A program made the position numbers and the translations under genes. Below are positions 1 through 64,000 of a DNA stretch of 64,000 nucleotides, piece by piece; position 1 is the stretch's first letter; every line of letters begins with the position of its first letter. This DNA is from Buchnera aphidicola str. Ak (Acyrthosiphon kondoi) (GTDB lineage: Bacteria > Pseudomonadota > Gammaproteobacteria > Enterobacterales > Enterobacteriaceae), in NCBI RefSeq assembly GCF_000225445.1, contig NC_017256.1:434001-498000 (forward strand). The letters run 5' to 3'. The notes below the pieces were generated by a model. The model saw only the letters and a program-made list of their open reading frames with translations. It did not search any database and was not told where the DNA came from.

Positions 1-74
1 TGAAGAAAATTAAAAGTAATGGAATATCAAAAATAATGCGTGGAATCAAAAATATATTACCTAAAAAATTTTAA
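1..74 (+). CDS. ffh: Signal recognition particle protein Ffh, C-terminal end only
   Basis: The frame is open from base 3 to the TAA at 72-74 and gives a basic tail, KKIKSNGISKIMRGIKNILP followed by KKF. This resembles the methionine- and lysine-rich end of the M domain of Ffh, which binds 4.5S RNA and signal sequences. The rest of the gene lies before the window. Ffh directly upstream of rpsP is the order found in E. coli, which supports the call. The fragment is only 23 residues long, so the name rests on this tail and on context. Confidence 0.8.
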   Translation, partial: KKIKSNGISKIMRGIKNILPKKF

Positions 75-202
75 AAAATTATATTCTAAAGATATAGATT
101 TAGTAAATTTTTTAGTTTGGATTAAATATAAGAAGTATAATTTTATCATTCAATTTATTTTAAATAATTCTTTTAATTTTAAAACTCTTAGGAAGAAAAG
201 AT

Positions 203-460
203 ATGGTAAAAATTCGTTTATCTAGATATGGAACAAAAAAACGTCCGTTTTATAAGATGGTAGTAGCTGATAGTCGTTTTTCTAGAAATGGTCGTTTTAT
301 TGAACGTATAGGATACTTTAATCCTATTGCTAAAGGAAAATCTGAGAAACTAAAATTAGATTTAAAACGTATTAAATATTGGATTGATCAAGGAGCTCAA
401 ATGTCAGAAAGAACTAAAAAACTAATAAAATCAATAAACAAAAAAGAGGCTATATTATAA
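203..460 (+). CDS. rpsP: 30S ribosomal protein S16
   Basis: S16 is a small-subunit protein needed for 30S assembly. The 85-residue product is close to the 82 residues of E. coli and is colinear with it: [10 protein letters not shown] at the start, [25 protein letters not shown] in the middle. The last few residues are more divergent. The ATG at 203 follows an AGGAAG ribosome binding site about 8 bases upstream. It is the first complete gene of the conserved rpsP-rimM-trmD-rplS operon, and its stop lies within or next to the start region of rimM. Confidence 0.97.
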
Positions 461-492
461 ATATTAGTATTAACATACCAGTTAAACCATTA

Positions 493-984
493 TTGATAGG
501 GAAAGTTGGAAAATCTTATGGAATATTAGGTTGGATAAATATTTTTTCTTTTACAGAAGAACAAGAAAAAATATTTAATTATCTTCCGTGGTTTTTTTTA
601 AAAGAAAAAAAATGGACAAAAATTCAAATTAACAATTGGAAAAATCATAAAAACAATTTTGTTGTTCAAATAAAAAATATTTCCGATCGTTCAATTGTTA
701 GAAAGTTCACAAATTCAGATATCATAATTAGTAAATACACATTACCCGTATTACAAAAAAATGATTACTATTGGAATGATATTATTGACTGTAAAGTATT
801 CAATCTAGATCAGATTTATTTAGGAACAGTAATTAATTTAATGAGGATAAAAAATAACGATATTCTTATTTTAAAAAATGAGTCAAAAAAATTTAAAAAA
901 AATATATTAATCCCATTTATTGAAAATCACATAATAAAAAATGTAAATATTAAAAATAAATTTATATTAGTTCAATGGAAATAA
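493..984 (+). CDS. rimM: Ribosome maturation factor RimM
   Basis: RimM helps mature the head of the 30S subunit and binds S19. The product shows the N-terminal barrel motif GKVGKSYGILGW and the later YYWNDII segment, with a C-terminal PRC-barrel-like part, all colinear with E. coli RimM. The first usable standard start is the TTG at 493, which would cut off the segment PVKPLLIGK that matches E. coli PVDPIVLGK. Codons stay open upstream to about 454, with an AGAGG element at 445-449 and only ATT or ATA codons as possible starts (454, 457 or 463). The true protein therefore probably begins there, overlapping the rpsP stop. Downstream trmD follows after 14 bases. Confidence 0.93.
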   Translation: MIGKVGKSYGILGWINIFSFTEEQEKIFNYLPWFFLKEKKWTKIQINNWKNHKNNFVVQIKNISDRSIVRKFTNSDIIISKYTLPVLQKNDYYWNDIIDCKVFNLDQIYLGTVINLMRIKNNDILILKNESKKFKKNILIPFIENHIIKNVNIKNKFILVQWK

Positions 985-998
985 ACTGTATATTCTAA

Positions 999-1709
999 AT
1001 GAAAAAAAAAAATAATGATACTACAATATGGTTTAATATTATTACTATTTTTCCAGAAATGTTTCGTACAATTACTGATTATGGCATTATTGGACAAGCA
1101 GTTAAAAAAAAAATTATTAATATTAATTTTTTTAATCCAAGAAATTTTAGTAAAAATAAATACAAATCCATAGATGATCGTCCTTATGGAGGAGGACCAG
1201 GCATGTTGATGAGTGCCGAACCATTGTATCTAGCAATTCAACAAGCTAAGTCTATATCAAAAAATGCAATTGTTATTTATTTATCTCCTCAAGGGAAAGT
1301 ATTTCAACAAAATAATATCAAACAATTAATTACAAGAAAAAAAATTATTTTTATATGTGGTCGATATGAAGGAATAGACCAACGGATTATTGATAATCAA
1401 GTAGATGAGGAATGGTCTATTGGGAGTTATATACTTACTGGAGGAGAATTAGCTGCCATGGTTATGATTGACTCTATCTCTCGATTAGTTCCGGGTGTTA
1501 TTAAAACCAAAAAATCAATAGAAGAAGATTCTTTTTCTAATAATTTACTTGATTATCCTAGTTATACGCGACCTCAAATTATAAGAAAAATGTTAGTTCC
1601 TAAAGTGTTATTATCTGGAAACCATAATCAAATTCGTCTTTGGCGTTTAAAGCAATCACTTGGAAATACATGGATTAAACGTCCTGATCTTTTAAAAAAA
1701 AAACACTAA
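999..1709 (+). CDS. trmD: tRNA (guanine37-N1)-methyltransferase TrmD, C-terminus frameshifted
   Basis: TrmD makes m1G37 in tRNAs that read CNN codons, using S-adenosylmethionine, and so prevents +1 frameshifts. The trefoil-knot motifs are present: RPYGGGPGM at 61-69, YLSPQGK at 94-100, CGRYEGIDQR at 120-129 and SIGSYILTGGE at 140-150. As written the frame stops after 236 residues, just behind a run of ten A (1694-1703). One more A would continue the frame to the TAA at 1763-1765, adding TLTKEEKILLDEF and a short lysine-rich tail that matches the end of E. coli TrmD and gives exactly 255 residues, the E. coli length. The gene also begins with an eleven-A run that is in frame. Confidence 0.96.
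   Translation: MKKKNNDTTIWFNIITIFPEMFRTITDYGIIGQAVKKKIININFFNPRNFSKNKYKSIDDRPYGGGPGMLMSAEPLYLAIQQAKSISKNAIVIYLSPQGKVFQQNNIKQLITRKKIIFICGRYEGIDQRIIDNQVDEEWSIGSYILTGGELAAMVMIDSISRLVPGVIKTKKSIEEDSFSNNLLDYPSYTRPQIIRKMLVPKVLLSGNHNQIRLWRLKQSLGNTWIKRPDLLKKKH
1694..1703 (+). other. A10 tract, frameshift site in trmD
   Basis: Ten A residues sit in the 3' part of trmD. As read they give KKKH and a stop. With eleven A the downstream bases 1704-1765 encode the conserved TrmD C-terminus. The tract is a candidate site of transcriptional slippage, or of a sequencing under-call. Confidence 0.8.
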
Positions 1710-1804
1710 CAAAGGAAGAAAAAATTCTGCTAGATGAATTCAAAAAAACAAATCAAAAAAAATAATTATTAATTTCTTTAAGTGTCTGAATTAAAGAGGA
1801 AATC

Positions 1805-2152
1805 ATGCTCAATATAATTCAAAAAATAGAAAAAAAACAAATCAAAAAAAATATACCTGTTTTTAGACCTGGAGATACTGTAGAAGTTAAAGTATGGGTT
1901 ATTGAAGGATCTAAAAAACGTCTACAATCTTTTGAAGGAATTGTGATAGCAATAAAAAATCGTGGTTTAAATTCATCTTTTACCGTCCGTAAAATTTCTA
2001 ATGGAGAAGGTGTTGAACGGGTCTTTCAAACGCATTCTCATAGCATTAATGAAATTCTTATTAAAAGAAAAGGTTTAGTTAGAAAAGCAAAATTATATTA
2101 CTTAAGAACCCTAACCGGAAAAGCAGCTCGTATTAAAGAAAGACTAAATTGA
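1805..2152 (+). CDS. rplS: 50S ribosomal protein L19
   Basis: L19 lies at the 30S-50S interface. The 115-residue product has exactly the E. coli length and is nearly identical through [43 protein letters not shown] and the end [11 protein letters not shown]. The ATG at 1805 follows AGAGGA at a normal distance. It closes the rpsP operon and is followed within ten bases by a clear terminator hairpin. Confidence 0.98.
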
Positions 2153-2159
2153 TTTTAAT

Positions 2160-2197
2160 ATGCAGTCATGACATAATTCTTGACTGCATTATTTTTT
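2160..2197 (+). terminator. Rho-independent terminator after rplS
   Basis: A perfect 9-base-pair stem (2160-2168 with 2181-2189, core TGCAGTCA/TGACTGCA) with a 12-base loop is followed by a T-rich run. It lies between the + strand rplS operon and the convergent tldD. Confidence 0.8.
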
Positions 2198-2235
2198 ATA
2201 ATATATAAATCATAATAAATTTTTATTCAAGAAAA

Positions 2236-3687
2236 TTACACAGTTCCACCTATAGTTAAACTTTCCAATTTCATAGATGGTTGACCTATTCCAACGGGAA
2301 TGTTTTGACCATCTTTACCACAGACACCTATTCCTGGATCCATTTTTAAATCATCACCAACCATTGATATTTTTTGCATAACTTCTAAACCTGAACCTAT
2401 TAGAGTTGTATTTTTGATTGGTGTAATAATTTTGCCTTTCTTTATCAAGTAAGCTTCTGAGGTAGAAAAAACAAATTTACCAGAAGTAATATCTACTTGA
2501 CCTCCGGAAAAATTTACAGCATACACTCCATAATCAACACTTTTAATTATATCATTTATTTTAGATTTTCCAGATAACATATAAGTGTTAGTCATACGAG
2601 GCATAGGTAAACATGAATAAGATTCACGACGTCCGTTACCGGTAGATTCCATACCCATTAGACGTGCATTAAGTTTATCTTGCATATACTTTTTGAGTAT
2701 TCCATTTTCAATTAAAACATTATATTGACCTGGAGTACCTTCATCATCTACATTTAATGATCCACGTTGATTTTTAAGTGTGCCATCATCAATAATAGTA
2801 CATAATTTTGATGCAACTTTTTTCCCAATCATATTAGTGAATATTGAAGTTCCTCTTCTATTAAAATCTCCTTCTAAACCATGACCTATTGCTTCATGTA
2901 ATAAAACACCTGGCCATCCAGATCCTAAAACTACTGGGAATGTTCCTGAAGGAGCTTCTTTTGAAGATAAATTCAATAAAGCTATGCGTACAGCTTCTCT
3001 AGACCAATAATCAATTCTAATTTCTTTTGAAAAATCATCTTGATTTAAGAAAAATTTATAATCAGTTCGACTGCCACCTCCACTCCGACCACGTTCTCTT
3101 TTTCCACTATCTTCTACTAAAACACTGATTGAAAATTGAACTGATGGTCTTATATCTGCTACTAAATTTCCATCAGTAGAAGCAATTAAAATTTTTTCAT
3201 ATGAACCTGTTAAAGTCGCATTTACTTCTGTTACACGATGATCAAGACTGCGTGCCACATGATCTGCTCTATAAAGAAGATCAATTTTTTCTCTAACAGA
3301 GAATGTTTCTAAAGGGTTAATGGCACTATAAAAAATTTGTGTTTGTTTTTTTGATAAAGTTCTTGTTTTTCCTGAACCTTTAATAAAAATTATACTGCGT
3401 GCTTTTTTAGTGCTAGCTCTTAAGGAATCTATTGATATTTGATCTGCATAGGCAAATCCTGTACTTTCACCTTTAATAGCTCTGACTCCAATTCCTTCAT
3501 CAGAATGGTAATTTCCTTCTTTTATAATTCCATTTTCTAGTGACCAAGATTCGTGAAAATGAGATTGAAAATAAAGATCTCCATAATCTAACTTATATGC
3601 ACAAAGTTCTTCTAAAGCAGTTAAAATATCTTGATGATTTATTTTATTTGCATCTAACAAAGATTCAGTAACTAATTCAAATGTCAT
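2236..3687 (-). CDS. tldD: Metalloprotease TldD
   Basis: TldD works with PmbA (TldE) as a cytoplasmic zinc metalloprotease that trims small peptides. The 483 residues match the E. coli length of 481. The metal-binding [11 protein letters not shown] motif (HExxxH form) lies at 264-274, the glycine-rich RGRSGGGSR segment near 199-207, and the conserved end [19 protein letters not shown] is intact. The gene stands alone, convergent with rplS and divergent from aroQ. PmbA is not in this window. Confidence 0.95.
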
Positions 3688-3812
3688 TTAAACTCACTTA
3701 ATTTATGATATTATCATAAATATCTATTATAAAAGATAAAAAAATATGATTTAATATTTTTAAAAAATTATATTTTAGCGTATTTAGTATACAATCATTT
3801 AAAGAGATTAAT

Positions 3813-4265
3813 ATGAAGAAAAATATAAATATATTATTAATAAATGGACCTAATTTAAATCTTTTAGGAACAAGAGAAACAAAAATTTATGGTAATGTTA
3901 CTTTGACTGATTTATTAAAAAGTCTAGAAATAAAAGCAAAAAAACTTAATGTGTCTTTAGATCATATACAATCTAATGCAGAACATGTACTGATTGATAA
4001 AATCCACTCTTCAAGAACGAAAATTAATTATATAATTATTAATCCAGCAGCATTCACTCATACTAGTATAGCTATTAGAGACGCGTTAATTGCAGTCGAT
4101 ATTCCTTTTATTGAAGTTCATATTTCAAACATTTATTCCAGAGAAAATTTTCGTTCTCATTCATGGTTATCTGATATTTCTAAAGGTGTAATCTGCGGAC
4201 TAGGTCTAGATGGTTACCATTGGGCGTTAGAGACAATAGCTAAAAGATTAATTAATTTAAAATAA
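3813..4265 (+). CDS. aroQ: Type II 3-dehydroquinate dehydratase
   Basis: This enzyme makes 3-dehydroshikimate, the third step of the shikimate route to aromatic amino acids, which the symbiont supplies to its host. The 150-residue product has the small dodecameric type II fold: [12 protein letters not shown] at 11-22, the catalytic tyrosine Y26, NPAAFTHTS at 78-86, and the H103 region EVHISN. E. coli uses the unrelated type I enzyme AroD, so this is a case where the gene is not the E. coli form. The ATG follows AGAGA at 3801-3805. Expression is probably monocistronic. Confidence 0.96.
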
Positions 4266-4335
4266 TGAAATTTATAAAAGTATGATTCGATTTATTAAAA
4301 ATAGAAAAATTTTATACGATAATTAAAATATAATT

Positions 4336-4375
4336 TTGCACTCTCTTAAATGTTTTTTTAAAATAGAAAGTGCAA
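4336..4375. terminator. Hairpin between convergent aroQ and fis
   Basis: A 7-base-pair stem TTGCACT/AGTGCAA (4336-4342 with 4369-4375), extended past a mismatch, lies between two convergent genes with AT-rich flanks on both sides. It could end transcripts from either strand. The T tails are imperfect. Confidence 0.4.
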
Positions 4376-4409
4376 TTAAAAAAGAGTTTAAAAAAAATTT
4401 TTAAAATAA

Positions 4410-4706
4410 TTAATTCATATTATATTTTTTTAATTTTTTTCTCAATGTGCTACGATTTATTCCCATCATTAAAGCAGCACGTGTTTGATTTCCTCTAGTA
4501 TATTGCATTACCATGTCTAAAAGTGGTTCCTCTAATTCAGCTAAAGCTAATTCATACAAATTATTTATATATTTTCCATTTAAATTTAGCAAATAATCTT
4601 TTAAAGATTTTTTAACTAATTCACGTAAAGGCTTTTTTATATTTTTATCTTTATTATGTGTATCAGGAAAAACTAAAAATTCTGTATTTATTTTTTTTTC
4701 TAGCAT
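4410..4706 (-). CDS. fis: Nucleoid-associated DNA-binding protein Fis
   Basis: Fis bends DNA and shapes transcription of stable RNA and growth genes. The 98 residues equal the E. coli length. The C-terminal half is almost identical, from [20 protein letters not shown] through the recognition helix [14 protein letters not shown] to the final MN. The N-terminal arm is more diverged. E. coli fis is cotranscribed with dusB, which is absent here. Keeping fis in a genome with few regulators suggests a structural chromosome role. Confidence 0.97.
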
Positions 4707-4870
4707 GATACTGTCAACTCTTAATTTTTTATATTATATATATCATTTAAAAGAATTATACTTAAAAACATTTTTTTATCTATTTAATAATATATTTAAA
4801 TTTTTTATATAATAAATAATATGTTTTATTAAAAATAAATACAATAAATAAAAAAATTTTGTTGTGTATT

Positions 4871-5809
4871 TTATATTTTTAAAATAAGTTCTTGCATATC
4901 TTGCGGAAGAGGTATTGTCCAAGACATTAAATTTTTAGTAATAGGATGATAAAAAGAAAGCCGGCTAGCATGTAATGCTTGACGAGGAAATTTATATATT
5001 GTATTCATGTTTTTATTTTTTATATAATCTAATTGAATATTAGATCCGCCATAACATGGATCCCCAACTAATGGGTATTTAATATATAACATATGTACAC
5101 GGATTTGGTGCGTACGTCCAGTTTCTAATCGTATTCCTATATGTGTATAAAATTTAAAACGATTAATTATTTTATAATGTGTTACTGATTTCTTTCCTGA
5201 ATGATGCACCATCATACACGTTTTTTTATAACGATGACGCATTATAGGCTCATTTACAGTACCACCTGAAATCATTCTTCCTTTGACAATTCCTTCATAT
5301 TCTCGAATAATTTTTCTTTTTTTCAATAATCCTAATAGATAATTATAAGAAAAAATAGTTTTTGCAATAACCATTAATCCACTTGTAAATTTATCCAAAC
5401 GATGAACTATACCTGCACGAGGTAAATCTTGAATATTTTTATAATGATATAATAAACCATTTAAAATTGTTCCTTGTTTATTACCTGAACCTGGATGAAC
5501 AACCAAACCAGAAGGTTTATTAATTACCAATATATCATTATCCTCATAAACAATATTTAAAAAAATATTTTCAGGTTTGTTGAATAATATATCTTCGTAA
5601 AAAGGACGAATGGTAAGAATCTCTCCGCCTAATATTTTTTTATCAGGTTGGTTTACAACAGTTTTATTGACTAACACCCGATTCATAATAATTAAACGTT
5701 TTAAGTAAGAACGAGAATATTCTTTAAATAATTCAGACAATACTAGATCTAATCTTTTTCCTAATAATGAGCAACATGATACGACAGCAGTTAATTCTAT
5801 TTTTTTCAA
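4871..5809 (-). CDS. rluD: 23S rRNA pseudouridine synthase RluD
   Basis: RluD makes pseudouridines 1911, 1915 and 1917 in helix 69 of 23S rRNA. An S4-like RNA-binding domain covers about residues 18-70. The catalytic motif HRLDK lies at 136-140, with D139 as the catalytic aspartate, followed by TSGLMVIAKT. The later ETGRTHQIRVH segment is also present. Length is 312 against 326 in E. coli. Its divergent neighbour is bamD, and rluD and bamD (yfiO) are also divergent neighbours in E. coli, which supports both names. Confidence 0.95.
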   Translation of the reverse strand: MKKIELTAVVSCCSLLGKRLDLVLSELFKEYSRSYLKRLIIMNRVLVNKTVVNQPDKKILGGEILTIRPFYEDILFNKPENIFLNIVYEDNDILVINKPSGLVVHPGSGNKQGTILNGLLYHYKNIQDLPRAGIVHRLDKFTSGLMVIAKTIFSYNYLLGLLKKRKIIREYEGIVKGRMISGGTVNEPIMRHRYKKTCMMVHHSGKKSVTHYKIINRFKFYTHIGIRLETGRTHQIRVHMLYIKYPLVGDPCYGGSNIQLDYIKNKNMNTIYKFPRQALHASRLSFYHPITKNLMSWTIPLPQDMQELILKI

Positions 5810-5951
5810 TATAATTATCCTGTAATTAAGAAATATTTTGATAATTTTAAAACTGGATCTTTAATGTTTATAGAATATAATATTCTATATAATTCCAAAC
5901 ATAAATATTTTTAACAAAAAATTTTATTAATTTAAACTTGAATACAAAATA

Positions 5952-6695
5952 ATGAAAAAAAAAAACAGTATTATATTTATTTTTATGATTTTATTTTTAA
6001 ACTTAACTGTGCACTCCGAATCTTTAAAAAATAATAATTTTATAGAAACATATATTCTTTATAAAGAATCTAATAAAGAATTAAAAAATGAGCATTTTGA
6101 TAATGCAATATATATGTTAGAAAAAATAAAAAAAAACAATATTGCTAATTTTGATAATGACAAAGTTCAAATACATTTAATTTATGCTTATTATAAAAAT
6201 TTAAATTTTAATATAGCTCAAAAAAATATAGAAGAATTTATGAGATGTTATCCAAATCATCCAAATACAGATTATGTTAGATATATAAAATGTTTAATTA
6301 GCATGTCTTTAGACAAAAACATACTTTTGAAAATTTTACCTATAAATTATCATAAAAATGATATTAATTATTCAATAAACGCGTTTTTTCAATTAAACAA
6401 TTTTATTCATCAATATCCTCAAAGTCTCTATCTTATTAATGCTAAAAAAAAATTAATATGTCTGAAATATCATTTATCTGAATACGATCTGGCAATATTA
6501 AAATTTTATTTTTCTCATAAAGAATATATAGCAGTTATAAATAGAGGAGAAGAAATACTTCAAAAATATTCAGAAACACCAGCTGCACGACAAGCCCTTA
6601 TATACATAGAAAAATCTTATAAAGCATTAAAAATATTTGATACAGCAAAAAAGATATCAAAAATAATTTTATTAAATCAAATTAAAGAAACTTAA
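5952..6695 (+). CDS. bamD: Outer membrane assembly factor BamD, without lipobox
   Basis: BamD is the essential accessory protein of the BAM complex that folds outer membrane beta-barrels. The 247 residues (E. coli 245) align along the TPR repeats: VQIHLIYAYYK, YPNHPNTDYVRY, YPQSLYLINAKK and the terminal repeat. A hydrophobic N-terminal segment at about residues 6-20 acts as a signal peptide. Unlike E. coli BamD, it carries no cysteine near its end (NLTVHSES in place of a lipobox), so lipidation seems impossible. An eleven-A run at 5955-5965 sits in frame right after the ATG. Confidence 0.92.
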   Translation: MKKKNSIIFIFMILFLNLTVHSESLKNNNFIETYILYKESNKELKNEHFDNAIYMLEKIKKNNIANFDNDKVQIHLIYAYYKNLNFNIAQKNIEEFMRCYPNHPNTDYVRYIKCLISMSLDKNILLKILPINYHKNDINYSINAFFQLNNFIHQYPQSLYLINAKKKLICLKYHLSEYDLAILKFYFSHKEYIAVINRGEEILQKYSETPAARQALIYIEKSYKALKIFDTAKKISKIILLNQIKET

Positions 6696-6866
6696 AATTC
6701 AAAAAGAAAAATTAATTTTAAATATAAAATTATTGATTGATAAAATACTCTAAAATACTTTTTTTAAATATTTTTTTAATGATTATAAATACAAAAAATA
6801 TAATAAATTTACTTTCAGAATACCTTGTACAATTAATATTGATTTTTATATTAACAAGAAAAAAAA

Positions 6867-9503
6867 ATGAAAAAAACAACAAATACAATACGTCAAGATT
6901 TTTTAAGATTTTTTAAAGAAAAAAAACATGTAATTGTTCCAAGTAGTTCTTTAGTTCCACATAATGATTCTACATTATTATTTACTAATGCAGGAATGAA
7001 TCAATTTAAAGAAATCTTTTTAGGTCAAAAAAAAAGCGATTATCCATGTGTAGCTACTGTTCAAAGATGTTTAAGAACTGGAGGAAAACACAATGATTTA
7101 GAAAACGTAGGATATACTTCAAAACATCATACATTTTTTGAAATGCTTGGTAATTTTAGTTTTGGAGATTATTTCAAACAAGAAGCAATTGAATATGCCT
7201 GGGAATTATTAACATCCAAAAAATGGTTTAATATACCAAAAAATAAATTATGGATTTCAGTATATCAAGATGACGATGAAACATATAACATATGGCATAA
7301 AATTATAAAAATCCCTTCCGAACGCATTATAAGAATAGGTGATAAAAATAACACTAAATATGAATCTGAAAATTTTTGGCAAATGGGTGATAGTGGACCA
7401 TGTGGTCCTTGTACTGAAATATTTTATGATTATGGAAACGAAATTATAAATAATCCATTAGAATTTTTAGAAAATAAAAAAAATCGTTTTATTGAAATCT
7501 GGAATATTGTTTTCATAGAATTCAATCGAATTTCAAAAACAAAAATTATTTCTCTAGAAAACAAATCTATAGATACAGGTATGGGATTAGAAAGAATATC
7601 TGCTGTTTTACAAAACGTTTTTTCTAATTATAATATTGATATATTTCAAGAATTAATTAAAGCTATATCTAAATTGAGTACTATAAATAATTCTAATGCT
7701 ATTTCCTTACAAGTTATAGCAGATCATATTAGATCTTGTGCATATATTATCGCAGATAATATCACCCCATCAAATGAACATAGAGGTTATGTTTTAAGAA
7801 GAATTATTAGAAGAGCATTAAGACATGGGCATAAAATTGGAATTAAAAAACATTTTTTTTATAAATTAGTATCGAATGTAATTCAGGCTATGGGAAATAG
7901 CGCTGATATATTAAAAGAAAACCAAGAAAAAATAGAAAAAATTTTAAAAATAGAAGAAATACAATTTTCTTATACCCTGGATAAAGGTTTAAAAATATTA
8001 AATTATGAAATACAAAAAATACATAATAATATACTTCCAGGTAAAATTGCATTTTATCTTTATGATACCTTTGGATTTCCAATTGATTTAACAGCAGATG
8101 TTTGTCGTGAAAAAAATATAAAAATAGATTACACTAACTACAAAATAGAAAAAGAAAAACAAAAAAAACAATCAAATATTAATAAAACATTCCATAAAAA
8201 TTATAATGATAATATCGTTCTAAACGATACTTGTTTTTTTGAAGGTTATACAAAAAACACAATACAATCATCTGTAAAATATATTTTCGTAAATAATCAA
8301 TCCGTTGCTACTATTACAAAAGATGAAAATGGAATTATTTTTCTTGATAAAACGCCGTTTTATGGTGAGTCAGGAGGACAAATAGGTGATATAGGTCAAT
8401 TATATAATCAACAATCATCTTTTATAGTAGAAAATACAAAAAAATATGGAAAAATGATAGGACATATTGGAAAATTAATTTCAGGAAAGATTACAGTTAA
8501 TGATCCAATTTATAGTCAAATTGATAAAAATCACAGACATTTTATTCAATTGAATCATTCCGCAACACATTTATTACACGCTGCATTACGAAAAATTTTA
8601 GGAAATAATGTTAGTCAAAAAGGATCTTTAGTAACTAATAAATATTTAAGATTTGATTTTTCTTATTTTGCGCCAATAGAAATGTCTCAAATACAGAAAA
8701 TTGAACATGTTGTTAACATGAAAATTCGAAATAATATTAAAATTGAAACTGAAGAATTAAGTTTAGAAGAAGCTAAAAAGAAAAAAGCGATGGCTTTTTT
8801 TGATAATCAATACAGTTCTATTGTACGAGTTGTATTTATAAACAATTTTTCAATTGAGCTTTGTGGTGGTACACATGCTGAAAGAACTGGCGATATTGGA
8901 TTATTTAAAATTATTTCTCAATCAAGTATAGCATCAGGAATTAAAAGAATTGAAGCTGTAACGGGGAAGAAAGCTATAGATTATTTACATGAAAAAGATA
9001 ATTATATAAAGGATATATCTCTTATACTAAATTGTAATAATTTCGATATTAAAGAAAAAGCCAAAAAACTTACAATAACGATAAAAAATCTAGAAGAAAA
9101 AATAATTCAAATACAAAAAAAAGAAAATGTACAATATATAAAAAAATTGCTTAAAAATGTAACTGATATACAAGGAACAAAATTTTTATCAAATATTTTT
9201 TATGATCACGAACATAAACTATTAAGAATAATAGTTGATCAATTAAAACAAGAGCTAAAAAACACAATTATTATCTTAATAAATATTATTAATAATCGCT
9301 TTACTATCATTATCGGAGTTACAAAAAATCTATTTAAAAATATAACAGCAATAAAAATCATGGATATGATTAAAAACGAAACAAATGGAAAGGGAGGAGG
9401 AAAAAAAGAAATTGCTGAAGGAGGAGGTATTTATACAAAACAACTACTGACTATTTTAAATAATATAAAACCATGGATCAATACACAGTTGAATAAAAAA
9501 TAA
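6867..9503 (+). CDS. alaS: Alanyl-tRNA synthetase
   Basis: AlaRS charges tRNA-Ala and clears Ser and Gly mischarges. The 878 residues match the 876 of E. coli. The class II catalytic core is N-terminal (QFKEIFLGQ, RCLRTGGKHNDLENVG, HHTFFEMLGNFSFGDYF). The editing-site zinc ligands are all present: HSATH at 564-568 and CGGTH at 666-670, followed by a C-terminal C-Ala domain ending in GKGGGKKEIAEGGG and a short tail. In contrast with leuS of this window the editing residues are intact. csrA follows, as in E. coli. Confidence 0.98.
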   Translation: MKKTTNTIRQDFLRFFKEKKHVIVPSSSLVPHNDSTLLFTNAGMNQFKEIFLGQKKSDYPCVATVQRCLRTGGKHNDLENVGYTSKHHTFFEMLGNFSFGDYFKQEAIEYAWELLTSKKWFNIPKNKLWISVYQDDDETYNIWHKIIKIPSERIIRIGDKNNTKYESENFWQMGDSGPCGPCTEIFYDYGNEIINNPLEFLENKKNRFIEIWNIVFIEFNRISKTKIISLENKSIDTGMGLERISAVLQNVFSNYNIDIFQELIKAISKLSTINNSNAISLQVIADHIRSCAYIIADNITPSNEHRGYVLRRIIRRALRHGHKIGIKKHFFYKLVSNVIQAMGNSADILKENQEKIEKILKIEEIQFSYTLDKGLKILNYEIQKIHNNILPGKIAFYLYDTFGFPIDLTADVCREKNIKIDYTNYKIEKEKQKKQSNINKTFHKNYNDNIVLNDTCFFEGYTKNTIQSSVKYIFVNNQSVATITKDENGIIFLDKTPFYGESGGQIGDIGQLYNQQSSFIVENTKKYGKMIGHIGKLISGKITVNDPIYSQIDKNHRHFIQLNHSATHLLHAALRKILGNNVSQKGSLVTNKYLRFDFSYFAPIEMSQIQKIEHVVNMKIRNNIKIETEELSLEEAKKKKAMAFFDNQYSSIVRVVFINNFSIELCGGTHAERTGDIGLFKIISQSSIASGIKRIEAVTGKKAIDYLHEKDNYIKDISLILNCNNFDIKEKAKKLTITIKNLEEKIIQIQKKENVQYIKKLLKNVTDIQGTKFLSNIFYDHEHKLLRIIVDQLKQELKNTIIILINIINNRFTIIIGVTKNLFKNITAIKIMDMIKNETNGKGGGKKEIAEGGGIYTKQLLTILNNIKPWINTQLNKK

Positions 9504-9686
9504 AAATAATAAGTATTTTTAATGTATATTTTGTATATTAAAGAAATAAAATATTGAAAAATTATTAGTAAAAAATCATTAAAAATATGTAATTAAGATG
9601 TCTTATGGTCTACGTTTAACCCTGTATTATTCATGACGCCAGGAAATAGAGAGACTGAACTCTTTTAATCTTTCAAGGAACAAAGA

Positions 9687-9872
9687 ATGCTTATTCTAAC
9701 TCGTCGAGTCGGCGAAACGTTAATAATTGGCGATGAGATAACTGTAACAGTACTAGGAGTTAAAGGTAACCAAGTTCGTATTGGTGTAAATGCCCCTAAA
9801 GAAGTTTCGGTACATCGTGAAGAAATATATCAACGTATTCAAGCTGAGAAAAAACAACACAAAAATTACTAA
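9687..9872 (+). CDS. csrA: Carbon storage regulator CsrA
   Basis: CsrA is a dimeric RNA-binding protein that represses or activates mRNAs by binding GGA motifs near ribosome sites. The 61 residues equal the E. coli length and differ only in a few conservative places; [11 protein letters not shown] and [21 protein letters not shown] are kept. The leader directly upstream (about 9600-9686) is richer in G and C than the other spacers. It holds AAGGAACAAAGAATG at the start, containing an AAGGA core that CsrA itself could bind, so autoregulation is possible. A terminator follows directly. Confidence 0.98.
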
Positions 9873-9878
9873 TCAATA

Positions 9879-9915
9879 CTGCATCTTACTATTCTTAAGT
9901 AAGATGTAGTTTTTA
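9879..9915 (+). terminator. Rho-independent terminator after csrA
   Basis: A 12-base-pair stem with one G-T pair (9879-9890 with 9898-9909, core GCATCTTACT/AGTAAGATG) has a 7-base loop and is followed by TTTTT. It separates csrA from the tRNA genes. Confidence 0.8.
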
Positions 9916-10029
9916 TACGTAATTTTAAAACACGTACAATAGATGTTCCTAATATAAAAAATATGATTGACTTATATAAAAAAAAAAGTAAAATAAAATC
10001 AATAAAAATTAAAAAAATTTTTATAATCA

Positions 10030-10118
10030 GGTGAGATGGCCGAGAGGCTGAAGGCGCTCCCCTGCTAAGGGAGTATGCAGAAAAATCTGCATCGAGGGTT
10101 CGAATCCCTCTCTCACCG
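10030..10118 (+). tRNA. serV: tRNA-Ser (anticodon GCT)
   Basis: This 89-base gene folds into a class II tRNA with a long variable arm. The acceptor GGTGAGA pairs with TCTCACC, the anticodon loop is CTGCTAA with anticodon GCT (reading AGU and AGC), and the T loop is TTCGAAT. The discriminator base is G. The 3' CCA is not encoded, so it must be added by the CCA enzyme. It is paired with a tRNA-Arg gene 21 bases downstream, as serV and argV are in E. coli. Confidence 0.95.
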
Positions 10119-10139
10119 TCATTATTTAATTTTTTAACT

Positions 10140-10213
10140 GCATCCGTAGCTCAGTTGGATAGAGTACTCGGCTACGAACCGAGCGGTCGGAGGTTCGAAT
10201 CCTTCCGGATGCA
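10140..10213 (+). tRNA. argV: tRNA-Arg (anticodon ACG)
   Basis: A 74-base cloverleaf: acceptor GCATCCG with CGGATGC, D arm GCTC/GAGT, anticodon stem CTCGG with CCGAG around loop CTACGAA (anticodon ACG, to be read as ICG after TadA deamination), and T loop TTCGAAT. The discriminator is A and CCA is not encoded. It probably shares a transcript with the preceding tRNA-Ser. Confidence 0.95.
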
Positions 10214-10328
10214 AGAAATAAAAAATACAAAGCAATCTCTTAAAAAATACTAAAACAGTATTTATAAAAATAATACATATAAAATATTTTTTCAGAAATA
10301 TTTTAATATTTTAGATTAGGAAACAACA

Positions 10329-11885
10329 TTGATACAAGATATCTCGAAAAAAATTGCTTGGTTAAAAGCAAATCCAAAAATGTTAAAAGGTATTTTTCGA
10401 GGAATTGAACGTGAAACTTTAAGAATTCAAAAAAATGGAAATTTCTCTAAAAAAACACATCCATATTTAATTGGATCAGCCTTAACTCACAGATGGATCA
10501 CTACTGATTTTTCAGAAAATTTATTAGAATTTATTACACCAACTAGTGATAATATAGATTATTTATTGTCATTTTTAACAGATTTGCATTCTTTTACAGC
10601 ATCAAAAATCAAAAATGAATATATGTGGCCTTTTAGTATGCCTTATTTTTCTAATGATAAAACACATATTCAAATCGCTCAATATGGAAGCTCTAATCTT
10701 GGGAAAATGAAAACCACTTATAGAATAGGACTAAAGAATCGCTATGGTGATCTTATAAATACTATTTCAGGAGTACATTATAACTTTTCATTACCTACAT
10801 TTTTTTGGAAAAATTGGACAGAAAATAAAAAAAAAGAGAATAATTCTGATTATATTTCTGCAGGATATTTAAATTTAATTAGAAATTACTATAGATTTGG
10901 TTGGATTATTCCTTATCTATTTGGATCATCACCTGCAATATCACCAAATTTTTTAAAAAAAACAAAAACAAAATATAAATTTAAAAAAAATAAAGAAGAC
11001 ATATTTTATTTACCATGGTCTACTTCATTAAGACTAAGTGATATTGGATATACTAATACTAAAATTTTAGATCTAAATATCATGTTTAATGATTTCCATC
11101 AATATATAGAATCGTTGAAAAACGCTTTAGAAACACCATCAAAAAAATTTATAAATATAGGGTTAAGAGATATAGATGGTAATTTTAAGCAATTAAATAC
11201 TAATATTTTACAAATAGAAAATGAACTTTATACTCAAATTAGACCTAAAAGAACAACAAAAAATGGTGAATCACTCGTAGAAGCTTTAAAAAATAGAGGT
11301 ATTGAATACATTGAAATACGTTCTTTAGATATTAATCCATTTTCACCTATAGGTATAAGTAAAAATCAAATACTTTTATTAGATTTATTTTTAATTTGGT
11401 GTGCTTTAATCGAATCACCTAAAGTTGATAAAACAGATTTTTTATTAATTACTAAAAATTGGGAAAAAATAATTTATGAAGGAAGGAAACCCAATCAAAA
11501 AATTTATATTAATAATAAATATGAAACAAAAACATTAATTGAAATAAGTGACATTATATTTAAAGATTTAAATGAAATAGCATTAGTACTTGATGGTAAT
11601 TCAAAAAATTTTTTATATCAAACAGTATGTGAAGAAATAAAATTATTTTTTCATAATCCAGAATTAACTTATTCTGCTCAATGCTTAAATTTTTTAACTA
11701 AAACAGGTATAAAAAAAACAGGTTTATGTTTAGCTCGTCAATATCATAAAGAATTTATAAGAAAAAATAAATTAAATTTAAACAAAAGTATTTTAGAAAA
11801 AGAAACTATACGCTCTCATCAAAAACAAATACAAATCGAAAAAGAAGATTTTTTATCTTTTGAAGAATATATAAAAAAAAAATAA
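10329..11885 (+). CDS. gshA: Glutamate-cysteine ligase
   Basis: GshA joins glutamate and cysteine, the first step of glutathione synthesis. The 518 residues equal the E. coli length. Conserved segments include GIERETLR near the N-terminus, [40 protein letters not shown] and [14 protein letters not shown]. The start is TTG at 10329 behind a TAGGAAAC site, the same rare start codon that E. coli gshA uses. The gene ends in a ten-A run directly before its stop codon, and a hairpin follows within a few bases. Confidence 0.96.
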
Positions 11886-11888
11886 TTC

Positions 11889-11910
11889 TCCCATGCTATT
11901 GAACATGGGA
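11889..11910. terminator. Hairpin between convergent gshA and metK
   Basis: The 7-base-pair stem TCCCATG/CATGGGA (11889-11895 with 11904-11910) has an 8-base loop. Read on the minus strand it is followed by a long T run (complement of 11873-11882), which fits a terminator for metK. On the plus strand the tail is A-rich and weak. Confidence 0.5.
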
Positions 11911-11987
11911 AACACATAAAAAAAACTAATATATTCTTTCATGCTAAATATACTTTTCTATTTTATAAAAAATATTTTTAAAACATC

Positions 11988-12004
11988 TCATCTTTAAAAG
12001 ATGA
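11988..12004 (-). terminator. Possible second hairpin downstream of metK
   Basis: A compact stem TCATCTT/AAGATGA with a 3-base loop lies 16 bases after the metK stop. On the minus strand it is followed by GATG and a T-rich stretch. It may be the first metK terminator. Confidence 0.4.
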
Positions 12005-12019
12005 AATTTATTAAAAATT

Positions 12020-13159
12020 CTATTGCAACAATTCATTTACTTTATCAATTTTTTCCCATGGAAATTCATCTCTTCCAAAATGCCCATAAACAGCGGTTTT
12101 TAAGTAAATAGGACGAAGAAGATCGAGCATCTTGATTAATCCATATGGACGTAAATCAAAAACGTTACGTACTAAAGAAATCAAAGAACTATTGCTTATT
12201 TTTCCTGTTCCAAAAGTATCTATCATAATGGAAATTGGTTCTGATATTCCAATAGCATATGAAAGTTGAATCTCACAACGATCAGACCAACCAGCAGCGA
12301 CAATATTTTTAGCTACGTATCTAGCTGCATATGCTGCAGAACGATCTACTTTTGAAGGGTCTTTTCCAGAAAAAGCACCACCACCATGTCTAGACATACC
12401 ACCATAAGTATCAACAATAATTTTACGACCTGTTAAACCACAATCACCCATAGGACCACCTATAACAAATCTACCCGTGGGATTGACAAAAAACTTTGTT
12501 TTCTTTGTTAACCATTTATTCGGTAACACTGGTTTAATAATTTCCTCCATTACTGCTTCTTTTAAAATTTTTTGATCAATGTTTTCTTGATGTTGTGTAG
12601 AAAAAACCACAGTATCTATTCCGATTACATTCCCATTATTATATTTAAATGTAACTTGACTTTTAGCATCAGGTCTTAGCCAAGGCAAAATGTTTTTTTT
12701 TCTTAATTCAGATTGTTTTTTCATCAAAAGATGAGCATAAGTAATCGGTGCTGGCATTAAAAATTCAGTTTCATTAGTAGCATAACCAAATATAATCCCT
12801 TGATCTCCAGCTCCTTGTTGTAAAGGATCAAGACGATCGACACCTTGATTTATGTCTGGTGATTGTTTGCCAATCGCACTTAAAACCGCACAAGAATTAG
12901 CATCAAATCCTGTATCGGAATCAATATAACCAATATTCTTAATAGTATTTCGAGTAATTTCTTCAACATCTACCCATGCAGTTGTTGTAATTTCTCCGCC
13001 AATTAAAACCATCCCTGTTTTAACATAAGTTTCGCAGGCAACACGTGCTTTGACGTCTTGTTTAAGTATTTCATCAAGCAAAGCATCAGAAATTTGATCA
13101 GCAATCTTATCTGGATGACCTTCTGAAACTGATTCAGATGTAAAAAGATATTCAGTCAT
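12020..13159 (-). CDS. metK: S-adenosylmethionine synthetase
   Basis: MetK makes S-adenosylmethionine from methionine and ATP, feeding the several methyltransferases found here (TrmD, RsmE, MiaB, CysG). The 379 residues compare with 384 in E. coli. [14 protein letters not shown] lies at about 12-25 with the substrate-binding histidine at 15, then [12 protein letters not shown] and the phosphate-binding [18 protein letters not shown] loop. No oddity is seen. It converges with gshA. Confidence 0.98.
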
Positions 13160-13451
13160 ATTTTATCTACCTTATTTTAAAAACATTTTATCTCTATATT
13201 TTTAAGAAATTTAAAATTTTTCAGTATACAAAAATTAAATATAAGATATATTAAAATGTGTATTATTTTAAATTTATAATGAAATATTACTTTATTATAA
13301 TATTTTTTAAAATAAAAAATTATAACTAGATATGTATTGTTAAAATATAAAATATAGTATATTTTTAAAAAAAGAAAAACTAACGATATGTTTTTATATT
13401 TTTAAATAAACATATTATAAATATTATCTTTTGAAAACAGAAAAAATAAAA

Positions 13452-14164
13452 ATGATAAAAAAAATATTTGTTATTATAATTAGTATGTTTTTTTTTTATC
13501 TTTTCATAAAAAAAATCATGTCAAAAAAAATACTATAAAAAATTTCTATCAAGCAAAACTTGTGTCCATTAAAATTCATCAAAATGTACCAGGTTCTTTT
13601 TACTGTGGATGTAAAATTATTTGGCAACAAAAAAAAGGAGTTCCTAATCTATATTCTTGTGGATATAAAATACGAAAAAATAAAAATCGCGCAACAAGAA
13701 TTGAATGGGAACATGTTGTTCCAGCATGGCAATTCGGACATCAAAAAAAATGCTGGAAAAAAGGAGGTCGGAAAAAATGTATTTTAGACAAAAAATATCA
13801 ATATATTGAATCTGATCTTCATAATTTACAACCCGCTATTGGAGAAATAAATGCAGATCGTTCTAATTTTATGTATGGTCAATTAAATAATAAAATTTCA
13901 CAGTATGGAAGATGTCATATGAAAATAGACTTTCAAAAAAAGATAGCGGAACCACCTGAAAGAGCTCGAGGCGCTGTAGCTAGAACTTATTTTTACATGA
14001 GCAAAAAATATAATATTATTTTATCCAAAAAAGAAAAAAAAATATTTAAAATATGGGATAAAAATTTTCCTGTAACAAAATGGGAATGTGAAAGAGAGAA
14101 AAAAATATTTAAAATACAAGGTAATCACAATAATTATATTTATAAAAAATGTTATAAAAAATAA
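13452..14164 (+). CDS. endA: DNA-specific endonuclease I, signal peptide out of frame with the nuclease
   Basis: EndA is a periplasmic DNA endonuclease in E. coli. The nuclease part is intact: [21 protein letters not shown] (catalytic region), [29 protein letters not shown] and WECEREKKI all match. A signal peptide, [15 protein letters not shown], starts at the ATG at 13452 but is in another frame and would stop after 28 codons. The break lies at a run of ten T (13488-13497). One more T joins the two parts into 237 residues (E. coli 235). Without it only a leaderless form could start, at the GTG at 13562. rsmE follows after 12 bases, as in E. coli. Confidence 0.88.
13488..13497 (+). other. 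T10 tract, frameshift site in the endA signal peptide
   Basis: Ten T residues in the hydrophobic core of the signal peptide. With ten the frame ends at a TAA soon after; with eleven it runs into the mature nuclease (through [14 protein letters not shown], matching E. coli NSFSQAKAAAVKVH). Confidence 0.8.
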
Positions 14165-14176
14165 AAAAGAAGAAAT

Positions 14177-14920
14177 ATGAATAAGAATATTCCACGTATA
14201 TATATCAAAGATAAGTTAAATCTTAATACAATTTATTTTTTATCAAAAGAGAATGCACATTATATTAAAGATGTTTTGAGAATGAAAATACGAGATGTAT
14301 TAGAGGTATTCAACAATACTAACTATATTTTTTTTGCTGAAATAACATGTATTTCTAAGAAAAAAATTGAAATTAGAACTTTTAATAAACAACTAAAGAA
14401 TATTGAATCTCCACTGCATATTCATTTAGGACAAGTTATTTCTAAAAATGAAAAAATGGATTTTACTATTCAAAAATCAATTGAAATCGGTGTTAATATT
14501 ATTACGCCATTATTTTTTAATAATAGTTATTTTGAAAAAAAAAAAATAAGCATATTTAATAAAATAACACGTTGGGAAAAAATAGCAATTTCTGCATGTC
14601 AACAGTGCCATCGTAATGTTATTCCAAAAATTAATACTCCTAAAAATATTTTTTCATGGTGTCAAGAAAATGAAAAAAATGATGTAAAAATTATTTTTCA
14701 TCCTCAATCTATATTAACAATTAATAATTTAAAAAAATCTATAAAAAATATTAGAATCATTATTGGTTCTGAAAAAGGTTTTTCAAACCATGAGATTAAA
14801 AAAATTATTCAATATGGATTTATTTCGATCAGATTAGGACCTAGAATTTTAAGAACAGAAACAGCCGCTCTTGCTGCTATTACTGCATTACAAATAAAAT
14901 TTGGCGATTTAACAAAATGA
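14177..14920 (+). CDS. rsmE: 16S rRNA (uracil1498-N3)-methyltransferase
   Basis: RsmE methylates U1498 of 16S rRNA. The 247-residue product is colinear with E. coli RsmE (formerly YggJ): N-terminal PUA-like part, GQVISKNEKMDFTIQKSIEIG, ACQQCHRNVIPKI, and the SPOUT knot motifs IIGSEKGFS and LGPRILRTETA near the C-terminus. It holds a run of twelve A at 14535-14546, yet the frame is intact with twelve, unlike the broken ten-base tracts elsewhere. It converges with rpiA. Confidence 0.95.
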   Translation: MNKNIPRIYIKDKLNLNTIYFLSKENAHYIKDVLRMKIRDVLEVFNNTNYIFFAEITCISKKKIEIRTFNKQLKNIESPLHIHLGQVISKNEKMDFTIQKSIEIGVNIITPLFFNNSYFEKKKISIFNKITRWEKIAISACQQCHRNVIPKINTPKNIFSWCQENEKNDVKIIFHPQSILTINNLKKSIKNIRIIIGSEKGFSNHEIKKIIQYGFISIRLGPRILRTETAALAAITALQIKFGDLTK

Positions 14921-14977
14921 TATATCTTGACTATTTTAATTTTTTATAATAACTATATCTTAAAAAAACTTATTAAT

Positions 14978-15646
14978 TTATTTTTCTTTTTTAATGGTTT
15001 TTATTCCTTTTTGCGTTCCAATTAAAACAACATCAGCACTTCTAGCAGCAAATAAACCTACTGTAACTACTCCCGGTAATGAATTAATTTTTTTTTCCAT
15101 TGATACAGGATCTGTAATAGATAAATTATATACATCTATAATGATGTTACCATTATCTGTGATAACATTTTTTCGATATTTTGGTATCCCTCCAATTTTT
15201 ATCATTTCCTGGAAAATATAAGAAAGAGCCATCGGGATAATTTCAATAGGTAATGGAAATTTTCCAAGAATATCTACTTTTTTTGATTTATCAATAATAC
15301 AAACAAATTTTTTTGCCATTGTTGCAATAATCTTTTCTCTGGTTAAAGCTCCTCCTCCACCTTTAATCATCTCCATACGATGATTTATTTCATCGGCACT
15401 ATCGACATAAATAGCAATTGAACTAAAACTTTTTAAGTTAAATACTTCTATGCCTTGTTTTTTTAATAATAGAGTAGAAGAATTAGAACTAGATACTGCT
15501 CCATATATTAAATTTTTTATTGTACTTAAAGCTTCAATAAAATAAACAATTGTTGTACCAGTTCCTACCCCAATAATAGTACCGGGATAGATATAATCTA
15601 ACGCTGCCCATGCTGCTTTTTTTTTTAGTTTGTTTAAATTAATCAT
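14978..15646 (-). CDS. rpiA: Ribose-5-phosphate isomerase A
   Basis: RpiA interconverts ribose-5-phosphate and ribulose-5-phosphate in the non-oxidative pentose phosphate pathway. The 222 residues compare with 219 in E. coli. GVGTGTT at 26-32 is the phosphate loop, then [20 protein letters not shown] with the catalytic lysine region, DILGKFPLP and [11 protein letters not shown] ten-base A run near the N-terminus (15617-15626 on the map) is in frame, coding LKKK. Confidence 0.97.
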
Positions 15647-15837
15647 ATAAAAAAAATTATTTTATTTTAAATAAAAATTCTAAAATAGAAAAATAGTAGA
15701 TGTTTGATCCAGTTTAATTATTATCTAATATAATATTATATAAAATTAATAGTTTTAAAATAAAAGATTTTTATTCTTTTATTTCATATAAAATTATTTT
15801 CATTGAGAAATCAAAATAAAAAGATAGTTTTTTAGAG

Positions 15838-15912
15838 TGGCTGGGGTACCTGGATTCGAACCAGGGATGCCGGTATCAAAAACCGGTGCCTTAACCGCTT
15901 GGCTATACCCCA
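15838..15912 (-). tRNA. tRNA-Gln (anticodon TTG)
   Basis: 75 bases including an encoded CCA. Acceptor TGGGGTA pairs with TACCCCA and the discriminator is G, as in E. coli tRNA-Gln. The anticodon stem CCGGT/ACCGG holds loop TTTTGAT, giving TTG. It is the last member of a three-tRNA minus-strand operon (Met, Leu, Gln). Confidence 0.95.
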
Positions 15913-16005
15913 TTCTTATAATATATAAAAATTTTTTTTGTGTAATTTTTTGAAGATTACATTGCAAGTATTTTAATTTTCTAGTATATCAGTATAACAG
16001 TAATA

Positions 16006-16087
16006 TACGGGAGGCGAGATTTGAACTCGCATACCTTTCGGCGCCAGAACCTAAATCTGGTGCGTCTACCAATTTCGCCACTCCCGC
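16006..16087 (-). tRNA. leuW: tRNA-Leu (anticodon TAG)
   Basis: 82 bases without encoded CCA, with the long variable arm of a class II tRNA. The anticodon stem CCAGA/TCTGG encloses TTTAGGT, giving TAG. Sequence is near identical to E. coli leuW except that base 72 is T, so the first acceptor pair is G1-U72, a wobble, where E. coli has G1-C72. The discriminator is A. Middle gene of the Met-Leu-Gln operon. Confidence 0.93.
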
Positions 16088-16104
16088 TATAATATAATAT
16101 AAGA

Positions 16105-16181
16105 TGGTAGCTACGACGGGAATCGAACCCATGACCCCAGCGTTATGAGTGCTGTGCTCTAACCGACTGAGCTACGTAGCC
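16105..16181 (-). tRNA. metT: tRNA-Met, elongator (anticodon CAT)
   Basis: 77 bases with encoded CCA. Acceptor GGCTACG pairs with CGTAGCT, so the first pair is G1-U72. The paired first position and the E. coli-like body mark it as the elongator, not the initiator. The anticodon stem CAGCA/CGCTG has an A31-C39 mismatch next to loop CTCATAA. The T loop reads TTCGATT. It is the promoter-proximal gene of the minus-strand tRNA operon, and glnS diverges from it. Confidence 0.93.
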
Positions 16182-16281
16182 TAATAAAAATATTTTTATA
16201 TAATAAAAATATATTTTATAATATATAAATTGAATAATCAACAAAAATTATTTTAATTAAAAAATTAATATTAGGAATATA

Positions 16282-17982
16282 ATGAACACTAAAATAAAAA
16301 ATAATAATTTTATTTATCAAATTATTAATGAAGATTTTAATAAAAATAAAGATCTATCTTTTTACACTCGTTTTCCACCTGAGCCAAATGGATATCTTCA
16401 TATTGGTCATGCAAAATCAATATGTTTAAATTTTGAACTCGCAAATATATATAAGGGACGATGTAATCTTCGATTTGATGATACAAATCCAATGAAAGAA
16501 AACATCAAATATATTAATTCTATCAAATATGATATTCATTGGTTAGGTTATAAATGGTATGGTAATATTCGTTATTCTTCTGAATATTTTTTAAAACTAT
16601 ATCAATATGCACAAGAACTAATTGAAAAAGGTTTAGCTTATGTAGATCAATTAACAAAAGAACAAATACGTGAATATAGAGGAACTTTAAATACTCCTGG
16701 TAAAAACAGTCCCTATAGAAATAGAACTATTGAAGAAAATAGACAACTTTTCAATAAAATGAAAAAAGGAGAATTTTCTGAAGGAGAAGCATGTTTACGT
16801 GCTAAAATAGATATGAAATCTTCTTTTATGGTTATGCGAGATCCTGTTTTATATCGAATTATTTTTACTGAACATCATCAAACTCAAAAAAAATGGTGCA
16901 TATATCCCATGTATGATTTTGCGCATTGTCTTTCGGATTCAATTGAAGGTATTACTCATTCGTTATGTACATTAGAATTTCAAGATAATAAACGTTTATA
17001 TAACTGGATTTTAAAAAATACTAGTGTTAAACACTATCCTAAACAATATGAATTTTCTCGACTAAATCTAGAATTTTCAATTCTATCTAAAAGAAAGATA
17101 AAAATACTTATCGATAAAAATATAATAAAAGAATGGAACGATCCTCGAATACCTACACTATCTGGTTTGCGAAGAAAAGGATATACACCATCGTCTATTA
17201 AATTATTTTGTCAAAAAATCGGTGTAACTAAACAAAATAATTTAATAGAGTTATCTATGCTAGAACATTGTATTCGAAAAGAATTGAATCAGACTGCTAT
17301 ACGTACAATGGCTGTTTTAGAGCCAATTAAAGTTTTTTTATATAATCTAGATCAAAATCATGAAGAAAAATTTATAGTTCCAAATCACCCTAATAATCCT
17401 GCAATGGGAACTCATAAAATTATTTTTACTAATACCTTATATATTGAACGCTCAGATTTTAAAGAAAAATATGATAAAAAATATAAAAGATTAAAAATTG
17501 GAGAGAAAATACGATTAAGATATTCTTATATAATTAAAGCTGAAAAAATAGAAAAAGATCAATATAATAATATTATTAATATAATATGTTTTTGTTATTT
17601 GAATACTTTAGGTAAAAAACCAAAAAACAAAAAAAATCCTCCAGTCATACACTGGATTTCAGAAAAAAATACGTTTCCAGCAGAATTTAGATTATACAAT
17701 CCATTATTTAATATAAAAAATCCAGAACAACAAAAAAATTTTTTATTTCATATAAATTCAGAATCATTAATCATAAAATACGGCTTTATAGAAAAAAAAA
17801 TAGCACAAAAAATACAAAAAAATAATGATATAGAATCATTCTTTCAATTTGAAAGAATTGGTTATTTTTGTCTAGATAACATAGACTCTAAAAAAGATCA
17901 TTTAGTATTTAATCGCACTGTTAACTTACGCGATACATGGAACTTGAAAAAAATTGGAACAAAAAACATTACTAATAATTAG
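16282..17982 (+). CDS. glnS: Glutaminyl-tRNA synthetase
   Basis: GlnRS charges tRNA-Gln directly. The 566 residues compare with 554 in E. coli. The class I signature [15 protein letters not shown] lies at 32-46, and the second signature, LSKRK, sits in [22 protein letters not shown] and [19 protein letters not shown] are also present. The C-terminal anticodon-binding barrels are lysine-rich and diverged. Its substrate tRNA-Gln is encoded 370 bases away on the other strand. Confidence 0.97.
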
Positions 17983-18155
17983 TATAAGTATATAATCTTA
18001 AAGATATATTATAAACTAAAATACAATTAAGTAAAAAGAGATAATATATTATTACAAAGATCATTATATTAATAAATATATTTTATAATTACATATCATA
18101 ATAAAATACTTTAAATTAAACACTTATTCATTTTAACTCATATTTTTATATTTAG

Positions 18156-19799
<1,644 letters not shown>

Positions 19800-19818
19800 A
19801 AATATATTAAGGTTAAAT

Positions 19819-21141
19819 ATGTCGAAAATTATAAAAGTGATAGCTCGTGAAATAATAGATTCTCGAGGGAACCCTACTGTAGAATCTGAAGTACATTTAG
19901 AAGGCGGGTTCGTTGGAATGGCTGCCTCTCCTTCTGGTGCTTCTACAGGTTCTTTAGAAGCTTTAGAATTAAGAGATCAAGATAAAAATAGATTTACGGG
20001 GAAAGGGGTAAAAAAAGCAGTTTCATTAATTAATGAAAAAATATCTAGTGTATTAAAAAATAAAAATGCTAAAAACCAAAATGATATTGATCATATTATG
20101 ATTAATTTAGATGGAACAATCAATAAATCAAAATTAGGTGCAAATGCAATTTTATCCGTATCTTTAGCTGTAGCAAAAGCAGCTGCTGCGTCTAAAGGAA
20201 TGCCTTTATATCAACATATTGCAGAAATTAACAATACACCAGGCATTTTTTCTATGCCACTACCAATGATTAATATTATTAATGGTGGAAAACATGCTAA
20301 TAACAATATTGATATTCAAGAATTTATGATTCAACCAATTAGTGCAAAAACAATAAAAGAAGCTATTCGTATGGGATGTGAAATATTTCATGCATTAGGT
20401 CAATTATTAAAAGAAAAAGGAATGAGCACGACAGTAGGAGATGAAGGAGGATATGCACCAAACTTAAAATCTAATGAAGAAGCTTTGAATATCATTCAAG
20501 ATGCGATATATCGAACTAAATACAAATTAGGACGAGATATACGATTAGCAATAGATTGTGCTGCATCAGAATTATATGATAAAAATAAAAAACAATATCA
20601 ACTAAAAGGTGAAAATATCTACTTTTCTTCAGAAGAATTTACCCATTATTTAGAGAAATTATCTAAAAAATATCCTATAGTTTCAATTGAAGACGGACAA
20701 GATGAATCTGATTGGGAAGGATTTCTATATCAAACAAAAATATTAGGTCGTAAAATGCAACTAGTAGGAGACGATTTATTTGTTACGAATGCAAATATTT
20801 TAAAAAAGGGAATAGAAAAAGGTATTGCAAATTCTATATTAATTAAGCTAAACCAAATTGGTACATTGACTGAAACTCTTGAAGCCATAAAAATAGCAAA
20901 AAAAGCAAACTATAGCGTTATTATTTCTCATCGTTCAGGTGAAACAGAAGATGCTTCTATAGCAGATTTATCTGTAGGAACTGCATCAGGGCAAATTAAA
21001 ACTGGCTCTATGAGTCGTTCTGATAGAACTGCAAAGTATAATCAATTAATTAGAATTGAAGAAAATTTAGGTAAAAAGAATGCACCTTTCTATGGTTTAA
21101 AAGAAATTAAATCAGCATCTAGTTTTACATATAAAAAATAA
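19819..21141 (+). CDS. eno: Enolase
   Basis: Enolase converts 2-phosphoglycerate to phosphoenolpyruvate. The 440 residues compare with 432 in E. coli. Seen are [27 protein letters not shown], the metal and active-site region [35 protein letters not shown], the catalytic lysine segment [14 protein letters not shown] and SHRSGETED. It ends the pyrG-eno transcript at a hairpin. Confidence 0.98.
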
Positions 21142-21150
21142 AATCTTAAA

Positions 21151-21190
21151 AAGAATCAGGTATTTTAAAAACATGCCTGCTTCTTATTTA
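21151..21190 (+). terminator. Terminator hairpin after eno
   Basis: AAGAATCAGGTA (21151-21162) pairs with TGCCTGCTTCTT (21174-21185) with one mismatch and one wobble around an 11-base loop. A short AT-rich tail follows. It lies ten bases past the eno stop. Confidence 0.55.
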
Positions 21191-21556
21191 ATAAGAATTT
21201 TTAAAAATAGAAAATTTTAAATAAAAATATCATTTTTTTATTTTATTTAAAAGACATCTAGTTTTATATAAATAAATTATTTTTAAAATACTAATCTGTT
21301 AATTTGAAATTTTACTAGTAATATTTTGATAAAATTTATAATCTAAAATAGTCTCTAATACGCTTAAATATTAATAAAAAATAATATAATACCTATCTAT
21401 TTTCCTACTTTATACTTTAGTTTTATAAAAAAAATAAAAATTATTACTATGTAATTTTCTATATTCACATTGTTTAACAAAATAAAATTAAATATTATAG
21501 TTTTGAGATTGATAAAATATATACGATTTAATTTAAATCATAAAAATCTAAAAAAA
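21191..21556. other. Non-coding spacer between eno and nlpD
   Basis: About 365 bases after the eno hairpin hold no open frame of note, no tRNA and no clear repeat. In E. coli rpoS lies directly downstream of nlpD, so this AT-rich stretch sits where rpoS would have been. Nothing recognisable of rpoS remains by eye. Confidence 0.5.
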
Positions 21557-22564
21557 TTAGATATGTATATTGATTTTAGGTAAAACATTTAATGGATTTA
21601 TAGAACTTCCCAAATAACGTATTTCAAAATAAAGTCGTGCCAGATTAGTATCTGATGAAGTTCCCATTGTAGCAATTTGCTGTTTTTTATATACTTTATC
21701 TTTTTCTTTCACCAAAACTAAATCATTAAAAGCATAAATACTAAGATAATTTTTATTGTGTCTGATAATAATTAATCGACCGTATTTTTTAAATAAATCA
21801 GTAATAAAAATAACTTCTCCTGCAGCTGCAGCTAAAACTGGTTGTCCTTTAAAACCAGCAATCTCTATGTTTTTATCACTAAATTTGTTATTATAAAAAT
21901 ATTTAATATTTATATTGTTTACAGGCCAAGACCAATTATTAGAAAAATTATAAGATTTTAAATTTGTAAAATTATTATTCTTTTTTAATTGTAAGCCACA
22001 AAAAAAACATATTTTAGTCGATTTTATATTGTTTTTTAAAAAATTTATGGTATTCAGCGGTGTTTTAAAAATGAATTCACAAGAGATATCTTTTCGAATA
22101 GTATTGTTTTTTGAATTAATAATAGAACAATCATGTTTATTTGTACTAATCAAAAAATCTCCCATCCATATTTTTTGACCTATAAATATTTTATAAGGTT
22201 TTTTAATAGAATTAAATTTAGATAGCTCATAATAATTGTAACCAGAATTCTTAGCAATAGAATAAAGAGTGTCTTTTGATTTTACAATATAAAATATTTT
22301 AAATCTATTTTTTTGGAAAAAACCAATAAAATGATCGTTACTAATAATAATCTTTTCTTTTTCTGATGAAAACATTTTTTTAGATTTTAAAAATGAAAAA
22401 CATTCTTTTTTCTTCAAAAATACAAAATCTTTTATATATTTCTTATTAAAATAAAAACTCGAATAATACTTCTTATTATTAGAAAAACTAAATGCAAAAT
22501 CACTAAAAACAAATAATAAAAATATTAAATATAATAATTTAAATAAAAAATTTTTTAATTTCAT
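21557..22564 (-). CDS. nlpD: NlpD-like murein hydrolase activator, without lipobox
   Basis: In E. coli NlpD is an outer-membrane lipoprotein that activates the amidase AmiC at the division septum. The 335-residue product has an N-terminal hydrophobic segment (about 6-28), a LysM domain near 93-136 (FYIVKSKDTLYSIAKNSGYN) and a C-terminal LytM/M23-like domain (GFKGQPVLAAAAGEVIF and YFEIRYLGSSINPLNVLP). No cysteine follows the signal segment, so it is not a lipoprotein as written. The LytM domain also lacks the histidines of the fold (AFND and LYFEIR where E. coli has AHND and LHFEIR). It is the last gene of the long minus-strand run. Confidence 0.85.
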   Translation of the reverse strand: MKLKNFLFKLLYLIFLLFVFSDFAFSFSNNKKYYSSFYFNKKYIKDFVFLKKKECFSFLKSKKMFSSEKEKIIISNDHFIGFFQKNRFKIFYIVKSKDTLYSIAKNSGYNYYELSKFNSIKKPYKIFIGQKIWMGDFLISTNKHDCSIINSKNNTIRKDISCEFIFKTPLNTINFLKNNIKSTKICFFCGLQLKKNNNFTNLKSYNFSNNWSWPVNNINIKYFYNNKFSDKNIEIAGFKGQPVLAAAAGEVIFITDLFKKYGRLIIIRHNKNYLSIYAFNDLVLVKEKDKVYKKQQIATMGTSSDTNLARLYFEIRYLGSSINPLNVLPKINIHI

Positions 22565-22652
22565 TAACTTTTATCCAATTAACTTAACAAAAAACAAATT
22601 TTTTACATGATATTTTTATATATTTAAAAAATTAAAAAAATATCTTATCTAT

Positions 22653-23138
22653 TTAAATATATTTTTTATTTTTTATTAACATGACAATTGCATGACAAGC
22701 GATTCCTTCTCTTCTTCCAATACATCCTATTTTTTTAGAACTAGTAGATTTAATACTGATATTATTAATTTGAGTATCAAGATCTAATGATAAATTTGAT
22801 CTCATAAAAAATACATAAGGTGAAATTTGCGGATATTCTGCAATAATTGTAATATCTATATTAGATATATCATAATTCATTAATTTAATTTTTTTCCAAA
22901 TTTTTTTTAATAATATTCTACTATCAATATTTTTATATATTTTATTATCACTTGGAAAGAAGGTTCCAATATCGCCCATTGCAGTAGCGCCTAATAATGC
23001 ATCTATTACAGAATGTATTAATAAATCACCATTAGAATGAGCAACTAGACCTTGATCATAAGGAATTAAAACACCACCAATTATTAATGGTTTTGTACTT
23101 CCAAAAGAATGAAGATCAAAACCATATCCAATTCTCAT
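22653..23138 (-). CDS. ispF: 2-C-methyl-D-erythritol 2,4-cyclodiphosphate synthase
   Basis: IspF forms the cyclic diphosphate in the non-mevalonate isoprenoid pathway. Of 161 residues (E. coli 159), the metal ligands D8 and H10 are in GYGFDLHSF and H42 is in [23 protein letters not shown] and the end region ACHAIVML are also kept. It lies 23 bases after ispD, as in the E. coli ftsB-ispD-ispF operon. truD, surE and pcm, which separate ispF from nlpD in E. coli, are absent. A ten-A run precedes its GGA ribosome site. Confidence 0.97.
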
Positions 23139-23161
23139 AAAAATATCCTTTTTTTTTTAAT

Positions 23162-23869
23162 CTAAAAATTCCGATCTTTTAAATATAAGTTCGCAAGAAC
23201 AAGATCTTCAGGCCAAGTAATTTTAATATTTCTGCCACTTCCTAAAACGAGCAATGGATTGTATCCACAATATTCTAATGCTGATGCTTCATCTGTTATA
23301 CTGATTTTATCTTTAATAATTTTTTTTAAACAGTGTTTTAGTAAATTTATTTGAAATAATTGGGGAGTTAAAGCATGCCATAAATTCTTTCTATTTACAG
23401 TATATAATGCTTTTTCTTGTGTCAAATTGCTGTACTTAATAGTATCAGATACAGGTCTCGCTAAAAGAGCTCCTACTGGATTTTTTTTAATAATAGATAT
23501 TAATTTTTCTAAATCTTTATAACTTAAACATGGACGGACAGCATCATGAACTATAACCCAATCTACATTTTTTACCGCTATCAATCCTGATAAAACTGAA
23601 TTTATTCTGTTTTTACCACCAACCACTGAAATAATACGAATATTAGATGATATAGATAATTTATGAAAATAATTATCTTTTTTATTCAAGCTTACAATGA
23701 TACGCACTATATTAGGATGCAATAATAATGTTGTTAAAGTATGCTCGAGAATAGTACGATTTTGAATTTTCATATATTGTTTAGGTAAATCTATTTTCAT
23801 TCTACTACCTATTCCAGCAGCAGGTACAACAGCTATAATTTTTGGTTTAAATAAATTAACCAAGATCAT
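23162..23869 (-). CDS. ispD: 2-C-methyl-D-erythritol 4-phosphate cytidylyltransferase
   Basis: IspD transfers CMP to methylerythritol phosphate, the third step of the non-mevalonate pathway. The 235 residues compare with 236 in E. coli. The nucleotide-binding start reads VVPAAGIGSRMKIDLPKQY, followed by VVGGKNRINSVLSG, WVIVHDAVRPC, the ALTPQLF segment and ITDEASALEYCG. It sits between ftsB and ispF in the E. coli order. Confidence 0.96.
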   Translation of the reverse strand: MILVNLFKPKIIAVVPAAGIGSRMKIDLPKQYMKIQNRTILEHTLTTLLLHPNIVRIIVSLNKKDNYFHKLSISSNIRIISVVGGKNRINSVLSGLIAVKNVDWVIVHDAVRPCLSYKDLEKLISIIKKNPVGALLARPVSDTIKYSNLTQEKALYTVNRKNLWHALTPQLFQINLLKHCLKKIIKDKISITDEASALEYCGYNPLLVLGSGRNIKITWPEDLVLANLYLKDRNF

Positions 23870-23901
23870 TTTATGTCCAAAATAATATTATAAAAAATTT
23901 T

Positions 23902-24141
23902 TTATCTGAAATAATTTATATAAACATCACATTTTCTTTTATCACAATCGATATGATTATTGAAATTTTTTATTTCTAAGGTTATTTGATTATTACGCAT
24001 GTCAAGGTATTCATTGTTTTTTTTTTGTATTAAAACTTTTTTGTATATTTTAATGTAATCTAAAATGCCATTTTTCCCCAACCAAAGAGAAAATTGCAAC
24101 CAACATAATAAAAACAATAAAAACATTTTTAATATCTTCAT
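23902..24141 (-). CDS. ftsB: Cell division protein FtsB, short form
   Basis: FtsB links FtsQ and FtsL in the divisome. A single N-terminal membrane segment (about 3-18) is followed by WLQFSLWLGKNGILDY, which matches E. coli WLQYSLWFGKNGIHDY. The following coiled-coil part contains KNNEYLDMRNNQITLEIKN. The product has 79 residues against 103 in E. coli, and the end after about residue 62 is diverged (CDKRKCDVYINYFR). A ten-base A run (24017-24026) is in frame. The position before ispD is the E. coli one. Confidence 0.87.
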   Translation of the reverse strand: MKILKMFLLFLLCWLQFSLWLGKNGILDYIKIYKKVLIQKKNNEYLDMRNNQITLEIKNFNNHIDCDKRKCDVYINYFR

Positions 24142-24203
24142 ATTTCACTCTAAATGATTGATTTTATATATATAAAAATAGAATTTTTTTATATTAAATA
24201 TAC

Positions 24204-24824
24204 TTAATCAATATTCATATAAGATATTATATTATGTTTACATAAGATTTTTATTAATTTTATCGAGTTATTTTCTAGAGAATCTGTACCATTTAAAATC
24301 ATATCAGGTCTTTTTGGGATTTCATATATAGACTGAATGCCAGTAAAGTCAGATATTTTTCCAGCTTGAGCTTTTTTATATAATTTTTTAGGATCTCGAG
24401 ATTCACAAATACTTATTGGTGTATCAATAAATATTTCTAAAAAATTTTTCTTTCCCAACATTTTAGAAATCATTTCTCTTTGATATCTATAAGGAGAAAT
24501 AACTGATACTAATATTATCATGCCAGCATCTAACATAATTTTTACTACTTCTCCAATACGTCTGATATTTTCTTCACGATGAATCTTACTAAAACCTAAA
24601 TCAGAACATAGACCAGATCTAATATTATCTCCATCTAATAAATAACTATTGATTCCATTCTTAAATAATATTTTTTCTAAAAAATTAGCAATAGTTGATT
24701 TTCCTGAACCTGACAATCCAGTAAACCATAATGCAATTGATTTATGACCATTTTTTTTTTCGCGTTTCAGACGTGTAATTGAATGTTGATGCCAAATAAT
24801 ATTGCTTTTAAAATCATTATCCAT
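24204..24824 (-). CDS. cysC: Adenylylsulfate kinase
   Basis: CysC phosphorylates adenylylsulfate to PAPS, the second step of sulfate activation. The 206-residue product (E. coli 201) has the P-loop GLSGSGKST at 36-44, then LLDGDNIRSGLCSDLGFS, the SVISPY segment with the phosphate-accepting serine region, and FTGIQSIYEIP. It starts one base after the cysN stop. A ten-base A run at 24751-24760 is in frame, coding EKKN. Confidence 0.97.
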   Translation of the reverse strand: MDNDFKSNIIWHQHSITRLKREKKNGHKSIALWFTGLSGSGKSTIANFLEKILFKNGINSYLLDGDNIRSGLCSDLGFSKIHREENIRRIGEVVKIMLDAGMIILVSVISPYRYQREMISKMLGKKNFLEIFIDTPISICESRDPKKLYKKAQAGKISDFTGIQSIYEIPKRPDMILNGTDSLENNSIKLIKILCKHNIISYMNID

Positions 24825-24825
24825 T

Positions 24826-26247
24826 TTAATCAGAAACCTTTTTTATTAACATTTTTGGTATGTTCCAATGTGGAAAATATCTAGAAATTAAATCATAAAA
24901 TTCTAATTCAAAATCTTTTTTATTATCAGAGAATGTTTTTTCTTTTTTTTCTAAACTATTTACAACCATTCCCGCACCTACTGTAATATTCGTTAAAAGA
25001 TCAATAAAAATCATATTTCCTGTCATTCTATTTTTACTGTAATCATCAAAAATCATAGGTTTGCTAAAAAGAACTTTTACTCGACCAATACTATTTAATC
25101 CAAGAGAATTAGTTTTTACTTTTTTTAAAGTATTAATATCTACCTTAAATAAAATTTCTTTTATATACACCCGTATTTTTTTGCTAGACAACTTGATATT
25201 ATATGATTGTTCTACTAATAACACATTATCTGTCATCCAAACAATATCAATAATACATTCTTGAGAAGGTTGTAAAAAAGAATCAATATTTACAAAAAAA
25301 TCTCCACGATTAATATCTATTTCATCTTTTAAGACTATTGTAATTGATTGACCAATTTCTGCTTTTTGTAAATCTTTATCAAAAGTAACAATACGAGCAA
25401 CATGAGACTGTATATTCTCAGGCAATATTTTAATAGGTTGTCCAACATGAATTGTACCAGAAAGTAATATTCCAGAATATCCACGAAAATCTGAATTGGG
25501 ACGATTTATATATTGTACTGGAAATCTAATTTCTTCTGAACTAGTATTGTTTTTAATTTCTATTTCTTCTAAAAATTCCAGTAATGTTAAATCTTGATAC
25601 CAAGGCATAAAATTTTTTTTAAAAACAATATTTTCACCAAGTAATGCAGATATAGGAATAAAAATAATATTTAAATCATTAGGAAGTTTTTTGGAAAAGA
25701 GCAAAAAACTTTTCTTGATATTTATAAATATCTCTTCTTTGTAGTTTACCAAATCCATTTTATTAATAGCAACAATTAAATACTTGATACCAAGTAAAGT
25801 AGAAATAAAACTGTGTCGATAAGTTTGTTCTGATAATCCTTTTCTTGCATCAACTAGCAAAATAGACAAATCGCATGTAGAAGCTCCTGTCACCATATTA
25901 CGGGTGTATTGTTCATGACCAGGTGTATCTGCAATAATAAATTTTCTTTTATTAGTAGAAAAATAACGGTAGGCTACGTCGATTGTAATTCCTTGCTCAC
26001 GTTCAGATTGAAGTCCATCGACTACTAGTGCAAGATCTATTTTATTCCCTTGTGTTCCATGACGTTTACTATCACTTTTTAAAGAAACTAATTGATCATC
26101 ATAAATTTGTTTAGTATCATGTAACAAACGACCAATTAATGTGCTTTTCCCATCATCTACACTCCCACAGGTTAAAAACTTTAATAAAGTTTTTTCTTGT
26201 TGTAAATTAAACCATCCATTAAAATTGTCTTTTATATTAATATTCAT
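24826..26247 (-). CDS. cysN: Sulfate adenylyltransferase subunit 1 (GTPase)
   Basis: CysN is the GTPase subunit that drives sulfate adenylation together with CysD. The 473 residues compare with 475 in E. coli. G motifs are GSVDDGKST at 28-36, the switch region REQGITIDVAYRYF, DTPGHEQYTRNMVTGAS, and NKMDLV, followed by EF-Tu-like barrel domains (PVQYINRPNSDFRGYSG). Order cysD-cysN-cysC with tight spacing indicates one transcript. Confidence 0.98.
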   Translation of the reverse strand: MNINIKDNFNGWFNLQQEKTLLKFLTCGSVDDGKSTLIGRLLHDTKQIYDDQLVSLKSDSKRHGTQGNKIDLALVVDGLQSEREQGITIDVAYRYFSTNKRKFIIADTPGHEQYTRNMVTGASTCDLSILLVDARKGLSEQTYRHSFISTLLGIKYLIVAINKMDLVNYKEEIFINIKKSFLLFSKKLPNDLNIIFIPISALLGENIVFKKNFMPWYQDLTLLEFLEEIEIKNNTSSEEIRFPVQYINRPNSDFRGYSGILLSGTIHVGQPIKILPENIQSHVARIVTFDKDLQKAEIGQSITIVLKDEIDINRGDFFVNIDSFLQPSQECIIDIVWMTDNVLLVEQSYNIKLSSKKIRVYIKEILFKVDINTLKKVKTNSLGLNSIGRVKVLFSKPMIFDDYSKNRMTGNMIFIDLLTNITVGAGMVVNSLEKKEKTFSDNKKDFELEFYDLISRYFPHWNIPKMLIKKVSD

Positions 26248-26265
26248 TTTTTTGTATTTCTCTTT

Positions 26266-27174
26266 TTAAAAATAGCCTTGTCTTTTTTTAAATTCCATTG
26301 AACTTTTTTGATCATAATCAATAGCTCGACCAGTTCGTTCACTTGTTTTAACTATTAGTGTTTCTTTAATTATATCTTCAATATTTTTAGCTTCTGATTC
26401 GACTGCGTGAGTTAAAGGCCAACAACCCAATGTACGAAATCTAATCATTTTTTCTTCTATTACTTCGTCAGAACGAACTTTAATACGGTCGTCATTGATC
26501 ATAATTAATACTCCATTCCTCTCTAATACTGGACGCATAGCAGCAAAATAAAGAGGAACAATTTCAATTTTTTCTAAAAAAATATATTGCCAAACATCTA
26601 ATTCAGTCCAATTTGAAAGTGGAAAAACGCGAATATTTTCTCCTTTATTAATTTGACCATTATAGTTCCACCATAATTCAGGACGTTGTTTTTTTGGATC
26701 CCATTGATGAAATGAATCACGAAAAGAATAAATACGTTCTTTAGAACGTGATTTTTCTTCATCTCGTCTAGCTCCACCGAAGGCAGCATCAAAATTATAT
26801 TTATTTATAGCTTCTTTTAATCCCTCTGTTTTCATCACATCAGTATATTTACTACCTCCATGTTCAAAAGGATTTAAACCTAATAACTTTCCTTGTGAAT
26901 GAGAATGCACGATTAATTCTACTTTTGAAGTACTGGCAATATAATCTCTAAAGACATACATTTCTTTAAATTTCCATCCAGTATCTATATGTAATAAAGG
27001 AAATGGTATTGATCCAGGATAAAAAGATTTTTTTGCTAAATGCAACATAACTGAAGAATCTTTTCCAATAGAATACAACATTACAGGATTTTGAAATTCT
27101 GCAATTACTTCTCTCATAATATAAATACTTTCTGATTCTAATTGTCGTAAATGAGATGTATTTTTTTTAAACAT
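26266..27174 (-). CDS. cysD: Sulfate adenylyltransferase subunit 2
   Basis: CysD makes adenylylsulfate from ATP and sulfate. The 302 residues equal the E. coli length. The PP-loop [15 protein letters not shown] begins at 35. [49 protein letters not shown] and the end [20 protein letters not shown] are all kept. It lies ten bases after cysG, so the siroheme and sulfate-activation genes are joined here, which is not the E. coli arrangement. Confidence 0.98.
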
Positions 27175-27183
27175 GATCTTTCC

Positions 27184-28605
27184 TTAAATTAATTTTACTG
27201 TAGAAAACGTATTATGAAGGTTATTTAATACATTTTCATTTTGAAACCATGCTAATTTTTTGTGTAAACGAACTACATTCCCAATGATTAATAAAGATGG
27301 AGTTATAGAATCTTGCATTATTTTTTCTATTTCACTTAAATGTCCTATAATAACTTTCTGATGAACAGTCGTACCCTTTGAAACAATTGCTATTGGTGTT
27401 AATTTTGATCGACCAAATTTAATAAGTTTTTTAGCAATGTACACAGCTTGATAAGTACCCATGTATACTACTAAAGTATAAGAAGAATCAGATAGAATTG
27501 ACCAATTATTTAAAAAACCGTCAATACACTTATGTCCTGTAATAAATATGACTCCTTGTGCATATTGACGATGCGTTAATGGTATTCCAGTATAGGCTGC
27601 AATACCAATTGCAGAAGTAATACCAGGAACAACTTGAAAATTAATACCCGAATTTTTAGCAGCTTCTATTTCCTCACCACCACGTCCAAAAATAAAAGGA
27701 TCTCCCCCTTTTAAACGTACTACTTTTTTCCCTTCTCGTGCTAAAAAAATTAATAGTTTAATAATTTTATCCTGAGTAATATTTTTTAAACCAGCACGTT
27801 TGCCAACACATATACGTTTTGCATCACGACGAATTAAATCTAAGACATCCTCAGAAACTAAATGATCATATAAAACAACATCTGCTTGCTGTAATATTTG
27901 CAAACCTCGTAGTGTTAATAAACCACTATCTCCTGGCCCCGCGCCTACTAAAATAATTTCACCTTTCAACAAATTATTTTTATGCATATTTTTTTTTAAA
28001 ATCTTAATTGCTTCTTCTTTTCTTCCGTTAAGAATATGTTCGACAAAAATACTCTTAAATAATCTTTCCCAAAATCGACGTCTTTCTAAAAAGTTAGAAA
28101 AATATTGTTTGATTACTATTCTCCATTCACCCGCTATTTTGGCAACATCACCTAATCTTATAGGTAATATTGCTTCAATTTTTTCACGCAAAAAACGTAA
28201 CAATACAGGAGCAGTACCTCCAGAAGAAATAGCTACAACAATAGGAGAACGATCAATAATAGAAGGAAAAATAAAAGAACATTTTGATTTATCATCAACT
28301 ATATTAACTAACAAATAACGTTCATTGCATTTTTTAAATATATATTTATTTAATTTTATATCATTTGTAGCAGAAATTACTAAAAATATTTTCTTTAAAT
28401 AAATTAAATCGAATTTTTTAGATAGCCAATTTATTTTTTTTTGTTCTAAAAGCAATTTTACTTCTGAACATAATTCTTTGGCAATAACATTTACTATAGC
28501 TTCGGCACGAAGTAATAATGTGATTTTATTAAAAGCTACTTCTCCAGCACCAATAACTAAAACATTTTTGCACTTTAAATCTATAAATAAAGGAAGATAA
28601 TTCAC
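27184..28605 (-). CDS. cysG: Siroheme synthase CysG (fused dehydrogenase/ferrochelatase and methyltransferase)
   Basis: CysG turns uroporphyrinogen III into siroheme, the cofactor of sulfite reductase encoded beside it. The N-terminal half has the NAD-binding VIGAGEVAFNK at 18-27 and ISSGGTAPVLLRFLR. The C-terminal methyltransferase has LVGAGPGDSGLLTLRG, VRLKGGDPFIFGRGGEE, VPGITSAIGIAAYTGIPLTHR and YMGTYQ. Length is 473 against 457 in E. coli. Both domains look complete. It begins a second block (cysGDNC) after a 334-base gap from cysH. Confidence 0.97.
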   Translation of the reverse strand: MNYLPLFIDLKCKNVLVIGAGEVAFNKITLLLRAEAIVNVIAKELCSEVKLLLEQKKINWLSKKFDLIYLKKIFLVISATNDIKLNKYIFKKCNERYLLVNIVDDKSKCSFIFPSIIDRSPIVVAISSGGTAPVLLRFLREKIEAILPIRLGDVAKIAGEWRIVIKQYFSNFLERRRFWERLFKSIFVEHILNGRKEEAIKILKKNMHKNNLLKGEIILVGAGPGDSGLLTLRGLQILQQADVVLYDHLVSEDVLDLIRRDAKRICVGKRAGLKNITQDKIIKLLIFLAREGKKVVRLKGGDPFIFGRGGEEIEAAKNSGINFQVVPGITSAIGIAAYTGIPLTHRQYAQGVIFITGHKCIDGFLNNWSILSDSSYTLVVYMGTYQAVYIAKKLIKFGRSKLTPIAIVSKGTTVHQKVIIGHLSEIEKIMQDSITPSLLIIGNVVRLHKKLAWFQNENVLNNLHNTFSTVKLI

Positions 28606-28939
28606 AGTAACCTTATTTCAAAAATATAAAATTTATTAATAGAAAAAATATTTTTTTATCTCAATAAAATATTAAAAAAATTATATGTATGTCATATAAA
28701 CATTTATTAGATGTAATACTAAAAAATATTTCTTATTGTTCTAAGATGAAAAGAAAATTATTATAAAATAATTTTTATATAAAAAATAATGATTAATATT
28801 TTATATATTAAAAAAAAGAGTTAATATAAAATATATTTATCTATAAATTAGAAAAAATCTTTTATTTTTAATTAGATAAAAAAAATTACAAGTATTTTTT
28901 AAAAAATATTTTTTATTAACAATTTAACTAGTATTTAAT
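28606..28939. other. Non-coding spacer between cysH and cysG
   Basis: 334 very AT-rich bases with no open frame, tRNA or clear hairpin. It must carry the end of the cysJIH transcript or the promoter of cysGDNC, but no element can be told apart from background at this base composition. Confidence 0.45.
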
Positions 28940-29674
28940 TTAATTTTCATGCAAACCACATTCGCGTTTTAATCCAAAAAAACGAGTGTCTTCTTCTAAC
29001 ATCCCAGGCATGTGTTTTACGGTAGTATGTATATCGCCTACTGACGAATATCCATTTTGATATAAAGGATGAATATCTAAATTATTTTCTTGTAAGTAAT
29101 TTTTTATTTTATTATTAGACCAATCTAATATTGGTAATATTTTAAATATTTTTTTTTGAATAGAAAGATATGATAATGAATTTCGACTTTTTGATTGATC
29201 ATGACGCAATCCAGCAAACCATGTTTGTGCCGATAATTCATGTATAGCACAATTCATTGGCTGTACTTTATTGATATTATTATAAAAATTAATTCCCTTT
29301 ATCCCCTTTTCCCATAATTTTCCATATCGTGCTTCTTGCCATGCTGGAGATATTTTTGATCTAAAAATTTTTAAATTTAAATTAAACTTATCAGTTAATG
29401 TATCAATAAAATTATATGTTTCAGGAAATAAATAACCTGTATCAATTAATACGACAGGAATGTCAGATTTTTGTTTAGTAATAAGATGTAATAATACTAT
29501 TGATTGAATGCCAAAACTAGATGACATAATATGTGTATGCGGTAAATTTTTTAATGCCCAAGTAATACGCTCTTCTGCAGAATAATTCGACATAAGTAAA
29601 TTATATTCAGATAATATCTTGTTTTTTTTTTCAGAATTTAATAGATCAATATTTTTACTGTGAAATATAGACAT
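28940..29674 (-). CDS. cysH: Phosphoadenylylsulfate reductase
   Basis: CysH reduces PAPS to sulfite with thioredoxin. The 244 residues equal the E. coli length. Conserved parts are [14 protein letters not shown] (PP-loop), [32 protein letters not shown], and the C-terminal catalytic cysteine in KRECGLHEN (C240). A ten-base A run at 29632-29641 is in frame. It ends the cysJIH block. Confidence 0.98.
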
Positions 29675-29689
29675 TATATTTTCTCCATA

Positions 29690-31399
29690 CTAATTCCAAA
29701 AATCATGAATTGGATTAACAATTTCTTTAACAAAATTTTTCCTAATAACAAAATCTCCAAAATCTTCTTGTGCTTTCCGTTTATTAGACCAAGTCTTAAT
29801 TAAATATTTTAAATTAATTAATATCTCTTTTTGAGTAATATTTTCTTTATAAATTTTTGGAATACGATTTCCAATTCGATTTCCTCCTATATATAAATTA
29901 TATCGATCAATAGATTTTCCAATTAAACCAATTTCAGCTAATAAAGATCTTCCACAACCATTAGGACATCCAGAAACACGTACAATTATAGTCTCTTCTT
30001 CTACACCATATTTTAACATGATATTTTCTAATTGAGTAATAAAAAAAGACAACATACGTTCGGCTTCAGCCATAGCTAAAGGACATGTAGGAAATGAAAC
30101 ACATGCCATGGAGTTTTTACGTACATTACTAATTTTATCAATTAATCCATATGATAAAGCTATTTTTTCTATTTTACTTTTATTTCTTTCAGAAACTTCG
30201 GAAATAATTATATTTTGATTGGATGTGATCCTAAAATTACCATCATGAATATTTGCTATTTTTGACAATCCAGATTTCAATGATTTGTTATTATCATCAT
30301 ATATACGTCCGTTTTGAATAAACAATGTTAAACTCCAATAATTATTAATATCTTTAATCCAACCAAATCTATCTCCTCGATTAGTGAAACTATAATTACG
30401 AATTGGTTCGAGATTAACATTAGATCGTTTTTCAATTTCTTTTTTGAAAACATCTAAACCTATATTTTGTATAGTATATCTAGTTTTAGCATTCGCACGA
30501 TCAGTACGATTTCCCCAATCTCTTTGAGTAGTGACTATAGCTTCAGCAATAGATAAAGTGTTTTCTATAGAAATATAACCTATTTCTATTGCAAGAAATG
30601 GCCATGTATTTTTATTTCCATGGATAAAAGACAATCCTCCACCAATTAATACATTAAAACCAATAATTTTATTATTTTGAACAATAGCAATAAAATTCAT
30701 GTCATTAGCATATAAATCTACATCATTATATGGTGGAACTACTACTGTTGTTTTAAATTTTCTTGGCAAATATGTTTGACCTAATATAGGTTCTTTATCT
30801 GTCGTGACAATTTTTTTTTGATCCAACCAAATTTCTGCATATGCTTTAGTATGTGGTAATAAAAAATTTGAAATTTTTCGCGCCCATTCATATGCTTCTT
30901 GATGGACTAAAGATTCCATAGGATTTGATGTACAAAGTACATTTCTATTTACATCATTAGCTGTAGCTAATGAATCTAATCCTATATTATGCAACATTTT
31001 ATGTACATTTTTGAGATTTTTTTTAAAAATTCCATGAAATTGAAAAGTTTGACGGTTAGTTAATCGAATCGTTCCATATAATGTATATTTACTAGCAAAA
31101 TAATCAAGTTTTAACCATTTTTTTGCTTTAATGACTCCTCCAGGTAATCGACAACGAAGCATCATCGCATAACGTGGTTCTAATTTCTGTTCATGACGTT
31201 CTATACGCAAATCACGATCATCTTGCTGATACATACCATGAAATCGAATAAGTGAAAAATTATCTCCACTGAAACCATTGGTAATTTCATTCTTTAAATC
31301 ATCAACAATTGTGCCTCGAAGATAATTGCTGTTTTTTTTAATACGTTCTGCATCAGTTAATTTTTTTTCTGAAACTATTATTTTACAGTTTTTTTTCAT
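29690..31399 (-). CDS. cysI: Sulfite reductase hemoprotein subunit
   Basis: CysI carries siroheme and a 4Fe-4S cluster and reduces sulfite to sulfide by six electrons. The 569 residues compare with 570 in E. coli. The four cluster cysteines are at 433, 439, 478 and 482 (CVSFPTC and CPNGC). Substrate-side arginine and lysine motifs such as [11 protein letters not shown] and [10 protein letters not shown] are kept. Its ATG shares one base with the cysJ stop (TAATG), which indicates translational coupling. Confidence 0.98.
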
Positions 31400-33216
31400 T
31401 AATATACATCTCTTTTATAACGTTTATTTAAACGTAAATTGTTTAAAAATTCATGGGAATCTTCAGTATTTAAGCAACCATTTTCGCTAATGATATCCAA
31501 CAATACTTTTTCAACATCTTTTGCCATTTTAGAAGCATTTCCACAAACATATATTTGAGCTCCTTCTTTTATCCAAGACCATATTTCTTTTCCATTTTCC
31601 TTCATTTTATCTTGTATGTATAATTTATGTTCTTGATCCTGTGACCAAGCTAAATGCATATTAGTAATTAGTCCTTTTTTTATGTATTGTTGCCATTCTA
31701 TTTGATATAAAAAATCTTCAGTAAAATTAGGATTGCCAAAAAAAATCCAATTTTTTCCTTTAGCCCCCTCATTATCTCTTTGCTGCATAAAAGAACGAAA
31801 TGGAGCAATTCCTGTACCTGAACCAATCATTATTATTGGAACATTCTGATCAACAGGCAATCGAAAATTATTATTAGTTTCAATAAAAATTTTTATTTTA
31901 TCATCAGATTTTAAAGATTGTGAAAGATAACCAGAAGCTCCTCCTAAGTACAAACAACCAGAAATTAAATTTTTTACCACTCCAACTGTAATATGAATTT
32001 CATCATAAACTTCTGCTTGTGAAGAAGAAATAGAATATAGTCTAGGTTTTAACGGACGAAGTAAACTGACTAGTTGTTGAGAAGATAATTTTGATGGGTG
32101 ATCATTTATCATTTTAATCAAAGGTGTTTGAACAACATATTTTTGTAAATGAGCATCGTCAGATACAATATTCTTTAAAAATTTATTATTTGTAAGATTT
32201 GCATAATTTTTAACAATGTTTTTAGTATTAGTTGTTAATTCAAAATTGTTTTTTAAAGCATCAAAAATTGTAACAATATTATCTTGAATTTTAATGTTAT
32301 CAAACATATTGATAGATAATGATTCTAATATATTTTTTACTAAATTAGTATCATTTTTATACCAAACACCAAGTGCATCGCCTGGAGTATAATTAATATC
32401 TAAATTACTAATATCTATTTCAATATGATGAACATCTTTTTTGGAATTACGACCAGTAATTTTTTGATTTGTCAATACAATAGCTGTAGCAGGTTTATTT
32501 TTTGTATAATAAGATTGTGAGAGTGTCAATGTATTTTCTTTATGTCTATGTAATAAAGAAGTATTTGAAACTATATCTATATTATTAATAGATTTTAATA
32601 AGTCTTGAGACCATTTATTATAATTATCTTCATATTCAATATCTGCATCGAATCGATCTAATAAAGAATTACCACCTAACTCTTTAAATCTTTTATCAAA
32701 ATCTTTTCCTGCTTGACAAAATAAATTATAGGATGTATCTCCTAATCCAAATATACTATAATATAAATGATTTAAATTAGGAGCTTTTTTTGACATGATA
32801 AACTTATACAAAGATAATGCTTCTTCTGGTGGTTCACCTTCACCTTGAGTAGAAATAATTAAAATTAATATTTTTTCATCTTTTATCTTTTTAAATTTAT
32901 AATCAATTGCGTCAATTAAACGACTAGTCTTATTATTTTGATTAAAATATTCATACAGACGTTGAGATAACAACTTTGCATTACCAGTTTGAGAAGCAGA
33001 AACAATAGTAATCGTTTGATTATTTTCATTCAATTCATCTGTTTTAAGGGATATTGCATCAGATTTTTGATTTGCAATTTTCCAAAAATAACCTGATAAC
33101 CAAGCACTTTGAATATTAGTACAAGTACTTTCAAGTTTTTTTAAATGATTTAATTGTTCTGAACTTAATGGAAGTAAAATATCAAACATATTTTGATTTT
33201 TCATTATACTAAACAT
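31399..33216 (-). CDS. cysJ: Sulfite reductase flavoprotein subunit
   Basis: CysJ passes electrons from NADPH through FAD and FMN to CysI. The 605 residues compare with 599 in E. coli. The FMN flavodoxin domain covers about 65-210 ([37 protein letters not shown]). The FAD/NADPH part has [45 protein letters not shown] and the end [18 protein letters not shown] tail. First gene of the cys block after mutS. Confidence 0.97.
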
Positions 33217-33371
33217 CCAAATTTTATTGCATTAAAAATATAAAATTATCAATAGAATATAATTTATAGAAAATATTAATTTTGTGCTACTCGTCTAATG
33301 ATAAAATTAAAGTTTTATGTAAAATTATTTTTATAAAATATTTTAAGAAAAAATAAGCCATTAATAAAATT

Positions 33372-35783
33372 TTATATATTTTCTATTTCCATTAACTTTC
33401 TTTTTGCATTTTCTATAACAATATCTGGTAATCCAGATAATGAAGCTACTGATATGCCATAACTTTTTTTTGATACACCATTTTTTATTTTGTATAAAAA
33501 AGCTATATGTGAATTACTTTCAACAGCAGTAAAATGAAAATTTTTTACAAATTTTTGTATTAATGCTAATCTTGTTAATTCAAAAAAATGTGTAGACAAA
33601 AGTGTCATAGATTTATTTTTATTTATCAAATATCTAGAACATGACCAAGCTAAAGATAGCCCCTCATTAGTTGAAGTTCCTCTTCCTAATTCATCAATTA
33701 AAACTAAACTATTAGATGTTGCGTTGTGAAGAATATTGGACATCTCCGTCATTTCCATCATAAAAGTTGAACATCCATTACTTAAATCATCTGCAGAACC
33801 AATCCTTGTGAAAATTTTATCAATTAAACCAATAGAAGCATATTTAGCAGGAACAAAACTACCTATCCAGGCCATAATTACAGTAAGAGCAATTTGACGC
33901 ATATAAGTACTTTTTCCACCCATATTTGGACCTGTTATAATAAGCATTCTTTGTGTCTTCGATAGAATAACAGAGTTATTTATAAATGGCGTTTTTAAAA
34001 AACATTCAATAACTGGATGACGATTTTCTAGCAAAGAAATACCATACTTTTTACTCATAATGGGACAAACATAATTTAAAGATATAGCACGTTCAGATAA
34101 ATTAACTAATACATCTAATTCTGATAACGCTAATGCACTATTCTGTAAATTTTCTAAAAAAGGTTCTATAATATCAAAAATTTCTGCATATAACTTTTTT
34201 TCTAAAAATAATGATTGACTTTCTGAATTAGAAACTTTTTCTTCATATTCCTTTAATAAAGGAATAGTATAACGTTCTGTGCTTTTTAATGTTTGAATTC
34301 TTACGTAATGCTGTGGGATTAAATGAATATGGCGTTTACTTACTTGAATATAATAACCAATAATTTTATTAAATCTAATTTTAAATGATTCAATCATTAA
34401 TTTTTTTTTTTCTTGCTGTTCAAAATTTTTAATGTATTCTTTAGAATGTATTTTAATAGATCGAAGATTATCAAGCTGAACATTATATAATGAAGCTATT
34501 ACGCCTCCATCACGAATAGATACAGATGGTTTTGAAGTAATAGCTTTTTTCAATAAAGATAAAATATCTTTAAAATAACCAATAGACAAACGTATTTTTT
34601 TTATATGTTTAAATTTTATTTTTTTTAATATCAAATGCAATTCAGGCAAGATTTCTAATGTAGAACGCATTCGTATAAAATCATGAGGTGAAGCAGTACG
34701 TAATGCTAAACGAGAATAAATCCTTTCTAGATCATTCACTTGACGAAGAATTGGTTGTAATGTTTTATAAAACAATTGTAAAATTTCAACGCTTTTATGA
34801 CGGTTTCTAACTATATTAAAATCTTTTAATGGAGAATTTAACCAACGGTTTAACATTCTACTACCCATAGATGTAACTGTTTTATTTAATATTGAAGACA
34901 GAGTATTTTTTTTCCCTCCTAAAATATTTTGAGTAATTTCTAAACTTTTACGTGTGCTGAAATTCATAAAAATATTATCTTTCATGTAGTTATATTTTAA
35001 CTCACGAATATTAGGTAGAACAGTGATATGCATTAACTTGACATATTGCAACAAACAACCAGCAGAACGTATTATAAAATCGTCTTTTTGTATTCCAAAT
35101 CCATTTAAACTATAAGTGTTAAATTGCAAATTCAGCAACTTATATGATGTGTCTAAATCAAACTCTAACAATGGACGTTTGCGAATACATTTTCTATTTT
35201 CAATTAAAGAAATATCTGAAAAATTTTCTGGATAAAGTATTTCTTTAGGATTTGTACGTTCAATTTCTGAAAGCAAATCACTAGTATGAAAAATTTTAGA
35301 TACACCAAAAAAACCTAAAGAAATATCCAAAATAGAATATCCAAATTGATTATTCTCTTTCCAAATAGCGGCTATAAAATTATCTTCATTTTCTTCAAGA
35401 AATGCTTCATCTGTAATAGTTCCAGGAGTAATTATACGAACTATTTTGCGAGAAATTAATTTGTTTTTATTATTGATCTCTTTTTCTTGATCACATATTG
35501 CAACAGATTCACCTAATTTTACTAGTTTTGACAAATAATATTCTGATTTATGGCATGGGACTCCAGCCATTGGTACAATCTTATTATTTGAATACCCTTT
35601 TTTTGTTAAAGTGATTTTTAATAATTCAGAAATACGCTTAGCATCCTCATAAAATAACTCATAAAAATCACCCATTTGATAAAAAAGCAACATATCAGGA
35701 TGCTGTGATTTTAAAGATAAATACTGTTTTATCATTGGAGTATGATTATTGATATCAGTATTAATATTTATTTTTTTTTTCAT
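33372..35783 (-). CDS. mutS: DNA mismatch repair protein MutS, C-terminally short
   Basis: MutS binds mismatches. The 803 residues lack about the last 50 of the E. coli 853, which form the tetramer-forming tail. The mismatch wedge motif MGDFYELF is present near the N-terminus, the Walker A GPNMGGKST at 618-626, DELGRGTSTNEGLSLAWS with Walker B, and STHFFELT. Runs of ten and eleven A (including 34401-34411) are in frame. MutL is not in this window. Confidence 0.97.
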   Translation of the reverse strand: MKKKININTDINNHTPMIKQYLSLKSQHPDMLLFYQMGDFYELFYEDAKRISELLKITLTKKGYSNNKIVPMAGVPCHKSEYYLSKLVKLGESVAICDQEKEINNKNKLISRKIVRIITPGTITDEAFLEENEDNFIAAIWKENNQFGYSILDISLGFFGVSKIFHTSDLLSEIERTNPKEILYPENFSDISLIENRKCIRKRPLLEFDLDTSYKLLNLQFNTYSLNGFGIQKDDFIIRSAGCLLQYVKLMHITVLPNIRELKYNYMKDNIFMNFSTRKSLEITQNILGGKKNTLSSILNKTVTSMGSRMLNRWLNSPLKDFNIVRNRHKSVEILQLFYKTLQPILRQVNDLERIYSRLALRTASPHDFIRMRSTLEILPELHLILKKIKFKHIKKIRLSIGYFKDILSLLKKAITSKPSVSIRDGGVIASLYNVQLDNLRSIKIHSKEYIKNFEQQEKKKLMIESFKIRFNKIIGYYIQVSKRHIHLIPQHYVRIQTLKSTERYTIPLLKEYEEKVSNSESQSLFLEKKLYAEIFDIIEPFLENLQNSALALSELDVLVNLSERAISLNYVCPIMSKKYGISLLENRHPVIECFLKTPFINNSVILSKTQRMLIITGPNMGGKSTYMRQIALTVIMAWIGSFVPAKYASIGLIDKIFTRIGSADDLSNGCSTFMMEMTEMSNILHNATSNSLVLIDELGRGTSTNEGLSLAWSCSRYLINKNKSMTLLSTHFFELTRLALIQKFVKNFHFTAVESNSHIAFLYKIKNGVSKKSYGISVASLSGLPDIVIENAKRKLMEIENI

Positions 35784-35951
35784 GATATAAAATTTATATT
35801 TCTCTAGTTATATAATCTATAATATTAAAAGATACAAGATATATACATGTAGTATTTTCCATTTATATATTATATCATTTTCAATATCACTTTTATTCTT
35901 TTAAATATTAATGATATAAAGCAAATAAAAAAATAAAATTAGGTGATTGAA

Positions 35952-36581
35952 ATGAAAAAAATATTAATTATGTTATGCATTTTTGTCTTGTCTTGCAATG
36001 CTTATTCTTGCGAATTTAGAAATGGAAAAGAATATACTACAAAACATAAAACTATATCTAATATTCCTAATATAATAGAATTTTTTTCATTTTTTTGTCC
36101 ATATTGTTATGAATTTGAAAAAACACATAATACAAGATATTTAATAAAGAATAATATTAAAAAAAATATAAAAACAGAAACATACCATGTTGATTTTTTC
36201 GGAGGAAAATTAAGTTCTATTTTAACAAAATCCTGGATAATAGCTCAAAAAATTGGAATTGAAAAAAAAATTGTTTTACCTATTTTTAAAGGTATTCAGG
36301 AAACTCATACAATTAATAATATTCATAATATAAAAAAAATATTTAAAAAAGAAGGAGGGATCAGTGAAAATAAATTCAATGATTTCTGGAATAGTTTAAC
36401 ACTGAAAATATTAGTTAAAAAACAAAAAAAAGAAATTAAAAAATTTAATCTAGAAAACGTTCCAACCATGCTCATTAATGGAAAATATGTTATTGATTAT
36501 TCAAAAATAGAAGAGATTTTTAAAGATGATTTTTCTCAAAAATATATTAAATTAATTCAATTCCTAATAAATAAAAAATAA
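35952..36581 (+). CDS. dsbA: Thiol:disulfide interchange protein DsbA
   Basis: DsbA introduces disulfides into exported proteins. A signal peptide (MKKILIMLCIFVLSCNAYS) precedes the thioredoxin-like domain with FFSFFCPYCYEFEK. The active site is CPYC, not the CPHC of E. coli. The cis-proline loop NVPTMLINGKYV is present. I chose the ATG at 35952 because an AGG site lies 8 bases upstream; the GTG at 35943 is in frame but overlaps that site. Length is 209 against 208. The polA fragment follows 29 bases later, as dsbA-polA neighbours do in E. coli. Confidence 0.93.
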   Translation: MKKILIMLCIFVLSCNAYSCEFRNGKEYTTKHKTISNIPNIIEFFSFFCPYCYEFEKTHNTRYLIKNNIKKNIKTETYHVDFFGGKLSSILTKSWIIAQKIGIEKKIVLPIFKGIQETHTINNIHNIKKIFKKEGGISENKFNDFWNSLTLKILVKKQKKEIKKFNLENVPTMLINGKYVIDYSKIEEIFKDDFSQKYIKLIQFLINKK

Positions 36582-36610
36582 AATATCTATGAAAAAATAA
36601 AAGAGAACAC

Positions 36611-37477
36611 ATGAATCAAATAAAGAAAAACCCTGTTATCATAATAGACGGAAGTTTATACCTATATTCATCTTATTATGGATTTCGTGATTTTAATAAA
36701 GCTTCAGGAGAACCATTTGGTGCAATATATGGAATATTAAAAATGATAGATAATATTTTGAAAAAATATGAAAAATCAAAAAAAATTATTATCGTATTTG
36801 ATTCGCCTCAAAAAACATTTAGAACTAAACTATTTAAAGAATACAAAAAAAACCGATCACCTATGCCAAATTCATTATCTATTCAAATTCCACCTCTTTT
36901 TGAAATTCTTAAAAAAATTGGTATTAAAATATTGACTATGCCAGGAATAGAAGCAGACGACATTATTGGTAGTTTATCCTATAAATTAGAAAAAAAGGGA
37001 GAAAAGATATTAATTATCAGTCATGATAAAGATATGCTACAACTTGTATCACCTAATATTAATATATTCAATAAAAAAGATAATCGTATTATTACACCAG
37101 AAGTTATAAAAGAAAGGTATGGTATCAAACCTAAAGAATTTATTGATTTTCTGGCTTTAATAGGAGATGTTTCTGATAATATTCCAGGAGTTCCTAAAAT
37201 CGGAATTAAAACTGCATTATCTTTATTACATAAATTTTCTAATATTAAAAATATTTATAACAATATTGAAAATATAAAACTTTTACCATTTCGAAATGCC
37301 AAGAACATTGCAATTCAACTAAAAGATAATAAAAAACAAGCTTTCCTTTCGTATGAATTAGCAGCAATAAAATTAAATATTCCTATTAATATAAATTCAA
37401 AAGAAATAATTTTAAAAAAATATTCTTCTCAAAACACATTTCAAATTTTGAAAAGTTATATTTTTAAAATAAAATAA
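36611..37477 (+). CDS. polA: 5'-3' exonuclease domain of DNA polymerase I
   Basis: The 288 residues correspond only to the N-terminal flap nuclease of E. coli Pol I (928 residues). Metal-site residues are visible: IIIDGSLYLYSSYYG, VFDSPQKTFRTKLFKEYKKNR, PGIEADDIIGSL, ISHDKDMLQLV and LIGDVSDNIPGVPKIGIKTA. No proofreading or polymerase domain follows. The product could still remove RNA primers from Okazaki fragments. This short form is known from Buchnera. Confidence 0.93.
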   Translation: MNQIKKNPVIIIDGSLYLYSSYYGFRDFNKASGEPFGAIYGILKMIDNILKKYEKSKKIIIVFDSPQKTFRTKLFKEYKKNRSPMPNSLSIQIPPLFEILKKIGIKILTMPGIEADDIIGSLSYKLEKKGEKILIISHDKDMLQLVSPNINIFNKKDNRIITPEVIKERYGIKPKEFIDFLALIGDVSDNIPGVPKIGIKTALSLLHKFSNIKNIYNNIENIKLLPFRNAKNIAIQLKDNKKQAFLSYELAAIKLNIPININSKEIILKKYSSQNTFQILKSYIFKIK

Positions 37478-37529
37478 ATAAAAAATTTTATCATAATCAA
37501 ATCAATAATGTTTTATTTTTTAGAAATTT

Positions 37530-38147
37530 TTATTTTTTTAAAACAACATAATTCTTATACCAATCATTTAGACTTGATTCTAGTTTTTTAATACCAATCT
37601 TTTTATAAGATGAAAACAAGATAATTTCAACAGAATCTAATAAAAAATTTAATTTTTTATATACAGTATTAACTTGAATGTTTTGTTGACTTCTTGTCAT
37701 TTTGTCACATTTAGTTAATAATACTAAAATAGAAACTTTTTTATGCAAAACTATACTGATTATTTTTTGATCAAGTTTTTTTAATGGATATCTAATATCC
37801 ATTAAAAACACAAAACCTTTTATTTGATCTCTTTTTTCTAAATAATTATATACTGTTTTTTGCCATTTTTCTCTAACTAATAAAGGTGCTTTAGCATAAC
37901 CATATCCAGGTAAATCAACTATTCTCAGGCCTGAAATTACTTCAAAAAAATTAATTAATTGAGTTCTGCCAGGAGTTTTACTAAAACGAGCTAATCGTTT
38001 TTGGTTAGTCAGTGCATTAATAGCACTAGATTTTCCTGAATTAGAGTAACCAATAAATGCAATTTCAATACCATCTTGAATATCTATGTCAGTTATTTTT
38101 GAATAACTTTTTAAAAAACTTGTTTTTTTATAGTCTATTAGGTTCAA
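37530..38147 (-). CDS. engB: Ribosome biogenesis GTPase YihA/EngB
   Basis: EngB is a small GTPase needed for 50S assembly and division. The 205 residues (E. coli 210) show G1 GYSNSGKSS at 33-41, G2 and G3 around PGRTQLINFF and DLPGYGYAKAP, and G4 TKCDK. It lies next to polA and convergent with it, the neighbourhood seen in E. coli. Confidence 0.97.
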   Translation of the reverse strand: MNLIDYKKTSFLKSYSKITDIDIQDGIEIAFIGYSNSGKSSAINALTNQKRLARFSKTPGRTQLINFFEVISGLRIVDLPGYGYAKAPLLVREKWQKTVYNYLEKRDQIKGFVFLMDIRYPLKKLDQKIISIVLHKKVSILVLLTKCDKMTRSQQNIQVNTVYKKLNFLLDSVEIILFSSYKKIGIKKLESSLNDWYKNYVVLKK

Positions 38148-38367
38148 AATTTAATCCTGATTATTAAATCTATATGAATTGATTAAGAAAACTTTAATAT
38201 AAAATTTTCTTATAATTTCTCTAATTATAAAAAAGTACTTTTTAAACATACTTGTAAAATTTAGTATTTAAATACTATCACCTCAAAAATGAATCTTATC
38301 TTGTAATTCTATCTAAAACCAGTCAATCATATATCTACTTTATTACTATTTTTTAAAAGGAAAGAAA

Positions 38368-40197
38368 ATGCATCATAATATAAGAAATATTGCTATTATA
38401 GCACACGTTGATCATGGAAAAACTACATTACTTGATAAACTGTTACAACAATCAGGAACATTTCAAGAACATGAAGAAAAAACCGAAAGAATTATGGATT
38501 CTAATGATTTAGAAAAAGAACGTGGAATCACAATTTTATCTAAAAATACTTCTATAAAATGGAAAAATTATAAAATTAATATAGTAGATACTCCTGGACA
38601 TGCAGATTTTGGTGGTGAAGTAGAACGTGTAATGTCTATGGTAGACTCTGTACTGTTAGTAGTAGACGCATTAGATGGGCCAATGCCACAAACACGATTC
38701 GTAACTAAAAAAGCATTTAAATATGGTTTAAACCCTATAGTTGTTGTTAATAAAATCGATAGAACTAATTCTCGTCCTGATTGGGTAGTAGATCAAGTTT
38801 TTGACCTTTTTGTTGACCTCGATGCAAATGATCAGCAACTTGATTTTCCTATTATCTATACATCTGCTGTTCTTGGAACCTCGGGAACAGATTATCTAAA
38901 AATGCAAAATAATATGGTTCCATTATATGAATCTATTATTAAATATGCTCCTGCTCCTAATGTTAATCCTGAAAAAAAATTTCAAATGCAAGTCTCGCAA
39001 CTTGATTATAATAATTATTTAGGAGTGATAGGAGTTGGTCGAATTAAACAAGGATCTATTAAGCCCAATGATCAAGTGACTATTATTGATAGTTTTGGAA
39101 AAAATCGCAATGGAAAAGTGAATAAAGTTTTAAATTATTTTGGGTTAAAAAGAATAGAAATAAATGAAGGCAATGCAGGCGATATAATTGCTATTACAGG
39201 TCTTAATCAATTAAATATTTCTGATACAATTTGTCACCCAGATAATTTACAAGCTTTACCAATATTAAGTGTAGATGAACCTACAGTAAGTATGTTTTTT
39301 TCAGTAAATACATCACCTTTTTCAGGAAAAGAAGGTAAATATATTACATCTCGTCAAATTTTAGAACGATTAAAAAAAGAAACTATGCATAATATTGCTT
39401 TACAAATAAAAGAAACAAAAGATACAAATATTTTTTCCGTATCTGGACGAGGTGAATTGCATTTATCTATATTAATTGAAAATATGCGTCGTGAAGGATT
39501 TGAATTAGAAGTCTCTCGTCCAAAAATTATTTTTCGCGAAATAGATGGAATCAAAAAAGAACCATTTGAAAATGTAATTTTAGATATTGAAGACCAACAC
39601 CAAGGAAGTGTTATGCAGTTTATAGGAATAAGAAAAGGTGAATTAAAAAACATGATTATAGATTCAAAAAAAAGAGTACGACTTGAATATATATTATCTA
39701 GTAGAGCATTAATTGGTTTTCGTACGGAATTTATGAGCATAACTTCTGGAACAGGACTTTGTTATTCATCCTTTAGTCACTATGACAATCTTCAAAATAA
39801 TAATATTGGACAAAGAAAAAACGGAGTTTTAATATCTAATAGTACAGGTATGGCAGTTGGTTTTTCTCTATTTAATTTGCAAGAAAGAGGAAAATTATTC
39901 ATAGGACATGGTGCTCAAGTATATGAAGGACAAATAATAGGACTACACAATCGCTCTAATGATTTAACTGTTAATTGCTTAACTGGAAAAAAATTAACCA
40001 ACATGAGAGCTTCAGGAACAGATGAAGCAATAGTTTTAACAACAGCTATTAATTTAACATTAGAAGAAGCATTAAGTTTTATTAATGATGACGAACTTGT
40101 AGAAGTCACACCACATTCTATACGATTACGTAAATTTTATTTAAAGGAAAATGATAGAAAAAAAGCTAATCGTAATAAGAATATTAATATTAAATAA
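38368..40197 (+). CDS. typA: Ribosome-associated GTPase TypA/BipA
   Basis: BipA is a translation-factor-like GTPase that helps 50S assembly at low temperature and under stress. The 609 residues compare with 607 in E. coli. G motifs [15 protein letters not shown] at 12-26, [15 protein letters not shown] and [13 protein letters not shown] are present, then EF-G-like domains ([27 protein letters not shown]) and the BipA-specific C-terminus ([22 protein letters not shown]). An AAAGGA-type ribosome site precedes the ATG. Confidence 0.97.
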
Positions 40198-40247
40198 AAA
40201 AAAATTATAAATTAAAAAAGTAAAAATATTTGATACAATCTTTTGAA

Positions 40248-40292
40248 TTATATAATTCTATTTATTCAATAGAATTATATAAAAGCATTTTT
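40248..40292. terminator. Strong hairpin between convergent typA and gmk
   Basis: A perfect 15-base-pair inverted repeat (40248-40262 with 40268-40282, arms TTATATAATTCTATT and its complement) has a 5-base loop. On the plus strand it is followed by AGCATTTTTT, fitting a typA terminator. The position between convergent genes suggests it may serve both. Confidence 0.6.
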
Positions 40293-40316
40293 TACATTAT
40301 TTGATATTGTTTAAAA

Positions 40317-40940
40317 TCAGCGCTTTAATAAATTAGAAATCAATAAATTATATTTATTTTTTTGATGAAATAAACATAAATGTTCAGCAGTAATAATTGT
40401 TTTTAAATCATTTACTGCCTGTTTAAAATCATCATTAATAATTAGATAATCATATTCTGCATAATGCTGCATTTCATCAACTGCTTTTTCCATTCTATTT
40501 GCAATTACTACATCACTATCTTGACCTCTTTCTCTTAATCTTTTATATAATGTATCTTTAGATGGTGGCAATAAAAAAATGCTTTTTGATTCTGGCATTT
40601 TGCATTTAATTTGCTTAGCTCCTTGCCAATCAATATCAAGAAAAACATCAATTCCAGAAAATAACATTTTTTCGATAGAATGACGTGAAGTTCCGTAATA
40701 ATTACTGAAAACTTTTGCATATTCTAAAAAAGATTCCTCTTTAATCATGATTTGAAATTCTTTTTTTGATATAAAATAATAATGTTTTCCATGTAATTCA
40801 CCAGGTCGTATAATTCGCGTAGTATGAGAAACAGATACTTGAATATTATACAAGGTTTTTAATTCTAATATTCCTTGAATTAAACTTGATTTACCTGTTC
40901 CGCTTGGAGCTGAAATAATAAAAAGAATGCCTTGAGACAT
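40317..40940 (-). CDS. gmk: Guanylate kinase
   Basis: Gmk phosphorylates GMP to GDP. The 207 residues equal the E. coli length. The P-loop [11 protein letters not shown] lies at 10-20, then [13 protein letters not shown] and [12 protein letters not shown] (GMP-binding lid), [15 protein letters not shown], and [21 protein letters not shown]. It stands alone on the minus strand after ygfZ. Confidence 0.98.
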
Positions 40941-41036
40941 AATATTTTAAAAGATAGTTTTGGCTGAAATTTTATAAAAAATAAATTTTGTATTTTTTAA
41001 AATATATAAATAAAAACATAATTTCTATATCACTAT

Positions 41037-41996
41037 CTAATTTCTTATAAAAAAAATATTTTTAAACCCACATATTCTAAAAAAATTATTTACATCTACA
41101 GGTTTACGTAAAACTGCTTGTATATAAATTTCTTTAGATTTAACATAAACTACAGATAATAAAACACCAATTTTACACCATTTATCATTTATCTGAGTTT
41201 CAATAAATGAACCTATTTCAGGAGAAATTTTTCCTGTACTTGTAAAAGAAGATAAAAAATACTTGTTTATTTTTTTAAAAAATATCCGCGCTATTGTTTC
41301 TTGTCCATAATAACATCCTTTTTCAAAACTGATAGCTTTAAGCTTATCTAAATTAATTGCTTGTGGTGTAAATCTTTGAGAACATATTTTATCAATAATA
41401 GGAAATCCTGCTTCAATATCTAATAATAACCATTGTTGGTTATTGTTCAAAAATATATTTTTATTAATTTGTCTTTTTAAATTTAAAAAATCAGAAAAAG
41501 ATAAGACTAATAAAAATCGTTCTGATGGTTCTGCATACCATAGTATAGTTTTATTATTTTCATGAATTACTGGGCAATTTTTGTCGGGTATTTTAATAAA
41601 AAAACTCAATAAAAATGATCTAACATTTAATCCTGTAAATCCTATTAAACAAATATCGTTTAATTCATAAATTTTTATTTTTGAAAAAATAGAATACTTG
41701 CGAATTTCTTTAATTTGAACTTTAGAAGTACTTTTTCTCTGAATATAACCATAACCTTTTCGATAATGAAATAAATGCATAACACTTAAGACTTTCCCAT
41801 TAAAATTACAGTGTGCGCAAAGTGTATGATGAGTCTTAGGTAACAAATTCATATCAATCGTCAATTGACTTTGAAGATATGTTTTACTATCAAAACCTTC
41901 TACATAAATTAGAGACCATTCTTCAAGTAAGATCATTGTTGGTGACAATTCATTTGAAGGATAAACAATATTTTGTGATGATATAAATGATGACAT
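41037..41996 (-). CDS. ygfZ: Folate-dependent Fe-S cluster protein YgfZ
   Basis: YgfZ uses a folate to help assemble or repair certain Fe-S proteins; MiaB is a known beneficiary and is also encoded in this window. The 319 residues compare with 326 in E. coli. The signature KGCYYGQE lies at 226-233 with the key cysteine C228, as in E. coli. The N-terminal WSLIYVEGFDSKTYLQSQLT matches the folate-binding GcvT-like domain. It diverges from prfB. Confidence 0.93.
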   Translation of the reverse strand: MSSFISSQNIVYPSNELSPTMILLEEWSLIYVEGFDSKTYLQSQLTIDMNLLPKTHHTLCAHCNFNGKVLSVMHLFHYRKGYGYIQRKSTSKVQIKEIRKYSIFSKIKIYELNDICLIGFTGLNVRSFLLSFFIKIPDKNCPVIHENNKTILWYAEPSERFLLVLSFSDFLNLKRQINKNIFLNNNQQWLLLDIEAGFPIIDKICSQRFTPQAINLDKLKAISFEKGCYYGQETIARIFFKKINKYFLSSFTSTGKISPEIGSFIETQINDKWCKIGVLLSVVYVKSKEIYIQAVLRKPVDVNNFFRICGFKNIFFIRN

Positions 41997-42162
41997 TATT
42001 CTTATTCCCTAAAATATATTTAATATAAACTCTATCAAATCAAAATAAATTTACCTATTGAATTAAATATATATAATAAAAAATATAATTTTTATATATT
42101 TTAAAAGCAACTATAAAAAAAATTTTAAATTTAAATTAAATTAAAAGAAGAACTATAAAATT

Positions 42163-43261
42163 ATGTTAGAAACAAATATGATTACTAATCAAATTAAAAT
42201 TTTCAAAAAACGTATACAAGATCTTAAGAGGTATCTTTGACTATAATAAAAAAGAATCGCGTCTTTCAGAAATTAATTTAGAATTATCGTTACCTGAAAC
42301 GTGGGAAAAACAAAAATCCATTAAAAAACTTAATAAAGAAAAATTTTTATTAAGTTCTGTCATTAAAAATATTGATGAAATAGAAAACAAAATAATAGAA
42401 GCAATTATTTTTTTAGAATTGGCAATAGAAACAGAAGATCATATAGTACTGAATGACTCTTTTATAGAAATACAAAAAATAGAAAAAAAGATAAAAAAAC
42501 TTGAATTTTATCGTATGTTTTCAAAAAAAAATGATCACTGTAATTGTTATATTGATATACAATCTGGTTCAGGAGGAACAGAAGCACAAGATTGGTCTAA
42601 AATATTACTTAGAATGTATTTAAAATGGGCTGATAGAAAAGGATTTCATACGGAAATTATTCATGAATCTGTTGGAGAGATAGTTGGAATTAAATCCTCT
42701 ACTATCAAAATCAGCGGAGAATATGCTTTTGGATGGCTAAGAACAGAAACAGGGATACATCGTTTAATTAGAAAAAGTCCTTTTGATTCGAGTAAAAGAC
42801 GTCATACTTCTTTTAGTTCAGTTTTCATATATCCAGATACAGATGATAAAATTGATATCAACTTTGAAACATCTGATCTAAGAATTGATGTTTATAGAGC
42901 ATCTGGTGCTGGAGGTCAACATGTGAATAGAACAGAATCAGCTGTTCGAATTACTCATTTACCTACAAATGTTGTTACTCAATGTCAAAATAATCGTTCT
43001 CAACATAAAAATAAAGAAGAAGCAATAAAACAAATGAAAGCAAAGCTATATGAAATGCAAATAAGAAAAAGACAAGAAGAAAAACAAAAAATAGAGAATA
43101 ATAAATCAGATATAACCTGGGGCAATCAAATACGCTCATATATATTAGATAACTCAAAAATAAAAGATCTACGTACTGGTATTGAAACAAACAATGTTCA
43201 ATCTGTTTTAGATGGTGATATAGATAATTTTATCGAACAAAGTCTAATAATTGGATTGTAA
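42163..43261 (+). CDS. prfB: Peptide chain release factor 2, with programmed +1 frameshift
   Basis: RF2 ends translation at UGA and UAA. Frame one runs from the ATG at 42163 for 25 codons to CTT TGA C (42235-42241). Skipping base 42238 continues as [13 protein letters not shown] and gives 365 residues, the E. coli length, with the shift at codon 26 exactly as in E. coli. The codon-reading tripeptide SPF is at 205-207 and GGQ at 250-252. The Shine-Dalgarno-like stimulator reads AAGAGGTAT, weaker than the AGGGGGTAT of E. coli. It forms the conserved prfB-lysS operon, 9 bases apart. Confidence 0.97.
42229..42241 (+). promoter_or_regulatory. prfB: RF2 autoregulatory frameshift site
   Basis: AGGTATCTTTGAC: an AGG element upstream of the slippery CTT, the in-frame UGA stop and the following C. 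Low RF2 lets the ribosome pause on UGA and slip +1 to read GAC, so RF2 controls its own synthesis. Confidence 0.9.
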
Positions 43262-43270
43262 GGGACAAAA

Positions 43271-44791
43271 ATGTTGGAAGTAAAGAAAAATCATAATAAT
43301 GACAACGATAGTTCTACTAATGAGATAAAAATAAGAGAAAAAAAACTTATTGATATGAAAACAATAGGATTTTCTTTTCCAAATAAATTCAAACGAAATA
43401 CCACTTCAAAAAAAATCTATCAAACATATGGAATAAAAGATGGTAATGAACTTAAAGTATTAAATATTGAAGTGTCTATTGCCGGTCGTATGATACAAAG
43501 ACGTATTATGGGAAAAGCTTCTTTTTTCACGCTTCAAGATATGGAAGGAAAAATACAAATCTATATAAAAGAAAAAAATATATTATCTGATATTGATTAT
43601 ACTGATTTTAAAAAATGGGATATTGGAGATATTTTAGGTGTTATTGGAATATTATTTAAAACTAAAACAGGAGAATTATCTGTTTATTGTAAAAATATAA
43701 AAATACTTAACAAATCATTAAAACCCTTACCAGATAAATTTCATGGTCTGTCTAATCAAGAATTACGTTATCGAAAAAGATATCTAGATTTAATTAGTAA
43801 TAACAAATTAAATGATGTTTTTAAAAAGCGTTCTAATATTATAATGGCAATTCGTAATTTTATGACAGAAAATGATTTTTTAGAAGTAGAAACTCCAATG
43901 TTACAAAGTATTCCCGGAGGAGCAAATGCTCGTCCTTTTGTTACTTATCACAATGAAATTAATGCTAAAATGTATTTAAGAATAGCTCCTGAATTATACT
44001 TAAAAAAATTAATCGTAGGTGGTTTCGAACGTATTTTTGAACTTAATAGAAATTTTCGTAATGAAGGAGTATCTGCCCGACATAATCCAGAATTTACAAT
44101 GATGGAAGCATATATTGCATATTCTGACTATGAAGACATGATGCAATTAATAGAAAATCTTTTTAAAAATATTACAAAATTACTTTTTAATGACACTAAA
44201 GTTTTTTTTCATAAAAACATTTTTGATTTTAGCAAACCATTTCATAGATTAACTATGAAAAATGCCATCCTTCAATTTAATCCAACAATTAAATTATCTG
44301 ATTTAGAAGATTTCGATAAAATAAAAAAATTTGCAAAATTCATAGGTATAAAAGTAGAAAAAAAATGGGGACGTGGTCAAATTGAAACTGAAATATTTGA
44401 AAAAACGGTAGAAAAAAAATTAATTCAACCAACATTTATTACTCAATATCCAGTAGAAGTTTCTCCGTTAGCAAGACGGAATGACATTAATCCAGATACA
44501 ACTGATAGATTTGAACTTTTTATTGCTGGATATGAAATAGGAAATGGATTTTCAGAACTCAACGATGTAGAGGATCAAAAAAAACGATTTTTAAATCAAA
44601 TTAAAAAATCAAACAAAGAAGATAATAAAAATATATTTTATGATCACGATTACATAGAAGCATTGACATATGGTTTACCACCAACATCAGGTTTAGGCAT
44701 TGGAATAGATCGTTTAATTATGATATTAACAAATCAAGTTAGTATTCGTGATGTTATCTTGTTTCCAACACTACGTACTTTTCAAAAATAG
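43271..44791 (+). CDS. lysS: Lysyl-tRNA synthetase (class II)
   Basis: LysRS charges tRNA-Lys. The 506 residues equal E. coli within one. The N-terminal OB-fold includes VSIAGRMIQRRIMGKASFFTLQD. Class II motifs follow: RYRKRYLDLI, FLEVETPMLQ with GGANARPF, FRNEGVSARHNPEFTMMEAY, and the motif 3 region GLGIGIDRLIM. The first 40 or so residues are a charged extension. lysA follows 48 bases later. Confidence 0.98.
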   Translation: MLEVKKNHNNDNDSSTNEIKIREKKLIDMKTIGFSFPNKFKRNTTSKKIYQTYGIKDGNELKVLNIEVSIAGRMIQRRIMGKASFFTLQDMEGKIQIYIKEKNILSDIDYTDFKKWDIGDILGVIGILFKTKTGELSVYCKNIKILNKSLKPLPDKFHGLSNQELRYRKRYLDLISNNKLNDVFKKRSNIIMAIRNFMTENDFLEVETPMLQSIPGGANARPFVTYHNEINAKMYLRIAPELYLKKLIVGGFERIFELNRNFRNEGVSARHNPEFTMMEAYIAYSDYEDMMQLIENLFKNITKLLFNDTKVFFHKNIFDFSKPFHRLTMKNAILQFNPTIKLSDLEDFDKIKKFAKFIGIKVEKKWGRGQIETEIFEKTVEKKLIQPTFITQYPVEVSPLARRNDINPDTTDRFELFIAGYEIGNGFSELNDVEDQKKRFLNQIKKSNKEDNKNIFYDHDYIEALTYGLPPTSGLGIGIDRLIMILTNQVSIRDVILFPTLRTFQK

Positions 44792-44839
44792 TTTTTATCA
44801 ATTAAAAACTTTTCTTTCGAAAGATAGAAAAAAAATTTT

Positions 44840-46099
44840 ATGAGACATCAAATGCCACAAATTTTAAATAATACTAAAAACAATCTTAATATAAAAACAA
44901 TTAAAGATCTAATAAAAAAATATCAACCTCCATTTTGGGTTTATGATTCTGATATCATATACAAAAAAATAAAATTATTAAAAAAATTTGATGTTATTAG
45001 ATTTGCTCAAAAATCTTGTTCAAATATTAATATATTACGATTAATGAAAGATAAAAAAGTAAAAATAGATGCTGTTTCATTAGGTGAAATTGAACGAGCT
45101 TTATCATCTGGATTTAAACCTAAAACAAATGAAATAATTTTCACTGCAGATATTTTAGATCAAGAAACTTTATCTAAAGTAGTTGATTTTAAAATACCAG
45201 TAAACGCTGGTTCATTAGATATGTTAAAACAATTAGGAAAAGTGTCACCAGGTCATCATGTTTGGTTGAGAATCAATCCGAGATTTGGATATGGACATAG
45301 CAAAAAAACTAATACTGGAGGAGAAAATAGCAAACATGGCATTTGGCAACCTAAACTTGCAATACCAATCATAGAAAAATATAAATTAAAATTAATAGGT
45401 TTACATATGCATATAGGCTCAGGAGTTAATTATTTACATTTAACAAAAGTTTGCCAATCTATGATTAAACATGTTTTTCAGTTAAAACAAAAAATATCAT
45501 CTATTTCTGTTGGTGGAGGATTACCTATACCCTATAAATTCAATGATCCAGCCATTGATGTAGAAAAATACTTTATGTTATGGGATCTAGCAAGAAAAAA
45601 AATATCTGAATTTTTAGGCGAAAAAATTCAGTTAGAAATTGAACCTGGAAGATTTCTAGTGGCAGAATCAGGTCTTTTAATTTCAAGAGTATGGGCTACA
45701 AAAAAAATGGGTAGAAAAAATTTTGTTTTAGTAGATGTTGGATTCAATGATTTAATGAGACCAACTATGTATGGAAGCTATCATCATATATCTGTTATTT
45801 CTGGAGATAATAGAAATATCAACGAAAAAGAAATGATTGATACTGTTGTAGCTGGTCCTTTATGTGAATCAGGAGATATTTTTACACAAAAAGAAGGAGG
45901 AACTGTTCAAACAAGAAAATTACCTATTATAAAAGTAGGAGATTATTTAATTTTTCATGATACAGGGGCTTATGGTGCTTCAATGTCATCTAATTACAAC
46001 ACAAGACCACTTATTCCAGAAATATTATTAAAAAATAATAATTCTTTTGTAATTCGAAGACGTCAAACAATTGAAGAAATATTAAATTTAGAGAAATAA
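44840..46099 (+). CDS. lysA: Diaminopimelate decarboxylase
   Basis: LysA removes CO2 from meso-diaminopimelate, the last step of lysine synthesis, a nutrient supplied to the aphid. The 419 residues include the PLP lysine K58 in IRFAQKSCSN, GENSKHGIW, the HIGSG segment, GGGLPIPY, EPGRFLVAESG and the CESGDIF motif. A second Met four codons on (44852, MPQIL) fits E. coli MPHSL and would put the PLP lysine at 54, the E. coli number, so the true start may be there. In E. coli lysA is not beside lysS. Confidence 0.96.
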   Translation: MRHQMPQILNNTKNNLNIKTIKDLIKKYQPPFWVYDSDIIYKKIKLLKKFDVIRFAQKSCSNINILRLMKDKKVKIDAVSLGEIERALSSGFKPKTNEIIFTADILDQETLSKVVDFKIPVNAGSLDMLKQLGKVSPGHHVWLRINPRFGYGHSKKTNTGGENSKHGIWQPKLAIPIIEKYKLKLIGLHMHIGSGVNYLHLTKVCQSMIKHVFQLKQKISSISVGGGLPIPYKFNDPAIDVEKYFMLWDLARKKISEFLGEKIQLEIEPGRFLVAESGLLISRVWATKKMGRKNFVLVDVGFNDLMRPTMYGSYHHISVISGDNRNINEKEMIDTVVAGPLCESGDIFTQKEGGTVQTRKLPIIKVGDYLIFHDTGAYGASMSSNYNTRPLIPEILLKNNNSFVIRRRQTIEEILNLEK

Positions 46100-46130
46100 T
46101 TTTTTTTTAAAAGGGATATGATCTAAATAT

Positions 46131-46976
46131 ATGTACATCTTTTTTCCTAACTTAAATCCTATAATTTTCACTATTGGTCCTATATCTGCTCGTTGGTATG
46201 GTTTTATGTATATAATTGGTTTTTTATTTGCAGTATGGTACGGGAAAAAATGTATTATAAAAAATAAAAATGCATGGTATGAAAAAAAAATAAATACATT
46301 ATTATATTCTGTTTTTTTAGGATCCTGTATTGGAGGAAGAATAGGATATATTATTTTTTATAACTTCCCATATTTTTCTCAAAACATATTATGCATATTT
46401 CATATATGGGAAGGAGGAATGTCATTTCATGGGGGATTAATAGGTGCTATAATTGTAATGTTATATTTCTCTTTTAAATATAAAAGAAAAATATTAGAAA
46501 TATCTGATTTTATAACGCCACTAATACCTTTTGGTTTAGGTGCTGGACGATTAGGGAATTTTATTAACAGTGAATTATGGGGTCGTGTATCACCAAATTT
46601 TTCATATGCAATGATTTTTCCTAATTCTTATAGTCGAGACCTAGAGATAGTAAAAAAATACCCTCAGTTACAACCATTATTAGACAAATATGGAGCATTA
46701 CCGCGCCATCCTTCGCAATTATACGAATTTTTTTTAGAAGGCATTATTCTATTTTTTATAATTTACTTTTTCTCAAAAAAAGATAGACCAATAGGTAGGA
46801 TCAGCAGTTTATTTTTAATTTTTTATGGAGTGTTTAGAATATTTATAGAGTTTTTTAGAGAACCGGATCCTCAAATAGGGCTATTAAAAAACATAATAAC
46901 TATGGGACAATTATTATCAATTCCCATGATTATTTCTGGATTAATTATTATGTATCAATCTTTCTATAAAAAATAG
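46131..46976 (+). CDS. lgt: Prolipoprotein diacylglyceryl transferase
   Basis: Lgt attaches diacylglycerol to the lipobox cysteine of lipoproteins in the inner membrane. The 281 residues (E. coli 291) form several membrane segments, with SARWYGFMYIIGFL at the start, the catalytic-loop FHGGLIGAI, the signature GAGRLGNFINSELWGR, and FIEFFREPD near the end. It is followed by thyA after 13 bases, as in E. coli. Two lipoprotein counterparts in this window, BamD and NlpD, have no lipobox, so its substrates are unclear. Confidence 0.97.
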   Translation: MYIFFPNLNPIIFTIGPISARWYGFMYIIGFLFAVWYGKKCIIKNKNAWYEKKINTLLYSVFLGSCIGGRIGYIIFYNFPYFSQNILCIFHIWEGGMSFHGGLIGAIIVMLYFSFKYKRKILEISDFITPLIPFGLGAGRLGNFINSELWGRVSPNFSYAMIFPNSYSRDLEIVKKYPQLQPLLDKYGALPRHPSQLYEFFLEGIILFFIIYFFSKKDRPIGRISSLFLIFYGVFRIFIEFFREPDPQIGLLKNIITMGQLLSIPMIISGLIIMYQSFYKK

Positions 46977-46989
46977 ATCGTGAGAAATT

Positions 46990-47784
46990 ATGAAACAATA
47001 TATTAAATTGATCAAAAAAATAATTAAGATTGGAAACAAAAAACAAGATCGCACAGGAACAGGAACTTTATCTATTTTTGGTTATAATATGAAGTTTAAT
47101 TTAAAACAAGGTTTTCCACTTCTTACAACCAAAAAATGTCATATTCCATCTATTATTCATGAACTTTTATGGTTTTTAAAAGGAGATACTAATATTGATT
47201 ATCTTAATCAAAATAAAATATCCATTTGGAATAATTGGGCAGATGAACATGGTAATGTTGGTCCGATATACGGAAAACAATGGAGAAGTTGGAATACATT
47301 AGAAGGAAATAAAATTGATCAAATAAAAAATATATTAATACAATTAAAAAAAAATCCTGATTCTCGTAGAATATTGGTTTCTAGTTGGAACGTTGGAGAT
47401 ATAGATAAAATGAGATTACCTCCTTGTCATGTTCTATTCCAATTCTATGTTTTTAAAAACACATTAAGTTGTCAACTATACCAACGTTCTTGTGACGTAT
47501 TTCTCGGACTACCTTTTAATATAGCTAGTTATTCGATACTCATACATATGATAGCACAACAATGTAATTTAAAAGTTGGAGAATTTTTATGGACAGGAGG
47601 TGATGTTCACTTGTACAATAATCATCTTGAATTAGCACAAAAACAAATACTTAGAACACCTCGAAAACTTCCAGAATTAATAATTCTTAAAAAACCTCAG
47701 TCATTATTTCATTATTCTTTTCAAGATTTTAAAATTATTGGATATCATCCTTATCCTTCTATTAAAGGAAAAATATCTATATAA
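46990..47784 (+). CDS. thyA: Thymidylate synthase
   Basis: ThyA methylates dUMP to dTMP with methylene-tetrahydrofolate. The 264 residues equal the E. coli length, with the nucleophile C146 in [12 protein letters not shown], the phosphate-binding [17 protein letters not shown], and [11 protein letters not shown]. The DRTGTGT loop near residue 20 is intact. Confidence 0.98.
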
Positions 47785-47843
47785 AAAAAGTTAAAAATAA
47801 ATATAGAAATAATATTTTTGCAGATTGAAATGGATTAATTTTT

Positions 47844-49169
47844 ATGCATACAAAAAATATATATATAAAAACTTGGGGCTGTCAAATGAATGAATATGAT
47901 TCATCTATGATAGTTACTTTATTACAGAAAAAAAATAAATATTTATTTACTAAATCAGCAGAAAATGCTGATATTTTAATATTAAATACTTGTTCTATAA
48001 GAGAAAAAGCTCAAGAAAAAGTTTTTCATCAACTTGGAAGATGGAAGAAATTAAAAAATAATAACCCACAAGTGATTATTGCCGTAGGAGGTTGTGTTGC
48101 AACTCAAGAAGGCAAAGAAATTTTTAAAAGAGCAAATTATGTAGATATCATATTTGGAACTCAAACTTTACACAGATTACCAAACATGATTTCTGAAGTA
48201 GAAAAAAAACGTAAATTATCTATTGATATTAGCTTTCCTAAATTAGAAAAATTTAAATATTCTTTAGAACCTAAAAAAAAAGGATATACGGCAGATATTT
48301 CTATTATGGAAGGATGTAATAAATATTGTTCATTTTGTGTAGTACCATATACAAGAGGAAATGAAATTAGTCGTCCATGTGATGATGTTTTGTTTGAAAT
48401 ATCAATTTTAGCAAAACAAGGGGTAAGAGAAATTAACTTATTAGGACAAAATGTTAACGCGTATCAAGGTCCGACATTTAATGGAAAAATTTGTTATTTT
48501 TCAGAATTAATAAGATTAGTCGCGGAAATAGACGGTATTGATAGAATTCGTTTTACTACTAGTAACCCACTTGAATTTACTGATGATATTATTGAAGTAT
48601 ATCAAGATACACCAAAACTAGCTAGTTTTTTACATCTTCCTGTACAAAGTGGTTCGAATAAAATTCTTAATTTAATGAAGCGATCCTATACAATAGAAGA
48701 TTACCAGTCTATTGTCAAAAAACTAATTATTGCTAGACCTAATATTCAAATCAGTTCTGATTTTATTGTTGGTTTTCCTGGTGAGTCTGAAATAGATTTT
48801 CAACAAACTATGAGCTTTATAAAAAATATTAATTTTGATATGAGTTTTAGTTTCATATACTCTAATAGACCTGGGACACCTGCTTCTCAAATGGAAGATT
48901 ATCTTGATATAAAAGAAAAAAAAAGACGTTTATATCTTTTACAAAATCTTATAAATATACAAACAATGTTGTGGAGTAGAAAAATGTTCGGAAGTGTACA
49001 GTCTATTTTAGTAGAAGGTGTTTCTGATAAAAATATCATGCACCTATATGGACGAACAGAAAACAATAGAATTGTTACTTTTGAAGGTTCTCCTAAAATG
49101 ATTGGAGAATTTGTTGATGTAAAAATTGAAAAAATACATACTCATTCATTAAAAGGTAAATTATTCTAA
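47844..49169 (+). CDS. miaB: tRNA-2-methylthio-N6-dimethylallyladenosine synthase MiaB
   Basis: MiaB adds a methylthio group to i6A37 of tRNAs reading UNN codons, using two Fe-S clusters. The N-terminal cluster cysteines are C13, C50 and C84; the radical-SAM triad is C158, C162, C165 in GCNKYCSFC. The C-terminal TRAM domain ends early ([18 protein letters not shown]), giving 441 residues against 474 in E. coli. ybeZ, which follows in E. coli, is missing and ybeY comes next. Confidence 0.97.
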
Positions 49170-49189
49170 TAATAATCGAATTAAAATAT

Positions 49190-49656
49190 ATGAAAAATAT
49201 TATTATAAACCTTCAAATTTGTTGTAAAAAAAATCACAATATACCAAAAAAATTACATTTTAAAAAATGGACGCAAAAAGTTTTATATAAAAAAAAAACA
49301 TTAATATTGTAACAATTCGTATTGTGGATGAATTAGAAATTAAAAAATTAAATTTTATTTATAGAAATAAAAACAAACCAACAAATATTTTATCATTTCC
49401 TGTTAATAAATTTATTAAAATAAATCACAAATTATTAGGAGATTTAGTATTATGTAAAAATATAATAGAAAAAGAATCTTTAAAATATAATAAATCATTA
49501 GAATCACATTGGGCTCATATAACAATACATGGAATACTACATCTATTGGGATATGATCATCAAAATTCTAAAGAAGCAAATATTATGGAAAAAATTGAAA
49601 ATAAAATAATGCTATCTTTAAATTATAATAAACCATATATCTTAAAAAATTATTAA
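49190..49656 (+). CDS. ybeY: Endoribonuclease YbeY, frameshifted at a poly-A tract
   Basis: YbeY is a zinc endoribonuclease needed for 16S rRNA 3' end maturation and ribosome quality control. From the ATG at 49190 the frame matches the E. coli N-terminus (NIIINLQICCKKN against QVILDLQLACEDN) but stops after a ten-A run at 49289-49298. In the next frame NIVTIRIVDE, KPTNILSFP, LLGDLVLCK and the zinc motif HGILHLLGYDH continue to 49656. One added A joins them into 155 residues, exactly the E. coli length. The second part alone could start at a GTG at 49324 but would lack about 45 residues. Confidence 0.9.
49289..49298 (+). other. A10 tract, frameshift site in ybeY
   Basis: Ten A residues; with ten the frame ends at a TAA at about 49310, with eleven it reads KKKNINIVTIRIVD and on to the zinc motif. 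Confidence 0.8.
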
Positions 49657-49736
49657 TCTTTTATAAAAGATATTTTAACTAAGACATTTCTACAATAGAA
49701 TAGTAGAACATATTTTTAAATAGACAATCTAATACT

Positions 49737-50609
49737 ATGAGTGATAAGCATTTACCAAATTGTGGTAAAATAAATAGAAAAGGTTTTTTTTCTATTTTAT
49801 TAAATCAAATTTTTCATGATGAACCTAAAAATAGAGAAGAACTGTTAGTATTAATTCGTGATTCAGAACAAAATGAACTGATTGATCAAGATACTTGCGA
49901 TATGTTAGAAGGGGTTATGCATATCGCCAAAAAAAGAATAAAAGAAATCATGATCCCAAGAACACAAATGATAACATTAAAACTAAATTATAATTTAAAT
50001 AAATGTCTTGATATTATCATTGAGTCTGCACATTCACGTTTTCCAGTTATGAGTAGCGATAATAATTATGTTGAAGGGTTTTTAATTGCTAAAGATTTAT
50101 TACCATTTATAAAAAATTCAAAAAATATTTTTTGCATCAAAAATATATTACGACCAGCTGTTGTAGTACCAGAAAGTAAATATGTAGATAGAATGTTAAA
50201 AGAATTTCGTTCAAAAAGAAATCATATGGCTATAGTTATAGATGAATTTGGAGCTGTTTCAGGTTTAGTAACTATAGAAGATATACTTGAATTAATAGTT
50301 GGAGAAATCGAAGATGAATATGATGATGAAGAAACATTAAATATCAGAAAACTACAAAAATGCACATTTTCTATTAGAGCACTTACAGAAATAAAAGAAT
50401 TTAATGAAACATTTAATACTAATTTTAGTGATGAAGAAGTAGATACTATAGGAGGATTAGTAATGAAAGAGTTTGGTCATTTACCAACTCGAGGAGAAAG
50501 TATCAATATTGATGGTTATTCTTTTAAAATTTCTATAGCAGACAGTAGGAAAGTTATACAAATACATGTAACGATTCCAGAAAATAACATACCAGTTCTA
50601 ATAGAATAA
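49737..50609 (+). CDS. corC: CBS-domain protein CorC (YbeX)
   Basis: E. coli YbeX/CorC has been tied to magnesium and cobalt efflux and more recently to ribosome metabolism. The 290 residues have a short N-terminal acidic region (LIRDSEQNELIDQDTCDMLEG), two CBS domains (about 65-185, with IPRTQMITL and AIVIDEFGAVSGLVTIEDILELIVGEIEDEYD) and a C-terminal CorC/HlyC domain (DTIGGLVMKEFGHLPTRGE). It follows ybeY as in E. coli; the next E. coli gene, lnt, is not here. Confidence 0.94.
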   Translation: MSDKHLPNCGKINRKGFFSILLNQIFHDEPKNREELLVLIRDSEQNELIDQDTCDMLEGVMHIAKKRIKEIMIPRTQMITLKLNYNLNKCLDIIIESAHSRFPVMSSDNNYVEGFLIAKDLLPFIKNSKNIFCIKNILRPAVVVPESKYVDRMLKEFRSKRNHMAIVIDEFGAVSGLVTIEDILELIVGEIEDEYDDEETLNIRKLQKCTFSIRALTEIKEFNETFNTNFSDEEVDTIGGLVMKEFGHLPTRGESINIDGYSFKISIADSRKVIQIHVTIPENNIPVLIE

Positions 50610-50681
50610 TAATAAAACTAATTCTTATATTCAAAAAATAAAAAATATTATATTTATCAAGTATTTCTTTCAGAGAAAAAT

Positions 50682-53255
50682 ATGGAAAAAGAATATTCTC
50701 CAAAAAAAATAGAAAATTACGTACAAGAGTATTGGAAAAAAAATAAAACTTTTGAAGTTAAAGAAGATTTTAAAAAAGAAAAATATTATTGTCTTCCTAT
50801 GCTCCCATATCCTTCTGGAAAATTACATATGGGTCATGTTAGAAATTATACTATTAGCGATGTTATTGCTAGATATCAAAGAATGCTAGGAAAAAATGTC
50901 TTGCAACCTATGGGATGGGACGCTTTTGGTTTACCTGCTGAAGAAGCAGCTATAAAAAATAAAACAACTCCTTTTTCTTGGACTAAAAAAAATATTCAAT
51001 ACATGAAAAAACAACTGCAATCACTAGGTTTCAGTTATGACTGGAGTCGTGAAATTACTACATGTCATCCAGAATATTATCGTTGGGAACAGTGGTTTTT
51101 TACTAAATTACATGAAAAAAAACTAGTCTATAAAAAAAATAGTTTAGTTAATTGGTGTGATTATGATAAAACTGTTTTAGCTAATGAACAAGTTATCAAT
51201 GGCTGTTGTTGGAGATGTCAGAATAAGATCATAACAAAAAAAATTCCACAGTGGTTTATAAAAATAAGAAATTATGCTGAATCTTTATATCAAGATTTAA
51301 AAAAATTAAATCACTGGCCTGAAAACGTAAAAAACATGCAAAAAAATTGGATTGGACGTATAAAAGGATTTCAAATCACCTTAAACGTTTTCAATACTCA
51401 TCAAACATTAAAAGTGTTTATTAATAGATTAGATCTTATAATGGGTGTTACACATGTTTCAATATCCGCTTGTCATGAATTATCTACAAATATATCGAAA
51501 AATAACAAAATAATTAAAAATTTTATAAAAAAATATAAATATATCTCACAAGAAGAATTTAAAAAAGTTAAATATATAGGAATTAATACAGATTTGTTTG
51601 TTATACATCCGATTACAGAAAAAAAAATACCAATTTGGATTTCAAATTTTACTATAAAAGAATACGGTACTGATGCAGTACTATCCATTCCTGGACATAA
51701 TGAAAATGATTGGTATTTTGCAGTTAAAAATAATTTAAAAATTAAATACGTTGTTTCGAATCCTAATCATCCAGAGTCAAATTCTTCTTTTATAGACATA
51801 AAAGGAAAATTATTTAATTCTGATGAATTCAATGGATTAAATTTTAAAGATAGTAGTAAAAAAATAAAAAAAATATTGTACCAAAAAAAAATATTAAAAG
51901 AAAAAATTAATTATAAATTGCAAGACTGGTGTGTATCAAGACAGCGGTATTGGGGAACACCTATTCCAATGGCAACATTAAAAAACGGAGAAATAGTATC
52001 TATACCAGAAAATAATTTGCCTGTAACTTTACCAAAAATTGAAAAAAATCTCGATTTATTTAAAAAACCTATTGATTCTAATTCTAATTGGGCTCAAATT
52101 CTTATTAATAGTGAAAGTGCTATTAGAGAAACAGATACTTTTGATACATTTATAGAGTCGTCTTGGTACTATGCAAGATATACTTGTCCAAACTTTAATA
52201 CAGGCATGATTGATCCAATAGCATCAAAATATTGGTTACCCGTTGATCAATATATTGGTGGAATAGAACATGCGATTATGCACTTAATGTATTTTAGATT
52301 TTATCACAAATTACTGCGTGATTTTAAACTAGTTGATTTTGATGAACCTGTAAAAAATTTATTATGTCAAGGAATGGTTCTGTCTGAAGCATTTTATGAA
52401 ATCGATAGCAACTTTCAGAGAAATTGGTTTCATTCATCATCAGTATTAATTAAACGTAATGCAAAAGGAGAAATCATTAAATCCTGTACTAGAGAAGGAA
52501 AAGAATTAGTATATGCAGGAATGATTAAAATGTCTAAATCAAAAAATAATGGAATTGAACCAGAACTAATAATCCAATCTTATGGAGCTGATACAATTCG
52601 TTTATTTATCATGTTTTCTGCTCCGGTAGAATCGTCACTAGAATGGAAAGAATCTGGTGTAAAAGGAATATATCGTTTTTTAAAAAAACTTTGGAAACTC
52701 ATACTCAATTATATCAATATACAAAATACACATCAAAAAATGAACTTTAATTTTTTAAACGATCAACAAAGTGAATTACGCTATAAATTACACAAAACCA
52801 TTGCTAAAGTTTCTGATGATGTGAGTCGTCGACAAGCATTTAATACGGCTATTTCCTCAATCATGGAGTTAGTTAATCAATTAATAAAAGCTCCTATAAA
52901 AGAAGAGCAAGATAAATCTATTATGCGAGAATCTTTAATTTGTATAATTAAAATGCTCTATCCATTTACACCTCATTTTTGTTTTTTTGTCTGGAATTAT
53001 TTTAATGAAAATATTCCTATTGATAATGAAACATGGCCTGTCTTTCAAAAAGACATTCTATCTAAGAAATATCATCTTATTGTAATTCAAATTAATGGAA
53101 AAACACGATGTACGACAAAAATATCAAATGATTTAAATAAAGAAAAAATAGTTTTACATGCACAAAGCCATCCTATTATTAAAAAATATTTGAAAAATAT
53201 TAATATAAAAAAAATAATACATATTCCAAATAAAATAATAAATTTTGTAATATAA
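50682..53255 (+). CDS. leuS: Leucyl-tRNA synthetase, editing site degenerate
   Basis: LeuRS charges tRNA-Leu. The 857 residues compare with 860 in E. coli. HMGH lies in KLHMGHVRNYT, the second signature in IKMSKSKNNGIEP, and the zinc-like CCWRC is kept. The CP1 editing domain is present in length, but its threonine-rich motif TTRPDT (247-252 in E. coli) reads INRLDL at the same positions, so Thr247, Thr248 and Thr252 are all lost. The GHDQRD motif reads GHNEND, keeping only the second aspartate (D343). Charging should be intact; removal of mischarged amino acids probably is not. Confidence 0.97.
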   Translation: MEKEYSPKKIENYVQEYWKKNKTFEVKEDFKKEKYYCLPMLPYPSGKLHMGHVRNYTISDVIARYQRMLGKNVLQPMGWDAFGLPAEEAAIKNKTTPFSWTKKNIQYMKKQLQSLGFSYDWSREITTCHPEYYRWEQWFFTKLHEKKLVYKKNSLVNWCDYDKTVLANEQVINGCCWRCQNKIITKKIPQWFIKIRNYAESLYQDLKKLNHWPENVKNMQKNWIGRIKGFQITLNVFNTHQTLKVFINRLDLIMGVTHVSISACHELSTNISKNNKIIKNFIKKYKYISQEEFKKVKYIGINTDLFVIHPITEKKIPIWISNFTIKEYGTDAVLSIPGHNENDWYFAVKNNLKIKYVVSNPNHPESNSSFIDIKGKLFNSDEFNGLNFKDSSKKIKKILYQKKILKEKINYKLQDWCVSRQRYWGTPIPMATLKNGEIVSIPENNLPVTLPKIEKNLDLFKKPIDSNSNWAQILINSESAIRETDTFDTFIESSWYYARYTCPNFNTGMIDPIASKYWLPVDQYIGGIEHAIMHLMYFRFYHKLLRDFKLVDFDEPVKNLLCQGMVLSEAFYEIDSNFQRNWFHSSSVLIKRNAKGEIIKSCTREGKELVYAGMIKMSKSKNNGIEPELIIQSYGADTIRLFIMFSAPVESSLEWKESGVKGIYRFLKKLWKLILNYINIQNTHQKMNFNFLNDQQSELRYKLHKTIAKVSDDVSRRQAFNTAISSIMELVNQLIKAPIKEEQDKSIMRESLICIIKMLYPFTPHFCFFVWNYFNENIPIDNETWPVFQKDILSKKYHLIVIQINGKTRCTTKISNDLNKEKIVLHAQSHPIIKKYLKNINIKKIIHIPNKIINFVI

Positions 53256-53279
53256 AATTTAAAACATACTGTTACTTAT

Positions 53280-54275
53280 ATGAATCATATAAATCCAGAT
53301 AAACTAAAAAAAAAATTAATGCAGAAATTAAATTATTTTTATATTTTTTTAGGAGATGATCTATTTTTATCAGAAAAAAACCAACGTTTAATATTAAATT
53401 TTGCATTTGAAAAAGGATTTTTAGAAAAAGTAATAATTAATATAGAGAAGGATAAAGATTGGGAAAAAATTGTTTTTTTTTACGAAAATAAAAATTTATT
53501 TTTCAAAAAAACTACTTTAGTAGTGAATTTTCTTATGAAGAAATTAAATCCAATATTAATAAAAAAAATGCATAGAGTCTATTCATCATTGAATCTAGAT
53601 ATTTTAATAATATTAAAATTTAATCATTTATCTAGTTTTGTTCAAAAAAATAAATTATTAGATAAATTTGAAAATTGTGATATAGTTTCTTGTTTTACAC
53701 CATATGAATTACATTTTATTCGTTGGCTTAAATATGAAATTCAAGAAAAAAATATAAATATAGAAGAAAAAGCGTTTTTTTTACTATGTAAATATTACGA
53801 AGGAGATACTTTATTTATATATAAAATTTTAGATATACTATTAATAACATGGCCTAATACTTTTATCACAACAGAAAAAATAAAAAAAATCATTATTGAT
53901 TTTTTTGATTTTTATCCAATATATTGGGTTAATTCTATATTTTTAGGTCAAGCAGAAAAAGCCATTTATATATTAAATATTTTTTTTAAAAAACAATACA
54001 ATCCTCTTTTTTTAATACGTTCCTTGCAAAAAGATTTATTAAAATTAATTTATATTAAACGTGAAAAACAATTAAGTATCCACTTTATTATGAAAAAACA
54101 TAATATTTGGAGTTCGAGACATAAATTTTTTATAAGTGCTCTTAAAAAAATTAATAATAATAATTTATTAAAAGCAATTAATATTCTTGTACAAATAGAA
54201 ATAAACATTAAAAAAAATTATAATAATCATGTTTGGAATCAATTACAAAAACTAACTTTAATATTATGCAACTAA
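53280..54275 (+). CDS. holA: DNA polymerase III delta subunit
   Basis: HolA opens the beta clamp within the clamp loader. The 331 residues (E. coli 343) are highly diverged but colinear: YFYIFLGDDLFLSEKNQRLI near the start, KLLDKFENCDIVSCFTPYE in the middle, and a helical C-terminal collar (AEKAIYILNIFFKKQYNPLFLIRSLQKDL). lptE, between leuS and holA in E. coli, is missing, while nadD follows as expected. Context adds much to the call. Confidence 0.9.
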   Translation: MNHINPDKLKKKLMQKLNYFYIFLGDDLFLSEKNQRLILNFAFEKGFLEKVIINIEKDKDWEKIVFFYENKNLFFKKTTLVVNFLMKKLNPILIKKMHRVYSSLNLDILIILKFNHLSSFVQKNKLLDKFENCDIVSCFTPYELHFIRWLKYEIQEKNINIEEKAFFLLCKYYEGDTLFIYKILDILLITWPNTFITTEKIKKIIIDFFDFYPIYWVNSIFLGQAEKAIYILNIFFKKQYNPLFLIRSLQKDLLKLIYIKREKQLSIHFIMKKHNIWSSRHKFFISALKKINNNNLLKAINILVQIEINIKKNYNNHVWNQLQKLTLILCN

Positions 54276-54299
54276 CATGTATATATAAAATAATAAAAA

Positions 54300-54944
54300 A
54301 TGAAAAAGTTATATGGAATTTTCGGTGGGAATTTTGATCCTATTCACTATGGACATATTTATTCCGCTAAAAAGTTAGCAAAAGAAATTAACATAGAAAA
54401 AATAATATTTCTACCAAATAATTGTCCTCCTCATCGCGATAAAACTCAAACATCTTTATCAGATAAAATAAATATGATTAAACTTGCTATTAATAATCAT
54501 TCTTTATTTGAAATAAGTTATTTAGAAACAAAAAAAAATAAATGTTTCTATACTATAGATACACTAAAAAAAATTAGAGAAGAAATAAGTTATTTAAGAC
54601 CTTTATGTTTTATAATAGGAGAAGATAACTTGCAAAAATTCTATCTCTGGAAAGATTGGAAAAAAATATTATTGTACTCTCACTTGTTGATTTGTCCTAG
54701 AAAACATAAAAAAAAAAATAATAATGAATTAGAAAAATGGATTAAATCTCATATTGTATACGATTGTAATTTATTACATCAGAAATCATTTGGTTTGATT
54801 TTCTTTTCAAGAATACCTCTTATCAATATTTCTTCTACTAGAATAAGAAAAAATTATTTTATAGGGAAAAGTTCTCATTCACTCTTACCTCCTGTTGTAA
54901 ATAATTACATTTTGTTTAAAAAATTATACTATAATAATAAATAG
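54300..54944 (+). CDS. nadD: Nicotinate-nucleotide adenylyltransferase
   Basis: NadD makes deamido-NAD. The 214 residues compare with 213 in E. coli. GGNFDPIHYGHI at 9-20 is the nucleotidyltransferase motif, then FLPNNCPPHRDK, FIIGEDNLQKFYLWKDW and the ISSTRIR motif near the end. An eleven-A run at 54718-54728 is in frame. Confidence 0.96.
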   Translation: MKKLYGIFGGNFDPIHYGHIYSAKKLAKEINIEKIIFLPNNCPPHRDKTQTSLSDKINMIKLAINNHSLFEISYLETKKNKCFYTIDTLKKIREEISYLRPLCFIIGEDNLQKFYLWKDWKKILLYSHLLICPRKHKKKNNNELEKWIKSHIVYDCNLLHQKSFGLIFFSRIPLINISSTRIRKNYFIGKSSHSLLPPVVNNYILFKKLYYNNK

Positions 54945-55018
54945 TGCTCTTAATTCTTTTATTTTATTTTTTACAACACTCAAATGTAAAATCAATTTGA
55001 ATATATTCAATTAAAAAA

Positions 55019-55252
55019 ATGAAGAAAAAAAATATTATTTTGAATTTAATTGGACTGAGATGTCCAGAATCAATCATGGTAATAAGAAAAACCATTCGTA
55101 ATATGAAAAATAATGAAGAAATATTAATTTTATCAGATGATCCTACAACTAAAAGAGATATTCCAAATTTTTGTTATTTCATGGAGCATCAATTGTTAAC
55201 ACATGAAATACAAGTTAAGCCTTACCGATATTTATTAAAAAAAGGATTGTAA
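55019..55252 (+). CDS. tusA: Sulfur carrier protein TusA
   Basis: TusA takes sulfur from IscS and passes it towards 2-thiolation of tRNA wobble uridines. The 77 residues (E. coli 81) hold the catalytic cysteine C15 in [20 protein letters not shown], then [21 protein letters not shown] and PYRYLLKKG, all close to E. coli. It is probably a single-gene transcript, convergent with asd. Confidence 0.95.
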
Positions 55253-55290
55253 ATTTTAAAGACTTTATAAAAAATTTCGTATAAAAAAAT

Positions 55291-55361
55291 TTAATATATA
55301 CACTTCACATTTTAATATACATGATCATTGTATATATAAAAAAATATAGTGTATATATTAA
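55291..55361. repeat. Nested inverted repeats between tusA and asd
   Basis: Outer arms of 14 bases match perfectly (55291-55304 TTAATATATACACT with 55348-55361). Inside them lies a 7-base-pair hairpin, ATATACA/TGTATAT (55315-55321 with 55329-55335). The genes on both sides converge, so a shared terminator is the simplest reading, though no good T tail follows. Confidence 0.5.
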
Positions 55362-55395
55362 GAAAAATTTTATTGTTCTAATAATAAAAAATACA

Positions 55396-56508
55396 TTATA
55401 CATCAATTAGTATGTTTAACATTCTTCTTAAAGGTTCTGCAGCACCCCATAATAGTTGATCACCAACAGTAAAAGCAGATAAATATTTTTTACCCATATT
55501 TAATTTTCTTAAACGACCTATTGGTATATTTAATGTATTAGTTACGACAGAAGGAGTTAATTTCAATAATGTATCTTCTATATTATTTGGAATAACATTA
55601 ACCCATTGATTATGATGCTCGATTATCTCTTCAATATTTTCTAAAGAAAGATCTTGTTTTAATTTAATAATAAATGATTGACTGTGACAACGAAGTGAAC
55701 CTATTCGCACGCATATACCATCAATTAAAACTTGATTTTTATTTCCTAAAATTTTGTTAGTTTCAGCTTGTCCTTTCCATTCTTCTCGACTTTGACCATT
55801 ACTCATTTCTATATCGATCCAAGGTATTAAGCTACCAGCTAAGGGCACAGAAAAGTTTTCTACAGGGAAATTAAAACTACGAGATATTTGAGTTACTTTC
55901 TGTTCAATATTTAATATTGAAAGAGAATTTTTTAACAAATCTTTGGCAACAACGTTATACATCATTCCCATTTGATTCAATAATTCTATGATATGACGAG
56001 CTCCTGCACCAGATGCTGCTTGATAAGTAGATACAGAAATCCACTCAATTAATTCTTTTTGAAATAATCCTCCTAAAGACATTAACATTAAACTAACAGT
56101 ACAATTTCCTCCTACAAAAGTCTTGATTCCTATATCTATAGAATTCTGTATAAAATTATAATTAACTGGATCTAATATAATCACAGAATCACTTTTCATT
56201 CGTAAATAAGAAGCTGCATCTATCCAATAGCCTTTCCAACCATTTTTTCTCAATTTTCTATAAATTTTCTTAGTATAAAGACCTCCTTGACATGTAATTA
56301 TAATATCCATTTCTTTTAATAAATCTATATTATAAGCATCTTCTAAAATATTATATGATATATTATTTATAATAGGAGCATTTTTACCAGCTTGAGATGT
56401 TGAAAAAAAAACAGGTTTGATTTTTGAAAAATCATTTTCTTCTTGCATTCGTTTTAATAAAACTGATCCAACTATTCCACGCCAACCGACTAAACCCACA
56501 AGTTTCAT
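55396..56508 (-). CDS. asd: Aspartate-semialdehyde dehydrogenase
   Basis: Asd reduces aspartyl phosphate to the semialdehyde, the branch precursor of lysine, threonine, methionine and diaminopimelate for peptidoglycan. The 370 residues (E. coli 367) show [14 protein letters not shown] at the start, the catalytic cysteine C136 in [11 protein letters not shown], the [10 protein letters not shown] segment, and [12 protein letters not shown]. It diverges from yhgN, its neighbour in E. coli. Confidence 0.97.
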
Positions 56509-56811
56509 AATTAATAAATATACGGATAATTCACATTAACAATAATTTTTATCAAATAGATAACAAACGTAGTTAAAGTAAAATTTTCTTCCGTCTCCTG
56601 AAAATGATTGGTAAAAGAATATTAATTAATAATTATAAATTTTATATAAGAAAAATATATACTTTTAAAGATATTAAAATTTTTTAATAAAAATATTAAA
56701 ATAGAAAATTCTATTTTAATTTTTAATATACTATAAAATCATAATTTTATATCAAAAAAAAGTATGGTATACAAATAAGAATATAATTTTAAAAGGATAT
56801 AATAGATTAAA
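56509..56811. other. Intergenic region between divergent asd and yhgN
   Basis: 303 AT-rich bases must hold the promoters of both genes. A 10-base-pair inverted repeat, ATTAAAATAG with its complement (56695-56704 with 56711-56720), is the only structure I see. No open frame is credible. Confidence 0.4.
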
Positions 56812-57405
56812 ATGACTGAAATAATCTCTACGACCATATTACTAATTCTAATAATGGATCCTTTAGGCAATCTTCCAATATTCATGACAATATTAAAACA
56901 TCTAGAAGCAAAACGACGAAGAATTGTAGTTATACGTGAAATGATTATAGCATTAATTGTTATGCTGTTATTCTTATTTGTTGGAGAAAAAATACTTATA
57001 ATTCTAAATTTAAAAACTGAAACGGTTTCAATATCTGGAGGTATTATTTTATTTTTAATTGCTATTAAAATGATTTTCCCTTCTGAAGATAATAATAACA
57101 ATGAAGTTTCTTCATATGAAGAGCCGTTTTTAGTGCCCTTAGCTATTCCGTTAGTAGCAGGACCATCTTTACTAGCAACATTAATGTTATTATCACATCA
57201 ATATTTACATCATATGTTTTATTTAGTAGGGTCCTTATTAATTGCATGGTGTTTTACTGTTATAATATTATTATTATCTGGTTTATTTTTAAAATTGTTT
57301 GGTGCAAAAGGTGTTAATGCTTTAGAACGTTTAATGGGTTTAGTTCTAATTATGCTTTCTACTCAAATGTTTCTTGATGGAATTAGAGCATGGTTTAAAA
57401 ATTAA
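56812..57405 (+). CDS. yhgN: MarC-family inner membrane protein YhgN
   Basis: The 197 residues form about six membrane segments and match the MarC/UPF0056 family by ILIMDPLGNLPIF near the start, VSISGGIILFLIAIKMIFP, and the PLAIPLVAGPSLLATLM signature. The molecular role of the family is not settled. Length equals E. coli YhgN, and the place next to asd is the same. A strong hairpin follows, so it ends its own transcript. Confidence 0.93.
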   Translation: MTEIISTTILLILIMDPLGNLPIFMTILKHLEAKRRRIVVIREMIIALIVMLLFLFVGEKILIILNLKTETVSISGGIILFLIAIKMIFPSEDNNNNEVSSYEEPFLVPLAIPLVAGPSLLATLMLLSHQYLHHMFYLVGSLLIAWCFTVIILLLSGLFLKLFGAKGVNALERLMGLVLIMLSTQMFLDGIRAWFKN

Positions 57406-57424
57406 AATATATTATTTTTTTAAA

Positions 57425-57462
57425 AACCTGTTATTAACAGAATAACAGGTTAAAACAAGTTT
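57425..57462 (+). terminator. Rho-independent terminator after yhgN
   Basis: A perfect 11-base-pair stem AACCTGTTATT (57425-57435 with 57441-57451) with a 5-base loop lies 20 bases past the yhgN stop. A TTTTTT run follows some 9 bases later. Confidence 0.65.
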
Positions 57463-57517
57463 TTTAAAAAAATATAAAAAATAAAATATACGTAAATTAC
57501 TATAAAAAGGTATTATC

Positions 57518-58681
57518 ATGAGTATAAAAAAGATAACTGAAATAAATATAACAGGAAAAAAAGTTTTAATAAGAAGTGATTTAAATGTTCCTATAGAAAA
57601 CGGGATTATTCAATCTGATGCTAGAATACTAGCAGCTCTTCCTACTATCGAATTAGCTGTTCAAAAAAAAGCTAAAGTAATTGTTATGTCTCATTTAGGA
57701 AGACCGAAAGAAGGATATTATACAAAAAAATATTCTTTATTTCCTATATTTAAATATTTTCAAAATAAATTCAAAAGCACAAAAATACATTTTTCTAATA
57801 ATTTTTTAGATGACGTTGTAATTAAGCCAGGAGAAATTGCAATTTTAGAAAACACTCGTTTTAATACAGGAGAATTAAATAATAGTGAAATACTATCTAA
57901 AAAATATTCTAATCTTTGTGATGTATTTGTAATGGATGCTTTTGGAAGTGCACATAGAATGCAATCCTCTACTTATGGGATTGGAAAATTTGTTAAAATT
58001 GCATGTGCTGGGCTTCTTTTAACAAATGAAATCAATGCTTTAAAAAAAGCATTAAAAAAACCAAAACGACCAATGGTAGCTATAGTAGGAGGTGCAAAGG
58101 TATCAACTAAATTTAATGTATTACACAAATTATCTAAACTTGCAGATACGATAATAGTAGGTGGGGGTATAGCAAATACTTTTTTAGCTATTGATTACCA
58201 AATAGGAAAATCATTGCATGAACCAGATTTTATATTAGAAGCTAAAAAGTTACGCGATAAATATAATATTATTGTACCTATTGATTCTCGTGTTGGAAAA
58301 AATTTTTGTAAAAATGAAAAATCTATAATTAAATCTCCTGATAACATTGCAGAAGATGAGGAGATTATGGATTTTGGTGATCAAAGTATCGAAAAAATTG
58401 TTGATATTCTAAAAAAATCTCAAACAATTATTTGGAATGGACCAGTTGGAGTATTTGAGTTTCCAAATTTTAGAAAAGGAACTGAAACAATTGCAAAAAC
58501 AATTGCACATTGTGATGCTTTTTCTATAGCTGGAGGAGGAGATACATTATCTGTTATTGATATGTTTAACATAAAGAATAATATCTCTTATATTTCAACT
58601 GGAGGAGGAGCTTTTCTAGAGTTTATAGAAGGGAAAAAATTACCTGCGATAGAAATGTTAGAAGAAAAATTTAAAAAATAA
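57518..58681 (+). CDS. pgk: Phosphoglycerate kinase
   Basis: Pgk makes ATP from 1,3-bisphosphoglycerate in glycolysis. The 387 residues equal the E. coli length. RSDLNVPIENG, SHLGRPKEG, LENTRFNTGE, MDAFGSAHR, the AIVGGAKVSTK segment, IIVGGGIANTF and the nucleotide loop FSIAGGGDTLSV are all present. It heads the pgk-fbaA-mscS order found in E. coli. Confidence 0.98.
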   Translation: MSIKKITEINITGKKVLIRSDLNVPIENGIIQSDARILAALPTIELAVQKKAKVIVMSHLGRPKEGYYTKKYSLFPIFKYFQNKFKSTKIHFSNNFLDDVVIKPGEIAILENTRFNTGELNNSEILSKKYSNLCDVFVMDAFGSAHRMQSSTYGIGKFVKIACAGLLLTNEINALKKALKKPKRPMVAIVGGAKVSTKFNVLHKLSKLADTIIVGGGIANTFLAIDYQIGKSLHEPDFILEAKKLRDKYNIIVPIDSRVGKNFCKNEKSIIKSPDNIAEDEEIMDFGDQSIEKIVDILKKSQTIIWNGPVGVFEFPNFRKGTETIAKTIAHCDAFSIAGGGDTLSVIDMFNIKNNISYISTGGGAFLEFIEGKKLPAIEMLEEKFKK

Positions 58682-58706
58682 ATTAAATAATTAATAGGAA
58701 AAAAAA

Positions 58707-59783
58707 TTGAATATTTTAAATGTTATTGAACCTGGTGTTATGAATGGTGATGAAGCACGAATAGTATTCGAATTGGCTAAAAAAAAACAATTTGCAATAC
58801 CAGCTATAAATTGTATAGGAACCGATTCTATAAATGCTGTTTTAGAAACCGCTGCGAAAGTAAAATCTCCAGTTATCATACAATTTTCACATGGAGGAGC
58901 TTCTTTTATTGCCGGTTATAAAAATAATTTTTCAAAAAATCAAGAACAAGCAACGAAAGGATCTATATCTGGTGCTCAACATGTACATTTAATGGCAAAG
59001 TACTATAAAATTCCAGTAATACTTCACACTGATCATTGTCCTAAAGAACTATTATCATGGATTGATGAACTATTAGAAGAAGGTAAAAAATATTATAACA
59101 ATAATAATAGACCTCTTTTTACATCTCATATGATTGATTTATCAAAAGAAAGTTTGCATGAAAATGTTTCTACATGCAAAAAATATTTAAAAAAAATGCA
59201 TGATATTAACATGATGTTGGAAATAGAATTAGGATGTACAGGAGGAGAAGAAGATGGTATTGACAATACTACGATAGATAAAAAGTTACTTTATACACGA
59301 CCTCAAGATGTTAATTATGCTTATGAAGAATTAAACAAAATTAGTAAAAATTTTAGCATCGCTGCTTCTTTTGGTAATATACATGGTGTTTATCAACCTG
59401 GTAATATTGATCTTCGACCTATTATTTTAAAAAATTCACAAGATTTTGTGAGTTCTAAACACAATTTAGAAAAAAATCCATTAAATTTAGTATTTCATGG
59501 AGGTTCAGGTTCACATTTGAAAGAAATTCAGGAATCAATTGAATATGGAATCGTTAAAATGAATATTGATACTGATATACAATGGGCTGCATGGAATGGT
59601 GTTTTAAATTTTTATAAAAAAAACAAAGAATTTTTACAAAATCAATTAGGAAATAAAAGCGATCAAAATAAACCTAATAAAAAATACTATGATCCAAGAT
59701 CATGGATAAGAAAATCACAAGAATCTATGTCAACTAGATTAGAAAAATCATTTAAAGAACTAAATGCTTTTAATATTTTATAA
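58707..59783 (+). CDS. fbaA: Fructose-bisphosphate aldolase class II
   Basis: FbaA is the zinc-dependent aldolase of glycolysis. The 358 residues compare with 359 in E. coli. Zinc and active-site motifs are VILHTDHCPKE, MLEIELGCTGGEEDG, SFGNIHGVY, VFHGGSGS and KMNIDTDIQWA. The start is a TTG at 58707 behind TAGGA; no ATG fits the homologous N-terminus (NILNVIEPGVMNGDEA). Confidence 0.97.
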   Translation: MNILNVIEPGVMNGDEARIVFELAKKKQFAIPAINCIGTDSINAVLETAAKVKSPVIIQFSHGGASFIAGYKNNFSKNQEQATKGSISGAQHVHLMAKYYKIPVILHTDHCPKELLSWIDELLEEGKKYYNNNNRPLFTSHMIDLSKESLHENVSTCKKYLKKMHDINMMLEIELGCTGGEEDGIDNTTIDKKLLYTRPQDVNYAYEELNKISKNFSIAASFGNIHGVYQPGNIDLRPIILKNSQDFVSSKHNLEKNPLNLVFHGGSGSHLKEIQESIEYGIVKMNIDTDIQWAAWNGVLNFYKKNKEFLQNQLGNKSDQNKPNKKYYDPRSWIRKSQESMSTRLEKSFKELNAFNIL

Positions 59784-59801
59784 CAATTTTTAATTTTATT
59801 C

Positions 59802-59827
59802 CGGGGAATAAATAAAAATATTCTCCG
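59802..59827 (+). terminator. Stem-loop after fbaA
   Basis: CGGGGAATA (59802-59810) pairs with TATTCTCCG (59819-59827), one G-T pair, around an 8-base loop. No T run follows directly, so it may be an mRNA end-stabilising stem, not a full terminator. Confidence 0.4.
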
Positions 59828-59926
59828 AAGAGTAGATTTATTAAAAGATATGCTTGTATTAAAAAAATAGTAATAAATAATTATAAAATTTTTAGTCACT
59901 AATAGTTAAAATATACAGAGATCATA

Positions 59927-60778
59927 ATGGATGAATTAAATGTAGTAAATGATATTAATCATGCAGGAAATTGGTTGATACGTAATCAAGAATTACTGCT
60001 GGGATATATGGTAAATCTAACATCTGCTATTATTATTTTAATAGCCGGAATGTTTATATCTAAAATTATATCAAATGGAGTCAATCAAGTATTAATTACT
60101 CGTAATATTGATGCTACTATTGCTGGTTTTCTTTCTGCATTAATGCGATATATTATTATTACTTTTACATTGATTGCTGCATTAGGTCGAATTGGAGTAC
60201 AAACGACATCAGTCATTGCTATATTAGGAGCTGCTGGTATGGCAATTGGTTTAGCTTTACAAGGATCTTTATCTAATTTTGCAGCTGGTGTATTATTAGT
60301 TACTCTTAGACCATTAAAAACTGGAGAATATGTTAATTTAGGAAATGTTTCAGGAACTGTATTAAATATTCATATTTTTTATACGACACTCCGTACTTTA
60401 GACGGAAAAATTGTAGTAGTACCTAATAATAAAATTATCTCCGGTAACATTATTAATTATTCACGAGAACCTGCACGCCGTAATGAATTTATTATAAGTG
60501 TATCATATGATAGTGATATTGATTTAGTAATAAAAGTATTACGCACAGTAATAGAAAAAGAAGATAGAGTAATTAAAGACAAAGATGTTATTGTTGGTCT
60601 TAGTGAATTAGCTCCATCTTCTTTAAATTTTATAGTTCGTTGTTGGAGTAAAAATCATGATTTAAATTCAGTATATTGGGATTTAATGGCTAAATTTAAA
60701 AAAGAATTAGATAAAAACAATATCAATATTCCTTACCCTCAACTAGATATAAATCTCTATAAAAAAGATCAAAAATGA
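59927..60778 (+). CDS. mscS: Small-conductance mechanosensitive channel MscS
   Basis: MscS opens under membrane tension to release solutes on osmotic downshock. The 283 residues compare with 286 in E. coli. Two N-terminal membrane segments (about 25-50 and 65-90) precede the pore helix [20 protein letters not shown], then the cytoplasmic domain ([29 protein letters not shown]). It follows fbaA as in E. coli (where it was yggB). Confidence 0.96.
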
Positions 60779-60829
60779 AATTTAATAAAAAAAACCTTTT
60801 ATTGTATTCTAAAAAAAAATTAGGTCACC

Positions 60830-63800
60830 ATGTTTATAGTATATAAATCAAATTCACTAAATAGATTATTATTAAAAGCGTATCATATTATCCAAAAAAA
60901 ACCTCTGTCTAATATTTTCGAAAAAGAGATTTTTGTTCATGACAACAAGATACTTTTTCAATATTTAAATATATTTTTTGCCGAAAAAACAGGAATTTCT
61001 GCTAATTTTAAATTATATCATCCTAATTATTTTATATGGAAATTATTTAAAATAATACTATCTAAAAAAAAATTAAAAAATACATTTACTCATGCTATGA
61101 TAGCTTGGGAAATTATGAAGATTCTAGATAATAAAAATTTTCTAGAATATTATAATGAAAAATTAGACAACATACAAAAATTTAAATTTTCATTTTTAAT
61201 GGCAAATATATTCGAACAATATATTGTTTATCGTCCTAATTGGATTAATGAATGGGAAAAAGAACAAAATATATCAATTACTGATCCAATGGCAAAATGG
61301 CAAAAAAAATTATGGATGAAAATAACATCTAATATAAAAAAAATATATCCATTTAGCTGTCATTTTGCAAAATTATTTTATAGTATACAAGCATTAATTC
61401 AAGAAAAAAAAATAAAAAAAAAATATTTACCGAATCGCTGTTTTATTATTTCTGATTTGACATTGAATCCTTCTTATATCAAAATTCTTAAAAAAATAAG
61501 CACATATATTAATATTTATTTTTTATACATTACACCGTGCAAAAATAATATATTCTATTTAATTAAGGATAATAAAGTTTCTTTACATGAAAAAATAGAA
61601 AAAAAAAATATGTTTCATAATTCATTAATAATGTTATGGATACAATATGAAAAAATTTATTCTTTATATATTATACAATCGAAAAAAATTAAAAAAATAA
61701 ATTGTTTTAAAAAAAATAAAAATGATAATTTATTAAATAATATTAAAAACGATTTTTTAGAAGGTAACAAATTAAAAAAAAAAGATTATTAAAACCAACA
61801 GACAATTCAATTTCTATAAATATTTGTTTTAATAAAAAAAATGAAATTGAAATACTACATAAAAAATTATTAGTATTTTTTTCTGAAAATTCATCTATAA
61901 AACCTGGAGATGTAGTTGTTACATCTTTTTCACTTGAAAGTTATATTTCATATATTGATTCAATCTTTACATCATTAGACAATAAACAACAAATTCCTTT
62001 TTTTATCTCTAAAAAATTTTCTAAAAAGACAGAAATAATATTCTCTTCTTTTAAAAAAATACTAAATTTATCTAATAGTCGTTTTGAAAATGAAGAAATA
62101 CTAGAATTACTAGATGTTCCTGAAATAGCAAATAAATTTAATTTTTTAGAAGAAGAAATAAAAATTTTATATCATTGGGTAGAAGAAGCAAATATTCGAT
62201 GGGCCATTGATTCTAGACATAAAGATTATTTATCTTTTCCTGAAAACAAAGAAAATACTTGGTTTTACGGTATAGAAAAATTACTCCTTAGTTATGCAAT
62301 GAATGATACGGAAACAATTTGGAATAATATTTTATCATGTAGTTTAATTAATGGTTCTAGAGCAGAATTAATAGGAAAATTAATTATATTTATAAAGGTA
62401 CTTAAAAAATGGCAAAATAAATTGTCAAAATCGCAAAATCTTACATATTGGCGTTCATTATCTAAAAACTTAATTAATGATTTCTTTTATTATAATAAAA
62501 AAACGGAACAATCTATTCATATGATTCACAGATATTGGATAGAAATGATTGATGATGGTTTATCATCTAACTATTCAAATAAAATCTCGATCAATATACT
62601 AAAAAAAAATTTTTTCTATAAATATTATCATACTGATAATCAAATGTTTTTTCCTGGGGTAGTAAATTTTTGTCATCCTGCTTCTATATGTTATATTCCA
62701 TTTAAAATAATATGTATTATTGGATTTGATCATCTAAGTATTCCAAAAATTAATCATTTAGATAATTTTAATTTATTAAAAAAATATCCATTAATCGAAG
62801 ATATTGATATATATCAAAAATATTGTTACTTATTTATTCAAAGCATATCCTGTGCTGAAAAATATTTTTATATCAGTTATGTTGGATATTCTCTTAAAGA
62901 TGAAAGTAAAATATATCCTTCTGTTTTAGTCGATCAATTATTAAATTATATAGCGTTTAATTTTTATCTTATAGGCGATAAAAATTTAACTTTAAAAGAT
63001 AATACTAAAAAATTAATTAAACATCTATGCAAAAAATATAAAAAACAATATTTTTATGAAAAAAAAAATATAAATTATCTTACTAAAGAAAATTTCAATA
63101 AGATATTTAAATATCCAGAAAAAAACATTTATGAAAAAGATCTATTAAATAAAAATAATTTCAACAAAATTAATATAAAAGATTTAATAGATTTCTGGAA
63201 AAATCCAATACGATATTTTTTTAATTTTAGCTTAAACATAAAAATAAATATAAAAAAACAAATACTTAATACAACAGAACCCTTTTTAGTAGATCAATTA
63301 GAAGCTTTTAAAATCAAAAATATTTTGTTAAACAAAATTATAAATAATCAAAATACAATTAAATTATTTCAATATTATATTCTTTCTGGAAAATTACCTT
63401 ATCATTTTTTTGGAAAAATTTTTTGGGATCAAAATATTAAAGAAATAACATTAATTGCAAAAGAAGTCATGAAATATAGAGTTTTAACACACGAAAAAAA
63501 AATTAATTTAAACATAGAAAAATATCAAATTAATGGAATATTATATGAAATACAAAAAATAGGATTACTGCGTTGGAAAATAAATAGAATAAATTATAGT
63601 GATCGTATTTCTTTATGGTTAGAACACTTAATTTACTCGGCATCAGGCGGTGATGGAGAAAGTATAATAATAGGTTATAAAAATCAAAATTGGTCTTTTT
63701 CCTCTTTGAGACCTGATATAGCATATAATTATCTTTTAAAATATATTAAAGGATATATCAAGGGTATAAGACAACCTTTATTATTAACAAAATCAGGTGC

Positions 63801-64000
63801 ATCTTGGCTTGATCAAGTCTATGACATAAAAAATAATTCAATCAAAAACGATGATCATACAAAAAGAAAAGGATATAAAAAATTATTAGAAACTTGGATG
63901 GGAAACAGTTATGTTGAAGGAGAAAAAGAAAATTGTTACATTAAAAATATATTTAAAGAATTAAGTACAAACGATATAAAAAAAATTTGCGAAACAGCTA
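60830..64000 (+). CDS. recC: Exodeoxyribonuclease V gamma subunit RecC, frameshifted and cut by window end
   Basis: RecC is the Chi-recognising scaffold of RecBCD. The first frame (60830-61792) gives 320 residues matching the RecC start, including EKTGISANF, FEQYIVYRPNWINEWE and LNNIKNDFLEG. It stops after a ten-A run at 61774-61783. With one more A the frame continues open to the end of the window as RLLKPTDNSISINICFNKKN and then LELLDVPEIANKFN, EEANIRWAIDSRH, VNFCHPASICYIPFKIICIIG, EPFLVDQLEAFKI and YSASGGDGES. About 1057 codons are present of some 1122 in E. coli; a short C-terminal end lies outside. Confidence 0.92.
61774..61783 (+). other. A10 tract, frameshift site in recC
   Basis: Ten A residues after LEGNKL. 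With ten the protein ends KKKDY; with eleven it continues KKKRLLKPTDNS and remains open for at least 2.2 kb. Two other ten-A runs in recC upstream (near 61415 and 61570) are in frame. Confidence 0.85.

Follow-up and report, generated by a model that had tools for sequence, protein, structure and literature searches.

Tamas and colleagues reportedly described in 2008 how, in Buchnera and Blochmannia, transcriptional slippage within poly(A) tracts rescues broken genes, with measurements of transcripts and of one protein. The breaks discussed here resemble those cases in the organism group, in the A/T tracts of about ten bases, in the loss of frame by a single base and in the otherwise intact gene; they differ in that they are known from genomes alone and lie in trmD, endA, ybeY and recC. 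Wernegreen, Kauppinen and Degnan are said to have reported in 2010 that ancient frameshifts are maintained in Blochmannia, where, as here, break and tract persist across species. Unlike those, the present breaks are in Buchnera and in other genes, and they were followed through 36 genomes of a single genus, where their tracts were compared by rank with all other A/T tracts of at least nine bases in the window (the whole 64,000-nucleotide stretch of the Buchnera aphidicola str. Ak chromosome that was analysed).

Some frameshifts are kept between species without degradation, according to one account (PMC3017870). Degnan et al. (2011) counted ten homopolymeric frameshifts in Buchnera Ak, and the main text of that paper names none of trmD, endA, ybeY and recC (PMC3164680). 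In the Buchnera of Myzus persicae, genes broken at poly-A tracts were merged as working genes (Jiang et al., 2013; PMC3890641); these breaks are likewise single-base and the genes look conserved on either side, but, unlike the present work, the available part of that account names no gene and makes no cross-species comparison. In a literature search that covered article listings and excerpts of main texts, we recognised no report naming a ybeY or endA break in Buchnera. The slippage mechanism in Buchnera and Blochmannia is already known, and what is new, also relative to the initial annotation of this DNA, is that the four breaks are unlike in age. Most of the related species examined share two of them, a sign that these breaks have long been tolerated and are probably corrected while the gene is being read.

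Results

Four genes change frame at tracts of ten bases

Translation of the window places a change of frame in trmD, endA, ybeY and recC at an A/T run of exactly ten bases each, with the coordinates and lengths that the initial annotation had given. The features are as follows.

999..1709, + strand: trmD main frame to just past the break, 236 aa (ORF, Pfam PF01746 match, alignment)
1694..1703, + strand: A10 tract, trmD frame break (translation, alignment)
1703..1765, + strand: trmD C-terminal tail in the other frame, 20 residues to the stop (translation)
13452..13487, + strand: endA start and signal-peptide-like N-terminus, first frame (both frames read)
13488..13497, + strand: T10 tract, endA frame break (both frames read, tract ranking)
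13498..14164, + strand: endA main part, second frame (NCBIfam deoxyribonuclease I, below the model's curated cut-off)
49190..49288, + strand: ybeY N-terminal 33 codons, first frame (translation)
49289..49298, + strand: A10 tract, ybeY frame break (translation, alignment, tract ranking)
49299..49656, + strand: ybeY remainder, second frame (conserved HGxLHLLGYDH motif; NCBIfam rRNA maturation RNase YbeY)
60830..61773, + strand: recC N-terminal part up to the break (ORF and family match)
61774..61783, + strand: A10 tract, recC frame break (translation, alignment)
61783..64000, + strand: recC continuation, second frame, open to the window end (translation)

All four are single-base breaks within an A/T run of about nine bases or more, and one added base rejoins the frame in each, as had been proposed; this was seen by translation in every case and, for trmD, ybeY and recC, also by frame-aware protein-to-DNA alignment against congener orthologues, which called each of the three one base short. 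The alignment covered ORF groups present in at least eight genomes, used orthologues from up to seven congeners per gene as references, and is blind to a shift common to all of them, as the programmed one in prfB would be. It missed the endA break because the piece before the tract has only about 16 residues, and that break was shown by reading both frames. Apart from trmD, ybeY and recC, the alignment made two calls in the window, both taken as spurious: at 9869-10105 the ORF group overlaps tRNA genes, and at 40976 the call reflects a stop within a start extension. Within these ORF groups, no genuine gene yielded a further call, in agreement with the earlier statement that, the programmed one in prfB aside, no other frameshift is seen in the window.

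A heuristic scan of the window and 18 other 20-kb stretches of the Ak chromosome returned 16 junctions, some of which are ordinary gene boundaries; the window supplied three, of which only one is a break. Six junctions outside the window were followed up. Five are one-base-short breaks, in pieces that match PriA, CvpA (colicin V production), a GHMP kinase, a small methyltransferase and a dihydroorotate dehydrogenase, and the sixth, in ApbE, is of the other class. Going by their Pfam domains, the kinase is probably ispE, the methyltransferase rsmC-like and the dehydrogenase pyrD.

Breaks concentrate on long tracts and run mostly in one direction

Breaks per tract were counted across 36 genomes, in 1,828 gene copies (endA being mostly missed). 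Eight copies in heavy decay and nine ORF groups of doubtful status were excluded, and the longest run lying within roughly 45 bases of a break was taken as its tract. They were found at 0/4,390 A7, 2/2,761 A8, 14/1,360 A9, 64/445 A10, 14/90 A11 and 9/27 A12 tracts. Runs of at least nine bases accounted for 111 of the 116 called breaks; 102 of the 116 lay at most six bases from the assigned run, 100 of them at runs of at least nine.

Counted as separate origins, 63 breaks were one base short and 20 belonged to the other class; leaving out nlpD, cysH, lgt, nadD and ybeY, a grouping picked after the counts had been seen, gives 32 and 1. Outside four relaxed-looking genes, the breaks belong almost exclusively to the class that one added base would rescue. 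Breaks of both directions occur in lgt (15/36 genomes broken) and in nadD (15/35). Both the dependence on length and the direction could be due in part to mutation of the DNA. A neutral baseline for direction was sought in intergenic spacers of 13 sister-plus-outgroup triples and abandoned because only 32 tracts were comparable (29 unchanged, 2 clearly changed); a test of tract purity based on AAG versus AAA was too weak, as AAG makes up only 6% of Lys codons.

The tracts of endA and ybeY outlast others

All 56 A/T tracts in the window that are at least nine bases long were ranked by how often they stay at nine or more uninterrupted bases in the comparable genomes. The endA tract ranked first (30/34) and the ybeY tract second (29/35), with recC at rank 20 and trmD at rank 26; the chance that two of four preselected tracts hold the top two places is 6/1540. 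Ranking by exact length is weaker: endA again comes first (26/34), but an in-frame T9 is second (25/35) and ybeY (23/35) is level with an in-frame A9.

The ybeY gene is broken in 26 of the 36 congeneric genomes, 24 times by one missing base (23 at A10 and 1 at A9) and twice in the other class, and A11 was found at the site in 0 of the 36. After the break, pN/pS is 0.23, near the middle of 52 regional gene groups (0.09-0.63). Before it, pN/pS is 0.47 versus 0.35 in ybeY-intact genomes, a difference that rests on only 29 codons and suggests somewhat weaker constraint on the N-terminal part where the gene is broken. Both parts are under purifying selection. The first canonical start after the break falls at scattered positions in the 26 broken genomes, and in eight of them it lies at least 65 codons in, adjoining or past the HGxLH motif. 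On a midpoint-rooted FastTree tree (3 of 33 printed support values below 0.7), parsimony requires six changes with a broken root and eight with an intact one, a gap that shrinks to about one step when an intact outgroup is added; parsimony thus only modestly prefers an ancient break. With a break shared across species and a tract that outlasts others, less clearly so by exact length, the ybeY break is probably ancient, and on this reading the gene has returned to one frame about six times, so that the break is not indispensable.

Of the 35 genomes bearing endA, 25 were scored as broken by script, 23 of them with T10, and 7 as intact, with none in the other class; three more, ambiguous to the script, appear by eye to carry the same break. 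The main part has a pN/pS of 0.21 (from the five of nine tried pairs that were of equal length, one genome being used twice) and is under purifying selection. Downstream of the break, the first canonical start falls at scattered positions across 28 genomes, often deep in the protein. Here too, a break shared across species and an outlasting tract indicate that the break is probably ancient.

The recC and trmD breaks occur in fewer relatives than those of ybeY and endA and are probably younger; their tracts, at ranks 20 and 26, are not retained more than others. The trmD break costs only about 20 C-terminal residues, so the truncated product may work.

Discussion

Rescue at expression, mainly by +1 transcriptional slippage, is in our judgement the likely fate of the maintained homopolymer frameshifts. 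RNA polymerase would lengthen its copy of the ten-base tract by a single A or U, a fraction of the transcripts would thereby encode the full protein, and in ybeY and endA selection would preserve both tract and protein. The initial annotation had suggested such a rescue for all four genes, and this is partly supported. No other reading has stronger support, most clearly in ybeY and endA: their breaks are shared by most genomes, their tracts are unusually conserved, the parts compared are under purifying selection and, outside four relaxed-looking genes, breaks are almost all of the class that one added base would restore. The recC and trmD breaks may instead reflect recent decay or, in trmD, a tolerated truncation. 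In published Buchnera transcripts, homopolymers hold 151 of 157 insertions and 16 of 57 deletions, and that survey, with only 157 insertions in total, detected no frame-restoring transcription errors (PMC5574713). Our own evidence is genomic, and from it we infer that rescue takes place, that RNA polymerase and not the ribosome brings it about, and that protein dose may be affected.

A minus-one ribosomal frameshift on the A/U run, in place of slippage by RNA polymerase, would yield the identical product with the identical bias in direction, and judging from the sequence A10 and U10 contain the in-frame heptamers A AAA AAA and U UUU UUU. We consider it unlikely: a ribosome needs only seven bases, yet breaks fall on 0/4,390 A7 and 2/2,761 A8 tracts, and there was no sign at ybeY or endA (for the latter, downstream only) of a dnaX-type stimulatory element, whether SD-like motif or stem-loop. 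The 80 bases downstream have mean folding z-scores of -0.34 for ybeY (26 genomes, 3 below -2) and -0.28 for endA (25 genomes, 2 below -2). Upstream of ybeY, 1 of 26 genomes has an SD-like motif. Recent or ongoing decay, with the tracts as mutational hot spots and the genes as young pseudogenes, fits recC and trmD best, whose breaks are found in fewer genomes and whose relatives are broken at other sites, and lgt and nadD, with breaks of both directions in many genomes, also speak for it. As a general account it is rather improbable, since ybeY and endA are broken in most genomes while their tracts are well conserved and their pN/pS is ordinary, and since heavily decayed genes elsewhere have many lesions, short tracts included, which is not so in these four.

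If a separate start codon served the portion beyond the tract, rescue would be unneeded, and in Ak a GTG at 49324 opens a 110-residue ORF in ybeY and one at 13562 a 200-residue ORF in endA. Neither GTG is conserved (26 broken ybeY and 28 endA genomes), and the ybeY N-terminal part before the tract is still constrained, which makes this account very improbable. Homopolymers are a known weak point of 454 reads. The Ak genome was assembled from such reads, so that runs of eleven bases could have been under-called; however, correction with amplification-free Illumina reads and a depth above 100-fold are reported (PMC3164680), and the window itself includes runs of 11 and 12 bases. A broken ten-base tract in 23/36 (ybeY) and 23/35 (endA) genomes makes an under-call unlikely for these two genes, no genome having A11 at the ybeY site, and we regard it as the least probable of the explanations weighed here.

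Slippage could also have been put to use. The ybeY gene is reported as frameshifted in Blochmannia turneri (PMC4389277), and in the genome that we take to be that species it is one base short at A11. This is the same gene with a homopolymer break as in Buchnera, at a different position in the gene, which points to an independent origin. We put forward, tentatively, that the ybeY A10 and endA T10 are programmed slippage sites that predate the Buchnera radiation and fix a low dose of YbeY and of a secreted nuclease, and that independent ybeY breaks in other insect symbionts such as Blochmannia turneri would represent convergent down-tuning of this gene by slippage.

If slippage rescue is true, two genes, one of them encoding an RNase that matures rRNA, have been maintained in an apparently broken form across most of the sampled genomes of the genus, and gene counts and pseudogene calls in symbionts would overlook working genes. 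The efficiency of slippage would then be a heritable setting of protein dose, and the roughly six lineages in which, by parsimony, ybeY is back in one frame would serve as natural controls for how slippage affects expression.

Frame Breaks in the Window

The initial annotation had placed a change of frame at a ten-base A/T tract in each of trmD (1694-1703), endA (13488-13497), ybeY (49289-49298) and recC (61774-61783), and these coordinates proved correct, every tract being 10 bases long and one additional base leading, in all four, into the frame in which the protein goes on. Its statement that no gene needs the opposite correction also held, in that no opposite-class shift was called in any real gene of the window among ORF groups present in at least eight genomes. 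Frame-aware alignment of 13,715 protein-genome pairs, covering only those ORF groups, made five calls in the window, namely trmD, ybeY, recC and two taken as spurious; it missed endA because the first endA piece is short, and it is blind to a shift common to all references, which places the programmed prfB shift outside its reach. The trmD break costs only about 20 C-terminal residues.

The window (434,001-498,000) belongs to the 641,794-base chromosome of a 653,223-base genome. According to Degnan et al. 2011 (PMC3164680), Buchnera Ak has ten homopolymeric frameshifts, was sequenced to >100-fold depth, and had its 454 data corrected with amplification-free Illumina reads.

Distribution and History of the Breaks

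The four breaks seem to be of two ages, those of ybeY and endA probably the older. In the syntenic region, taken from all 35 congeners returned by a genus search and compared with Ak, 26 of the 36 genomes have a broken ybeY and 10 an intact one. The gene is one base short (rejoined by one additional base) in 24 genomes, 23 with A10 and one with A9, and carries the opposite frameshift (hereafter the other class) in two, with A9 in G012 and A13 in G034. None of the 36 genomes has A11 at this site, and where ybeY is in frame the run is shorter, interrupted or differently flanked. Of the 35 genomes that bear endA, 25 have it broken by script (23 with T10, two with T9), three more look broken likewise by eye and seven are intact; no other-class break of endA was found among the 35. 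Ak and seven relatives have the C-terminal trmD break, their runs being 9 to 12 bases long; one relative was called with only four of six references. A break somewhere in recC is present in 12 of 36 genomes, Ak counted, and by eye three others are broken where Ak is.

On a midpoint-rooted FastTree phylogeny of 8,454 concatenated residues, ybeY requires six changes if the root is broken and eight if it is intact; if change is one-way, loss of the break alone requires six and gain alone twelve. The corresponding figures for endA are six versus seven, and six versus eleven. Assuming an intact outgroup cuts the root contrast for ybeY to about one step, and great age of the ybeY break is therefore likely, not proven. 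Intact ybeY occurs in other genera, for example in the genome taken as that of Baizongia's Buchnera.

The window has 56 tracts of at least nine As or Ts, and their conservation was ranked by the longest run that each other genome has within some 12 bases of the corresponding aligned position. For at least nine uninterrupted bases, endA ranks first (30/34 genomes) and ybeY second (29/35), ahead of the next tract at 24/32; the probability that two of four preselected tracts take both top places is 6/1540. By the same measure recC ranks 20 and trmD 26. When exact length is the measure, first place again goes to endA (26/34), followed by an in-frame T9 at 15088 (25/35), and ybeY (23/35) is level with an in-frame A9 at 58779; the remaining runs of ten reach at most 17/35.

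Tract Length and Direction

The count of breaks covers 1,828 gene copies; nine ORF groups judged doubtful and eight copies in heavy decay were left out, and endA was mostly missed. Breaks numbered 0 in 4,390 A7 tracts, 2 in 2,761 A8, 14 in 1,360 A9, 64 in 445 A10, 14 in 90 A11, 9 in 27 A12 and 4 in 9 A13, counts biased towards long runs by assignment of each break to the longest nearby run; 102 of 116 breaks lie within six bases of the assigned run, and 100 of those 102 are at runs of at least nine.

One-base-short breaks outnumber the other class by 94 to 22, or by 63 to 20 as separate origins on the tree. Other-class origins cluster in lgt (7:8, one base short to other), nadD (9:4), an nlpD-like gene (5:2) and cysH (0:3); ybeY gives 10:2 and the genes outside these five 32:1, a split made post hoc with the counts already known and hence descriptive. 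The 32:1 pattern fits selected genes tolerating the class that can be rescued by a +1 insertion or a minus-one ribosomal shift.

Both lgt (46131-46976) and nadD (54300-54944) are intact in Ak. Of 36 genomes, 15 have frameshift calls in lgt (7 one base short, 8 other class), as if selection on this gene were relaxed, and 15 of 35 have a frameshift in nadD, at runs of 9-12 bases (11 and 4, respectively). Heavily decayed copies of sulfate assimilation genes in the syntenic region, five in one congener (G001) and two in another (G020), have stops and shifts at short tracts too. Elsewhere on the Ak chromosome (stretches L177, L179, L181, L185 and L186), a heuristic scan found more tract frame breaks, one base short in pieces of PriA, CvpA, a GHMP kinase (ispE), a small rsmC-like methyltransferase and pyrD, and of the other class in ApbE.

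Constraint and Possible Routes of Rescue

After its break, ybeY has a pN/pS of 0.23 (six close pairs with ybeY broken), near the middle of the 0.09-0.63 spanned by 52 gene groups from the region, some of which have breaks of their own. The value before the break is 0.47 on 29 codons, compared with 0.35 in four pairs whose ybeY is intact; for the main part of endA it is 0.21 (five pairs). The second part is unlikely to be translated separately, because neither ybeY nor endA has a conserved first canonical start after the break, and in ybeY that start often lies deep in the gene: in 8 of the 26 broken genomes it is at least 65 codons in, next to the conserved HGxLH motif or past it.

The slip could be made by RNA polymerase as well as by the ribosome. 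The steep increase in breaks from nine bases upward looks more like polymerase slippage than like the seven-base need of the ribosome; this length dependence is not decisive for polymerase, because DNA mutation also climbs with tract length. As to ribosomal signals, the fold downstream of the tract is not stronger than in shuffled sequences (mean z -0.34 for ybeY and -0.28 for endA), and a Shine-Dalgarno-like motif lies upstream of ybeY in one of 26 genomes. Rescue was reportedly shown by Tamas et al. 2008, for genes other than these, a study cited by name in PMC3164680 and PMC3890641; PMC5009743 gives, under a reference number, 12-50% corrected transcripts. In a survey of Buchnera transcripts, 151 of 157 insertions lay inside homopolymers, but no frame-restoring transcription error was detected (PMC5574713). 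Our preferred reading is that the maintained frameshifts are rescued mainly by +1 transcriptional slippage.

Relation to Known Frameshifts

Buchnera is already known to have homopolymer frameshifts that may be rescued, and Blochmannia to have maintained ones, the latter reportedly described by Wernegreen et al. 2010. A frameshifted ybeY in Blochmannia turneri is in print (PMC4389277); in the genome taken as that species the shift lies at another place in the gene than in Buchnera. Among 20 ybeY stretches from other small-genome genera, seven (L224, L226, L227, L229, L230, L231 and L234) have a frameshift at 8-12 consecutive As, sited differently within the first part of the gene, six one base short and one of the other class; the 20 were partly selected for a broken look. 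Our literature search, which covered parts of main texts, found no paper naming a ybeY or endA break in Buchnera. For both genes, there is good evidence that the breaks have long been maintained in Buchnera.
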